A stretch of DNA of 64,000 nt from Bolinopsis microptera. Taxonomy: Eukaryota; Ctenophora; Tentaculata; Lobata; Bolinopsidae. The stretch covers positions 10,289,460-10,353,459 of the forward strand of contig NC_087083.1 of the NCBI RefSeq assembly GCF_026151205.1, given 5' to 3'. Positions within the stretch are counted from its first letter, which is position 1. The number at the start of each line of letters is the position of its first letter. Below the pieces are notes generated by a model that was not told the origin of the DNA, did not search any database, and worked only from the letters and a program-made list of their open reading frames with translations. Of the stretch, positions 1-64,000 are shown one piece after another. Made by a program: the position numbers and the translations under genes.

Positions 1-769
1 GATGTTACTCGCCTAAATTTCTTCGAAGTAGCGCGCGCCACTTTCTTCTCGAAATGTCTGGCCCGAGGCAAGTGCTACGAAATAGCGCGTACAGGGCTAA
101 TCCATTAACAATGAAGAATATTGTGGAAGTTTTAACCCAAAATCTATAAAAACTGGACATTTTGCGCGAAAAAAGACGCGCGCGACGACAAAACCACAAA
201 CATTGTAAAATATTTTTAGCTAATATTATGTTTTACAATACAATTATATTATTTACCATTTGAAACAAATTTTACAACAAAATTTATTAATATCGAAGAA
301 AAAATGTTGGGCCAACTCATGCCACTTATTTCATAAATTAAAAGTATGTCATTGGTCATACGCTTTAAATCGTAAATGGTGATCCTTCATATCATATCCT
401 CGAGGAGTCATCGGCAAAAACTGGCAAAATAAATAATAGCGTGCCATGGCCATAAAGAAGAAGGTCAAATTTATTTTATGACTAGACTCTAGAGATCTGG
501 TTTGGGCAGGTGTTTGCGTTAATAATTTGGTAGTATAGGGGTTGTGGGTCAGAATTGAAAATAAGGGTCTCTGACTCTCTAGTTTATCAAACGAAATAGT
601 GCACAGAAAACCTGTCAAAGTTAGTCACATGATATATGTAAAACAAAATTTTAATTAAAACAAAGTTTAAATTTTATAGTATAATATAATGTAATATAAT
701 ATAGTACTATGTTTGCAGTACACTACAATGAAGATGTAATGAAGGGGTACACTGAAAAGATTATTTATC
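1..769. other. Intergenic AT-rich sequence, no gene recognised
   Basis: No convincing coding region or repeat was recognised. Short open frames on the minus strand at 5-199 and 349-618 have no recognisable domain and look like chance frames in AT-rich DNA. Confidence 0.5.
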
Positions 770-935
770 TTTTGGTAGAGACCGTCCACAACAATCAAGC
801 TGAGTCGACCGAGGAGACATTTCACATATGTGTTACTTTGCATAGATCAATCGGATTCTTACCTATCTCCCGAAAATAGGTGACACTGGAATTCGAACCT
901 TGGACCTTCTGCATAAAACCGCTGGGCCTCTTAGC
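770..935 (-). repeat. tRNA-derived SINE-like remnant (minus strand)
   Basis: Read on the minus strand, the stretch holds an RNA polymerase III B-box-like motif (GGTTCGAATTCC, about 889-900). It is preceded by an A-box-like GGCTAAGAGGCCCAGCGG at about 918-936. The distance between the boxes is shorter than in a functional tRNA and no cloverleaf folds, so a degenerate SINE head is more likely than a tRNA gene. Confidence 0.4.
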
Positions 936-1029
936 CCCTATTAAATATGACAAGGAGTGTAGTGTGGTTAATAATCATCCCATTTGCATTGAATTTCCAT
1001 CAAACTAAATCAATTATCAATTTTCTCTG

Positions 1030-1245
1030 CGCCTTAGCCTAGTGGTTCTCACTTTGGTTTGGCAGCCCAGAGGTCCCTGGTTTGAAAATTATACAGTGGG
1101 TAACTCCGGCTAGTCCACTAAGCTGCAATTGGTACAGGGCCTAGGCCTTATAAACTGCCAATTAATTGTTAGATGAACATCTACCTCCTCGGGATCGCTT
1201 ATACTTATGTGAACTTGGAGAAGCATCATTGATTTGATTTGTACA
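1030..1245 (+). repeat. tRNA-derived SINE-like remnant (plus strand)
   Basis: An A-box-like TTAGCCTAGTGGTTCT (about 1035-1050) is followed by a degenerate B box (CTGGTTTGAAAA, about 1077-1088). A non-tRNA body follows, with the segment CCTCGGGATCGCTTATAC near 1187. This order of tRNA-like head and unrelated tail is typical of SINEs. The promoter boxes are imperfect, so it is probably inactive. Confidence 0.4.
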
Positions 1246-1334
1246 AAATTGAATGTAATTTTACACAGTTAAAGTGTATGGACATCTTGTAAAATCCGGA
1301 TTGGAGTATTGTTTATGAGTCGCATGGTTGCAAT

Positions 1335-1422
1335 GTATTCTTGTGTAGACTTGTATTGATCCCGTTTGATGCAACAAAGAAAAATGCTCTTATCAGGAAA
1401 GGAATTACTCAACTTTTCAATG
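1335..1422 (+). repeat. Dispersed repeat, copy A (inverted partner at 6660-6762)
   Basis: About 85 bp including ATTGATCCCGTTTGATGC and AATGCTCTTATCAGGAAAGG recur in inverted orientation at 6660-6762 with few mismatches. The two copies bracket the nested LINE block at 1.6-6.2 kb. The repeat family was not identified. Confidence 0.7.
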
Positions 1423-1604
1423 TTACAACATCGTATTCATGATCTCAAATTATTTGTTATATAGTAGTGTTAATAAAACAAAAGTTAATAAAACAAAAGT
1501 TAAATTTATTACCAATTATTCAATAAATACATATCATAAATTCTAATATTGGAAACACAATGCATAATGGATATCTTAAACTATAATTTTGTTATCACTT
1601 ATAA

Positions 1605-1711
1605 TATACTTACTTTTTACTTACTTTGGGCGATCCTCAATCGAAATCCCATTCACTGTCTGCCTCCACACGTCTCGATCGCACATAACAGTTCGAAGGT
1701 CGTCTAAGTGG
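1605..1711 (-). pseudogene. 3' end of an interrupted LINE (C-terminal ORF2 fragment)
   Basis: Read on the minus strand from about 1703 to 1618, this encodes a typical LINE C-terminus: DDLRTVMCDRDVWRQ, then ISIEDRPK and a stop. A TAAGTAAGTAAG-type tail follows, typical of a LINE 3' end. It appears to be the missing end of the minus-strand fragment at 5638-6237. That fragment stops just after a VARDTGL motif, which in this family is normally followed by a DLRT-type segment. The intervening DNA is a later LINE insertion (see 1712-5637). It is a broken transposon relic, not a host gene. Confidence 0.7.
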
Positions 1712-4397
1712 TGATGTAAATGTTGCATTATTAGAACTCTCAGCAATTCTCGATAATTTGCCGAAATGCAGTTACCTGGCAGGTGATTTCAACATTGATC
1801 TACATAATAAGGATAATGCAATTGTAAAACGTTATGAGGAAGTCCTGTTCAGTAGAGGATTTTTTCCCCTAATATCTCTGCCAACTCATGAGAAGCCAGG
1901 TTGTAAAGTATCGTGTATTGACAATATTATAACTAACGATGTAGAGAGTATAATAGCCTCAGGCACACTTACTGATCGTATATCCCACCACTCACCAGTC
2001 TTTCAAATATTTGAAAAGAGTATGGGATCCACTAAGAGTAACCTAAAATATAAACAATATTACGACTACTGTAAGTCTAATGTTACCTCTTTTGTAAAGG
2101 ACTTGGAACATGAATTAGAGAATAAAGTAATTGACAACTTCACGGTATTTCATGATGTTTTCAAAAGTAGTATCGATAAAACGTGTAAGTTGGCAACCCC
2201 TAAGTCTTCCAAAAGAACTACACAAAATAACCCATGGATCACACCTGGGCTTATAGCCAAAATCAAGCATCAGCACCAACTCTATGACAATTGGGCTAAA
2301 GTTAGAAAGAAAAAATGTAAACTCGGTGAAACTGATTATAAAGGTGGAACATGTCAATGCTTGAAATGTTGTGAAAAACGTTCTAGATACAAAACTTATA
2401 AGGATTATAGAAGGATGGTTAAAAAAGATCGCAAAGATGTTCAAACTAAGTATTTCATGGGAAAATTTGCAGACACAAACGGTAATAGTAAGAAGACATG
2501 GGAACTGATTAATCAAATACGGGGCAAACAGAAACGGCAAATAAAACCGCTGTTTCCTATAAACAATGAGAAGATAACCAATCGTAGAGTAATAGCCAAT
2601 GAATTTAATAAGTATTTTGTTTCTCTAGCGTCTAATTTAAACGGGGCATATAATGAAATTGGAGAACTAACTATTAACAATCTTCCTAGTTTTTATGACT
2701 ACCTGCCTAGAGCAAACACGTCCAGTATTTTCATTAATGACTGTACAGCTGACGAGGTTAGAATGATTATATCTGAACTGAAGAATGGGAAGTCATCCGA
2801 CATCCCAATACATGTAGTTAAAGAATCGTCTAAAGTGATCTGTCCTATACTATCTTTATTATACAGTGAATGCATGAGGAATGGAGTATTCCCAGATGAT
2901 TTAAAGACTGGGAGAATCAGTCCGATGTATAAGAAGGATAATGAGGAATTGCTGGAAAACTATAGGCCAGTATCAACTTTAGCTGTTTTTGGTAAGATAT
3001 TTGAAAAAATTATTTACAACAGACTGTATAGCTTCTTTCAGTCCCAGAAAATGATTTACGAGAACCAGTACGGATTTAGAAAAAATCACTCCACAAGCCA
3101 TGCCCTCAACTCCTCAGTGAATTACATAGAATCCTGTCTTAGCAAAAAACTGCATGTACTTGGAATATTTATTGATCTATCTAAAGCGTTTGACACGATC
3201 TCACATGAAAAACTACTTAATAAACTAGACAACTATGGAATACGTGGAAACGCCAATAGACTCATCGCTAGTTATCTCTCTAATAGATATCAATATGTCT
3301 CTGTACTGGGCGAAGAGTCTGACAAGCTGCCTGTTCTCTTTGGAGTTCCCCAAGGCTCTTGTCTCGGACCCTTGCTATTTATAATATATGTTAACGACTT
3401 ATTTAGAACAACTGATCTGGGCAAATTCATACTATTTGCAGATGACACAAACATATTCGTAGTAGATGAAGGTAGAAAAAAACTGTATGCAAGAGCAAAC
3501 GAAATTCTCCGTTTGTTACACCAGTACATGAAATGCAATCTATTACATATAAATATAAAGAAATGCTGCTACATTCACTTCAATCCGTCACGTACAGCTA
3601 CTGATAATGAGGCAGATAACGAATCAGAATATATACTAACTCTAAATAATACGGTAATAAAGCAAGTTAAAGAGACCAAGTTTTTAGGTGTTATTATTGA
3701 CGAAAAGCTAAAATGGGATGTTCAAATAAGAGCCCTCAACTCGAAACTTAGGTGTGAGATCGGAAGACTCAGTAGAATACGACACGTTATCCCGAAAAAA
3801 CACCATAAAGAATTGTACCACACGTTATTTGAGTCACACCTAAGATTTGGAATATCGGTATGGGGTGGGTCGAGTAATAATATGCTTCAACCTATCTTCA
3901 TCACTCAGAAAAAATGTATCAGAATACTATTTGGTGACCTTGAAGCATATCTAGATAAATTTAGAACATGTGCCAGAACACGTTGTATAGATGAACAAAT
4001 CCTAGGAAGAGAATTCTTTGAAAAAGAGCATACAAAGCCGTTGTTTAACAAGAACGGCCTTCTTACCGTCCACAACCTGTACAAATACACATGTCTATTA
4101 GAACTGTTCAAAATTGTCAGATTAGAATCTCCAATCTCACTCCTATCTTTACTTCACAGATCACCATCACAAAGACGTTCAGACCAGTTCATCACCCCGA
4201 ACCCATCCTCCTCTTTCATTTATCAATCAACAAAAATGTGGAACGACTGTCGAAAAATTGACAGTATGATAAGCTTTACTAAGTCAACGAACTTAGTTAA
4301 AGTAACACTGAAAAGTGAGCTACTCAAGATACAGTCCAGGTACGAAGATTTAGAATGGACAGAATTAAACTTCGATAAGAATGAGCTTGTATTTTAA
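1712..4397 (+). CDS. 5'-truncated LINE ORF2: endonuclease C-terminus plus reverse transcriptase (CR1/Jockey-like)
   Basis: This is an open frame of almost 900 codons encoding the polyprotein of a non-LTR retrotransposon, which nicks DNA and copies its RNA at the nick. It opens inside the apurinic-like endonuclease domain: GDFNIDL near 1781, SCIDNIITND near 1912 and a SHHSPV motif near 1985. The catalytic N-terminal part of that domain is absent. The reverse transcriptase spans about 2750-3700. It has YRPVS, GFRKNHST, FIDLSKAFDT (about 3169-3198), GVPQGSCLGPLLF and the catalytic FADDTN (about 3434-3451), then KFLGVIID. There is no true ATG at the left edge; the frame simply continues to the truncation point near 1712, so this is a dead-on-arrival copy lacking its 5' end. 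The frame is intact over 2.6 kb, suggesting fairly recent insertion. The CR1/Jockey placement is by motif impression only. Confidence 0.9.
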
Positions 4398-5637
4398 AAC
4401 AGAGTCCTTTGACTTTATTATTTTGAAATTGAAGAATCGTCTGGCCATAACTCATAATTTCGTTCGCATTACAGATTCACATTCACTTTCATTTTCACTA
4501 TCACGCACAGTACAGGGTCATACCTCAATACCAAATTATTATAGGGCGCAAGAACAAATTTGTTTACAATTATCAAAATTTGTTGAGCCCAGCAGCTTAC
4601 TTCCTATCCTCTCTTCCCCCGTCGTCTGGAGCGTGTGATTTTTGTTGATATCCGAGCTCTTGTTTTTATCTTTTGGTTAACTTTCTGTGATTGGACTCGG
4701 TATTTTCGTCCCCGCCGAGTGGGACGATGCTTGCTCGCCAGTTAAGCTATACTTTAGATGACACTAATTTCTACAAACCACAAAATATTAAATATAAAAT
4801 GTGTCCAGTATGGCGCAAATGCATCATTTGATAATTTCTCGACGCTGTCGTCGGGGTGGGAGTTATCTGAACCAACTGCATGCCCCTACGATTGCGTCGC
4901 CACTGGTGAGCAAGCATTTGTTTGTTGTTTAGTTGTGTTGGAAGGGAACATTACTTGATTAATTCATCCATTAGGATTTTAATAACGATGAGCTAAGATA
5001 TACCGTTCATCTTAGACTATTGGATCAATCTTATTATATGATTAGATTTTATAAACGAACCTGGCATACAAAAGATTGTAATGCGGAGGTTGGCTGGCTC
5101 TTCTATAATAAATACGACACTCCAACTTACAGAATGCTTGCTAGAGATAAAACAAAATATTAGCAGACTATACATGCAGCATGAGTAACTGGTGGATAAG
5201 CCTTCGGTAAAAACGGATCCGGAAAAGTCAATGCGGCACTCGGGTCCTTGGTATTGTCGTCGGTATATTGTCCATTATTTACGTTCTGCTTTCATAGTTC
5301 AAACAATAGTGAGCTCTAAATATACAGCTTTAAACCGATTAAGTATGAATGAATGAAATACATGACAATCCGCACTCCTATAATTCAAAAGCATGAGTAA
5401 CTCGTAGTGATGTACGATTTCTAGAAAGTTTAAATTAAATTTGGCGCTCACAGGTCCTCGTGATCATGTGATCGCCGCATAATGTTCTGTAAATGCGCAG
5501 GGCACCTTCAAGCTTAAATTATTCACCATACTGAGGCAGTCAACCAACGCGCGGCTTTATTTTTATGATATGATATGTTTTGATTGTTATTAATAAATAC
5601 CAAAATTTAAATTTGTTTTACTAAAATTTGTTTTACT
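4398..5637 (+). mobile_element. Probable 3' untranslated region of the plus-strand LINE
   Basis: No gene was recognised here. The nesting model makes this the 3' UTR of the LINE that starts near 1712, ending just before a second copy of an 8-bp target (CTAAATGG at 5638-5645; CTAAGTGG at 1704-1711). The last 60 bases are A/T-rich with a short TTTGTTTTACTA duplication. A UTR of 1.2 kb is long, so another unrecognised insertion may be included. Confidence 0.45.
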
Positions 5638-6237
5638 ACTAAATGGAGCCCAGTGTCACGAGCTACTACGTCCAGGAAGGTGAGTAGTCTCCTTCCAGGG
5701 CCGGATTGGGCAAGTCGCCAGGGGAGGATAGAGGAGATAACTTGGTCAGAAGCTCTCATGCAATGCCCAGCAAATCTGGAACGCCTCGACGCAACCACTG
5801 AGGCAATAGATGGACGGTTGCCATAGATCTGCTTGAGGGTTGGATGCTTCTTCCACGAGATGTTCTTGGCCTTCATCAAAAGACGGGTGTAGCATCCGTT
5901 GAGGCGCTTCTCAAGCTGCTTGTTTATGGTCCATGTCTCTGATCCATAGAGCATTACTGGTTCGACACAGGCTCTAATGAACTTGACTTTCAGTTGTTCG
6001 GAAATACCAGAGGACCAGACTTTTTGCAGTTTAATACAGGCTGACCAGGCCATTCCTTTCCTTGTGTTGAAATCCTTTCTACTGTCCGCAATGAAAGAGC
6101 CGAGGTATTTAAAGTCATCAACCTGTTTAATCTGGCGGCCTGAGATGGAATGTAAGTCGACAGTGGATGTTGATGGTCATGAACTCGGTCTTAGAAGCAT
6201 TCATAGCAAGACCAACTTGTGCGGCTGCATTTTTTAA
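5638..6237 (-). pseudogene. LINE reverse transcriptase C-terminal fragment, frameshifted (RTE/Craf-like family)
   Basis: On the minus strand this encodes the region downstream of a reverse transcriptase domain. It has KTEFMT near 6190, DDFKYLGSFIADS (about 6090-6120), LYGSETWT (about 5935-5955), a GCYTRLL segment and a SRRSRFAGHCMRAS segment. A frameshift separates the first part (about 6125-6237) from the rest (5607-6053 frame). The reading stops making family sense just after VARDTGL at about 5650, where the plus-strand LINE is inserted. The missing C-terminus is found at 1605-1711. It is 5' truncated, frameshifted and interrupted, so non-functional. Confidence 0.85.
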
Positions 6238-6659
6238 TGCTAATAATATATTGACTTTCAAAGTTAAATTTTAGTTAAGTATGAAATGCCACCACATCAT
6301 AGTTAGGGTAAAATATTTCTCTTAAATCTTAAAAATAAAAAGATTGCTCTTATGACTTAAAATTTAAAATTTAAGCAAAATATATATCTAATTTTTAAGT
6401 AGTTGGTTACAGTTTATGACAGTACTGGCATAACCAATTTTATTGTGGCTGGTAAAAGGACCCAGTTGCCTGTAAGGGCTTTACCGAACCCCTGGGGACC
6501 ACAATGTGATAAGATCAGGCCAGATGTTTCTATGTAGAGCAGTTTATTTATTTCGGAGCTATGGTTTCATGGTATAGCTGGTGGTCATGTTTAAAGGTCA
6601 GTTTATCCTTGTGTGCTAATTGTCCATCCAGATGCTTAGTGAAAAGTATTAAAACTTAC

Positions 6660-6762
6660 TAATATAATTGAGTAATTCCTTTCCTGATAAGAGCATTTTT
6701 CCTTGTCGCATCAAACGGGATCAATACAAATTTATACAAGAATACATTGTATGGACATCAAA
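6660..6762 (-). repeat. Dispersed repeat, copy B (inverted partner of 1335-1422)
   Basis: This is the inverted copy of the repeat at 1335-1422, including CCTTTCCTGATAAGAGCATT and GCATCAAACGGGATCAAT. It could be a chance pair of old insertions or the outer ends of a composite element. Confidence 0.7.
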
Positions 6763-7060
6763 TCCAATTATTTCGACAAAAACAGTAAATCATACAAGCT
6801 CAAATATTGAATACGTGTTATTGTCCTCGTTCTAATCTATAAGCAAACATTTTTTACTTTTTAGCCCTTTTGTTATAAAGTTATCGTGTTGAGAGACATC
6901 TGCCTGTAATAATGCAAAAGGTTGGGTGATATGTTTTGTATTTTAATTATCATATACTTGTTTAAAAACGTATTCTGGATAATTCACTATGAAACTTTAT
7001 TGAATTCATTAGCACAAACCAACTTGATTTTATTGTGTAATGGTATTGTCTTTACAATCT

Positions 7061-7342
7061 TACTATATATAAAGCGAGACAATATATATGGATGGATATA
7101 TATGTTTATCTTTACCGCAAAAACCGTAAAAGATATACAACTGAAACTTTTTTGACTGGGCCAAATGCTTTAATGGCCTCCAAATCAGCATGAAAAAAAA
7201 ATAGGCCAAGAAATAGGAGTTTTAGAGCCCAAAATTTGGACACCCAAGTGGGCCTGGGGTCAAAAACGCGATTAAATAGGTAATAATTATTTTAGTCTCT
7301 TGAGTCTTGACACCATTTTAGTGTTTTACGGGTTCCTGCTAG
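7061..7342 (+). repeat. Dispersed repeat of about 290 bp, copy 1 (copy 2 at 16563-16854)
   Basis: It starts with TACTATATATAAAGC and ends with ACGGGTTCCTGCTAG, both shared with the copy at 16563-16854. From 7123 onward the copies are nearly collinear; the segment 7081-7122 differs. There are no clear terminal inverted repeats. This is an unidentified interspersed family with conserved ends, possibly a non-autonomous DNA transposon. Confidence 0.75.
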
Positions 7343-9987
7343 TAGTATATAAAGTTCGCAAAGTGGGACCATTTTATTGTATTAATTACAATAATGTTTT
7401 TCAAAGATGAAATAGAATAAAAATATTATTATTGTAACAACTATTGTTCAGGGATTTAAGAATAAGAAGACTGAGGAAAAGGGCTTACCCATAATACCCA
7501 ACCATATGAAAAGAAAGCCAGTTTGTAGCGAGTAATTTATAGTGAGTACCTCTCATTTTACGATCATTTAACCTTACCTTGTTTAAGTGTTTTACTCTTG
7601 CTTGAATGAAGTTATTTCCTGACTTTAAGTTAATTTGAGGGTTTACTTTCTGCTATTGTTGTGAGACAGTTTCTTAGCTGCACTTAAAACACTGTGTATC
7701 AGTTTTAAGAATTAATCTACAAATTAGACCAGCCTGTAATTATCAGCGGAAATGACTAATTCCATAAATAACACATCCTTCAATTCTACAGTAAGTCAAG
7801 ATAGCTACAGCTTCTCATTACCGTTTGTAACTGTTTTTTGGTACATTTATCTTATTTCCTCCGGTCATTCCTTACTCTAATTTGGGGGGACTAATGAAGG
7901 AATTAGCAGTTAGACTGTCGTCTTGTGCTGGTAGGTTCGATCTGTGAATGTATACACAGCTCTCTTGCATCTAAGACACTCATTTTTACTTTGATATTTC
8001 AGCCACAATCCGATATAGCCATGAATTATAGATGTATAATTTCCGACGATTAGATACAATTTCCAAGCTTTATTGATGGCCTGGAAGTACTTAAGAGCTT
8101 AAGTAATGAGCATGTGATCCTATGTATGTCGAAAAAATAAATGTGTTATACCTGTACTGCAGTCTTTTCTCAGTTAAAATAAGTACTGGTTATGGTATCT
8201 CAAACTTTGATACTACAATGTGATTTAATTTTAAATCAGATTGAATATTATACAAGAATATAATATACTTATAACGAAACAGATGCTCTCGTTTTTATGT
8301 TTTGTTGAAATAGTCAGCTGTGAAGTTAGTCAGTTGTGTTATTTTAAATTAATGTATGCATGTTTGTATCAATAAGCTTATTGTCACACCATCCACGTCC
8401 ATTTGAACACTGAATTGTGGCAATCATAATTGCATTTTGCTCTTATTAATTCATCTTTATGTCCACCATCAATTTTCCGTGAGCGTTCATCTGGATTCGT
8501 TGTTAAAATGCCAGCCTGATGCATGCATAACATCCTTACGAGCACATTTTAGTACAGAACGTTTGGTCTGCTCAAATTAAACTTTCCTGTTCCAAATTTG
8601 TTTTCATGATAAAAAACTCTACAGACATGTCATAATTTGTTTTCTTTTTTCTTATTTTCATAATATCAATATCCACGACAATGTTCCGCTCCTGTGTGAC
8701 ATGAATGTGGTAGATTGTAATAGAGTATCAATTAAAAATAGCCAGTTCCGGAACTACTCAGATCTGCTCATTAGAATGCTAATTAGTCATCTTGACATAG
8801 GATTAATAGATTTAAAGAGAACTGTACAGGAAATCGTTGGGTGATTACCTGCTTTACCAGCGGATGACCTGTCAGTAGCGGACAGCTCATTCTTCTTCTC
8901 TGGTAGCTAATCGTTTCATCGCTTTTGTTTTCTTTTTCGGAAGTGTTGCATTGTATTATTGGGTTGATATTATTACGATATTTATGCTTTCCCGGCACAG
9001 ACACAACATATTTTAATAAAAACGATTATTTTAATAAAACAATTATTTATTTTTGTGTCCCCGGTGCAGAGCAACTTGTAGGACACAGCGGTAAATTTTT
9101 TTAAATAGTGCGATCCGATCCTGCACCTGCCTAAAATTATTTTTACGTGCCGTAAATTTGGAGGGAAAAAACACTGCTATCTAATACTTTACTCTTTAAT
9201 ATTTGTTTAAGAAACCTCAATACTCTTTCTAGAGAATTTAAAGATTAAACTGTAAGGGGAATGTTGAGACGCGAGAGTTAAGTAGCAATCCCTCTTATAG
9301 AGCTGCTTCAGCAAATTACTTGTTTAAAAAATTGGGAAAGAATTAAATTTATTCATTATATGTATTTTTCCTGATTTTAAAAAGTATAATAATACTTTCT
9401 TAATTATTTCCGATTTTTTTGATGTTACGTCGTGAAAAACATTTGACTCATGAGAATGTAGATATTTTCTTATTGTACACTAAAGTACCAAGAGCACAAA
9501 TCTGATCTTGAACGGATATCGGCCGATGGTGCGGAAAAGTGCGATATTAGGTCAAAAGTGCGATTCCGCAACGACTCGTTTTTGTTTGGGGACCGGTTTT
9601 TTTATACCCGGCCAATGTTTACAAAATAATATAATACATAACAATATAATTTTATTTAATATGCGTGAATATGAAAATTGAAAATGTTGATTACGTCTAT
9701 TCATTAAAAACAAAAACAGAAACTTTAAAAATTAAAACTTGTATATCATGATTTATTAACATATAGTGACAAATAATTTGATTTGATACGACAGATGATC
9801 ACACGCACTGTTTTATAAGCTACTTGAGGTTAAAACAAAAAAGAATAACTGAGCCCATGTCTTATCAGCACCTGCTAGCGCTATCTATATGATGCTATTA
9901 ATATGACAGTGAATGGGCAGTGAAAAAAGTGGCATATGATTGATAGTGACTAGTGTGCTAACCGTCTGGTTTTATTTATTCCTTAGT
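7343..9987. other. Non-coding AT-rich sequence, no gene recognised
   Basis: No protein domain or RNA gene was recognised. The only frame above 70 codons (8783-9004, minus) has no recognisable motif. The part near 9988 may include the 3' UTR of the minus-strand LINE at 9988-11370. Confidence 0.5.
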
Positions 9988-11370
9988 TTATTCTCGGTAG
10001 TTGATTTGTTGTGTGCCTGATCTTGTCGATTTACGTAGCCCGGGTAAATTATGTAACAGAAAAGGTGGCCATTCTTCATCGTTTCCTGAGCTTTGTAGTT
10101 CTATCATTACACGCTTCGCTGATTTCTTATATATGCTTATTGAGAAAATGCTAGATGGGCAAGTTATGCGACTAATGTTGTGCTCGGTAATAGCTAATAT
10201 AGGACCTTTATACAGAACACTAGCGCGTAGATCTGGTTGAGAGAACGTTTTTAGCCAGTCGATATTGTCGTCATAAGACGTGCCATACTTTGGTATATCG
10301 GGAGGAAATAAGTCTTTTATCGACGACGGCAGAAGGCCAGGCATGTAAGTTATTTTGTGCATCAGAGTCAGAGCATTTTTTATGATGACCCCGTGTACAG
10401 ATAATATTTCGTACTCTTTAAACGTAGTTTTAGTATGATCCGGAAGCTTACCGTCCTTGTAATAGTAATTCACGTAGCCCGGCATAACTGCTCGTATTCC
10501 CTGCTTTTGTTTAGTGAACAGTGATTCAATATGGGATTTTGCAGCAAAGCCCCAAACTAGTGAACAGAAATTTAAGTGAGATTGTACAAAACTTTGGAAG
10601 ATCTGTAAGCGTGCTTTGATTGGTAATTTGCGTTTTATTTTGAACATAATACCTATAAACCGTGACATTTTTGTTTTGACGGCTCGGATGTGGCTGGCCC
10701 ATTTTAGTTTGTCGTCGACGATAACTCCTAAAAACCTGGCCTCCGTTTTGCGTTCTATAGGAGAGTTGTCGATACTTACTTGTAGAGACGATAGATCTAC
10801 CCGTCTTTTTGAAAATACCATATAGCAAGTCTTCTTCAGATTAAGAGCTAGGCCGTTCGAGTTAACCCATTTTATCAACACGTCAGTGAGGTGGTTTACT
10901 TTGGATATAATGTCTTGTACATTTGATCCGGTGATAATAATGTTTGCGTCGTCTGCGTATAATATAAATTTAGCTAGGTTACTGATTCCTGGTAAGTCAT
11001 TGATATATATGACAAAGAGCAGGGGGCCTAATATGCTCCCTTGTGAAACACCGTATATCATAGATTCTAATGATGAATTGGAGCCGTTTAGGGAAACAAA
11101 TTGACTGCGACCACTGAGGTATGACTCGAACCATTTCAACGCAATGCCACGAATACCGTAATGCTCAAGTTTCCTGAGTAATGTCGCGTGATCTAGGACG
11201 TCAAATGCCTTGCTATAGTCTAAAAGTAATAAAAGTGCTATTTGGTTCTTATTTAGAGAATGCAACTCCGTTGCCTCTACCCCGGCATGTTGTCCGTTAT
11301 ATAATATAATTAACTGTTGGAGTGACCTTGTTTGTGAATGAAGGAGCCACCCTATCAAAACACAATCCAC
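9988..11370 (-). CDS. 5'-truncated LINE reverse transcriptase (CR1/Jockey-like)
   Basis: This minus-strand frame of about 460 codons encodes the second half of a non-LTR retrotransposon reverse transcriptase and its C-terminal extension. Motifs in order are LLLLDYSKAFDVLDH (residues about 46-60), GVSQGSILGPLLFVIYIND (about 107-125), the catalytic YADDAN (about 141-146), ARFLGVIVDDKLKW (about 210-223), and a long C-terminal region with FVQSHLNFCSLVWG. Endonuclease and RT fingers are missing. Sequence beyond 11370 no longer reads as RT, so the copy is truncated there. The first codon is not a genuine ATG. The frame is otherwise open, so the copy is relatively young. It differs clearly in sequence from the LINE at 1712-4397, so at least two such families are present. 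Confidence 0.9.
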   Translation of the reverse strand: MDCVLIGWLLHSQTRSLQQLIILYNGQHAGVEATELHSLNKNQIALLLLLDYSKAFDVLDHATLLRKLEHYGIRGIALKWFESYLSGRSQFVSLNGSNSSLESMIYGVSQGSILGPLLFVIYINDLPGISNLAKFILYADDANIIITGSNVQDIISKVNHLTDVLIKWVNSNGLALNLKKTCYMVFSKRRVDLSSLQVSIDNSPIERKTEARFLGVIVDDKLKWASHIRAVKTKMSRFIGIMFKIKRKLPIKARLQIFQSFVQSHLNFCSLVWGFAAKSHIESLFTKQKQGIRAVMPGYVNYYYKDGKLPDHTKTTFKEYEILSVHGVIIKNALTLMHKITYMPGLLPSSIKDLFPPDIPKYGTSYDDNIDWLKTFSQPDLRASVLYKGPILAITEHNISRITCPSSIFSISIYKKSAKRVMIELQSSGNDEEWPPFLLHNLPGLRKSTRSGTQQINYRE

Positions 11371-12742
11371 CGTTTGTGTGCTTTTCCTGGTACATGTACA
11401 AAGCTTTACTGTTACGAGATGCGAACTTCATCTGTTGTACCATAGCGCACCTCACATTGTTATCTTTCCTTTGATTGGAATGTTGTTGTTTGGTAACAAT
11501 GCCAACTTGATGAATGTTTATTTAATGTTTAAAATATCCCTCATATTTATCTCGTAATTTAAAGCTGGTTGATATTTTTTATCGCATTGATAAAGCTTGA
11601 TAGTAATTTTGTAGAGCTGTGCTATTGATAAATTTCGAATATATTACGTTTCGATAATAATGGACAAGGGCAAACTATTAATATCTTATTTTATTATGTT
11701 ACTTTTATCGTTTCCTATCTTGGTGAAGTATGGCTATTGCTATTCTTTGATTATAATAGTTATTACGTTAATGTAGTAAGTTGATTATAAAAGCATCGTT
11801 TATTCAAATTTGTTTGTAGTTATGGTGCATGCAGTTTTTGTTTATATATTCAAGTCAGTTGTAATTTGATCGGAGACTTAAGATGATTTGAGACATGCCA
11901 TATCACGTAGTCAAGTAAAAATTCTAATGAAAATTATCACTCAAAGAAATTGGAAATCATCAATTGCGTTAGTTTACATAGCAAAGTGAAATCGACTCAG
12001 TTTACCATAGTCCTGACATACTGTTTTGGTATGGTACATATAATATATAAAATTATAATACATATTGCTTGATGGCTGGCCTACATAAGTAAACAAGTAT
12101 GGTAGCTAGCGAAGTTTCAGAAAATGTTTATTGACAGTCTAGTGGGATGAAGAGTTATTATACTTATAGGCGCAATTATCGAACGATTTATTATTCTTTT
12201 TTTGATCAAATTATCTGAACATGAATCGAGTTTTAAGGGCTCGTAGCGCACTGTAAAGTGTAAACACAAAGGTACTCTTTGTCACCTCTACATGTAATGA
12301 TGTTATTACGGTGTGTTATATGTGGATAATTAACAATCTATCCATTGTAATCTAATTTAACGCAATTCGCAGGGCTTTTCCCTATTTTCCAAGTAGATGC
12401 TTGCAGCCTTGTAAACTTTGATTCTATTCTGCTTTTCGTTTTTTTTCATCCTGTTCAAGAAAAATTACCTGTTAAAGAAACATTACCGGGTTTTTAATTC
12501 CACAATTATTATGGAGACTCTAGGTTACTGAGTTATATTATTATATCGTGTATTGCCGGGAAGGCTGTTAATTTAGGATAGAGTTTTTGTGGCACTTATC
12601 TTTTTGTTCTTTTGTAGTTTTTCTCACACAGCTGAGTAAAAGTTTTTCAACTTAAAAGCAGTGTTTATAATTCAATTTATTATTATTGTAATTGATACCG
12701 TATCGCTGAAATTACTCCTGAGATAATTAGATACTAACAAGG
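11371..12742. other. Non-coding AT-rich sequence, no gene recognised
   Basis: No open frame of note, RNA gene or clear repeat was found here. Confidence 0.5.
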
Positions 12743-12877
12743 TTAAGGGGGCAGGGGGGGGGGGTCTTATGAAATTTCTCTCGAAATTGATTTTATAGTT
12801 GTTTCTAATAGAGGGAGTGATATCTATCTGCTACTTTTGTTCCCATGGAAAAAATATTGTTCCTAGCCGAAATTATT

Positions 12878-12996
12878 GCCGGTCAAAGGTCAGTGCTCAT
12901 GTGTAATTGTATTGCGCGAGCGATTTTCAATCGTGCGCCCTGAAAATCGAGTCTAAAAATCTATCTCCTCCTACATTGACCTTTGACCGGCAATAC
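12878..12996. repeat. Inverted repeat inside the TTAA element
   Basis: ATTGCCGGTCAAAGGTCA at about 12876-12893 is mirrored by TGACCTTTGACCGGCAAT at about 12978-12995, giving an 18-bp near-perfect stem around an 85-base loop just inside the left terminal repeat. Confidence 0.7.
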
Positions 12997-13789
12997 CTTA
13001 TCGGACCTTATTTGGACGGACATTAAATGAACGGACATAATTATGAACGGACATTAATATGAACGCTAGAAGGCACTCAAAACCATCGAAAATCCGAATT
13101 TTTTTCATTTTTTTAACCTTTTTTTATTTCAGAAAATAATTTTTGAATCCATTTTTTTTTACAGTAAGTAAGAAAATCAGTCGTTAAGCAGTAAAAATGT
13201 TAAAAGATGTGTACATGATCAGTGTTTAATATCGCATATCATCTTCATCAAATGGGTTTTCGTGCATGAAATAGTTCAATGTTTAAAAATTAACCTGTAA
13301 AATTAACCAACGTTGGCCTACAAAACGTTTAAGAACTTTTCATTCACAATCCAAAATTAAATACAACGTTAAAACGCTGTTCAATTTTAAACGTTGCTCA
13401 TATCAATTGGTTCATCTTTTTGGGCGTTCGTGTAATGTTTTTTATCCCAGTTTCAACGTCTTTTCAGTTTCAATGAGTCAGCTAGAAACTTGATCTCTAT
13501 TTCCAGACTTTCATAATGATCATTAGGCTCACAACAGCTGAAATAAAATAAGTTAACCTCCTTTCTGGCTCACTTGTGGACTGCTTCAGAAGGCTATACT
13601 ATTTTCACAACTATACAATTAAATACATTTATTGAGAAAATTATGTAATGTAACGCGATGGAAGTTCTTTAAGCGGGCAATTCCAGTCCAAACCCTGGAT
13701 ACATGACATAAAAGATTCGTTTTCACTTGTTTGTATGAAAAGCATTAATATATAACTGTCTAATTGAATAATTGGAAGAGAACTCCATC

Positions 13790-13885
13790 AGGCCTAGCTG
13801 AGTTGATACACCTTTCACAAGCAAGAGCCACTTTGGTCTACTTGCTGTGAGGACTGAGGTGTCTCAACTACGCCTACAAGGGTTG
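13790..13885. repeat. Imperfect inverted repeat within the TTAA element
   Basis: CTGAGTTGATACACCT (about 13798-13813) pairs imperfectly with AGGTGTCTCAACTA (about 13857-13870). The segment vaguely resembles pol III boxes but neither box is convincing. Confidence 0.35.
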
Positions 13886-14850
13886 GGGTTCCCCCCTTTT
13901 ATTTTTTTTGGCTTTGCTGTTTGGTCTGCACTGATCACCATTATTTAGGACTCGACATGATTTAGTGTTTTACAGTGTGGGAGCTTGGGAGTAACTCTTA
14001 GAGGGAATATCGTCGATCAGATTTGCAAGGGTTTTGCTTGATCGTCCTTTTTCCAGTTCCCGCTCTCATTAGCGATTCATCAAGAGCGCTTTTTCCATGG
14101 GATTTATTTTCGTTGACTTACATATTGCGTAGTCTGAACTCTGATATCATTGTGGTAATTTAATTTCCCGAAGCTGCAAGATTTTGCAGTTTTTAATTCC
14201 CGGGTGCAGATAATTATATAGACTTAAAATAGAATTAAAGTCGATGTACCAAGCGCTTATAAGGGCAGTTGCAATCTATAAATCAATTTTATATTGGAGA
14301 AACTCTTTAGTCTCGTCTATAAATAGACAATGTCCTTGGCAACACGATTTACCGTAATATATGTAGAGGCTGGAACAAGTTTGTAATGTTGGCGGGGACT
14401 AGCTCATGAACTATGTTGTTGAGTTCCATAATTTCGTTGACTTTTTCCGCAAAGTGCCCCTTGAAAACATCATATCCTAGTAGAGTTTTCTGTGCCTCCG
14501 GCAGACCAAGGAAAACCTTTCCGTCGTTAACTTACGGCACAATAAAGTTCTCATAGTTGTCATATTCTGGACAAAAAGTTCAAATTTTTGAAAAAATTCA
14601 ACGGACTTTAACTTGGACGGACCTTAAATGAACGGACTTTATTTGAACGGACATTAAGATGAACGTTAAGGCCTCCAGCGTTCAATTAATGTCCGTCCAA
14701 ATAAGGTCCGATAAGGTAATTTCGGCTAGGAACAATATTTTTCCATGGGACCAAAAGTAGCAGATAGATATCACTCTCCTATTATCTATTAGAAACAACT
14801 ATAAAATCAATTTCGAGAGAAATTTTATAAAGACCCCCCTGCCCCCTTAA

Positions 14851-15910
14851 GTAGATGCTATACCTCCCTACCAGGCTTAGGCCTTAGTTAAGCTACGTTC
14901 AGCTGAACTTTCGATCTGAATATCTTAGTAAACATTTTAAAGAACAATATTGTGAGTTTTAATACTTTCAACACTACTATATAACAAATAATTTGAGATT
15001 ATGTGACTGATTAAATGCTGAAGATAAAAGAAATATATTCATTTTGCTAAGATTATGTTTGCGTTTCATTGCTCAACAGCTGTTCAAAGGATCAAATTTA
15101 AGAATATTGTGACCACGTTGATAATGATATATCTCAAGTCTCAACATTTATAATGGATGTTCAGTGTTGTTATTAATTTCAGTGTTCTCAGTGTTATCAA
15201 CAACGTTCCATGTTTTGTTCCCCGAATCAATAAAGGATCCAATTAGATGTGAGAAAACTACATATTCGCGTGTTTTGAGTTGTTCTCTAATAATATTATC
15301 TAATTATATAATATCATTTAGATTTGTAGTGTTGTGATTAGTTTAAAATTAGTTCATTGTTCGCAGATTATGATGCAACTTATCAATTAATACAGTGTAT
15401 AATGGTTATGTTTGTTGAAGATAAAAAGGTTTCTAAGGTCCAATGAAAAGTAAAACTGACGTTATACTTCTAGATGCTTTCGCATTAGTTCCACATCATA
15501 ATTATAGCACATTTAAACTTGTCCCACATTATTATCAGATAAGACTATAGCACATACCAAAAAATCTTTCTATACACTAAATTTCTTATCCCTATCAAAA
15601 TACACTGAATTCCAATTTCCCCTAAATCAACCATCAGGAACCCTCTACCACAATCAGGAAAACCTCATATCCTCAGTTAAACCTCTAAATAAAACCCGGA
15701 AAAACCTAAAAATTCCTAAAATATTTACCAGAGATTTGAGCGTGAAAACGCGGCGTCTTGATCCAGGTACACTGCTCAGTGCTCCTAGGCTACGCATTTA
15801 ACAAATGCGCCCGAACAGGTATCAATTAAAATTCACCACCAATGAATGGAGATGCCATCCTCAATAGACCCAAATTATAAGATGAGAATAGCTACACACA
15901 CACACACACC
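14851..15910. other. Non-coding sequence, no gene recognised
   Basis: No gene was seen. A short CA-type microsatellite lies at about 15896-15909 next to the E-box hairpin. Confidence 0.5.
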
Positions 15911-15952
15911 GGGCAGGTCACGTGGTCTGCTCAAACACCACGTGACCTGCCC
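15911..15952. promoter_or_regulatory. Perfect 16-bp inverted repeat with two E-boxes
   Basis: GGGCAGGTCACGTGGT (15911-15926) and its exact complement (15937-15952) surround a 10-base loop. Each arm holds a CACGTG core, and the cores start 20 bp apart. It could bind basic helix-loop-helix factors as a pair or form a cruciform. The regulatory role is inferred. Confidence 0.55.
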
Positions 15953-16562
15953 ACAGTACATGTTAAACTGATATGGGATAATACCTGATCCTCTTTATTG
16001 TCCGGATTATCGCACTGGGAGTAACCCCCGCTATATCATACGTGTATTTTTATACATAGTACCTCCGACATGTCCGTCTGTCCGTCCGTCCGAGGACCCT
16101 GATTTGTGGTTTTTCTGCTGTGATGGTGGTGTGTTGTAGTGGTGGAACTTTATACTGCTGGTTTTATGTGATACAACCAGTTTTGTTGTAAGCTGGCAAT
16201 TGATGCCGCCTTTTTTTGTGTTATTTTCCAGGGAAAGTTCAGCGTTACGTACTGCGTGTGATTTGTTTTGTTTGAATTTGTTTTTGTCCGATGATAAAGG
16301 ACTGGCTGTGCTGGTCTTTGTCAGCTGTATCAAGGCTATGTGATGTGCTTCTACGGAACTTTTTCTGCAAATACCTTGCATCGGCTTTTTAAAATCTGGT
16401 TCAATTTAAGGTTGATCACCAAAATTAGGGACAAAAATGTAGGCGTTTTTGGTTTCAATAATATTAGTGGTCATAAGAATTAGGAATTAGGAAAAAATAA
16501 TTGTTGGCCGGAAAAAATGTTCGAGGTAAGTTTTTGTCGCTCATGCTGAATCGAGTATTATA

Positions 16563-16854
16563 TACTATATATAAAGCCAGACGATAGTTTTCCGTGCCAT
16601 TTTACTGACACCACGGCATCAACTTTAACGCGACTTTCCACAAAAACCGTAAAAGATATACAACTGAAACTTTTTTGACTGGGTCAAATGCTTTAATGGC
16701 CGCCAAATCAGCATGAAAAATAAAAAATTGGCCAAGGAATAGTGATTTTAGAGCCCAAAATTTGGACCCCCAAGTGGTGTCAAAAACGCGAATTAAATAG
16801 GTAATAATCATTTTAGTCTCTTGAGTCTTTAGAGTTTATACGGGTTCCTGCTAG
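16563..16854 (+). repeat. Dispersed repeat, copy 2 (partner of 7061-7342)
   Basis: Same orientation, same ends (TACTATATATAAAGC and CGGGTTCCTGCTAG) and a collinear body from about 16643. Short indels separate the two copies. Confidence 0.75.
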
Positions 16855-18240
16855 AACCCCTGCTTTAGAAGTAACAAATAAAGTGGCAAGTTTGGATACC
16901 TGATATCTGCCTAACATCTAGTTAACAACAGTTTTTTAACAGTTAATAATAAATAATAATGACACAACGAAAAAGTATAATGAGCATTAAGTTACTTTTA
17001 AAGCGGTGAATATAAGGTGTAACGCAGTGTTAACAATGTTAACAGTGTTAACAATGTTAAACTGCCCCACCCTGGTTAGAGGACATCGTAATAATATTAC
17101 GATATTATCGTAATTAAGTAACGTAGTTAAGGTTGTGGATTCTTTATTCACCACAAAGAAACAGGTTGAATGAGATTTAGTTTTATTATTATATCGTTTA
17201 TCGGACCAGTAAATAAATGCTCCAGGCTATATAATGATCAGACTGGATGTTGACATGGGTCACGTGACATTGTAATCTGGTGATAATTAGTCACGTCTGA
17301 ACGGTTAATGTGGGGTAACAGTTACAAAAATTATCCTACTGTAAATACGCGAGCAATATATTCACCCGGAATCAGTGAATATTCAGACTTGTGGTTTTCT
17401 GTTGTGTTGAAATTTGCACTACTGGCGCCCTTTAACCGGCTAACAGCTCTTTAAGGCCACTGGTCCGAGGTCAATTTTGAGATTTTGAGATATGTTGTAG
17501 AGCTCGATCTTAATTTTCTAATGCTTTTGTTCCCACCGGAAAAAAAGTTTCCCATTGCATCTGTAGATATTGCGCATCAAATTTTGAGGTTTACCTGTAA
17601 TTATATTGTGAATGAAAACTTCAAATGCAATTTTGTTTAAAATCTATCTTCTTTTACAGTTTACGACATGGGACCTTGTAACTTGGCAACAGTGTTTGTC
17701 AAGGTCTTGTCCAATAATATAATAATGTACTAACGATTTTTGATTTTTTGCTTCAAAGCTGACATATGAGGTTAACCAATAACCATGAGTGCACGTCACA
17801 AAATTGTCAATAATTAACTTCATAGAAAAAGTTAGGAGCAAAATTAAAAAAAACGCTGCATCGTAACTGATTGTGGCTATCTCAGGAACATATGTTCCAA
17901 ATTTGAGATAAAACAGATGAAAGCTCTACTAGGATGAGATAGGTTTTAAAGGTGGTTTCAGGAGAGCCACAAGATTGATTTTTGAGAAAATATGTTAACC
18001 TCAATTTTCCAACAAATAAAGGGCACATAATAGTTCTGTTCACGTTGGATGGCCAATTGATACCCATGGATAAGTTTAAATTGTGACGAGAGCAACGAAA
18101 TGTTAAGAACCGGTTATTTGCGAGGTTAACTGATCTGATTAAATAGGCAATAGTTAAGCTCAATTTTACGACAAACTAGGCGCTCTGGGGTGCTAGGGGT
18201 GGTGCGCGAGCGTTAAGTAGTACGTGGTCTGCCAACTGGA
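16855..18240. other. Non-coding sequence, no gene recognised
   Basis: No recognisable domains. Part of this stretch (about 17515-17600) distantly resembles 12830-12920 of the TTAA element (TGCTTTTGTTCCCA and a GTAATTATATTG block), so it may include an older relative of that element. A CACGTG lies near 17259. Confidence 0.4.
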
Positions 18241-18307
18241 AAAAAATATTTTTTAGACCTCGGACCCCCCCCCCCCTGTGGGCTTAAATGTTATTAAAAA
18301 GTTGAAA

Positions 18308-18660
18308 CTCCCTGTCCCCAACTCCCTGTCCCCAACTCCCTGTTCCCAACTCCCTGTCCCCAACTCCCTGTCCCCAACTCCCTGTCCCCAACTCCATATC
18401 CCCAACTCCCTGTCCCCAACTCCATATCCCCAACTCCCTGTCCCCAACTCCCTGTCCTCAACTCACTGTCCCCAACTCCATGTCCTCAACTCCCTGTCCT
18501 CAACTCCCTGTCCCCAACTCCATGTCCTCAACTCCCTGTCCTCAACTCCCTGTCCCCAACTCCATGTCCTCAACTCCCTGTCCCCAAATCCATGTCCCCA
18601 ATCCCTGTCCCCAAATCCCTGTCCCCAACTCCCTGTCCCCAAATCCCTGTCCTACTCCTT
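18308..18660. repeat. 14-bp minisatellite (CCCAACTCCCTGTC unit)
   Basis: About 25 tandem copies of a C-rich 14-mer, with variants such as CATGTC, CATATC and CCTCAACT. The array opens frames rich in Pro, Ser and Leu on both strands, but these come from the repeat and are not considered genes. Confidence 0.95.
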
Positions 18661-19480
18661 GTAGAAACCCACCATATACAGGCTCTATGTTCAGATTAGT
18701 GGGCAACAGCTACTACACGAACAGCTCTTTTGTCGGTAAATAAACCTGGGTACAAGGTTTCACATGCCAGTTACACATTTCATTGCTTGGTATGCTGTGT
18801 AAACTGTAGCCGTGCCTTGTTATAAATACGTGTATATCTCTGGTCGTCTACTAACAGCGACATTTGGCTAAGGTTCTCGTTGGCTTACATTTTGTTGTTT
18901 GGTCTGTGTTGGCTGTGGTTCCAACTTAAGAGATCTGGAAATTTGCGAGGAGAAATACCAACTCACGAGCAAACGTCGTGCTGCCGGCTTACAAATGAAA
19001 ACATAATGTATTTTTACCTTAGTAATTTGTCATTTACAACAGGTTACAGGTGGAACGAGGATTGTTCCCGAAAAGATTTGTTCTTACTTTCCATCGCTGC
19101 ATTTCGATGTTCAACTGTCAGCTATTTGAAATTTTCACATTTTTGCTGTTGCTAGAGAAATAACGTGTTGTACGTATCAAAATACAGTGTACCATGCACT
19201 ACCTCCTCACTTTTAGGAATGCGTAGTATGTAGACAGAAATACCAAGTCAGATAGTAAAGTTACTGAAGATAAATCAGGTTAGAGAAAGACCTTTTTCCT
19301 CGATACTAGTTCAAAGTCGATCAGTAAATACAGCAAAGGTATAAAACTGCAAAATAGATAGATTGTAGATCAAATATCGGTTGTAACAGCAGATCAGACT
19401 GTCAATCAGATATCAGTTCAAGTAACAATAACTCTAAATAGTGAATACATACCTGAGCTGCAGTTTTGGCGTGTGACAAC
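18661..19480. other. Non-coding sequence between two satellites
   Basis: No gene recognised. The frame at 18880-19155 has no domain. Confidence 0.45.
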
Positions 19481-19825
19481 CACACCACACCACACCACAC
19501 CACACCACACCACACCACACCACACCACACCACACCACACCACACCACACCACACCACACCACACCACACCACACCACACCACACCACACCACACCACAC
19601 CACACCACACCACACCACACCACACCACACCACACCACACCACACCACACCACACCACACCACACCCACCACACCACACCACACCACACCACATCACACC
19701 ACACCACACCACACCACACCACACCACACCACACCACACCACACCACACCACACCACACCACACCACACCACACCACACCACACCACACCACACCACACC
19801 ACACCACATCACATCACATCACACC
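19481..19825. repeat. Pentanucleotide microsatellite (CACAC-C type, about 345 bp)
   Basis: A nearly pure run of the five-base unit ACACC. A one-base phase slip occurs near 19666, and T-containing variants appear near 19693 and at the right end. All frames are open on both strands because the unit lacks stops, so the His/Thr- or Val/Trp/Cys-rich proteins it predicts are spurious. Confidence 0.97.
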
Positions 19826-21130
19826 CGCGTGTCTGCAGTGAGCCCTGGTATTTATCCATTAACCACAGGAAAGCATCACACTTGATTAGACTGTCCGGTT
19901 TGTGATAAATAGCATTGCTCCACCACTATTCTCCACTTACAGGCAAGTTGGCACACGCCTCCTGTTATTTAATGAATTAACTTCCATTATATTATTCAGA
20001 TATTCTCTCTTTCCTAATTCCTTCCCCACTTGTGTATTATTGGTTGCCAAGACGTTATCTTCACCCTTTTCAAATTAAATTGCTAATTTATGTATATAAA
20101 TTTGACTTGTTTCACAATTCGTCAAAAATGTTTTGATCATTTCATTCCTTGTCATCTTTACAACCCAGTTTGTTCGGTATTCAGATTATTAAAACGCCAT
20201 TATTTTCTCTTAGCTAAAACAGCAGTTATAACCGTTTCGGTGTTCGCCTTTTTACCTTAATTCCCAAAAATTTGGGCGACAAAAAATTTGAGCGGGCCTC
20301 TCGCCCAAATTTTTTGCAGACCAAATTAATTGCGTAAATCTTTTCCGTCTGCTAAATTTTTTGCTAACCAAACTTTTGGCATTTTGCCTGTGGCCCTGAA
20401 ATCTATAGAAAGATGGCTTTTTCTTCATATCCAAGTGAAATAATATTTGAAATTTTAGTTTTCTAATCTGTCATTATAATTCATGGCTTGACCAATTAAA
20501 AAGGCTTATATTTTAAATGAATAGAAATTACTGGAATAGCTAACAGCTACTAATAAAACAAATGGCTAGAGGTACGGATAGCTAGAGATTTTCAGATTTA
20601 AACAAGATCTGCAAATGGATATGCCAACTTTAATATTAATCTCAACGATACTTTCTTTTATCCTGATATAAAAGTAGCTTAATTCATTCTTTGCCTCATT
20701 GATTTTTAATATTTCAAATTTTAAATTGAAATATGATTTTTAGGTGCGGTGTTTTTGTTTCTCTTAAGAATACCTTTTATTAAAGATATATAATGTAATA
20801 ATCATATCGTATGGTGAGTAAATAAAGGCTCTTAATCGATCTGAGTAACCAACTTATAGGATAATTAATTACACTTATTAAATATTGATGCAGCGTTTCT
20901 TCAAAATATGTCTCGCCACAGTTTGGCAGCTCCGGTTTAATTAAGAATCGTGAAATCATGCTATGTGCTAGCTTGTGTAGTAATAATTTATTTAATAACT
21001 TGTTTATTAACTTATTTAGTAATTTAATAATTCGTTTCTCGTAATATTATTTTGTTACACGTGAGGATATCGCGTTTGCGTTTGTTAATTAAGATAATCA
21101 TTTAATTTTATTAAAATATAATCTTGTGCC
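19826..21130. other. Non-coding AT-rich sequence, no gene recognised
   Basis: Apart from the inverted repeat at 20265-20315, nothing was recognised in this stretch. Confidence 0.5.
20265..20315. repeat. 15-bp inverted repeat
   Basis: CAAAAATTTGGGCGA (20265-20279) is complemented by TCGCCCAAATTTTTTG (20301-20316), with a related AAAATTTGAGCGGG in the loop. It may be a small fold-back remnant. Confidence 0.6.
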
Positions 21131-21137
21131 TCGTTTA

Positions 21138-21420
21138 CTTACTTACTTTGGTTACTTTGGTAGAGTTTATCCTCGTAGCAGGAAGGTTCATCAGATGTCT
21201 GACCACCTCGATGGCGAGTAGTCTACCAGGGAATTAGACCAGCTGCAGCTATAACCGGAAATCGGAGGGTTGTCCGGTATAAAAGCAACAAACTTGGACA
21301 AACTAACTTTAAACGACTCAAAAGTACCTTCAGCTTTAATACTGTCTGGCACTTTGTTCCATAGTTTTGGTCCTCTTACAGCAAAATATAATTCACTGAC
21401 CGGCTCGAACCACGATGTAA
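21138..21420 (-). pseudogene. LINE 3' end fragment (C-terminal ORF2 relic)
   Basis: The minus strand reads FAVRGPKLWNKVPDSIKAEG at about 21330-21390, continuing through ESFKVSLSKFV to a stop after SRWSDI near 21195. A TAAGTAAGTAAG-like tail follows near 21140. The GPKLWN...P motif before the stop is characteristic of CR1/Jockey-type LINE C-termini. The copy is strongly 5' truncated. Confidence 0.7.
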
Positions 21421-21483
21421 AAAAAGCACAATTTAACTAATTTGTTAACGAGATTAATTGCTCGCACATAAATCATGAGCTCT

Positions 21484-21566
21484 TGCTAACTATTTAAACT
21501 ATTTAAACTATCTAAACTGTTTAAACTATTTAAAATATCTAAACTATTTTAACTATTTAAAATATG
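21484..21566. repeat. Degenerate 10-bp tandem repeat (AACTATTTAA)
   Basis: About eight copies of AACTATTTAA with single-base variants; AT-rich and non-coding. Confidence 0.8.
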
Positions 21567-21689
21567 GTCGCAGTCAATTAATTGGTTAATAAGCGTTGCC
21601 ATTAAGTTTTATTGCATGACTGATATTTGATTTTTTTTAATCAAGACACTTATTTTACTTCGGTGTATTCCAACAGCCACATTGTTTCA

Positions 21690-21992
21690 TGTAAGTGCAA
21701 CCAGCCAATTACAGGAAGCCGAAGGATTTATTTGGCCAGTGACGGTTAAGGTAGTGTGTACCATACTTTCTTCGCCCGAGACTTTGCTGCAATGTGCAGC
21801 TCCTCATTTAACCCTCACACCCGATTTCTCGAATATTCGGCTGAGTAGACCGGGGGCTGCATAGACCACTCATGATCCTTAGCTGAACGTCAACGACGAT
21901 CGCCCCACGACCAGGCAGACAGTGGGATTTGAACTCGCAACCTTACGATTGTAAGGCTGGCGTTCTAACCGACTGCGCTACCTGGCCGTCAG
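21690..21992 (-). repeat. tRNA-derived SINE
   Basis: On the minus strand the head (about 21990 to 21912) reads like a tRNA: GGCCAGGTAGCGCAGTCGG as acceptor/D arm with an A box, and GAGTTCAAATCCC as T arm with a B box. The anticodon loop would be six rather than seven bases and the T stem is mismatched, so it is not a functional tRNA. A non-tRNA body follows to about 21690, the layout of a SINE. Confidence 0.65.
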
Positions 21993-21999
21993 ATAAAAC

Positions 22000-23789
22000 T
22001 ATAAAATACGAAAATTACTCCCGTACTTGATTTTCGACTTGTCACCAGATTCAAGTTTTTACAATTCACACCCAAATCACAGTCACTTTGATTGTTCAAA
22101 CAAAATCATCCAATTCAAGCCCTAACTGGTATTCTATCATTATCTCCACGACAACAAAAAAATGTCCACAAATCAAAAACAATTAAAAGGGTTATAAAAC
22201 TCATGGTACCCTCTTTCCCCCCAACCATAGCTACTACTATCTTACCTTGTGGTAAGTAACGAGTTAACAGTTTCTGTTACCGGCCCGAGTACTCTAAATT
22301 ACACGTCAGTAGCTTCCTCTGTAGGACTTTAACTCAGTTATCATCATTTAGCTCTTCTTTATCGTGTATTGTAGTTTTACAATGTACAATTAGAAGCTGT
22401 CATGGAGGCATGAAAACGATGTACCTTCGAGGTGACCCGCTTGTGACTCGACTAGTTTCGGCTTTTTACAGCCATCCATTGCTGACGTTCACTAACGTTC
22501 AATAACGTTCACAACAAAATGACTGGAACTTGCGTTCAACTTCAATACGTCAGAATCCACCGTTCACTACAACTAAGGTTGTAATTAGTTTTACAATTTA
22601 CATGTGATATGTATTTTTGTTATTTACCAGCGTTGTGAACACAGTGGTATTGATATGTACAATCTATTGACTATTCGTTAGATTGTAGAATGTCCAATAC
22701 ATGGACATTTCGAGAACGTTAATGTGAGAGTTGTTGAGTTTATTTAAACAGCAATCTTGCTTGATAGATCAACTAACTATTAATTAACTATTAACTAACT
22801 ATTTAACTAACTATCAATTAGCTATTAACTGTGTATTAACTGCATATTAAAAAACTCGCACAAACCATTAATTACACACTCCTTTCATGACTTTGTTGCG
22901 CGGCACGGAGATCACACGTGTCATGATGTCCAGGCAGCTTTGTTCACCAGTTACTGATTCTTGAGAATAATTGTTGTTAATAGTATTACTCCTTCAACTA
23001 CCGTTAAAAGTTGATCTTTATAATACATCTATTCCGACTAACTGGATACATAAGGGACCTAGTTTGTTAGTGTTACTGAACTGCTATCTTGAAATCAAGT
23101 TTCACAACAAGAAAAACATGGAACGGCTTTCACTTGCATTTTGGGTTAGAGTTGGATATTTAGTTTTGGTATAACCTGTTTAGTGTCTAGTATTGTTTGT
23201 TGTAAGTACCTCTTACTGAGCCTCTTTTTTACCTAAATACTTACTTACTTTATGTTGCACTGGTTGTTTGTAAAAAACTTCGTGAGATTAAGTTTTAAAA
23301 AGTAAAATAAACAGTTGTTTTATTAAAATCCCCTTTTGCAGGCCACCATCCTGGCTGCTACTCAAGTAGCTTTGTTGGTTAAACTATTAAATTAATATCA
23401 GAACTACCATTTTTTGTTTAAAAATGGATATTAATATGATTAATGATATCTATAACTTATAGATATCATATTAATGAAGGCAGAGTTCAGTCTTTGTTCT
23501 ACCGTCTACATCCACTTATCTTCTTCTTCGTAGGGGGCTGTGGTCATTATCACAATTGGATAGATCATGACCACTGTAAGATAGAACATTGGAGCACTGT
23601 GCTTACCCCGGTAAAATATTAACTAGTGTAAAAAAAGTGTAACTTTGTTTTCAGCTCAACTTATCATGAACACCCTAGAATCTTGAGGTCTTGAGTAGGA
23701 CTCATACGATGTGAATTCACAAGAAAGATAAACAAGTTGATCTGTTCTTGTATTGCTGAAGTTGGTTTTACCAAATTCATCTCAGTAAG
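22000..23789. other. Non-coding sequence, no gene recognised
   Basis: No gene recognised. A degenerate run of TAACTATTAA-type repeats lies at about 22775-22850, and a short palindrome (ATGATATCTATAA and its complement) at about 23448-23475. Confidence 0.5.
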
Positions 23790-23871
23790 GTATGCCACAG
23801 GGAGAAGGAAACATATCTCACATATCTCACATACCGTATGTGAGATATGTTTCCTTCTCCCTGTGGTATAC
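23790..23871. repeat. 82-bp near-perfect palindrome
   Basis: The left arm from GTATGCCACAGGGAGAAGG and the right arm ending CCTTCTCCCTGTGGTATAC pair over about 35-40 bp. The centre is asymmetric because CATATCTCAC is duplicated in the left arm. It is a cruciform-prone fold-back with no coding content. Confidence 0.9.
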
Positions 23872-23935
23872 TATAGGATGCAGGCACTTACTCATGGTTG
23901 AAATAGTTTGCTTTTATTTTGGTTTTAATCTCTCA

Positions 23936-24002
23936 CTTCGTGTTGAACTTGTTTTGGTAGTTCGTGTTGAACTTGTTTTGGTAGTTCGTGTTGAACTTGT
24001 TA
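23936..24002. repeat. 24-bp tandem repeat, about 2.8 copies
   Basis: The unit contains TTCGTGTTGAACTTG and TTTTGGTAG. The frame it opens (LVLVVRVE-type) is repeat-derived. Confidence 0.85.
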
Positions 24003-24141
24003 TCGGAGGAAACTGGACAACTTATGATCGTTGTTTGATAGAATTAGCACCGTTATTTTAGTCAAAATAGGCGCCTTTATATAATAAATAGATCAATTAG
24101 TATTGCTGTACAACTACTACAGATCAAAACATAACCCAAAA

Positions 24142-24290
24142 GTAGCATTGTATTATATATTATATAGTAATCATTATGTTAATATATATATAGTAATCAT
24201 TATGTTAATTGTACGATATAAAATATTTTATTATCCAAATTTATACATCATATACAAATTTGGATAATATAATATTTTATATATAATAGG
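24142..24290. repeat. AT-rich direct duplication and hairpin
   Basis: ATATAGTAATCATTATGTTAA occurs twice (about 24163-24208). Immediately downstream, TTATTATCCAAATTTATA pairs with TATACAAATTTGGATAATA around a short loop (about 24216-24283). Confidence 0.7.
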
Positions 24291-24571
24291 TAATCAAATT
24301 AATGTCACAAAACTATACTTTCACACAACTTCAATTAATATGGGCTTCGTGTTGCACCGTTGCACGTGTTACTATCGTAAATAATAAAACATTGATCACT
24401 GTAATAAATGAGGTGAAGTTAAGTGACTATCAAGTTTCAACGGTATAATGGATTAACTGCTAATTATCTGTTATGAGATACTTTTATTTTGCCCGTTTCC
24501 TCTCACACACTCTTCTCGATTGTAATAATCTTACTGCCAGCGCTGATTTCCTCTCGGAAGCTCTTCAGAGT

Positions 24572-24607
24572 GGATCACGTGACAGTTGCTCACATGTCAC
24601 GTGATCC
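24572..24607. promoter_or_regulatory. Inverted E-box pair, 13-bp arms
   Basis: GGATCACGTGACA (24572-24584) and its exact complement (24595-24607) flank a 10-base loop. The CACGTG cores start 22 bp apart. The architecture matches the E-box hairpin at 15911-15952 although the flanks differ. Confidence 0.55.
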
Positions 24608-24737
24608 TGCATCTTCCTTCGTCAGCCAGCCGATCAGTGCGGACAGTGCAGGTAGTTTTGTGGCAAACAGCACTTGTGCACTTTGTTGAGCCGTCTTTCA
24701 TCAGTACCTCAAACCTTGGTTTAGAGGCTGTAAAACG

Positions 24738-24801
24738 GCTCCTTAGCTTGGCTCCTTAGCTTTGCTCCTTAGCATGGCTCCTTAGCTTGGCTCCTTAGCT
24801 C
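24738..24801. repeat. 14-15-bp tandem repeat (GGCTCCTTAGCTT)
   Basis: Five consecutive near-identical copies of GGCTCCTTAGCTT with single-base changes. Confidence 0.85.
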
Positions 24802-24904
24802 ATGAAATAAGTGAGCCATGTGTTGAACTTGCTGACCGTACAAACTTCTTACTTGGTAATGTACTGCCGTGAACTGGGAGCTGTGACGAATTAACGCATG
24901 TTTG

Positions 24905-25055
24905 CGGCACAGTTTGTGACCGTCACAGTTTGTGGCCGTCACAGTTTGTGACCGTTATTGTATGAGACACGTGACGTCATCAAAAAGTCACGTGACGTCA
25001 TCACAAAGTCACGCGTGACCTCTTCTAAGAGACAGTTTGTGACCGTTATTGTAAA
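24905..25055. promoter_or_regulatory. Tandem repeats with fused E-box/CRE sites every 21 bp
   Basis: CACAGTTTGTGACCGT-type repeats (24905-24960 and again near 25030) surround a 21-bp repeat whose units start with CACGTGACGTCAT. The E-box cores lie at 24968 and 24989, and a variant CACGCGTG lies at 25010, each 21 bp apart. E-box and CRE overlap in one unit. A regulatory function is an inference from site content. Confidence 0.55.
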
Positions 25056-26530
25056 GCAGGTGCTGTTTTAGGCAAAATCCTTCAACACACTGCTCACTCT
25101 TGTCCTTGTTTTAAGTGTGAATGTGTTTGTTTGGTTGAGTTGTTTTCTGACATTGTTAGTACTAGAGGTGTGACGGATATTAGCTATACCATCCAGTCAC
25201 CTGATTTAAAACTCCTTGACATGTTGCCTCTTGTGATTTCAAATGAGATTTCAGGGTTTCGGTTGAAGTTTTATACAGCTGAGAGACGCCTAGCTTTACA
25301 ATGTCAAACCAGGGTCAAACCAGGTTGTTGTGAAATATGTAGGTTTGAAAACTCACACCCCAATCAAGCTGTGTGTAGAAGCTGGTACACATGGGAACAA
25401 CGCGTCTTCTCCTTCTCACGCCTCCTTAGCAGAAGCAGCTGCTAACTGCTTCTTTTCTGGTATTCTCACACCTGTCGTGTTGATAAGCAGCGGGAAAACT
25501 CAATTCCCTTTTAGATTATTTTGTTTTTTAACATCGTGCGGGCATTTAGTTGTTGGTATTAATTTATCTTTATTCTGAAAATTTATTATTTATATGAAAG
25601 AAAATTTATTATTTATATGAAAGAAAACAAAAATATTGTATTTGGACAAACAATGGACAATTCAGTACTTCTTCCCGAACCATCCTCAACCTTCTCCGAC
25701 CTTTTCTCTCTTTCAAACAGAGTTCAGACAGATTTCAGACAGATTTTACTTCTCTACTGCTTCATGAACCTTTAATAATATACCGGATTCCTTCATAAAA
25801 TGTGCGATGAGCTGCCATCTTATTCGCGTGAAAAAGCAAAGCAATGTAAGAAGGGATTATTTTCATGATTTAATTATAATCCAATTTTAAAGAACTTAGA
25901 TCATACAACTTACTGTATTTATTATCAATAAACTCCACGATTCAAAAGCATAATCTCTTTTCTCTATTGCCTCGCGATATTAATATAAGTTAATTATTAG
26001 TAATTACTAATAATTTCATAATTCAATTATAATTCAATTCTAAATCTAACTTAAATCATAAAACTCACTGTATCTGCTATCACGATTCAAAAGCATAATT
26101 TCTTATTTTTGACGTCAACGTTTTATTAGTAATTTAGTAATTTAGTAAGCTTGCTCACATTCCTGGTGAAATTATTTCACCGTCGAAATTAACAAAACGG
26201 TCGGCCTACTCCGATATTAGCGCAATTAATTTGTATACTATCATTTTTAATTTAAAGTACTAGCTTTATTGCACGGCATCACGAATTTTCTAAATTATTG
26301 ACTAGAGCTGCAATTTTAATACGCCAACTACGTCACAATCCGCCACATTATTTGGTTGAAATCTTTTGTTGGGTTGATTGTGAAGTTTTGTTGGCTACTG
26401 CAGGGTGTATTAAATGCATGTTTCATACTGACACACTCCTCTTTCAGTCTCCATTCTACCTCCCCTCCCCACAATAGGCCACATTTTTCAAATTTTCCAC
26501 CCGCTCCCATTGTCAGCTTGTAAAGCCCTG
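25056..26530. other. Non-coding sequence, no gene recognised
   Basis: Open frames at 25131-25445, 25330-25578 and 26328-26558 have no recognisable domain. A 24-bp duplication lies at about 25577-25626 (AAAATTTATTATTTATATG, two copies). Confidence 0.45.
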
Positions 26531-26537
26531 GTTTACC

Positions 26538-26620
26538 GTGATAAATTACAACCACCACGTGCGCAAATAAATTACAACCAGCACGTGCACCAATAAATTA
26601 CAGCCAGCGCACGTGCACCA
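26538..26620. repeat. Three-copy repeat carrying E-boxes
   Basis: ATAAATTACAACCA followed by a CACGTGC core occurs three times, with cores at 26556, 26582 and 26610. Spacing is 26-28 bp, so these are not helically phased. Confidence 0.75.
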
Positions 26621-27175
26621 TGCTCGGTAGAAGGTTCCTAGGTGCGATTATTATACACTGCAAACCCCCGGGATGTTATATTCTAATTATAAATGCTTAA
26701 TTCCACATAATTTCCAACTTTTCTCTGCGGCCCATCAGGAACATGCACTTCAATGGTTCTTGTAACACAGCAACTTTAATTATTCCTCAATAACCTGCAG
26801 TAACAAGTTTGAAATTTTCCCGCCACCGCGCGGACCTCTCTAGCCGTTATTCATATATCTGTTAGTTAACATATCCTGTAGATTTCCTGCCCACCTCCTG
26901 GGTCCACAGTGCGGTGGATTGTAAACACAACCTGTATCCTACAACTGGTAGCAGTACCCTCGCTGATCAACATCTAACACCTCTGAAGTGAACTGTGAAG
27001 TAAGGGTAAATCAGGGCCCCGGCACTAATACCCCCGGAACCACGTGGCAGTTATCATAGTTACCAACCTAGTCGAGACTAGAAACACTCTCAGGTACTCC
27101 GAGAACAAGCAACTCTCTCTTTATTTCGCAGCCAGGAAGAGCTGGATAAAATCAGCCGTTATTGTGAACTTGAGG

Positions 27176-27255
27176 TAATTGCACCGGCTCCCTTTCTCTA
27201 GTGGGGGTGTAATTGCACCGGCTCCCTTTCTCTAGTTCTCCTAGTGGGGGTGTTT
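27176..27255. repeat. Tandem duplication (about 33-42 bp unit)
   Basis: GTAATTGCACCGGCTCCC through CTAGTGGGGGTGT is present twice; the second copy has a short CTAGTTCTC insertion. Confidence 0.85.
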
Positions 27256-30200
27256 ATTTGTAAGATTTACTCCTCCAGGATAAGCTACAATTTGACACTT
27301 CCACCCCCGGCCTACTCCATGGTATGTGACCTTCAGTCTGCTAACTGTGGATTTTCTTGTGAAATTATTTTGGTTTAAAACACGGGCCCTACCTTTCAAG
27401 ATATGCTGCAACCTTTTTTATTTAGAACCGGGTAATTGACAGACAGGTTTCACCCTTTTTAGTTTATTAATTGTTCAAGTTAGGTTAATGACGTGCGGCC
27501 TTTTTAATTAGAATATTATAATCTAGTTGGGAGTATGTGTGACCTTTTGTCGGGCCAGCATCTGCTTCGTTTATATTATTGGGATTACAATAACTTTATT
27601 AATACCACTTTTATTACGTGTCTGCTAAAGGTGAGTGCGGGTCAGAATAAAGCAAGATACTCATTTGGTCTACAACTTAACCTGATTTACAATAACTGTA
27701 ATTACTGTGGATAAAGTTTGTTTAATTTTATTAGTCAGTAACCAAGCCAATGATCCTCAACCTTAACCTTGTTCCAAGACGTCTACGTGTCAACTGTCCT
27801 GGACATTTTGTGCTTATTCTAACTGGTTTTGATCCCATCGAAAATACATTGTCGCCGAATTTATCGATGCGATGGTCAAACTTTGCCACTGTCTTGAGGC
27901 TGCCAGAGACCTGTAATATGGCTATATGGGTCACGAAGTCACGGAACACGACAGGTACAGCGTAATGTGATCATCGATCAGTTTATCTGGATTAATTTTA
28001 TTCTTGATATCTTAATATGTGTACTTAGTCTTATTTTTTTGGCGCCAAATATGTTGCATTTGTGCAAAATTGTAATGCACATTTTATTTACCAATTACCA
28101 GTAATCTTTGCTGATCGTCATTTTCTTGAAATACATATTCAGTGGTAATTCACTTATAATGATCTTCTAACATAATTACTAGGTCCGATATCCGTTCAAC
28201 ACTTTCCCGCATCAGGGTTCGCAGTTCCTCTTTTCTTTGTCCCAACATCCTTCAGTAACATAGACAAGCATACAAGTAACATAGACAAGCAAGTTTGTTT
28301 CAGTCGGCCTTGTTCAGCGAGCTACCAAAAAAGTTAATTTTTGTAAACGAAATTGTTGGTAGTTTTCTCGTTTAAATGTTATAAGTGCTGCAACTTTTAG
28401 ATCAGCAGAAGAACATGAACTACAAGAGGAATTTAATTCTACATAGCCATCATTGAGTTTGCCGTTCATAATTTACTTTATTTTCATGATGTGTCATTTT
28501 GCGATAAAAATCAGAAAAGTTGCAGGATTGCATGATTCGCGATTTTTTAAACGTGTAATACTATAATGTCAATATTGGTGCCTCTTATGTAGTTCAAAAT
28601 AAGTTTGTACATCGCTCAGATTATCATATTGCTTTGTTTAAACTACTTAGTTTATAATACTAAGTTTATAGTATTCAGTTTATACCACTCAGTTTATAGT
28701 GACTAGTAAGGAATGTCTAGGACATTCCAATAACTCATATCTTCTGTCTGATTTCCGCCTAGAATCTAGATAAGACACATTCTCTAACAATCCCTTTATG
28801 CTTTAAACCATGGCCGCACTCTCTTTCTTCATTTCAAAGGAGAATTTTTGAAATGCAAAGAATCAGATTCTTTAAATATTCTTAAGAATCAGATTCTTGA
28901 GCTGCACACGTCTGATTAGTAAAAATAAAATCTGTCTGAAAGATCAGTAGTTGTCTGAAAGAGCCACAGCTGTCTTTAAAACGGGAATTGCTTTGAGAAT
29001 TACTGGAAAATAGCTTTCTTTGTTCACGGTATCGCTGCTGTTTGTTGGCCACACCACGACCCAAGGAAAAAAGGATTTCGCGATTATTTTGGCCAAAATT
29101 CGCGATACCGTGATTTTTAACAGATTATACATTAAACTACACATCAAATTTGTCGCAAATAATGGGAAAAATCGCGATTTCCTTTTGTCCCTACCACCAC
29201 CACACCTCGACTATTAACTAAGTTATATCTACTACTTTGTTATTACTAAGTTATTACTAAGTTATTACTGCTATGTCATGTTAATCTTAGTATTTACAAT
29301 ATTCACCCTATCACTGAATATGCCCAATAACACGCTGTAACCATTTGAATATTTAGCGAGCTAATTGCTCTAACCATTAACCCTGGTCACAACAATAGAA
29401 TTATTACAATGTAACGATACAATAATCAACTTAATCTCCATTATCTGACTGGTTGACTACTGAATATACCCAGTTAATCCCCTCATCACCCCTCTTTACT
29501 CCTCGTTACCCTCTCTCACCCTGGTGCCAGTAAAACATGGCCTGCTGATTAACCATGCTGACGACACTCGACTCATTATAATAACAACAACACCACCCGC
29601 ACTAAGTTACGGTAATTATAGCCCTAAAATCCTTGACAGCTGCTTGACAAGTTTGATACCTAAATCTCTCCTAATTGTGTTGCCATGCCAACCGCGCCAG
29701 GGCTCCCATTTTCAGGGTTGCGGCCACGGGTAGTAGTCCATTGTGTGCAGGACGTTTAGCGTACAATTTAGTAATGGTTTGTGTCTCTGTACCTGCTTGG
29801 GAGCCGTGAGTGTAATCCTGCTGTAGTTTGTGGGTCACGTGGTGTGGGTACTGTGTTCTGATTGGTTCGTGAGTGTAATCCTGCTGTAGTTGTCATTCAC
29901 TTTATAAGACCTGGGTGTGTTATAGTATGAAAGCATGTAGATATACAGTGCGTACATTAACAATGCTGTTTTCAGATTTACTTTCATTTCAATTTATAGG
30001 ATCATCAGAGTAATAAGTTGTTGGTACTGGGTGTGGAGAATAGCTAGAGATGTAATGTGTGTTACACACACAGTGTGTATTTAATGTGACATGGAGCCTC
30101 CTTCTTTAATTTTAGTTAATTAGATGGCAAGAAGTTGTTTACTCTCAGATTATATGCCAGTTATTCAATAGTCCTCAAACCCTTCAATTTGCACGGTGTC

Positions 30201-30318
30201 AATAAAGCTTACAGACATTTGCATTATATTGTATTATATTTAGTGGTTTTATATATTTAGTGGTTTTTCTTAGTCGCTACATCCCCTTATATAACGAGAT
30301 TATGCTATGAACAGTGTT
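27256..30318. other. Non-coding sequence, no gene recognised
   Basis: No domain was seen in the small open frames (27731-27965, 28882-29217, 29524-29733). Minor structure: inverted CACGGTATCGC/GCGATACCGTG at about 29025 and 29100. A CACGTGGTGTGG...CTGATTGGTT segment at 29837-29872 resembles the array at 44270-44400, flanked by two copies of GTGAGTGTAATCCTGCTGTA. Confidence 0.45.
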
Positions 30319-30320
30319 GG

Positions 30321-30526
30321 GTTTACTCCAAACCTGTGAAATTTTCATAAAACCCTTAGACCAAGAAATCTTATTGTTTTTACGGCATATCATCTTGAAA
30401 ATTCTGAAAATAAAACATTTGTTGTTTACTCCAAACCTGTGAAATTTTCATAAAACACTTAGACCAAGAAATCTTATTGTTTTTACGGCATATCATCTTG
30501 AAAATTCTGAAAATTAAACATTTGTT
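30321..30526. repeat. 103-bp tandem duplication
   Basis: Copies start with GTTTACTCCAAACCTGTG at 30321 and 30424 and differ at only a few positions. This indicates recent duplication. Confidence 0.95.
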
Positions 30527-30600
30527 GTTGGGTCCTCCAAATCACAAGTCACTCAGCCCTACTTCAACAACTTCTCCCTGTAACGTGCCACTCTTTTAAG

Positions 30601-30785
30601 GTAACACACGTGACACGACGTCGCGTGACTGTAAAGTTGCTAACAGCTCATTTCCCTGCCATTATCCCTGAAACAGTCGCCAATATTGCTAACACTCACT
30701 CGTCGTGTCACGTGTGTTACCTGCCATCATCCCTGAAACAGTCGCCAATATTGCTAACACTCACTCGTCGTGTCACGTGTGTTAC
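30601..30785. repeat. 65-bp tandem duplication plus inverted E-box segment
   Basis: The unit beginning CTGCCAT (30656 and 30721) is duplicated almost exactly and ends in CGTCGTGTCACGTGTGTTAC. The exact inverse of that 20-mer sits at 30601-30620. This gives three CACGTG cores in one short region, one in opposite orientation. Confidence 0.9.
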
Positions 30786-30989
30786 CTTACACTCAGCCAG
30801 CCTGCAGTACTACCGTAATATAGCAGTTGTAAATAAGTACTTACAGGCGATGTGAGGCTGACCGTGACAGGAAACTAGCTAGGTGACATGATATTACAAT
30901 CATGATATCCGACCAAAGACTAATTATGTGATTAAATGATTAGATAATTACGATCCCGACTGCTCTGTCGGGACTCACGATATTATATG

Positions 30990-31092
30990 CTTGGTAATCT
31001 TGCCAGCAGCTCGGTCACGTGATACCCAAATTTGGTAATCTTGCCAGCAGCTCGGTCACGTGTTACCCAAATAAGGTAATCTTACCAGCAGT
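30990..31092. repeat. 41-bp repeat with E-boxes
   Basis: GGTAATCTTGCCAGCAGC followed by TCGGTCACGTG and TACCCAAAT is present twice, with a third partial copy. CACGTG cores start at 31016 and 31057, 41 bp apart. Confidence 0.85.
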
Positions 31093-31549
31093 CCTTAGCT
31101 CCCCTGGGCAATTCCTGCCAATTGTGAGGGTGAATCATTGGTTCAAGATCATGACAGTGTAATGTTATATGGATCTCATGATTTGTTCGTTATTTAAAAA
31201 GTACAGTTGTTTAATGTGCAAGTCTTCTTTCTGAAACTTTACTTGCGTGGAAATGAAATTTTGGAGACAGTTGCTATCATCCAAGTTTTTTTATTTATAA
31301 AATTAAAAGGTCCAAATATTATAAAATAAATGTTAAACCCTACATTAGTACCCTTGATTTAAACACAAGCACGCCGATAACAGTTAAATATAATAATAAT
31401 AATTATATATATAATTTACCTTAATCGAACCGTTATTAACTTTGTCACTGTTGCTAATCGTAACATCCTCTCACTTCTCCTCCTCACGTCAACAAAGTTC
31501 TCCATGGTTTACTGTTGACAGAAGACCACCGATACTAATAGTCACGTTT

Positions 31550-32235
31550 TCCTCAAAGTCACGTGTTACTCATCTAACATGGTCATTCTGGGGTTAAAAT
31601 TACCTGCCCTGCCCGTGTCTCCGCATGTTCATGTTTCCTTCCCAGTCATCTTGGTCACAACTGTAAGTTGCAAATGTTTCAACATGTTTTCCTCACTTCC
31701 CAGCGCGGGCAACTCCTCATCTATTAACCCCGGACTTTTTGAACTTCCAGCAATCCAGCCGTGCCACGTGACCATTGAAATAGACCACGTGGCCATTCCG
31801 TGAGGTCACGTGAGTCGAGAGCTCTAAAAACTATCCCGCCTTCGGCCAAACTTTCTAGTACCTGCAGCAGCTAGTAACTATCATCACTCTCGGCTGGCGA
31901 GCTGTGATCGATACCCAGTGTTTAGTACGAAGTGACGATTGATACAGCCATACAAGGGGGAAAACAAATTATCTCTAACGCAGCAAGACAGGAGGCTTGC
32001 GTTAGGGAGACACTGAATGCTGCCTTCGATTCGTACTTAACAGCTCGCTTCAGTCAAGGACCGGCTCACATAATTCTTAGTTTCTCACTGTGGAGGATTG
32101 CGCGAGAGTTTATCATCCTCTTTAAGACAAACTCGATAGTTTTTTACTCGATGAATGAAATGGTGTGATTGTGGGGCCTTCCTAGTTGTGTGAAGCATTT
32201 CTCACCACGTGGTATGACGTCACACCACGTGATAG
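31550..32235. promoter_or_regulatory. E-box-rich segment, possible distal regulatory region
   Basis: At least six CACGTG cores lie between about 31560 and 32230 (31766, 31784, 31806 and others), far more than in the first 24 kb. The segment is also less AT-rich. An open frame at 31932-32168 has no recognised domain. It might be an upstream promoter or enhancer of the channel gene 12 kb downstream, but no direct evidence links them. Confidence 0.3.
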
Positions 32236-35200
32236 ATCGTTGTGATCTTTCAGTTTGTTGTGTTCAACATCTGTCAGACCACTGGTTGTCGTCAAGTACA
32301 GGCCTTCTTTTAAATATTCCGAGCCTTTTTTAAACTGTCAAGAAATGACACGTTTGTCAAAACGGAGATTTTTAACTGTTACGTTGTTTTGTTTCTACAC
32401 AAATTAATTGGTTGACGTTTATAACTCTGATAACAACAGTGTTTGACTCTGCTTGCTGTTTAAGTACAAGTTTCGCATTACGACACGAATTTCTGTTGAA
32501 TATTTAAGCCTCTTTCAATCAAGTTTCTGTGAATCTCTGCGTCGATTTTAAGCCACACAGTTCTACCATTTCTTGGTTGTGACTTATTATATCAATGTAA
32601 GTACTTGATATAAGCAGATCCAGCGGTTATTGTCAAACCTACATGTTTATGTCATTTATGTACCCTGTGGCGATTTTAATATTTTAATTCTATCTAGACG
32701 TCATGCACCGACCTAAACAATTTTATGTTCTCTTTCTTTTGTGTGGAAAAAGTAATGTACATTAGATCGCATACATGACATAATATGCTTCGTTGCACTT
32801 GAATAATGAATACGATATTCACGCATTGCATTGAAATTTTAAACCCAAGTAAAGTAAATAAATGTTAATTCAAGAAAATGGTCGCCGGTTTCGTGTGAAT
32901 AAAACATTGTAAAAATGATCATGTTTATGGAAAACTATTCCGTCGGATCTCCAGCCATTAGGGACCCACCTGTGCCGCTGTTAAAAGCAAAGCTATTAGT
33001 GTCTCAAGATACATTGCTGGATGGAGTATGAACAAGGCAGCAGCGATGCTGCAAAGGTGGTCGAACTATTCGATGAGCCAGTAGAGGAATCTACGAATCT
33101 CTCTTTATTATTCTAAATAAGTCAGTTTATAAATAGTATAGATAATTCTAATAATATAAATCTTTTCTGCTATTTCGTTAACGTCATTACGTTTTACGCT
33201 TGAGTTTATAGTGGTGGAAAATGAACTTTCAATTCTTTAGCACAGTCAACTATTTACAAATTGGCGTTGTTTAAAACTTTGAGTATGTTGAACTTGGATT
33301 CATAGTAGATATTTAAAATAGATGACTTTTAAAAGAGGAAATAAATTGTACCCATATTTTCTCATCATGTTGGACCGATCAACGCATCACGCATGTCACC
33401 CTTGGATTCGTCTGAATTTTGCTTGCAGAAACTGCATAGAGAATCTCGTTCGACATTTTTATAAATATTGTTCCATTTTTGAATAAAATACTCACATATT
33501 TCAAGAGTAATATAAATAAACCTTTTTTTCCCATCAAAAAGTCAAAAATGATGAAATCGACATTTCTTATTTTTGCCTACTCGTACTTGTCCAGCTTATT
33601 TTCTGTTGCTGTTTTTAATGTCTGCACAGCATAATGATTTCTTTAAAAATGATTTCTTTAAATAATATGTACATTCATTGTTCATTGTCCTTGCTTGTCG
33701 AAAAAATTTAAAATTTCGCTATAGTTGCATAATATGCTTTTAGCTCTCACTATCAGAAACAGTTCGTAGATGCAGTTGTTAAAGTATGGTTGTACTAAAG
33801 TCTAGTTGAAAGTGCAGTAAAACTGCAGATTTCAGAATGCCATTCTTTAGTAGGCACAAAATAAGAAAAAAACCCAATTCAGGAGATGTCGATGTACAAC
33901 TGTATCTGTTAAAAATATGATTAAGAAAGCATCATTGAGAGGGAATCGGTATTCAACTTAACTTTTAACTGGAAATTATTTTGCTTCACGTTTATGACAG
34001 TGCTGAGTGGAAGTTATATCAGAACCGGAACTGCTCATGCTGGTTAAAAAATTTCAGCTATTTTCCTTTAATTACTCAGATATATGTATTAGTAATATTA
34101 TTACTCACGGATGGAAATATCTAAATAAATAAAAACTCACACATACCTACTGACAGAATCGATATTTTCATATTCCTCAAGTTTAAATTCCTCATTCCTC
34201 AAGTTTCATATTCCAGAGTTTTGCAGCTTCTTGATTAGACAAAGTTATATTAAAGGGGGCTCAAAACTTTAACTTGGGGTGACCGGAAGTAATTACTTAA
34301 TTACTTAATTAAAGCAAATCATCATGCAACATCACTATAATTAAACTAGATGGCATATTCAGTGTATATACCAGATATGATACTATCATAGAATGATAAT
34401 CTCTATTATAATTGATCAATGGTATTATTATTATTACACAATGACTAATGATTGATGGTATTTTTATATCGCTATAATAAGAAAATTCCATACTACACCG
34501 CGTATTTGACATTAGTGTATCAAAAGCAAACAAGTGTATCAAATATACCAGCTCATTTCTTGGTTCATCTTAATTGGCACGAACCGCCTTAAATCAAATA
34601 TTAGAATGCAAATTATTTTTCAGCAATTGTTTTTAAGAATGTTCGATAGAAAGCTCATCTCTTTGTTTCATTAAAATGATCCATGATAACCAACAAATAT
34701 GTCATAATTACGTGGATAATGCCGCTGCATATTATCCGTGATAAGTTGGGAGTAAAATAGTTATATTTAGCACCAAAAGAAAAAGATACAACCTTCCTTG
34801 TCGTGCATGTGTACGTGTGTAGTGCTATAAAAACATTCAGGCTTGCCCGTTGCACCTCGCCGTTTGTCGACCATTAGTAATATCACAACAGCCACTTTAA
34901 GTATTGGCCTTTTTGTATTGAGCGACGAAAAGTTTGGGTATTGATAGTTTGAAACTAGTTGGTTTTATTTTTTCATTTGATTTATTCTCGTTCTTAATAT
35001 TTTTATAGCTATTTATGCTTTTATGCAGCAAAGCAGCAAGGCTCCGGCCATTAAATGATGGTTCATCGATAATATTATATAATTTAATAATAATATTATA
35101 TAATGTAATAATAATATTATATAATTTAATAATAATAACCGTTCTGGTTATTAAGAGTTCATGCTCAGATTGGTTTACAACTTCAATATAATCCAAAAAA

Positions 35201-35630
35201 TACCAAATTGTCTGCCTTAATTCTCCCCCGTATGAAAATTACACTTTCTCTTCTAAGATACTGAAATAAAGTTTCGAGAGTATAATATGATTTATGAACT
35301 TTTTGAACTTTTTTCATCGGGCTGCATGAATATTTCTCCTACCTTTTCTAGTTCATCCGTCATATATATTGAAAAGCCCGATCTTATATTAGCATTTGAT
35401 TACTCTTCAGGGGAGGCTGACTCCTTTAAATTCTTCTTGCTGTTAGATATCAGTCAGTTTCATTTCCCCTCTCGACAATTAATATATAACCAACATTTCA
35501 ATTCTTATTTTTCCCGACTTATAATTGTCTTCCGCTTTACAAAATAGTTTGCTTCTTAGCTTCTTGTATACAATTGTAGAAGTTACGCAAAAATAACATT
35601 TGTCGGTCGATGTTTAAGGGTAGTTAAAAT
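32236..35630. other. Non-coding AT-rich sequence, no gene recognised
   Basis: No gene recognised. A donor-like GTAAGTAC lies at 32597, but no coding exon was recognised before it. An AT-rich tandem repeat (TAATAATAATATTATATAAT unit, about three copies) lies at about 35066-35140. Confidence 0.45.
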
Positions 35631-36487
35631 AGCTCTTCTCAAACACAAGGATATATTCTTGTGAACTCGGCTAGTATATATGAAACATTTGTCATGGAGT
35701 TGTAGAGGGAGTTATGTGCCTCGCCGGGCTAAAGTAGTGGATGACCTTGCTGTACGGCAAGTTAAACAAGGATCTGAAACTACTAGGTTCCGTACAGACT
35801 CAACTCTGCACCCGTGTCAATATGTTCATTATATGCAAGCCTCTTGATTTATAATCACCGAGTCTAGTAATTGTTTAAGAGAGTTCTCTGGCAGTTACGA
35901 AACTCGAGAGACTGTGGGATACTGAAGGGAAAGGAAGCAGTTCTAACGAGCTCTTCTCAAACACAAGGATATATTCTTGTGAACTCGGCTAGTATATATG
36001 AAACATTTGTCATGGAGTTGTAGAGGGAGTTATGTGCCTCGCCGGGCTAAAGTAGTGGATGACCTTGCTGTACGGCAAGTTAAACAAGGATCTGAAACTA
36101 CTAGGTTCCGTACAGACTCAACTCTGCACCCGTGTCAATATGTTCATTATATGCAAGCCTCTTGATTTATAATCACCGAGTCTAGTAATTGTTTAAGAGA
36201 GTTCTCTGGCAGTTACGAAACTCGAGAGACTGTGGGATACTGAAGGGAAAGGAAGCAGTTCTAACGAGCTCTTCTCAAACACAAGGATATATTCTTGTGA
36301 ACTCGGCTAGTATATATGAAACATTTGTCATGGAGTTGTAGAGGGAGTTATGTGCCTCGCCGGGCTAAAGTAGTGGATGACCTTGCTGTACGGCAAGTTA
36401 AACAAGGATCTGAAACTACTAGGTTCCGTACAGACTCAACTCTGCACCCGTGTCAATATGTTCATTATATGCAAGCCTCTTGATTTA
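35631..36487. repeat. 318-bp direct tandem triplication
   Basis: Units start with AGCTCTTCTCAAACACAAGG at 35631, 35949 and 36267, each 318 bp apart. The third stops at about 36487. By eye the copies look identical, so the event is very recent or maintained, or may be an assembly artefact. No domain was recognised within it. Confidence 0.95.
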
Positions 36488-36652
36488 AATACTGACGGAC
36501 ACAACTTAGAAAGCTTTAACGAGTTTAATCAGTGTTTAATGAGTGTCTGGACTCTGGTCCTCATTCTGAAAAATGGACTCACTTTTCGCGCCAATTTAAA
36601 AGCACTACTGTGAGACAGCAATATAGCTACATCGAGATACAAAACATTATAT

Positions 36653-37718
36653 TGTAGCAATACAACTATATTATGGCAATATATAGAAATATAAATGTAG
36701 CAATACAGCTATATTATGGCAATATATAGAAATATATATGTAGCGATACAGCTATATTATGGCAATATATAGAAATATATATGTAGAAATACAGCTATAT
36801 TATGGCAATATATAGAAATATACATGTAGCAATACAGCGATATTATGGCAATATATAGAAATATACATGTAGCAATACAGCGATATTATGGCAATATATA
36901 GACATATACATTTAGCAATACAGCTATATTATGGCAATATATAGAAATATACATGTAGCAATACAGCTATATTATGGCAATATATAGAAATATACATGTA
37001 GCAGTACAGCTATATTATGGAAATATATATAGAAATATATGTAGCAATACATCTATATTATGGCAATAATAATATATAGAAATATACATGTAGCAATACA
37101 GCTATATTATGGCAATATATAGAAATATACATGTAGCAATACAGCTATATTATGGCAATATATAGAAATATACATGTAGCAATACAGCTATATTATGGCA
37201 ATATATAGAAATATACATGTAGCAATACAGCTATATTATGGCAATATATAGAAATATACATGTAGCAATACAGCTATATTATGGCCTGGCAATATATAGA
37301 AATATACATGTAGCAATACAGCTATATTATGGCAATATATAGAAATATACATGTAGCAATACAGCTATATTATGGCAATATATAGAAATATACATGTAGC
37401 AATACAGCTATATTATGGCAATATATAGAAATATACATGTAGCAATACAGCTATATTATGGCAATATATAGAAATATACATGTAGCAATACAGCTATATT
37501 ATGGTAATATATAGAAATATACATGTAGCAATACAGCTATATTATGGCAATATATAGAAATATACATGTAGCAATACAGCTATATTATGGCAATATATAG
37601 AAATATACATGTAGCAATACAGCTATATTATGGTAATATATAGAAATATACATGTAGCAATACAGCTATATTATGGCAATATATAGAAATATACATGTAG
37701 CAATACAGCTATATTATT
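36653..37718. repeat. 43-bp AT-rich minisatellite, about 25 copies
   Basis: The unit includes GTAGCAATACAGCTATATTA and ATATATAGAAATATACAT. Early copies are more divergent and central copies nearly identical. A TGGTAATA variant recurs 129 bp apart (near 37502 and 37631), equal to three units, hinting at higher-order duplication. Irregular copies include insertions near 37065 and 37285. It is non-coding. Confidence 0.97.
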
Positions 37719-38055
37719 GACTGTTTCGGCGAGACTCAGGTGCTTAGTGTTTTGTCTGTATTATTAGATTTCTAATGCGATTTAAGTGGCCGTCTGGGTT
37801 GCGTGGTATTGGACACATACTGACACGAATCTCGGTTATTGTATGAATATCTTAGATAATATCGATAAGTTTAGATAAATTAGATAACCTCAAGTAAAGT
37901 AGATAAGTTCAGATAATCAATGATAAACACACTACTCATACCAGTAATTATTATACAGATAAAGGTTTGTATAAAGTGATCACTTCCCAGCCATAAACTC
38001 AATCCAATCTACAGTGGCTACACATTGCCGCTCCTCTAACGAGCTGTGCTACTAA

Positions 38056-38071
38056 ATAATAATAATAATAA
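38056..38071. repeat. TAA-type microsatellite at the LINE 5' junction
   Basis: A short run of AAT/TAA units directly precedes the first recognisable LINE codons. It may be the original insertion target. Confidence 0.7.
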
Positions 38072-39386
38072 AGGCATCTCCCTACCCACAGGTGAACAGA
38101 TCCATGAGTTGGAGGACGACGGCTATAAGTATCTCGGAATACTAGAAGCTAATGATATACTACACAAAGAGATGAAAGCACTGGTTACAAAAGAGTATAT
38201 CAGAAGAGTTAAAAAGGTTTTGAAATCCCAGCTTCATGGCAGGAATAGTATACAAGCGATTAACACCTGGGCTGTACCTGTGATAAGATATGGAGCTGGA
38301 ATTCTCTCATGGAATGTTGGGGAGACCAAAGCCTTAGATGTCAAGACCCGGAAACTGATGAGGATACATGGAGCTCACCACCCCCAAGGAGATGTTGATC
38401 GGTTATACGTCAGCCGTCAACTGGGTGGCCGTGGGCTACATAGTATAGAGGAAGTCGTTAAGAGAGAGGAGAATGCACTCACCACTTATGTGGTGAGAAG
38501 TAGAGACCCAGAACTGATTGCTCTGAAGGACTACTTTGTCAAAGACAAGATACTCTTGGGTGAAGAGATAGAGAAAGATATTGACCGAACACAACGCGAG
38601 GAAATCCGCAAGGAGAAATGGACTGCTAAAGTGATGCACGGACAGTTCCCAAGGCAGATGATGGGTACAGCAGACCCGTTAACCTCTTGGAACTGGCTCA
38701 CCCAACAAGATTTGAAGAAGGAGACAGAAGGATTGTTGATAGCAGCCCAAGACCAAGCACTTAGGACTAATTACGTGAAGCACAGGATTGACAAAACACC
38801 TGGCTCTTCTCCCCTCTGCAGACTCTGCAGAAATCATTACGAGACAATAGACCACATACTGAATGGGTGCCCAAAACTTTCACAGACAGAATATAAGTGT
38901 CGGCATGACAAAGTAGCTGCCGCATTGCACTGGAGTCTGTGCAAGGAATACGGCTTCCCACGCAGTAAAAGGTGGTACGAACACCGGGCAGAGAAGGTGC
39001 TGGAGAACGGACAAGTCAAGATATTGTGGGACTTCCATGTCCAGTCGGACCACGTTATCGAACACTGTAGACCGGATCTCCTCCTGGTAGACAAGGTAAC
39101 CAACGCAGCAACCATCATTGACGTTGCAGTCCCAGGAGATACCCGGATCTTGGATAGAGAACAAGAAAAGATTCTGAAATATCAAGACCTGAAAAGAGAA
39201 ATTAAGAAGAACTGGAATTTACGAAAGGTCACAATCGTCCCTGTGGTGATAGGCGCATTAGGAACTATCACCATAAACTTTCGTAAACACCTCGACGCAG
39301 TCCACTGCAATCTGAGCATCTCTAATCTCCAGAAGACAGCTCTGCTTGGATCAGCCAGGATTCTCAGGATGGTCTTAGACATATAA
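38072..39386 (+). CDS. 5'-truncated LINE ORF: RT C-terminus, zinc knuckle and restriction-like endonuclease (R2/R4/NeSL-like)
   Basis: This frame of about 440 codons encodes the C-terminal half of an RLE-type non-LTR retrotransposon. It starts after the catalytic YxDD, with a YKYLGILE motif near 38130 and thumb-like sequence including INTWAVPVIRYGAGI (about 38260-38304). It then has a CRLC...H...C zinc knuckle at about 38820-38870. The restriction-like endonuclease follows, with RPDLLLVDK (about 39069-39095) and IIDVAVPGD (about 39115-39141), matching the PD...D core that cuts the target DNA. The C-terminus runs to LQKTALLGSARILRMVLDI. In this class the protein normally inserts sequence-specifically. 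The first methionine at 38046 falls in upstream sequence before the microsatellite, so the natural start is missing. Assignment to R4/Dong rather than another RLE clade is an inference helped by the TAA context. Confidence 0.88.
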
Positions 39387-40120
39387 TATATTTGAGTGTA
39401 TAATACACTGTAAATACTCTTTTTTTTAAGTTTAATTTTCACTGGGTACTCTAATAAACACTTTTTACCTGGTCCTCTTATTTTTCTTCCCTTGCTATGC
39501 AAGCCCTGTCTCTTGTTTATACAATTTTTAACTTGTATATTGGGTAGATTGAGTATTTATTATGGATTTTATATTGTTGTTAGCCCTGCTGATTTGTGTA
39601 TTAGTAATGATTACCTATCTGATGGACTACGGTATATACAGTTGATGGTAGTTTTCTCTTATTTTTCTTCTCTTGCTCTGCAAGCCCTGATTCTTGTATA
39701 AACATATTGTTTGATATAATATTGTATATTTTTGTATTGATTGTGGTATTTTGTGTGCCAGATTCACCAATGGGTTCTTGCTGAATCACTGTATATTACA
39801 CTCTGTATAGCATATAATTATCATGTATCACATTGTAGTATGTAATAAACATTTGTAGTAGTGTAGGATTGTTTGAATTTCTTTTTGCTATGTTTTATAA
39901 TATTTATTTGTATAATTTGTGAGTGTTTCTCCCGCTTTTCTTCCCTTGCGCAGCAAGCCCTGTCTCTTGTAAAAACAACCTTGAAAGTTTTGTAGATACA
40001 TATAGTTTCTACACCTTTATCCTCTGGTCCCTAGGGTCAGCTGATCCCGGGCCAGAGGAAAACTACCGACTGCCAAGGTCTGACGCCTAGGCAGTCGAGA
40101 CCTCTTATTGAGACCCTTTA
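39387..40120 (+). mobile_element. 3' UTR of the RLE-type LINE with three conserved hairpin motifs
   Basis: After the stop, three copies of a segment with CTTGC...GCAAGCCCTG and flanking pyrimidine-rich TTTTCTTCCC occur at 39483-39516, 39663-39696 and 39937-39970. The core forms a small stem (39491-39503, 39672-39684, 39945-39957). In the third copy the loop differs but the stem is kept. Further down, inverted CCTCTGG/CCAGAGG sequences (about 40020-40060) form another hairpin. The UTR ends at a TAATAATAATAA run near 40121-40133. Confidence 0.65.
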
Positions 40121-40133
40121 TAATAATAATAAC

Positions 40134-40677
40134 ACTTTATTTGTATACCGCTTAGGCCGTATAAGCGACCAAAGTCCCAAAAATGGGGTTGCTACTGGCC
40201 AACAAAGCGGTGCAGATAATTATAGCTTAGTAGTCCCATTTCTAATCAAAATTCAAATTTATTTACTAGTTGAACTTGTAACACTCTGATATAATATCTT
40301 GTAGTACTAATTACTGCATACATCCCACCAGGTAGCCTGTTCAAGTTGATATTGTATATCAGCTGTGCGTTAGTTAGTGGCTCCTGTCTAGAGAACCGTC
40401 TAAACTTGAGGTTTACAGTGAAACACTCTCACACCTGCTAAATACTCCATACCTGCTAAATTCCTAAGTTCTTTTTTGCCTTTACAGTCGTATAAAGTAT
40501 CTATTTTTGGACCAACTATGCTCGAAGAAATTAAATTGTAATTCTTGTAAATGAGATTATATCTATTTAGTTCACTTTGATGAAATCGGCAACTCCTGGA
40601 CGTACTTTGATCCAGCTCTCAACAGTTTGGGGGAAAGGAAACAGTGCGGCGGCAGTAAATCGGGGTTTTACTGTGCT
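40134..40677. other. Non-coding sequence, possible further repeat tail
   Basis: No gene recognised. The stretch beginning CACTTTATTTGTATACCG directly after the TAA run may belong to another truncated element. Confidence 0.4.
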
Positions 40678-41070
40678 ACCAGAAAAGTTCTCTTCACTTA
40701 TTCACTCCTGATCCACTGCTCTCCCACTACCTCTAGAAAAGTGGCTTCTCTCCACTTATTCACTTCTGATCCACTGCTCTCCCACTACCACTAGAAAAGT
40801 GGCTTCTCTCCACTTATTCACTCCTGATCCACTGCTCTCCCACTACCTCTAGAAAAGTGGCTTCTCTCCACTTATTTACTCCTGATCCACTACTCTCCCA
40901 CTACCACTAGAAAAGTGGCTTCTCTCCACTTATTCACCCCTGATCCACTACTCTCCCACTTCAATCAGAAAAGTGGCTTCTCTCCACTTATTCACCACTG
41001 ATCCACTGCTCTCCCACTACCACCAGAAAAATGGCTCCTCTCCACTTATTCACTTCTGATCCACTGCTCT
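40678..41070. repeat. 58-bp minisatellite, about 6.5 copies
   Basis: The unit includes CCACTGCTCTCCCACTAC and AGAAAAGTGGCTTCTCTCC; successive copies start at 40713, 40771 and so on. AAAGTGG and CCACTT within each unit can pair. Confidence 0.93.
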
Positions 41071-41940
41071 CTCCCACTCCAAAAGCTCCAGTATGTCATG
41101 TCTTTACTCTTTAGTTCACCGGGTCTTCTCTATCTTTTCAACCAATTTAAAGTGAAGCTCGAAAACAATGCACCAAATTTCTCGGCGATTTGTTACTTTT
41201 CCCAGACAATACCCCCGCATGTGTGGGTATATCATATATATGTGGGTATTATATATAACACTCCTTCATAAATTACTCTATAATGCGCGTACATGCAGCT
41301 CCTAGCTCTAAACACACTCACACACTCTCTCACCTTATATACCTGTATTATAATAGGTTCTAAACAATACAGTCCTGATCGACTAAGGATTGCTTGGCTT
41401 TGAGCGTGGGGCGGCCGTGGCAACTCATATTTATTCAACATAACTTAAATATTCAGCTAGTTTCTAAGCAGAGGGGTTGCTTGGCATGACTTTAGGGTTA
41501 AGGTTAACTGTAAGGATAGACCGGGCTGAAACGAGAGAGCCTTGTAGCAAGTGTGCTCCTCTTTAAGGAGTCAGCTAATTTACACTCAATGCTCCAATCT
41601 CGGTCACATACACATTACGCTCTGTTACTTAGAATCTACAGAGTTATCTCAATATTCAGTAGCACCGTTCTTTCTAATCTCCCGGAAGTTGGACGATCTA
41701 TACGGCCACTTTACAGTATACAGTTTAATACGGCCACTATATAGCATTAATGCGGCCACAACAATAACAAGGATTTAATATGTTGTTCAGTAGGGAGCAT
41801 CACAGCTCTCGACAGACAAAGTGAAACAAGGCACATGACGGGGAAATCTTAATGATATAATCGATCTTTCGGCACTCATTGGCCTTTTACTTGGCTAAAC
41901 ATACACGGTTGTTTAAAATAATAATTATTTCAAACTACCG

Positions 41941-42864
41941 CAGGGGTGTAGGAATGATTTTCTTCATGGGGGGGCCAAATTCTCAATATTTTTTGGCGCT
42001 TCGCGCCACAGCCTCAATTTTTTGGCGCTTCGTGCCAAAGCCTGAATTTCGGGGGTAGGGTCTAAGGACAAAAATAAATTGCAGCATGTGGCTGTGCGGT
42101 ATCACAATTTTTCACGTTTGCCGCAACAAATCGCGATTTTTCAGATCCTGGCCTGACGACAAATCGCAATTTTTTCAGTTCTCCGCGTCAAATTGCGCAT
42201 TTTCTTTTAAATCTGAGGACCAAATTCGCGTATTTTCCTTCAAATCTGTGGGCCAAATATCACGTTTTTTATAATTAGTATATGAAACCAATCAGTATCA
42301 CATCCACAACCTTCCGAATGTAGGTACGGACTTCAAAAAACCGAAAAATGTATTTTCGGCTAAGAAAGATCAGGGTAGCATGAAACATGAACAAAAGTAA
42401 TTTCCAGAAAAACTTTGAAAATTTTTGACTCAGAAAATTTTCGGTCCGAGTCATTCTTGATACGTACCTCTGAAAGCAGAGCTCCCGCTTCCGAGCTCGT
42501 ATTCCGAAGGGGAGGCCTGCCTTTCGAGATCGCATTACAAAGGGGAACCCTCGAGTCCAAAATCGTATATCGAAATTCGAAAACCGAAAAAAATATTTTT
42601 GGCTCATAATGATCAGGGTAGCATGAAACATGAACAAAAGTAGTTTCCAAGAAAACTTTGAAAATTTTTGACTTAGAAAATTTTCGGTCCGAGTCATTCT
42701 CGATACGTACCTTAGAAAATTTTTGACTTATAAAATTTTCGGGAAAAATTTTTTTCCCAAAAAGTTTTAGAAACCTAAATTAAAAAGTTGACCCTTTTTG
42801 GCCCCTTGCCCAGATTTCATGGGGGGCGATGGCCCCCCCTGCCCCCCCACTTCCTACACCCCTG
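41941..42864. mobile_element. Non-autonomous hAT-type transposon (924 bp)
   Basis: The termini are CAGGGGTGTAGGAA (41941-41954) and its exact complement (42851-42864). The element is flanked by an exact 8-bp direct repeat AACTACCG (41933-41940 and 42865-42872). CAGGG termini with 8-bp target duplication are diagnostic of the hAT superfamily. Subterminal G- and C-runs extend the inverted repeat loosely. It has no transposase frame and depends on a transposase from elsewhere. Confidence 0.93.
42337..42714. repeat. Direct repeat of about 130 bp inside the hAT element
   Basis: GATCAGGGTAGCATGAAACA to a CGATACGTACCT-type end occurs at about 42369-42468 and 42610-42711, with similar preceding AAAACCGAAAAA sequence. 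The frames it opens (42275-42697) are repeat-derived. Confidence 0.85.
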
Positions 42865-43550
42865 AACTACCGTGTATGTTTAGCCAAGTTAGGGTCCACC
42901 TTACTTACTTGGTTTAGTTCCTATAATTGGGCTCGCCTGCTTAAGTGAGACCCTTGTAATTTATAATCTTAATAAAAGGCCAATGAGTGCCGAAACGTCG
43001 ATTATTTCATTTAGTTTTCACCAGTCACCAGCCTCGTTTCTCTTTGTATGTCGAGAGCCGTGATGCTCCCTACTGAACACTACTGACTACAATGTTAAAA
43101 ACTCACGCTCGGCCTCACGCAACTCACGCTCGGCCTTTCAAGATCCATGAGACTAGGTGAAGAAAGTGCGCAAATTTTATTGACCAGAATACAGTGGTTT
43201 TCAGGATAGTTCCAGGAGCTGTTGATATGGTGTTTAAGTGATGATAGACTTATCATGTTACTAGGAAAAAGGCTCATACTTCTGATGCCTTGAAGTTGAT
43301 ATAATATATTATATATATTACCAATATTTTGTTAAAAGCACAAGTTTTGGAAATATTTTACAAAAGAAATGTCTTGAGATTTTTTGCGTTTCACAAGAAT
43401 CTGAAGACCGAGGCATGCTATTTTATTCCCAAGATTCAAATTTATAATTGCCCTGCTAAGCCCCAAAACTGCAGGTATGTCACTGTGCAGTGTGAAAACA
43501 TAAAATCTATTTCAAAGCTCCGGAGTTCAAATGTTTTAACAGGTAAAATA

Positions 43551-43600
43551 TGGCAGGTAAAATATGTTGCTCTGGTATTCAGACCATTTCAAGGGTTTGA
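43551..43600 (+). pseudogene. Short RPB7-like peptide relic (very tentative)
   Basis: The frame beginning at 43557 reads VKYVALVFRPFQG. This resembles the conserved VKYKAIVFRPFKG-type segment at the centre of the RNA polymerase II subunit RPB7. The flanking residues do not match, and a 13-bp CAGGTAAAATATG duplication precedes it. It may be an exon scrap, a retrocopy remnant or chance; no functional gene is claimed. Confidence 0.2.
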
Positions 43601-43927
43601 GGCTGTGAGGCGTGCAATGCTTTCATCTCCAGAATCATAACTGTAACTGTAAGTGTAGTTATCCGCTTTCCAAACCTTTCGCCACTACACTTCGTGTACC
43701 TTATTTGTTGCCACTGGGAAGGCATTGTTTTGCATACCTGGTCATTATGTCACGTCTGCTAATGAAGCCTATAAGTTGCCAATTAAAGATGAATTAGTGA
43801 CCATTTAGTGACCATTTAGTAACCAGTCACTGAGTATTTCTCACATCAGTAGGAATAAAATCATCACAAATCTACACCTATTCTAGATGGGATATTGTAC
43901 AGAACTCCGGATAGCATTATAATACCA

Positions 43928-43958
43928 CACACACACACACACACGCACACGCACAGAG
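43928..43958. repeat. CA dinucleotide microsatellite
   Basis: A short ACACAC run with two GC interruptions. Confidence 0.85.
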
Positions 43959-44194
43959 ATTGTTTTGAAGTTATAACTCCACAACAAAACAAGCCGTATG
44001 TTTATTGTAACAGTATTTCACCCTGCCTCTCTTTCTCTCTCTGCTTTGTTCTGTCACGTGATATCTAGTTTGTATCCAGGGATTCAGCCCTAATTTCCGA
44101 TCAAAAGAACTGTTGTGCGGTACATTCCACTCTGTGTTATTGACCTGGGATCGTTCAAATAATGACAGGATGGAATACTTTTGAGTTTTGGCAG

Positions 44195-44482
44195 TCTGCT
44201 GTTATTTGTTATCTGTGGTGGCGGTATATTTGACTCCAGTTCTGGTGGTGGTGGTGGTTAGTTTGGGGTTTCAGAGCTGAGGTGGATACTGTGCTCTGAT
44301 TGGTTGGTTTGTGTCACGTGGTGTGGATACTGTGCTCTGATTGGTTGGTTTGTGTCACGTGGTGTGGATACTGGGCTCTGATTGGTTAGTTTGTTATCCG
44401 TGGTGGCGGTGTATTTGACTCCACCAGTTCTGGTGGTGGTGGTGGTTAGTTTGGGGTTTCAGACTTCAGAGCTGAGGTGGAT
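44195..44482. promoter_or_regulatory. CCAAT/E-box repeat cluster upstream of channel exon 1
   Basis: Three tandem units contain CTGATTGG (inverted CCAAT); the first two also carry TGTCACGTGG, with E-box cores at 44315 and 44356, 41 bp apart. The array is bracketed by two copies of a segment with GTGGCGGT, TATTTGACTCCA and GGTGGTGGTGGTTAGTTTGG (about 44217-44285 and 44400-44480). It lies 450-730 bp before the exon 1 ATG, so promoter activity is plausible but inferred. Confidence 0.5.
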
Positions 44483-44930
44483 CACTTTTTAAATACTTCT
44501 GATGATATTTAACATTCGAGAATCAAAAGTCTGCTCTGTGTGGACTCTAGATTGTTTCATATTAGCTTAGTCTGAAGTCTGTTGATATTGAGCATAGCTG
44601 TATTATTTCGCCTCCGATTTGTTTCAACTGTTTTTAGAAATTGTATCTGAAAATGTCACTTATTAACGTTTTTAATTAAAAAAAAAATATTTTAAAGGAT
44701 AATAGCAATGTTGCTTGCAGTTTGGTATTTGACAAGCCCTCTATCATAGCTTTATCAATGGACCTGTTATGTATATTACATTATGTTTATGATGACGTTA
44801 ATTAATAATAATCATTAACAACCTTGCTTTCAATCACTAAAATATATTGCAAAATTTAACAATTTCACTTTTATTTTCGCTAGCACTCTTTCACTTTAAT
44901 TTCTCTTCTAACAAGATACAATTTGTAGCA

Positions 44931-45004
44931 ATGGCTGACGCAGACTGTACATGCGCTGTGGCCTGTGAGAAAACGCAGGAGGAATGCCAACAAAACGCAC
45001 AATG
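44931..45004 (+). CDS. BK (Slo1-like) potassium channel, exon 1
   Basis: This first coding exon encodes the N-terminus of a calcium- and voltage-gated large-conductance potassium channel. In this family the N-terminus is extracellular and leads into the extra helix S0. The 24 codons plus two bases include four cysteines (residues 6, 8, 12, 19) and end in QNAQ plus the first two bases of a tryptophan codon. The ATG at 44931 is the first in frame and has a purine at -3 and G at +4. The frame stays open upstream to 44847 without another ATG. A GT donor follows at 45005. The 250-bp intron ends in ACACAG at 45254, and splicing recreates a TGG codon. Identification rests on exons 2 and 3; the N-terminus itself is not conserved in this family. 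Confidence 0.7.
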
Positions 45005-45254
45005 GTATTTACTTTTATCTCAATCATTTTCATAAATCAATAAGTTAAATTATATAACTTAATCAGTGATTAGTAAATCGTGGGAGAATTCAGCTTATTG
45101 ATCCATCAATTGAGTAAATATGTCAGACAGAGTTTAATGCTGTCCATTAAAAAATCAAAGAATAACCATCAATTATCAAATACCTAACTTAACTTATTAT
45201 TTAATTAATTAATGATTTTAAAAATAAATTAATATCATCCCATTAATAACACAG

Positions 45255-45345
45255 GTACTTGTTTGTTGCGACTAGTATGGTCATCCTATTTGGAGGTGGT
45301 TTCCTGATCTTCTGCATGCAAATACTGTATGATAAATGGAACCAG
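45255..45345 (+). CDS. BK (Slo1-like) potassium channel, exon 2 (S0 helix)
   Basis: Joined to exon 1, the frame reads W-YLFVATSMVILFGGGFLI and continues FCMQIL, then YDKWNQ. This is a hydrophobic helix of about 22 residues whose core W-x-F-x-A-(S/T)-S-M-V-x-x-F-G-G matches the S0 segment of Slo1 channels, where S0 contacts beta subunits and the voltage sensor. The exon is bounded by ACAG (45251-45254) and CAG|GTAACG (donor at 45346), and ends in phase 0. Slo2-type channels lack S0, which favours Slo1 or a close relative. An 8.2-kb intron full of CRE/E-box arrays follows. The main uncertainty is whether a further small exon lies in that intron. Confidence 0.82.
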
Positions 45346-45639
45346 GTAACGTGAAATGTTTTTTATTTTTTATTGATTCCTAGTTTGCTCGTTCTTTTTT
45401 TTGTTTGTTTGTTTGTTTGTTCGTGCCGATTTGTATTACTTTTCGGCTTTGTTTTATTTAATCAACGATCCCTATTAATCGTTTATCATGGCCTTAACCC
45501 CGGATTCTGGGACTAGTTTTTTATGAAAGAAATAAACAGTGATTTTCAGAAATGTTCATTATATTTCTTAAGAAAAAAATGGAAAGTGACAAAAACATCT
45601 TCATTATTATTTTATATCGCCCAGAGCTGCTAAGACCAA

Positions 45640-45935
45640 GAGAAGTGTTCTGATTGGCCAGTGAAAAATATAAAGTTCTCAAACATTCTCAGTCCGACAA
45701 CTGCAGATTATTCTTTTGTACTATTATACAGTGTAAAAGTACGGCTGGTTAGATCACACGTTCCCACACGCCTACCTGACTCTCTTCTCGCGTCGCTCTA
45801 CGACGTGTCAATTGTTTTGAAGTGGCTTGAAGTGACCAGCAGTCTCAAATTTGTATTGGCCAATGAGAAGGCTCGTTAGAAATCACGTGTTTTGTATTGG
45901 CCAATCAGAAGGCTCGTTATAAAACACGTGTTCAG
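45640..45935. promoter_or_regulatory. CCAAT/E-box 41-bp duplication in intron 2
   Basis: GTATTGGCCAATGAGAAGGC (a palindromic TTGGCCAA, i.e. CCAAT on both strands) is followed by a CACGTG core. The unit is repeated with cores at 45884 and 45925, 41 bp apart. An isolated TGATTGGCCAGTG lies near 45650. Confidence 0.55.
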
Positions 45936-46202
45936 CTAGAAGCAGATAAAAAGCCGTGTTACATATCACATGACCAGGGCTGTGAAGGTTCAAAACGAGA
46001 ATGTCGCATTTTAACGATTCATAAGTGTTCTAAAATTAGAATTGTAACCATAAAAGTAGGTTTTGTAAAACTATCCCAGGCCTTTCAAGTCGATTGACTA
46101 TGTTAACAGCAACTTAATTAAGTTCGTACTATGTTTAATAATTAAACAGAAAGTTCGCCTTTTAGTCCAGCATGATGACAGATTATATCATCTGGATTTG
46201 TA

Positions 46203-46256
46203 ACTTTATATAAATAGGTCACGTGACACTTTATATAAATAGGTCACGTGACACAG
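46203..46256. repeat. 25-bp duplication with E-boxes
   Basis: ACTTTATATAAATAGG followed by TCACGTGACAC occurs twice; cores at 46220 and 46245. Confidence 0.9.
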
Positions 46257-46320
46257 GTTCTTTCAACTGGACGCGTAACTTTATAGACTGTCAAGTCAGA
46301 ACCGGCAGTTCTGCCAGGCT

Positions 46321-46402
46321 TGTCATAGTGGTGAATATTTATACTTGAAACTTGAAGTGGTGAATATTTATACTTGAAGTGGTGAATATTTATACTTGAA
46401 GT
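46321..46402. repeat. Degenerate tandem repeat (GGTGAATATTTATACTTGAA)
   Basis: Three copies with a short ACTTGAA expansion between the first two. Confidence 0.85.
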
Positions 46403-46930
46403 TGAAGTTTGTCCACGTGACCGGGTTATTTCTACGTGACTTCATCACGTGACATGATGGTAACCCGATTAATTAATGGCATAATTCGATAATAAAACCG
46501 TTAGACATGGTTGTAATTTGTAAACAAAGCTGTATCATTACCAGCATAAGAATCGGCTATTACTAGGTTAGTCCTCAACTGAAAATACGCTAAACTCCCG
46601 TTTAGCCAGGAAAATTAAACAACAGAAAATATTTAATATGTGCACATTTTGTACCATTGCATGAAATTTGAATTCTTCTCATAATTTGTTGGGCATGTCT
46701 ACCGTAATCTAACGAAACGGCTTTTACGGAATTTTTTGAAAATTTCTAGCCAACATCTGTCTTTGTAAGAAGTCTTATATTCGAATTCGAACCGTCCGTA
46801 AACGACATGGAATTGTGATGTCCTTCACCTGAATATAGATTTAGCACTACACAGTATTAAGACAAAATTAGTAAACAATCAGATAAACAAGTACTAAATT
46901 TTCAAGTTTATCCTTCTAGGCACTAAAACT

Positions 46931-47258
46931 CGGCCGTCAGATCAGGATAGAATATGTCGTGGTCTAACAGACAGCGTCACATGTACATCTGATGACGTCA
47001 CATGTACATCTGATGACGTCACATGTACACCTGACGACGTCACATGTACATCTGATGACGGCACATGTATATCTGATGACGTCACATGTACATCTGATGA
47101 CGTCACATGTGCATGTGCATCTGATGACGTCACATGTACATCTGATGACGTCACATGTGCATCTGATGACGTCACATGTACATCTGATGACGTCACATGT
47201 GCATCTGATGCCGTCAGATCAGGATAGAATATGTCACGTGGTCTAACAGACAGCGCCC
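46931..47258. repeat. 21-bp CRE array 1 with flanking direct repeats
   Basis: About eleven units of 21 bp, each with GATGACGTCACATGT (consensus CRE plus ACATGT), the first TGACGTCA at 46993 and 47014. One unit carries an extra six-base GTGCAT. The array lies between two copies of a segment with GTCAGATCAGGATAGAATAT and GTCTAACAGACAGCG (46936-46978 and 47213-47254). The heptapeptide frames open on both strands are spurious. Confidence 0.93.
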
Positions 47259-47784
47259 ACGTTAAAAACCGCGCTTATCGCGTAAAACTTGCAATAGCTG
47301 GTGTGCATCGTAGAAAAACTGTCTAAACAGATTTAAATTATCAGATAATGGTTTAACTTTGCACATTACATTAAATGTAAACATTACATCTAAGGCCCAC
47401 ATTTCATCTAAGGCCCGTCAAATGAAATCGTATGATTTTTTACTAACAAAATCTTAAGAATATCCACGGTTTCTTCGCGTACCTGGTTATTTCTTGTTTC
47501 AACTCTAGAAATCACAGATGATATCTCAATTAGCTAATATGACTTGTAATTAGTATTTTTAAAACACGATAACGACATTTTCACTTCGACATAATCTCAA
47601 TAAGTGTTGTTTAAAAGTTTAAATGTTGAAAATAACGTTGTACTCAGTACTCACGATATGTAAACTGCCAAGGTAAACTCTTCCGTTAAACTTCATCGCA
47701 GCTTCAGAGAGTAGATGTGTAACTAACCATAAACTGTGAAGGTTTTCTGACTTGTGTGTATATTACGTGTATAATGTATATTGT

Positions 47785-47882
47785 AACGTGTATATCACGT
47801 GTATATCACGTGTATATCACGTGTATATCACGTGTATATAACACGTGTATATCACGTGTATATCACGTGTATACCACGTGTT
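47785..47882. repeat. 11-bp E-box array
   Basis: ATCACGTGTAT repeats about eight times, with CACGTG starts at 47796, 47807, 47818 and onward, 11 bp apart apart from one 14-bp step near the middle. Confidence 0.93.
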
Positions 47883-48599
47883 TACTGTTAATGTACGTGT
47901 GATGTGAGTATGTAGTTTGTGTTTGTCTATGTTTGTCTAAGTTAACTTTATAATGTATGTACTATACGTCATGATTTGAGTAAGTGTTTATAAATAAAGC
48001 TGGGTAAAAAAGTAGGTATCCACGACTCAAGTGTTAGCAAATGAATATTGAATAAGTGTCAAACATCAAAACTTTCAAATTAATTTTGTGATTTCTAGTC
48101 CTTGCCAGACTGGCAAATAGTTATTCGTATTTAAAGTAGCTTATATATATTATATTGTCTGACTCAACCGGTCGTTTCATTTTGTATATTATATCATATA
48201 TAAGCTACTGTAATAAAAGTGTGCTGATATAATGTTAAAATGTACGCGGTTCTGCACGTGCAACTTTTATAAAGCAAAGCGACCTGAAGTAAGTTGCCTC
48301 TATCATGGGAAAATAGCAGTCGATGAAAGCATATTTTAACAGTGCTAAGTTAGTAAGTTAGTTGAAGCATTAAGCAAGATATTTCATCAGTATGTCAGGT
48401 ATTTCAAGGTATTTTATCACTATACAGGTTAAAAATTGGTCTTTGAAGTGGGGTAAATTGTTCAAAGTTTAGCGAGCTGCAAGCTAGGCTATGTGTCAGT
48501 ACTAAAATGGTCAGGCAAGAACATGGCTGGAATTTAGGTGGAAGAAATGAGTTTTCTGATGAATTCAGACAAGAATTTGGCGCTCTGTCCTTTACCTTA

Positions 48600-48654
48600 C
48601 AATCACGTGACAATCACGTGATCACGTGATGAGATAGTGTGAGATCACGTGACA
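48600..48654. promoter_or_regulatory. Cluster of four ATCACGTGA sites
   Basis: CACGTG cores flanked by AT occur at about 48605, 48615, 48623 and 48644 within 50 bp. Confidence 0.6.
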
Positions 48655-48842
48655 TGACGGCGTGAGAGTAACACACCGACTGTGCTATCAGCACAATCTA
48701 CTGTCTGGTTTAGAAATTAGCTTATGTAATTCCAACATAACCATAAATATATTATGATTCTGTGCCTACGTCTTGAGTGCTTACTTGAGCGGAGGTTCAT
48801 ATCAGTGCTTATGTGTTATTGCATGTAAGCCGTAGGGACTTC

Positions 48843-48893
48843 ATGATGACGTCACATTTATATGACGTGATGACGTCACATGTATAAGGCCAT
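48843..48893. repeat. Two CRE units related to the 21-bp arrays
   Basis: GATGACGTCACATTTATATG and GATGACGTCACATGTATA are tandem, a small relative of the large array at 49494-50066. Confidence 0.8.
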
Positions 48894-49224
48894 GTATCAA
48901 GTAATTGACTGGATCTAGATTTATTCCATAATCCATATATTATGGTGATATCACGGTCCACAATTCCAGACACTATACACATTACACACTTTACTATATG
49001 TCCCAATTATTACCATATAACACCATTATATCTAACGTCACGTGTTATCAAATAGTAACCACAGTCCTAACTGGGGTAAGCGGGGAATATAATAATTATA
49101 CGATATGTTTTACAGGACGAGTTGAAGGTACATCTAACACTGGGTTTACAATTTCCATGGGTGTATATATGTATAATATACATGTACTATATATAGTATC
49201 TACATTGGTGTCTACATTATTTTT

Positions 49225-49305
49225 GTAAAACTTGTAAAACTCGTAAAACTTGAAAAAACTTGAAAAAATTGCAGAACTTGTAACACTTGTAGAACCTGTA
49301 CGTGT
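49225..49305. repeat. Degenerate 9-10-bp repeat (GTAAAACTT)
   Basis: About eight loosely conserved copies of GTAAAACTT, with GAAAAAACTT and GTAACACTT variants. Confidence 0.7.
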
Positions 49306-49493
49306 CTACGTGGTACGTACGTGTCTTCATAATTGTTTACTATTAACATATTATTATCATGATTGCATGTGTTAACAATGAACAATCCTGACGTATATCC
49401 ATTAAATGTTATTTTAATCTTGCAATCAGTCACAGTGTGTGTCAGATAATGGTTGGGTAAACACTAAACACACGTTTTATAACGGATAGATAA

Positions 49494-50066
49494 GACGTCA
49501 CATGTATATCTGATGACGTCACATGTAGATCTGATGACGGCACATGTAGATCTGATGACGTCACATGTAGATCTGATGACGTCACATGTAGATATGATGA
49601 CGTCACATGTACATCTGATGACGTCACATGTAGATATGATGACGTCACATGTACATCTGATGACGTCACATGTAGATCTGATGACGTCACATGTAGATCT
49701 GATGACGTCACATGTAAATCTGATGACGTCACATGTAGATCTGATGACGGCACATGTAGATCTGATGACGTCACATGCAGATCTGATGACGTCACATGTA
49801 GATATGATGACGTCACATGTACATCTGATGACGTCACATGTAGATATGATGACGTCACATGTAGATATGATGACGTCACATGTACATCTGATGACGTCAC
49901 ATGTAGATCTGATGACGTCACATGTAGATCTGATGACGTCACATGTAAATCTGATGACGTCACATGTAGAACTGATGACGTCACATGTGCATCTGATGAC
50001 GTCACATGTACATCTGATGACGTCACATGTAGATATGATGACGTCACATGTACATCTGATGACGTA
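49494..50066. repeat. 21-bp CRE array 2, about 27 units
   Basis: Each unit contains GATGACGTCACATGTA. Variant bases mark a higher-order pattern: the GATGACGGCACATGTAGATC variant recurs 210 bp apart (49533 and 49743) and CATGTAAATC recurs 231 bp apart (49711 and 49942), so blocks of 10-11 units were duplicated. Both strands are open in frame because 21 is a multiple of three and the unit lacks stops; these heptad frames are not considered genes. Confidence 0.97.
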
Positions 50067-50090
50067 GTATATGAGTTATGTTTGGAATAA

Positions 50091-50176
50091 GGTTCCAACT
50101 AACTAGTACGTTCCAACTAATCAGTACGTTCCAACTAATTAATACGTTCCAACTAATCAGTACGTTCCAACTAATT
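50091..50176. repeat. 18-bp tandem repeat (TTCCAACTAATCAGTACG)
   Basis: Four and a half copies adjoining the CRE array; no CRE or E-box inside. Confidence 0.9.
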
Positions 50177-50366
50177 GTAAGAGAGTAGGTCACTTTTTTT
50201 TCTGTGTTCAGGGAGCAGTCTTGCCACATAGGTCCGGTAGTTCCGAACGTTTAGGCAGGGTGCTAATGTACTTTAAATGGTTGTCTATGTAAATTGCTTA
50301 GCTTCGGTTAAAAGCTTTAAATGTCCTAGTTGTCAGTTATGTGTTTTTCAATGTAGCGATGTGAAA

Positions 50367-50588
50367 CGTCACGTGGTAATGTGATAACGTCACGTGGTAA
50401 TGTGATAACGTCACGTGGTAATGTGATAACGTCACGTGGTAATGTGATAACGTCACGTGGTAATGTGATAACGTCACGTGGTAATGTGATAACGTCACGT
50501 GGTAATGTGATAACGTCACATGGTAATGTGATGACGTCACGTGGTAATGTGATAACGTCACGTGATAATGTGATAACGTCACGTGTAA
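50367..50588. repeat. 21-bp E-box/half-CRE array, about 10 units
   Basis: Units contain AACGTCACGTGGTAATGTG. The CACGTG cores start at 50370, 50391 and so on, exactly 21 bp apart. One unit has CACATG instead and one has GATGACGTCACGTGG with a full CRE. Confidence 0.96.
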
Positions 50589-50906
50589 GTTTTATAACGT
50601 CTTATTGTATTCCAGTTCAGTTTTGACCGTCTTGAAGTAAGTCTAAATAAACTGATTATTCTTTCACTTACTTCACTTTCACTTTCCTCGGCACTATCAG
50701 CTTATCTTTAAATGATCACACGTGGTTTTCAATCACGGCACGCACTACAAGATTTTGAGCATTGAGCATTACACAAGAGCAACTCCAGGCAATACTATTG
50801 TTTTTCAGGCAACATCTCGTTCATTATCAGATCTAGCTTCAGTAGATATTTAGTAGTATTTAAACCTGAGTCCTGATATAATCAGCGATTAAGTACCTAA
50901 AAGTTT

Positions 50907-51025
50907 TATCTGATGATGTCACGTGTATATCTGAAGATGTCACGTGTATATCTGATGATGTCACGTGTATATCTGATGATGTCACGTGTATATCTGATGA
51001 TGTCACGTGTATATCTGATGATGTA
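50907..51025. repeat. 21-bp E-box array 3, about 5.5 units
   Basis: Units contain GATGATGTCACGTGTATATC, with cores at 50920, 50941 and onward, 21 bp apart. This differs from the other 21-bp arrays in flanking bases, so it is a separate or diverged expansion. Confidence 0.95.
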
Positions 51026-51664
51026 ATCAGCTACAAAGGTAGCTCACTTGAAATATCTACGCTTTGTAAACCCAAGTACGTTAAGCAGAAAGCTAGTGTT
51101 TATACATCATGAGTATTGTATGAGGGTGCTAAGATTCTACATTGCACCATCAGCAGCGTTGCTAAACAGCTTAAACTCTTGAACATTGTACAAGAACAAA
51201 TATCTATATTAATGCTTTTCATACAAAGTTACAGCAGTTATATAACATAATATAGTTTTATAACTTTTTTTTGTAAAATATATCTATATACTAAATGTTA
51301 TATTATACAGTTACTTAGCATGGGCAATATAAAGTGTCAAATTTACTTTTTTCATAAATTCAGTACATCGACCCGACCATATTATCGAGCTATTGCAACT
51401 ACATTTTCCCGCTTACTCGTTAATTCCGTGTGTAAGATTGAAATGTAACCCTGAGGGTGAGTGTTCCGATACACACTTCATATCTCACGTGACTCTGTGA
51501 CAAGAAACAGTACACAGATCACTATGAGCGGTACTTAGTTGGCAGTGATTAGGTAATTAGTGGAGGGTAATTAGTGATTAGCGACCTTGCTTTGTCCATT
51601 ATACCTGGCACTTCCGTTAGCTAATAGGACTTTAAATACACTTTTGATGTTTAATCTCGGCGTG

Positions 51665-51775
51665 TAAATCTGATGTATGTCTCTGATTACTTCACGTGTA
51701 TATCTCTGATTACTTCACGAATGTCTCTGATGATTGATGACGTCACGTGTATATCTGATGACGTAACGTTTAGGA
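51665..51775. repeat. Degenerate relative of the 21-bp CRE/E-box arrays
   Basis: TCTGATTACTTCACGTGTAT, a TTCACGAATG variant, then TGATGACGTCACGTGTATAT and TGATGACGTAACG. It looks like a decayed array. Confidence 0.75.
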
Positions 51776-51924
51776 GATTGAGCGGGGCCGAGGTAGCCAA
51801 CAAGGGGACTCAGTAGAAAACATTGTAACTGTAAGTGTCCATTAAGTGAGAAGTGAGTTGGGACACGATAATACACACCACGTGTCATAAGAGTGCTGAG
51901 AGAGAGAGTGTGCATGTAGGCAAA

Positions 51925-52034
51925 TACAGACAAACAGACAAACAGACAAGCAGACAACAGACAAACAGACAAACAGACAAACAGACAAACAGATCAACAG
52001 ACAAACAGACAAACAGACAAACAGACAGACAAAT
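51925..52034. repeat. 8-bp microsatellite (ACAGACAA)
   Basis: About 13 units of ACAGACAA with a few four-base slips. Confidence 0.92.
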
Positions 52035-52251
52035 GAACACTCATTTAGACGGACTGGATTGTTACTAAATTATTTAATTTCATGGCCCGAACTCCGAAGT
52101 TGTTCGTGAGAGAGATCGTAGGGACAGCTGCAGTACGTTATGGTCAAGTTAATATCGAGATAATCAATATTTACACCAGAATTCATTGGGACTCTCTGAT
52201 GTTTCGCATATTAGTATTACCCCTCCCAGCAGTTACCATAATCGCTCAAGT

Positions 52252-52371
52252 ACAGTAAAAATAACATAACTGACAGTGAAAGATAACGGTAATCATGGGA
52301 AGACGGTGCAAGTTTTGCAACACGTACCTTCCTGTTATCTTTTCACTGTCATGTTATGTAATTTTTAGTGC
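52252..52371. repeat. Hairpin of about 40-bp arms
   Basis: AACATAACTGACAGTGAAAG and GATAACGG on the left (52252-52292) pair with CTTTTCACTGTCATGTTATG and its flanks on the right (52330-52371), with a loop of about 40 bases. It could be a small fold-back transposon remnant; a hairpin RNA is conceivable but unsupported. Confidence 0.65.
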
Positions 52372-53528
52372 AGATTACTTTTTAATGATATAAAATTGTG
52401 GAGTAGTTTATTTGGACAGCGCGAGAGGGTTGGTCACTGTACTGTTGAGATACCTGAAAAAAATCCTCCGATTACACAAGACAGAAAGACAGAAAGATTA
52501 TATGGACAACTTAAATCAAGATAAACTAAAGATTAAACAGCTACAGAGATCAGAAACTTACTGTTAAAAAAGATTTAATTTCTTAGTAGTTATAGCTTAT
52601 TTGCATACTTTTAAAATATGCTATGAAATGTATATCATATTAAAGATGCATCACGATTAGGAAGTTAAAAGACTACTTCATATATAGCCATGATAATATC
52701 TACCCACGATAATAATATCTACTCATCAACAATGTTCACAATGTTATCTCTTGCTAATGGACATGATCCGTCAAGTCTATTATAATTATCCAGCGCACAG
52801 CTGATTATTGTGTTCAGACAAGTCGATTATAACAGTCAACAGCAGGGCGATGATGAACCAATGAAACATAATGTCATCTAATGAATACGTTAATAACACA
52901 GCTGATTCAGTTATTATATTATATTGATCAACATTGTCAGGTTACAACAACTCAGCCATCATAAACTTCAAAGACGCGTTTAATTGTTACTCCGCACACT
53001 TCCGAACAATCATCGGAGGCGTGCGCCAATCACAGGACTGTATTGACGTATTGTAGTCATGTGACTCAGTTTAGTCAATCAGAAAGCCTAAACGATTGTA
53101 TGATACCATTGGATGCATTAATTGAACAAATTAGATCTTTTTCGAGAAGCCTTAATGCACGAGCATTGATTAACTAATAATCAATCAATCGATCAAAGTT
53201 TTAGATTGGTTTGCATATTAGGTAGAATTTAGACTTGGCTACTGGTGGGGAGGTGACCAGAGTTTATTTTGACGCGTTTTGTCCCTGTGGCATGCCGCAA
53301 GCGGGTGTGTATGTCGCTGTCAAAACGAACATCTGTTATCTCACCGCTTGTACTGAAGTGTATTATTATTCATTTGACTAGCATGCATCAACCAAGCAAG
53401 AAATTAATATAAATAATAGCTCATTTGTCGGATATCCAACATCAGTTCGATATTCAGTCAAGCAGTGACACGTTTAATCGTATAATTAATTCATCGCTTA
53501 ATTAATTAACCACTTCCTTAATTACCAG

Positions 53529-53657
53529 ATTTCGAGACGGATGTTCCCGAATCACTACGATCGGGATAAGCTGGACGAGGTTGAGCTCCACAACAAGTTG
53601 CGACACTACATCGTCAACGAAGTGATCAGCTTGCAGACCAACAAGGGCATGGTCCTG
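53529..53657 (+). CDS. BK (Slo1-like) potassium channel, exon 3 (S0-S1 linker)
   Basis: The exon has 43 codons, phase 0 at both ends, bounded by TTACCAG (53522-53528) and CTG|GTAAGA. It starts ISRRMFPNHYDRDKLDEVEL, a charged cytoplasmic linker. It ends with EVISLQTNKGMVL, which matches the conserved V-I-S-x-Q-(S/T)-x-x-G-R-V-L motif just before S1 in Slo1 channels. The exon boundary falls where S1 should begin. Codon use is noticeably GC-richer than the surrounding intron, as expected of a real exon. The next exon, which should open with the hydrophobic S1 segment, was not found before 64000, implying an intron of more than 10 kb. Confidence 0.85.
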
Positions 53658-56600
53658 GTAAGAAATATTTCCTTGTGTTTGAATTTCTATTTTTTAACAA
53701 ATTTCTGTAATATAATAAGTAATTAACAACTGGGAAAGTCTAGTTTTATTTCCTTGTTTTCCGTTTAATGGTAAGCTGGTGTCTTGATGTTGCGCGATGA
53801 CTGCTACATACAAAAGCTTATGATGATCTGTATTCGTGCGACAAAAGAATATCATAAACCCGTTCCGAGCGAAATAGTATTCAATGGAATGGAATTTACA
53901 CTTGCCATATTTGCGAGCTTTTGACATTTTAGGATCGAACACGGTCACGAAAGTGGAGCTTTTGTGGCGTTCCGTAGAAAAATAGCGCGACTGAAATTAA
54001 ATACGAGTGTAATAGTGTTCTAATGGTGGTTTAATGAAATGATCCAGTGAAAAGTTCTGGTAGAATGTTCTAGTGAAATATCTAAGTGAAATATCTAAGT
54101 GAAATTTTATACTTTGAAAAGTAAAATGTGGTGAGATAAAGTAGTAATATGTAATTTAATGTCTGCTTATAAAAGTACAATGCAATAATTTTAATCGGTA
54201 CTAAGCCATTGCTTCGCTTCTCTACAAAATATTTGTAGTGACACATTTTTAGGACAAATAGACTTGATGATGAGAAGAAATTAAACAACTTAAAATCGTC
54301 GCACTAGTAGAAACACTGATACGACTTTAAGTTGCAGTCCTTTAACAAATTTTTAAATTGCAGTTACTCAATTTCCGACTTAATTTAAATCCAGTCGACG
54401 CACCATTTCAGCTAAAAGAAATCGTATCAAAGGAATAACCTTAAGTTATACAAGACATGTCATACCGAAATGAGAGCCAATGTAACTCGTAAATTTTACG
54501 CTTTCGAAAACATTTTGGGACCCATTTTTATTTTTTGGGATTTTCACGATTTTAGTTGTGAAGAGATTACTGGCAATAGACTGTACAATTTCGTGGTATT
54601 GAACAGTATTTTTAATGTAACTAAATGGGATTAATGCTCCGATAGTACATAATAATTGAATATGAACGGTGGAAATAGGCCATCAATGGTAATCTGTTAC
54701 AACAGCTTAGTAGTGTTTAGTTTGGTTAACTCTAAGAGATACCGACTGTAGCGCGCTGAAGAAATAACGTTATACAAACTGTTTTTATCTGCATCCACCA
54801 TGACATAAATGCGCGGCGCGCACTACCTCGTTATCAAATTACTATTTAACTGGCATTTACAGTCTCCGAGGGTTCATGGTACGAAATATTAACGAACGCA
54901 ATTGTCAACATTTACCTCTTTTGCTCGGACAATATATTAGTCACCCTGAACTTTTGTCACTTGCGACGAAAAGCCCCTTACAAAGCAATTCATTTAATTG
55001 AGTTGCTCGGGGCAACGAATAGTTAGAATGTGGTATGCTGGTCACGCATGCATTATTAATACGATCTTGATAATTTTAAGGTATGATCACCCCACTCGAC
55101 TGTGTATTATATTAACTTTATTAGCTCAAGTTCATTTGGAGTGGCATAATCGGGTGATCAGTGATGTGGCAACAGTCGCATTGTGTGGTTTTTATGTACT
55201 GGTCCCCTCAAGTAAGATTGTCTAAACTGTAAAATGTTGTGGATAATTGATTGATTTTACACGGCGAGAGGGCGGACTTTCAAGTATGGTTCCCTTTATA
55301 AATACTTCAATTAGGAGGCTGGTAAAAAAAAGAGAAGAGTTTACACATTATATATTAGCCGCCTAAAATGTTTCAATCCGTACAGCCATTCAGATTACTG
55401 ACTGGTTTCTTTCCCGTGTGAACTAATGTTTTTCAAGTTTACTCGTTCCAAGTCTGTCCTTAGGTAAAAAATAATTTGATTATTATAATTCCTTTAATAG
55501 GTGAAAAAATACCATCATTCACATCATTCTAGCCTTTTCATCATCTCAACATAGAGTGTATCACTTCCTCTGATCTTCAAACATACATTTCTCTTGGCCC
55601 ATTTTCCAGATGTGCAGTTCGTTAGCCCGCATTAAATTAACTGCAAGATTATATTCAAGATTGACACACCCTGCAGCTATAGTATCATGTTAGTTGATCT
55701 GGTTCCTTTTCAGTTACGTCATTTTACTTTATCTGGTGTAAGATCTAATTACATTGTGCACTGCTAAAATTTGATGTTTAAGAGGGGAAAGTTTAAATTT
55801 TTTGCTTTTTCCTAGTTTCTGCTGTCGCTAAGTGAATTTTATGACTACGAATCCATTAGAGCATTAGTATGTATTTCATCAACCTGCCTGTTAATCAACA
55901 TGAAATTGTCTGCATAAAAGTTACGAAAAAATAATAATGAAATTTCCATTATCATTATGTGGCAACACAATTTTATGTGAGTGAAGCACCAGGTGAACCG
56001 TTTAAAGTGATGAACTGCTGCCACTACTACTCCTTCATCAACAAATTGGTTTAATTAATTAGGCATTTCGCGGAAGCGGCTCCTGTCTGCACGTGTAGCA
56101 CCGTCTTGTCCTCGGTCTTTCCAGTCTCTTTTTTAATTCTCCCTCTGGGGTGGCGAAACACTTTTGTTTTGTTTCGAACCTTCCAACTTGAAGGAACCAA
56201 TCAGATGCTCGGATAGATATCACGTGTTAAACCCAACATACAGAATACAGATGATAAGTAATAAACATGTCCGTGAAATGTTTGTCTTATTGGTTATTAC
56301 AGTGCAGTGCTGATATATTAGTACCTATGACGATTCAGGTCATATTTCTGTTTAAAAATACTGGTAGATCTAAACTTTTGCTTGGTAGAGAGTTGGAATG
56401 CTTGCTTTGTTGTTTTTCGGGTAATTTTTTGTAAATTCTGTGGCTACCATTCTTTCTCGTGATACTTTTTATCCTCTTATCGACTCTAAACACCAGCAGA
56501 ACCTTCAGCTCCTCCAAATACTCATGTAATTGTTAGAATGAGAGCGCTAAAGACCAAAAGGTTCCTTTTATCCCAGCAGTGGAGTGTGAAACCTCGAAAA

Positions 56601-56905
56601 AATTTAAATCACATTAACAGACTTATTTTACTGATTAATTGTAATAACACTATCTACATAATACAATAACAGCAATGTAACGAGGATTAATATCCCAGAC
56701 TTTCATGAGGACAATAGTCTTCATGATCTTACTGTGCTTCATTTGTTAGAATGGCTTCATGAATTCATCTTTCCATTTTAGAGTCGATCTTGTTCTGACA
56801 TTTGTTGTCAACTTCTCTTGATTTGAGTGAGCCATTATAGATCTCTTTTAAGTTTTAACTCTCTAAGTTTATTTAGATTTTGTTGTACTGAGCTAAAGGA
56901 CTGTC
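53658..56905. other. Intron 3 of the channel gene (first part), no exon recognised
   Basis: AT-rich with no recognised coding or repeat structure. The frame at 54998-55225 is hydrophobic but shows no S1-like motif. Confidence 0.5.
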
Positions 56906-56908
56906 GCC

Positions 56909-57299
56909 AGGTATCAACACCAGGTATCAACACCAGGTACCAGGTATCAATACCAGGTATCAACACCAGGTACCAGGTATTAACACCAGGTACCAGGTAT
57001 CAATACCAGGTACCAGGTATCAATACCAGGTACCAGGTATCAACACCAGGTACCAGGTATCAATACCAGGTACCAGGTATCAATACCAGGTACCAGGTAT
57101 CAATACCAGGTACCAGGTATCAATACCAGGTACCAGGTATCAATACCAGGTACCAGGTATCAACACCAGGTATCAACACCAGGTACCAGGTATTAACACC
57201 AGGTACCAGGTATCAATACCAGGTACCAGGTATCAATACCAGGTACCAGGTATCAACACCAGGTACCAGGTATCAATACCAGGTACCAGGTATCAATAC
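56909..57299. repeat. 20-bp minisatellite (CAGGTATCAATACCAGGTAC)
   Basis: About 19 units with AACACC/AATACC variants and occasional 10-bp half units. Each unit has an internal GGTATCAATACC near-palindrome and two CAGGTA strings that resemble splice donors. The frame opened is repeat-derived. Confidence 0.96.
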
Positions 57300-58310
57300 A
57301 GTATTGGCTGTTAAAGCATTCAATCAGTTATAATCATCAATATTTTCATATAACATTCCTCCTCTGAAACGGTTTCATTTATGATTTTAAGGCGACATTT
57401 TAAGTAATTTCTTCACATAGTAACCGTGACATCACACTCGATCCCACATGAGTATTTATACTGCTTACATATTGTATGTTTATCTCTCTTCAATGACTAA
57501 AGATCTTGGCTCTACACTATACCACTTTACTCCACTATACTCCGTGTACCATCTCACCATATCAACTATACCATGTACCAGTTCTTGAGTTCTTTGTAGT
57601 TGTTAATAAGTTGTTTAATACTGTTATATTATAATTTATGGAGGTTGTTACATCTTGATAGTATCGCAATCAAACTGCCAGAAAATGGCTGGTTATTATG
57701 GATAAGAATGCATCTCAATAGCATACTGAATAGGATACTGACCATTTGTTATCAATTAAAGAGAGCAAACTAGTTGTCATCAATTCATACCTTTTAGAAC
57801 ATTAAGTGATTACAGTTTGACATTCTGTAGCGTTAGAGCACCATCACAGCAACATGGCTGTTTTACCATATCCGTGCATGATTGGACCATTTACAGACCA
57901 GGTCTGGTGTTATCAGACAATTGTTTTGCAGCTCAGAAGTACGGCCCGGTGAAAGTCAAGTGACACCCGCTCACTCCCACCCTTCTTCAACTCTCATTAA
58001 TTAACTTATCATGTTTTGGGTGGTAATTAAGTAATTATAGCAACAACACTTAGCCAGTGTTTACTGGCAGTGTTTAAATAAACACGTGCGGTGTTCTGTT
58101 TTAACCCGCGCACGTGCGCCTGTTAATGACATCTGAAGAGCGTGTGTATCTGTGCTATTTTCTTTAATACTCCACTCTCCTTGTGTTTTGTGTACTTATG
58201 CTTAAAGTATCTGTACTTATAGTCAGATATCATTTGTACGTGGACACCGACAACATCCCGCTAGCTTGAGTTAAAAATACTTCCTCGGATCGTCTTCATG
58301 TTCGACTGCT
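57300..58310. other. Intron 3 sequence, nothing recognised
   Basis: No exon, RNA or repeat was recognised apart from scattered single E-boxes (for example near 58083). Confidence 0.45.
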
Positions 58311-58311
58311 A

Positions 58312-58455
58312 TGAATGGTTGGTTTTAGTGACGTCATGATATGTATTTCCTCTGATTGGTTGGTTTTAATGACATCTTGATATGCATTTCCTCTGATTGG
58401 TTGGTTTTAACTTTTAGTGACGCCATAACCTTTACCCCCTCTGATTGGTTGGTTT
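58312..58455. promoter_or_regulatory. CCAAT/CRE repeat, about 40-49-bp units
   Basis: TCTGATTGGTTGGTTTT (inverted CCAAT) occurs at about 58351, 58391 and 58440, with a related AATGGTTGGTTTT at 58313. Three of the four are followed by a CRE or decayed CRE (GTGACGTCATG, ATGACATCTTG, GTGACGCCAT). Confidence 0.55.
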
Positions 58456-58799
58456 TCCTACGATCCACAGGCACAGCGGTATACCTGCTCACGAGTCTGT
58501 ACTTTGGGTGAATTCCACTTTTCATTGCTGGTTCAGCTGCGTGCTCCTGCTCACAATGTAACTCGTCATCAGTAATTGTGTGAAAAAACATAGGCTACCT
58601 TGTATTTAGTATTTATTACAACTCGCGGTTATTTATTCCGTCGTTTTTGCTACACTTGAGCTTGTTATTCATGAGTAGACAACAGGCTGAGCGTGGTATA
58701 CCATTGAAGGGAAATAGTGCATACATTCCACAATTGTGAATCCAGCAATATAAAACTATCAATCATTAGCTTTTCTCAACTCCCCTGCTATCCGGCCCC

Positions 58800-58940
58800 C
58801 TGATTGGCCGCTGTATCGCGACGTCACAGTCTAACTACTCGCTGATTGGCTGTTGCATTATGACGTCACAGTCTAACTGTTCTCTGATTGGCTACTGGAT
58901 CATGACGTCACAGCTTTCCCACTATTCTATTGGTTGCTGT
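58800..58940. promoter_or_regulatory. 42-bp composite CCAAT/CRE array
   Basis: Three units begin CTGATTGGC and carry a GACGTCACAG core 20 bp in (CRE; the second and third are full TGACGTCA). The unit is 42 bp, twice 21. A fourth CTATTGGTTG follows without a CRE. This is a compact, promoter-like arrangement, here inside the presumed intron 3. Function is inferred from site content only. Confidence 0.6.
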
Positions 58941-59442
58941 ATAACCGATGGTGTAGGTGATTACACAACGTATGTGCGCGAATTTGGTCTAAATGCTATC
59001 AATTATTTTCCATTATAATTGCCTCTCTGAATATGGGCAATCGCTTCAATAATGGTCATTTTTCTCTTGCTATCTTTTCTACTACTTTATACGTTTCTGC
59101 AAAAATCCCAGTATGTAAATATTAAAGTTGCCAAGGCACGTAGTGTATTTTAACCTATGTTTTCTTTACCTCTCCAGAACGACTGTGTATGCATACACAC
59201 ACACACGCTCTTCGACTTTTCTCGGAGTAGGCATTATTTTGGGCTGGTAATTTGCAAAAACAAATGACGAACCGTGCTGCAACTGAGTCGGCATGCTGGC
59301 TTTTAATTTAGGAAATTTAGTCGTGATAACTGAAGACTTTTTATTTTCTCGTAAGATGTTCCCTGTTCGGCGTGTTCGGCGAATTTTCTGTGCGTACGCA
59401 CGTTCACTGCACTCGCGTATACGTGCTGTGAGTTACGTGGAA

Positions 59443-59702
59443 ATGTACGTGTACGTGTACATGTACGTGTACGTGTACGTGTACGTGTACGTGTACGTGT
59501 ACGTGTACGTGTACGTGTACGTGTACGTGTACGTGTACGTGTACGTGTACGTGTACGTGTACGTGTACGTGTACGTGTACGTGTACGTGTACGTGTACGT
59601 GTACGTGTACGTGTACGTGTACGTGTACGTGTACGTGTACGTGTACGTGTACGTGTACGTGTACGTGTAAATGTACGTATACGTGTACGTGTACGTGTAC
59701 GT
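59443..59702. repeat. Hexanucleotide repeat (ACGTGT), about 260 bp, strictly alternating purine-pyrimidine
   Basis: A nearly pure run of about 42 units with one ACATGT near 59460 and a short irregularity at 59668-59680. Val/Tyr- and His/Val-rich frames on both strands are spurious. Confidence 0.97.
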
Positions 59703-62235
59703 ACCCAAACGCACTACATTTCAGCTGCAGTTCGTTTACCCACAAAATAGCAGGCGAGACAGCATGACAGTACAACGACAACCTGCATACCACACACTGT
59801 ACGGCAGCACGATACAAATGCATTAATTTAACATTTAAGTGATCTATGTCGCCTATAAAACTACCCAACTACACCGCAACTACAATAATTACCCCCCTTA
59901 TCTTTGTAAACGTAAATAAAGCGTCCAGGTCCAATACTAGGAGTTATACCTTTCCGCGGTTTAGTTGCTTCATACTGCCCTCTGACATACTCTTCAGACT
60001 TCAGACCCTACTTTTGGTAATGACTTGTTTTGCCTTTACTTCGAATAAGTCAATCATTAGTTGTATAAGCTTTAGAATTTGGATGTTTGATCTTTAATAA
60101 TCGGTTGAAAACTGCAGCTAATTTGGTTGAGAAGTTAAATTAAGTTGTTCCTTACTCACCCTCATTTTTTGTGGAACTTGATTTTGAGATAGCAGTTACC
60201 GACAAAGTAGCACCTCGACCCGTGACCAAACTTTTCGCCCACCGGTGCCTGTGGATGTTTAAAACCTTTAATCGGTTCAAGACTGCTAATCTGGTTGATA
60301 AGTTAATTTAAGTTGTTCCTTATGGCTCGTTAATGCACCGTTGTACCACCGGGCCCAGGGAGAGTTGTTAGTACTGGTTGAGTTCAAGTTAGTTGTTAAT
60401 TGTCAAGCTATTGTTTTGGGCGACTTAAATTACATTTCATTAGTATTTTAATCTATTTTTTCTATTATAAGGGGCATTAAATTGAGATGCCTCCCACCCA
60501 TTAACAATAACCTTTAATATCTAACGAGCCTTATTTTAGCCCCTAGATTAGGACAGGGTTCTAATTTGCCTGTACTGTGTTATCATACCATTGTAACCAT
60601 ACATCCACCATGAAATGAAATAAAATGCATATTGCATTATAACCAGTATGATAAAATTGTATGCCAGAGATTAGGAGCGAACACTGTAATCCTCCATGTT
60701 CCTCCACTGTTTATGCTGACCCAACTCTTTTTCCTTCCAATAATTGATTCGTCAAGTCACCTCATTTTAATGTTAGAACGTTTATGTAGTTTCCCAATAT
60801 ATAATAAGGATGCTTGGCACGACATGTGGGATGTAGTCACGTGGGATGTAGTCACGTGGGACGTGGTCACGTGGTTGCTAAACGTAGATCTCAAAACCTT
60901 TTATATATTCCCGTGAAATTAAACCCATTGTGAAGGAGAGACGGGGAGTCCTTTTTGTCCGAAAAACTTGAATAATAGTATATTGGTCGGGGGTAAAATA
61001 TACTACTATTAATTTGGTTCATAACATCATACTCTATTGTCCGTATATTTCTACCATGGCATTTCAGCTGCTCTGTTCATTGTTTAAAGTTCGGCAAAAC
61101 GCCCGGAAAACTCCGGTAATCATCGTTTTGGGGATGTTAAATCTGCGGGTCCCGACTATCGGTCACAGACTAATCGCTCACGTGACCCTTGTTATCAATC
61201 TTATTGTCCTGGGGCATATAAAAGGGGGCTGTAGTGCGTAGCTTGCTGCTGTTATCCAACAACTTCTATCCGTCCCGGAATTTACGGTATTTGGTATGTT
61301 AGTTATGTGCAGGAGCAGATCCAGGTGGTTTCCTGGGGCAATCTCCCAGCTTGCTTGCTGGGCTTACATTTACCAATCTCTACAAGTTCCAAACCTCTAA
61401 TTAGCACCCAGTTATAGCCAACCAGTTAGCTTCAATTTAGAAACCCTCGTTAAAGTCGCTCAGCACCCTCAAAACTGGCAATTTTAACGCATCATCAACA
61501 GTAAACTTCGCTTCTCTGATGCTGCTTTTTATTGAATTTGAGGACTGCCGTTAATTTACAGCTAACTCAGTGTAACCTGTCTGTAGATTTGTACAGCATC
61601 AGATATTTTGATCTCTGCATTTTATGTTGACAAGTATATGGAATATTTGTGTATCTACGAATTGTGTGTCAAATTAATGAAAGTATGATTCTTTGCTACC
61701 AACATAAGATTATTTAAACCATATTATTCAGTAAACTTGGCCAACAAGATAACATTATCTGTTACTTTATTCACTAGGATCAGATTACCAAATACCAACA
61801 TGGTTATCAGGATCATATTTTCATGAGATTGTACCACTGCACGAGGCTCAGTATAAAATTCCATTTACCAAGACTCAAGAGGCAAACCACATATATTATT
61901 ATTATCAACATAACAAGAGACCTGTATCACGTGAGGTCAATCAGGTAGATTAGTAACGAACACACGTTAACCAGTACATGCACTTGGTAGCCTATTTTGT
62001 TGATTAAATTAAAGGTCTCAAACGTCATGTGTTGTGCAAGTGAGGTGTGGGGAGGGTTAGGGGCGCAGCAAATAATCTGCTGTGGAAATTCCTATAATCA
62101 TAGGAATAATGATAATATTATTTGCTTTATGAATTATTTAAGCATTTCCAAAGTCAAATCATTACAGAAAATTCGTGAAAATAATGTTAAAAGAAAAGAT
62201 AGGCTGCTCTTTGCCAGTACACTACAAAACCCTGC
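59703..62235. other. Non-coding sequence, presumed intron 3
   Basis: No exon recognised. A TCACGTGGGA-type repeat with E-box cores at 60838, 60853 and 60868 (15 bp apart) lies at 60826-60876. Confidence 0.45.
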
Positions 62236-62237
62236 AA

Positions 62238-62313
62238 TGCACCACTGCACATGCACACCACTGCGCGCACCACTGCACGTGCACACCACTGCGCGCACCA
62301 CTGCACGTGCACA
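62238..62313. repeat. 31-bp tandem repeat with CACGTG
   Basis: ACCACTGCGCGCACCACTGC followed by ACGTGCACACC is present twice, plus a CATGCAC variant copy. Confidence 0.88.
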
Positions 62314-62847
62314 CACAGCTCTACACGGATGTTGTGGTTCGGAACCTCCCCACTCTCAGTAAGTCAGTAATCCCCACTACTAGTAATCTGTTTAGTTTTG
62401 GTTACTGATCCCTACACTGTAATGGGTGGTAATCTGTAATGTTGTACTATTATAGTTGGGGTACTTGCAGGTCCAATAACTGAGCTTGGAGTTACATGTT
62501 GGACATTGTACTAGAGCCCACACGTGTCAAATGTACAACACGGTACTGTCGTATTGCAGTGAGTCATTACTATTATCACTATTGTCCTAACTTGCCTTAT
62601 TAATTAAAATAATCCCTACATTGCTGTTTTGTAGTCACATATATTTTTAGCTCACCTTTTGTTTCAAATGCTTGGCTCGGTGTTAATGACATGCGTGTAA
62701 CGTTACAATTCGTCCAAATCGGTCTTTTTCAGCCGGCGCTTGAAACTCAACATCTTGAAGTTGTCGCCACATTTTCCTTTACAACAATCAATTTAGTTTA
62801 GTATCATTTTTCCTTGCCGTGTATCGACGAACACATTTTATTTTAAC

Positions 62848-62925
62848 CCTGAACCGTCTAGCACGTTCAGTTATCCCGCTGAACAATCTAGCACGTGCAG
62901 TTACCCAGCTGAACAATCCCGCGTG
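62848..62925. repeat. 31-bp repeat, about 2.3 copies
   Basis: TGAACAATCTAGCACGTGCA-type units; E-box in the second copy, decayed in the others. Confidence 0.8.
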
Positions 62926-64000
62926 TTATCCTGAACATGGCAAGATGTTGGTTTTAACCTCTGTAATCGGGCGTTAGAAGGTTAGACAACACAGTGAACC
63001 GTCAATACCCTTGCTGGTGTACACGCCGAAACCAAGTTAATTGCTTTGTAGACAGACTTGTTGATGAGTTAACACGGCTCCTGGCTGTCATGATTTGTTT
63101 GTTTGTTTGTACGTCTGTTCGTTTGTGTGTTACCGACCGCATGGTTTGTGTTTTGTTTGTCTGTTTTTTTTTTCTTCAATTAACCTGTTTTGTAGCCGTT
63201 CGTTTGCAGTTTGCACGTGTCTGTTAATTAGAACTGTTTGTTTTTATCTGCCGACAGGTTTCAATAAAAAGAGAAAATGTCTCAATATTTCCTTTTTACA
63301 TCCTCTTCTGAGCATATTTTCATTTATTCAAGCTGGTTTCAGTCTACAATCATTCCCTGATAATGAAAACAATAATTAGATTAGAATTAGTGGTTATTTA
63401 ATGGTAGGTTAACTCTATAACTAGCATTTAAAGTAATTAGTTTAGGTTACGTAGCTGGAAACCCGCCCTACGGACTCCGTGTTTCATTTCATGATGGGGT
63501 TAATCTAACTGTACTTGTAATTTGTAAATTACTTTAGTTTCATATTTCTAATTTTAATAATAGTTTACCATAATTTATCCGGAATATGAGGATTATTAAG
63601 TTAGGAGTGCAGTAGTTGTTTTTATTTCAAATTTCTAGAGTTTTTGTTAGGTTTATTGGTCACAAGTTACTGTAGTTTTGATAATGTTGCAGTTTCTGTC
63701 ATTTTTATCGCATAAATGATGTCTCTGATATTGACATGAGAGTTATTTAACTCTGTTCATTTAAAAAACTTAAAATATAAAACCTTCTGGAACGTTGTGG
63801 TATTTTTCAAATGAGTCTTAACATAATTAGTCTATGAATAATGCAGTTTATTAATACATTAATCTATATCATAACCGATCTGTTGTAGGTATATCGTAGA
63901 TAAATTACAAGTCTGTCTAATCTATATTACAAAGTAAAGAGATTTAGCAGAGACAAACTCTTGGTCCGTGATGGTAATTTCAAGCAATTAGAAATAATTA
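62926..64000. other. AT-rich sequence, presumed intron 3, no exon recognised
   Basis: Open frames at 62994-63379 are Phe/Cys/Val-rich translations of a GTTT-rich stretch and show no S1-S6 channel motifs. Confidence 0.45.

Follow-up and report, generated by a model that had tools for sequence, protein, structure and literature searches.

A CRE-like site lies about two helical turns from a CCAAT box in the X2-Y part of MHC class II promoters, within a module that also contains an RFX site and an S box. CCAAT boxes have likewise been paired with E-boxes. In the human studies, the distance from the E-box centre to a downstream CCAAT is given as 17 or 18 bp for NF-Y and USF1 (PMC7046753), USF and MITF sites lie 10-12 bp 5' of CCAAT as measured from the motif centre in the figure (PMC7793273), and USF2-NFYA spacings are given as 9, 10 and 21 bp (PMC5223348). 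The differences between these values indicate that the figures depend on the measuring convention and that other geometries exist. The U3 enhancer of LTR12/ERV9 is described as a tandem series in which every unit, about 41 nt long, contains a CCAAT bound by NF-Y, its partners being GATA and MZF1 sites inside the LTR (PMC11853044), and double CCAAT direct repeats at defined spacing, with c-Fos as partner, are described in human promoters (PMC4982600).

In the present study, we analysed a 64-kb stretch of DNA (the window) together with a sample of the same genome. Our results make it probable that part of the E-box (CACGTG) and CRE (TGACGTCA) sites belong to genome-wide composite modules with fixed spacing, some of them amplified as minisatellites, with the binding proteins being predicted.

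Motif excess and tandem arrays in the window

The window contains 84 copies of CACGTG, where 9.9 would be expected (sd 2.8; 100 dinucleotide shuffles), and 43 copies of TGACGTCA, where dinucleotide shuffles give 0.7. Among palindromic hexamers, CACGTG is present in more of the window's arrays than any other (16 of 66), followed by TATATA (8). The claim that cores and spacings visibly recur was borne out, the listed positions and spacings being correct with few corrections: at 25010 the copy is partial, leaving CACGTG only at 24968 and 24989, and the repeat at 58312-58410 extends by one looser copy to 58448. The sample consisted of 20 stretches of 10 kb from C1 (26.2 Mb of the 264.65-Mb assembly) and C2, of which one (L017) is all N, so that 190 kb were readable. 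It holds 65 CACGTG, or 3.4 times the first-order expectation as compared to 8.8 times in the window, and 3 of its 81 arrays contain the motif. The excess of CACGTG is thus genome-wide, yet stronger within the window. That base composition or chance produces it is contradicted by the shuffles and by reversed-motif controls for motif counts, pairs and CCAAT combinations; CpG depletion is only mild (observed/expected 0.67), no point in favour of this explanation was found, and its probability is negligible. A search of the window for Rfam matches and tRNA genes found none.

Composite units with a CCAAT box at a fixed gap occur at the following places in the window:

44282..44394, minus strand: 41-bp array, CACGTG-N11-CCAATCAG-N19-CACGTG
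45850..45932, plus strand: 41-bp array, unlike the 44282 array in sequence and equal to it in gaps, CCAAT-N19-CACGTG-N11-CCAATCAG-N19-CACGTG
58312..58448, minus strand: three CCAATCAG boxes at steps of 41 and 48 bp; every box has its CRE, or a CRE-like site, at N18, and N11 is not retained
58800..58933, minus strand: 42-bp array, TGACGTCA-N11-CCAATCAG-N18-TGACGTCA
29836..29865, minus strand: lone CCAATCAG-N19-CACGTG, with a spacer resembling the unit of the 44.3-kb array
56197..56226, plus strand: lone CCAATCAG-N19-CACGTG

Three of these arrays, unlike in sequence, repeat in tandem a composite that has the same two gaps, in the form E-box-N11-CCAAT-N19-E-box or CRE-N11-CCAAT-N18-CRE, and the fourth shares the N18 gap. 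The CCAAT component had been overlooked in the original prediction. The period of the composite arrays is the sum of the two CCAAT gaps (41 = 6+11+5+19; 42 = 8+11+5+18), which suggests that a CCAAT-box protein belongs to the unit. Since NF-Y bends DNA, an argument that assumes a straight helix with proteins along one face does not apply to these arrays. The earlier reading of the 41- and 42-bp spacings as whole helical turns gives way here to the CCAAT gaps; the 41-bp array at 30991-31091, which lacks CCAAT, lies outside the two-gap account. The latter is one of several arrays and clusters without the module:

46975..47216, plus strand: 21-bp array, unit ATCTGATGACGTCACATGTAC, of one family with the 49494 and 50907 arrays
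49494..50065, plus strand: 21-bp array of about 27 copies, of one family with the 46975 and 50907 arrays
50907..51024, plus strand: 21-bp array, the GTCACGTG version of the 46975/49494 family
50359..50601, plus strand: 21-bp array AACGTCACGTGGT, possibly a distant relative of the 46975/49494/50907 family (15/21)
24968..25013, plus strand: 21-bp array with an E-box overlapping a CRE, CACGTGACGTCA, two full copies
31765..31812, plus strand: three CACGTG at exact 21-bp steps, the spacers not being tandem copies
32206..32231, plus strand: E-box, CRE, E-box, 10 bp from centre to centre
47756..47881, plus strand: 11-bp CACGTG array
30991..31091, plus strand: 41-bp CACGTG array without CCAAT
30655..30787, plus strand: 65-bp CACGTG array of two copies, with CCAAT-N24-CACGTG, which differs from the fixed gap
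15919..15944, strand not assigned: CACGTG pair at 20 bp, non-tandem
24576..24603, strand not assigned: CACGTG pair at 22 bp, non-tandem

The 11- and 21-bp arrays in the window have no CCAAT partner. The units at 46975, 49494 and 50907 are identical at 18-20 of 21 positions and thus form one family, which rules out independence of all the 21-bp arrays. The original description of the arrays as independent was accordingly overstated for these three. Mismatches in the window arrays are rarer in cores (11/778) than in spacers (63/1301; rotation P 0.009), in a comparison for which arrays were selected for recurring cores and in which 3 of 18 blocks show the opposite trend. The CACGTG triple (31765, 31786 and 31807) and the E-box/CRE/E-box triple at 32206-32231 are additions to the sites first reported.

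Fixed gaps between CCAAT and E-box or CRE across the genome

A scan of 5-mers by offset around 105 non-redundant CACGTG from window and sample returned ATTGG at +25, equivalent to CCAAT at a gap of 19, as the most enriched combination (7 sites vs 0.18 expected; in the sample alone 4 vs 0.09, P 3e-6). Genome-wide, CCAATCA-N{0,30}-CACGTG has 2960 matches, as compared to 154 for the reversed control, and CACGTG-N{0,30}-CCAATCA has 4395, as compared to 149. Distinct spacers were counted after collapse at 70% identity. Among the matches listed for the first arrangement (82 of 100 places analysed, 68 distinct, all in C1), N19 accounts for 24 distinct places and N18 for 12, with a mean of 0.96 at gaps outside 17-20. 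For the second (59 of 100 listed places analysed, 48 distinct, all in C1, the other 41 being omitted as copies of families or arrays already typed), N11 accounts for 14 and N10 for 6, with a mean of 0.89 outside 10-12. The complete set of CCAATCA-N{0,30}-TGACGTCA matches (96 vs 22 in the control; 76 analysed, 67 distinct) peaks at N18 with 19 distinct places, 17 without the window's two, and a mean of 1.64 outside 17-19. The original suggestion of a dispersed regulatory pattern is thus well supported by fixed gaps that recur between unlike sequences. Of 20 N19 sites, 5 have a second CCAAT 30-31 bp upstream (0.04 expected).

Some of the module places are copies of dispersed families, and it could be argued that transposon families with E-box and CCAAT promoters make the pattern through insertion and internal tandem copying, as in human LTR12. 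Copied spacers are evident, such as the recurring N11 spacer ACACAATTCAG and N10 spacer ATTAGGTAAG; besides the copies among the listed CACGTG-N-CCAATCA matches, L054, L055, L064 and the 44.3-kb array have one unit in common, and L046, L051 and L056 another. The CCAAT-bearing repeats of about 41 nt in LTR12 U3 (PMC11853044) and the HERV repeats described among human NF-Y/USF sites (PMC7793273) point the same way. Against this, the N19, N11 and CRE N18 peaks are made of spacers that remain distinct after the 70% collapse (for the E-box, among the matches listed), and of 18 N19 places examined with their flanks, two array loci being kept apart, 13 lack any related sequence across their centre in the DNA compared. 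We consider this origin unlikely, and even under it many elements would have reached the same gaps independently, so that a constraint on the gap would still be needed.

The module is confined to a part of the sites. Among 20 C1 loci that contain E-box pairs, one has a CCAAT at N19 and one at N10, most E-box clusters being without the module; the 5' side in the 190-kb sample has five E-box/CCAAT pairs, one at N10 and none at N11; and the observed cases of a CRE at N11 all belong to one window array. In a CCAAT-centred scan of the sample, GTCACG of the module ranks sixth and CACGTG lower, and some of the words that outrank GTCACG form overlapping runs typical of repeats. One of 18 loci (L047) has an open-frame ATG about 110 bp beyond the module.

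Spacing of CACGTG pairs

Pairs of CACGTG at spacings of 7-36 number 31368 genome-wide, as compared to 5372 for the reversed motif and 3291 for CAGCTG. The raw counts peak at 20-22 bp (10134 vs 947 in the reversed-motif control), followed by 15-17 bp (3640 vs 513, 7-fold), 10-12 bp (3620 vs 306, 12-fold) and 25-27 bp (2065 vs 781). According to the original prediction, E-box and CRE sites keep to multiples of 10.5 bp, which would place their proteins on one face of the helix, and the genome-wide count that it proposed bears this out at the 20-22 bp peak and departs from it at 15-17 bp, a spacing as common as 10-12; 13-bp pairs are also frequent. Among distinct non-tandem pairs, the phase score is 0.59 (P 0.0002) for the 15 pairs of the window, which is where the idea arose, and -0.03 (P 0.57) for the 14 pairs of the 190-kb sample. 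Adding 12 C1 loci to the sample gives 0.21 (n=32, P 0.04), while the 18 pairs at those loci, hand-picked as not visibly arrays, give P 0.006 by themselves, and all 59 pairs give P 0.0006 in a set that takes in C1 loci selected by spacing class. The flanking DNA shows that C1 loci 299893 and 996812 are tandem, as are parts of 930289 and 1141572. Phasing at 10.5 bp is therefore weakly supported, and the helix-face arrangement is possible, if rather doubtful. A general minisatellite period of about 10.5 bp was also considered and rejected, as inspection by eye of arrays without E-box or CRE cores shows no such period.

It is also conceivable that a bound or breakable CACGTG provokes small tandem duplications whose length is set by break geometry rather than by use. 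About one third of CACGTG have a close neighbour (31368 pair starts vs about 90000 copies extrapolated from the sample), many such neighbours sit in tandem arrays of very different units and periods, and the raw 20-22 bp peak is compatible with such a process. The listed array periods are broad, however (11, 13, 15-23, 27 and 64), and duplication would leave both the non-tandem 21-bp triple and the fixed-gap CCAAT between unlike spacers unexplained, which makes it an improbable account.

A predicted NF-Y module and its relation to known systems

From the sites, gaps, unlike spacers and tandem copies that recur across the genome, we infer the following bound proteins and effect on transcription. 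The module would combine a CCAATCAG box of NF-Y type with one of two partners, either an E-box of the GTCACGTG kind (the USF/MITF/TFE class) or a CRE (the CREB/ATF class), placed 10-11 bp 5' of the box or 18-19 bp 3' of it (18 for a CRE), with the second upstream CCAAT as an optional addition. NF-Y binding to CCAAT could open the chromatin and fix the bHLH-zip or bZIP dimer in place, so that the two together make up a complex at a promoter or enhancer. The modules have repeatedly been duplicated head to tail and, since copies 41 bp long with an E-box, or 42 bp long with a CRE, preserve both gaps, each E-box would serve the CCAAT on both sides. The 11-, 21- and 22-bp arrays form a second layer of CCAAT-free E-box/CRE minisatellites, in which the cores, judged from the window, are on the whole better kept than the spacers.

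Fixed gaps read from sequence alone would offer a direct view of the protein arrangement required on DNA, and the arrays provide a natural copy-number series of a fixed-gap module, useful for relating copy number to output. If the N11 side equals the human one, the contact would be conserved between distant animals, and the N18/19 side with its exchangeable E-box and CRE yields a clear structural prediction. More tentatively, and with the odds against it, CCAAT-N18/19-E-box/CRE could be an old animal enhancer geometry, in use throughout the genome of this invertebrate-like animal, with the MHC class II X2-Y pair of vertebrates as one surviving example. E-box and CRE would then fit a single socket equally well, and selection would favour the 41/42-bp minisatellites, in which the N11 contact and the N18/19 contact are both made by every copy added.

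Compared with described systems, the N11/N10 side resembles the human NF-Y/USF1-USF2 composites of the ENCODE data as described, in which the E-box precedes CCAAT with a set orientation and a constant distance; the E-box here is likewise 5' of CCAAT, with the N11 and N10 peaks among the matches listed standing well above the mean per gap. Counted between the centres of the E-box and of CCAAT, N11 corresponds to 16.5 bp, as compared to the 17-18 bp given in PMC7046753, and does not fit the 10-12 bp of PMC7793273 if that is counted from the motif centre. Unlike the human composites, the modules here have a second geometry at least as sharp as N11, CCAAT-N18/19-E-box, allow a CRE to replace the E-box and are amplified into arrays. 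This side is less familiar, the human accounts being mainly concerned with an E-box 5' of CCAAT (PMC7046753, PMC7793273), and a literature search of limited reach found no description of CCAAT-N18/19-E-box arrays. The tandem units of about 41 bp carrying CCAAT match those of LTR12/ERV9 and differ in that their partners are E-boxes or CREs, in several unlike sequences. The second CCAAT may recall the human double-CCAAT repeats as described in PMC4982600. Finally, the CCAAT-N18-TGACGTCA places have the CRE on that side of CCAAT where MHC class II X2-Y has its CRE-like site, the spacing of the X2-Y pair being the general figure given at the outset, whereas most places here carry an E-box where the MHC module has its CRE.

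Abundance of E-box and CRE sites

The site positions of the original prediction were correct. The window holds 84 E-boxes (CACGTG) against 9.9 expected and 43 CRE sites (TGACGTCA) against 0.7. E-box and CRE sites are dense at 24-32, 44-52 and 56-63 kb, and the window scan found neither from ~32.3 to 44 kb. Tandem repeats are numerous. CACGTG is carried by 16 of the window's 66 arrays vs 3 of 81 in a 190-kb sample from C1 and C2, so the window appears to be an extreme instance of a tendency found across the genome. In the 264.65 Mb searched (232 contigs; window, C12:10289460-10353459), CACGTG crowds with itself at 7-36 bp (31368 vs 5372 for the reversed-motif control); CAGCTG gave 3291 against its own control of 243. 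By spacing, CACGTG pairs (control in brackets) numbered 3620 (306) at 10-12 bp, 3640 (513) at 15-17, 10134 (947) at 20-22 and 2065 (781) at 25-27, all inflated by many-copy arrays, of which those near 0.415 and 1.79 Mb on C1 contribute many pairs. The window also contains:

1689-4397, plus, and 9988-11427, minus: reverse-transcriptase frames (RVT_1), LINE-like by impression
35631-36487: 318-bp unit in tandem, 2.7 copies with 100% matches
36653-37717: 43-bp array, 24.5 copies, shortly after the 318-bp repeat
38040-39386, plus: 448-aa open frame with no Pfam match, resembling a retroelement 3' part (impression only)

The 318-bp repeat before the 43-bp array could be a recent duplication or an assembly feature.

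A CCAAT box at fixed gaps

Some arrays carry a module, absent from the original prediction, in which a CCAAT box (CCAATCAG), the NF-Y type of site, stands at fixed gaps from a CRE or an E-box, RTCACGTG being a USF/MITF/TFE-type site. Gaps are written as the bp between sites (N11, 11 bp). The CCAATCAG word is 4x denser in the window (14, array copies counted; 21.9 per 100 kb) than in the sample (5.3). Read on the CCAAT strand, the window's modules are:

44.3 kb, minus: CACGTG-N11-CCAAT-N19-CACGTG array
45.9 kb, plus: CACGTG-N11-CCAAT-N19-CACGTG array
58.8 kb, minus: TGACGTCA-N11-CCAAT-N18-TGACGTCA array
58.3 kb, minus: CCAAT-N18-CRE or CRE-like site, other gap not kept
29.8 and 56.2 kb: single CCAAT-N19-CACGTG copies

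The gap sums 6+11+5+19 and 8+11+5+18 account for the periods of 41 and 42 bp; the 41-bp array at 31.0 kb lacks CCAAT, which makes it an exception to this rule.

The sample holds CCAAT-N19-CACGTG at four places (L011:9641; L021:8355, 6569 and 3976), against about 0.09 expected (P 3e-6); they share GTCACGTG and have spacers unlike one another. The three in L021, a 10-kb stretch, lie on one strand within 4.4 kb, among open frames resembling 7TM-receptor exons (impression). On the 5' side, the sample's five E-box/CCAAT pairs include none at N11 and one at N10, and in a CCAAT-centred scan of the sample the module's GTCACG ranks only sixth, some words ahead of it running together like repeats.

Table. 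Genome-wide searches and distinct places by gap among the matches listed.
Search; matches; reversed control; matches used; distinct places; mean at other gaps
CCAATCA-N{0,30}-CACGTG; 1454+1506; 84+70; 100 listed (C1 up to 15.5 Mb), 82 analysed (18 near-copies dropped), 68 distinct; N19 24, N18 12, N17 3, N20 3; 0.96 outside 17-20
CACGTG-N{0,30}-CCAATCA; 2188+2207; 75+74; 100 listed (C1 up to 8.5 Mb), 59 analysed (41 copies of typed families/arrays dropped), 48 distinct; N11 14, N10 6, N22 4; 0.89 outside 10-12
CCAATCA-N{0,30}-CRE; 37+59; 10+12; all 96 (C1-C13 and C128), 76 analysed (20 of one C128 array dropped, none at N18), 67 distinct; N18 19 (17 without two window places), N9 and N21 4 each; 1.64 outside 17-19

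For the listed C1 stretch of the first search, sample word counts give a chance figure of ~0.9 per gap against the mean of 0.96; the background is thus at chance, and N18 and N19 are not. Extrapolating from these C1 matches, we estimate ~600 distinct CCAATCA-N18/19-CACGTG places in the genome. The 24 N19 spacers share little information except an extended CCAATCAG-A and two bases ahead of CACGTG; compared in pairs they are identical at 4.70 of 16 positions on average, more than shuffled rows (3.99, max 4.25), an excess to which those edges contribute. The module accounts for a minority of E-box pairs, as CCAAT stands at N19 in one and at N10 in one of the 20 C1 loci fetched for such pairs. The dropped array (C128:16409-17002; ~30-bp units with CCAATCAG and TGACGTCA) has 10 N17 and no N18 among 20 matches listed.

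Kinship, possible constraint and phasing

Twenty N19 places were fetched with flanks, and two arrays (L063, L064) were set apart. No module-overlapping relative was found for 13 of the other 18 in the window, the sample or the other fetched loci, a set of ~0.3 Mb, so these loci are unlike one another rather than shown to be unique. The remaining five have relatives, in two families, one being the 44.3-kb unit, which also makes the array at C1:12.03 Mb (L064). The module is preceded by a second CCAAT, at a distance of 30-31 bp, in 5 of the 20 N19 sites of the 18 loci (L045-L062), against 0.04 expected; the distance is about three helical turns. A dispersed element with CACGTGTTACAAATACAAATACACGTG has four copies among those listed, within ~40 kb (C1:615445-615771, 639152, 640636 and 655753).

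The 21-bp arrays had been considered independent, but their units at 46975, 49494 and 50907 form one family (18-20 of 21 positions). Over 18 array blocks, mismatches to consensus affect 11/778 core and 63/1301 spacer cells (core mask rotated, P 0.009), a comparison biased towards its result because blocks were selected for their cores. The core rate is the higher in three blocks (50911, 58312, 62239); the least biased block, a 26-copy array, has 2/312 core vs 18/234 spacer mismatches. For the 11-, 21- and 22-bp arrays, which have no partner site, the best reading is that E-box or CRE sites were multiplied as minisatellites, their core perhaps under some constraint. At C1:930139-930454, 18-bp repeats fuse E-box and CRE (CACGTGACGTCATCACAC).

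In place of a clean comb at the predicted 10.5 bp, spacings lean somewhat towards values near 11 and 20-22 bp. The phase score (mean cosine at 10.5 bp over distinct pairs with non-tandem flanks) was 0.59 over 15 pairs in the window (P 0.0002), -0.03 over the sample's 14 (P 0.57), 0.40 over 18 pairs from 12 C1 loci that were hand-picked from the 7-36-bp pair listing as showing no visible array (P 0.006), and 0.21 when sample and picked loci were combined (n=32, P 0.04). Around 105 non-redundant E-boxes, a second E-box is enriched at offsets of 21-22, 41-43, 27-28 and 11-12 bp.

Possible mechanism and human comparisons

As the likeliest mechanism, NF-Y would bind cooperatively with a bHLH-zip or bZIP dimer sitting on either side of CCAAT; tandem copying of modules would then build multi-site enhancers or promoters. 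For the N18/19 side, one comparison is the X2-Y pair of MHC class II. Another is the USF2-NFYA spacing of 21 bp mentioned at HoxB7 in PMC5223348. In human NF-Y/USF1 regions, according to PMC7046753, the E-box precedes CCAAT by 17 or 18 bp, close to N11 here, and the 10-12 bp given for human NF-Y/E-box spacing in PMC7793273 matches N11 only when taken as a gap.
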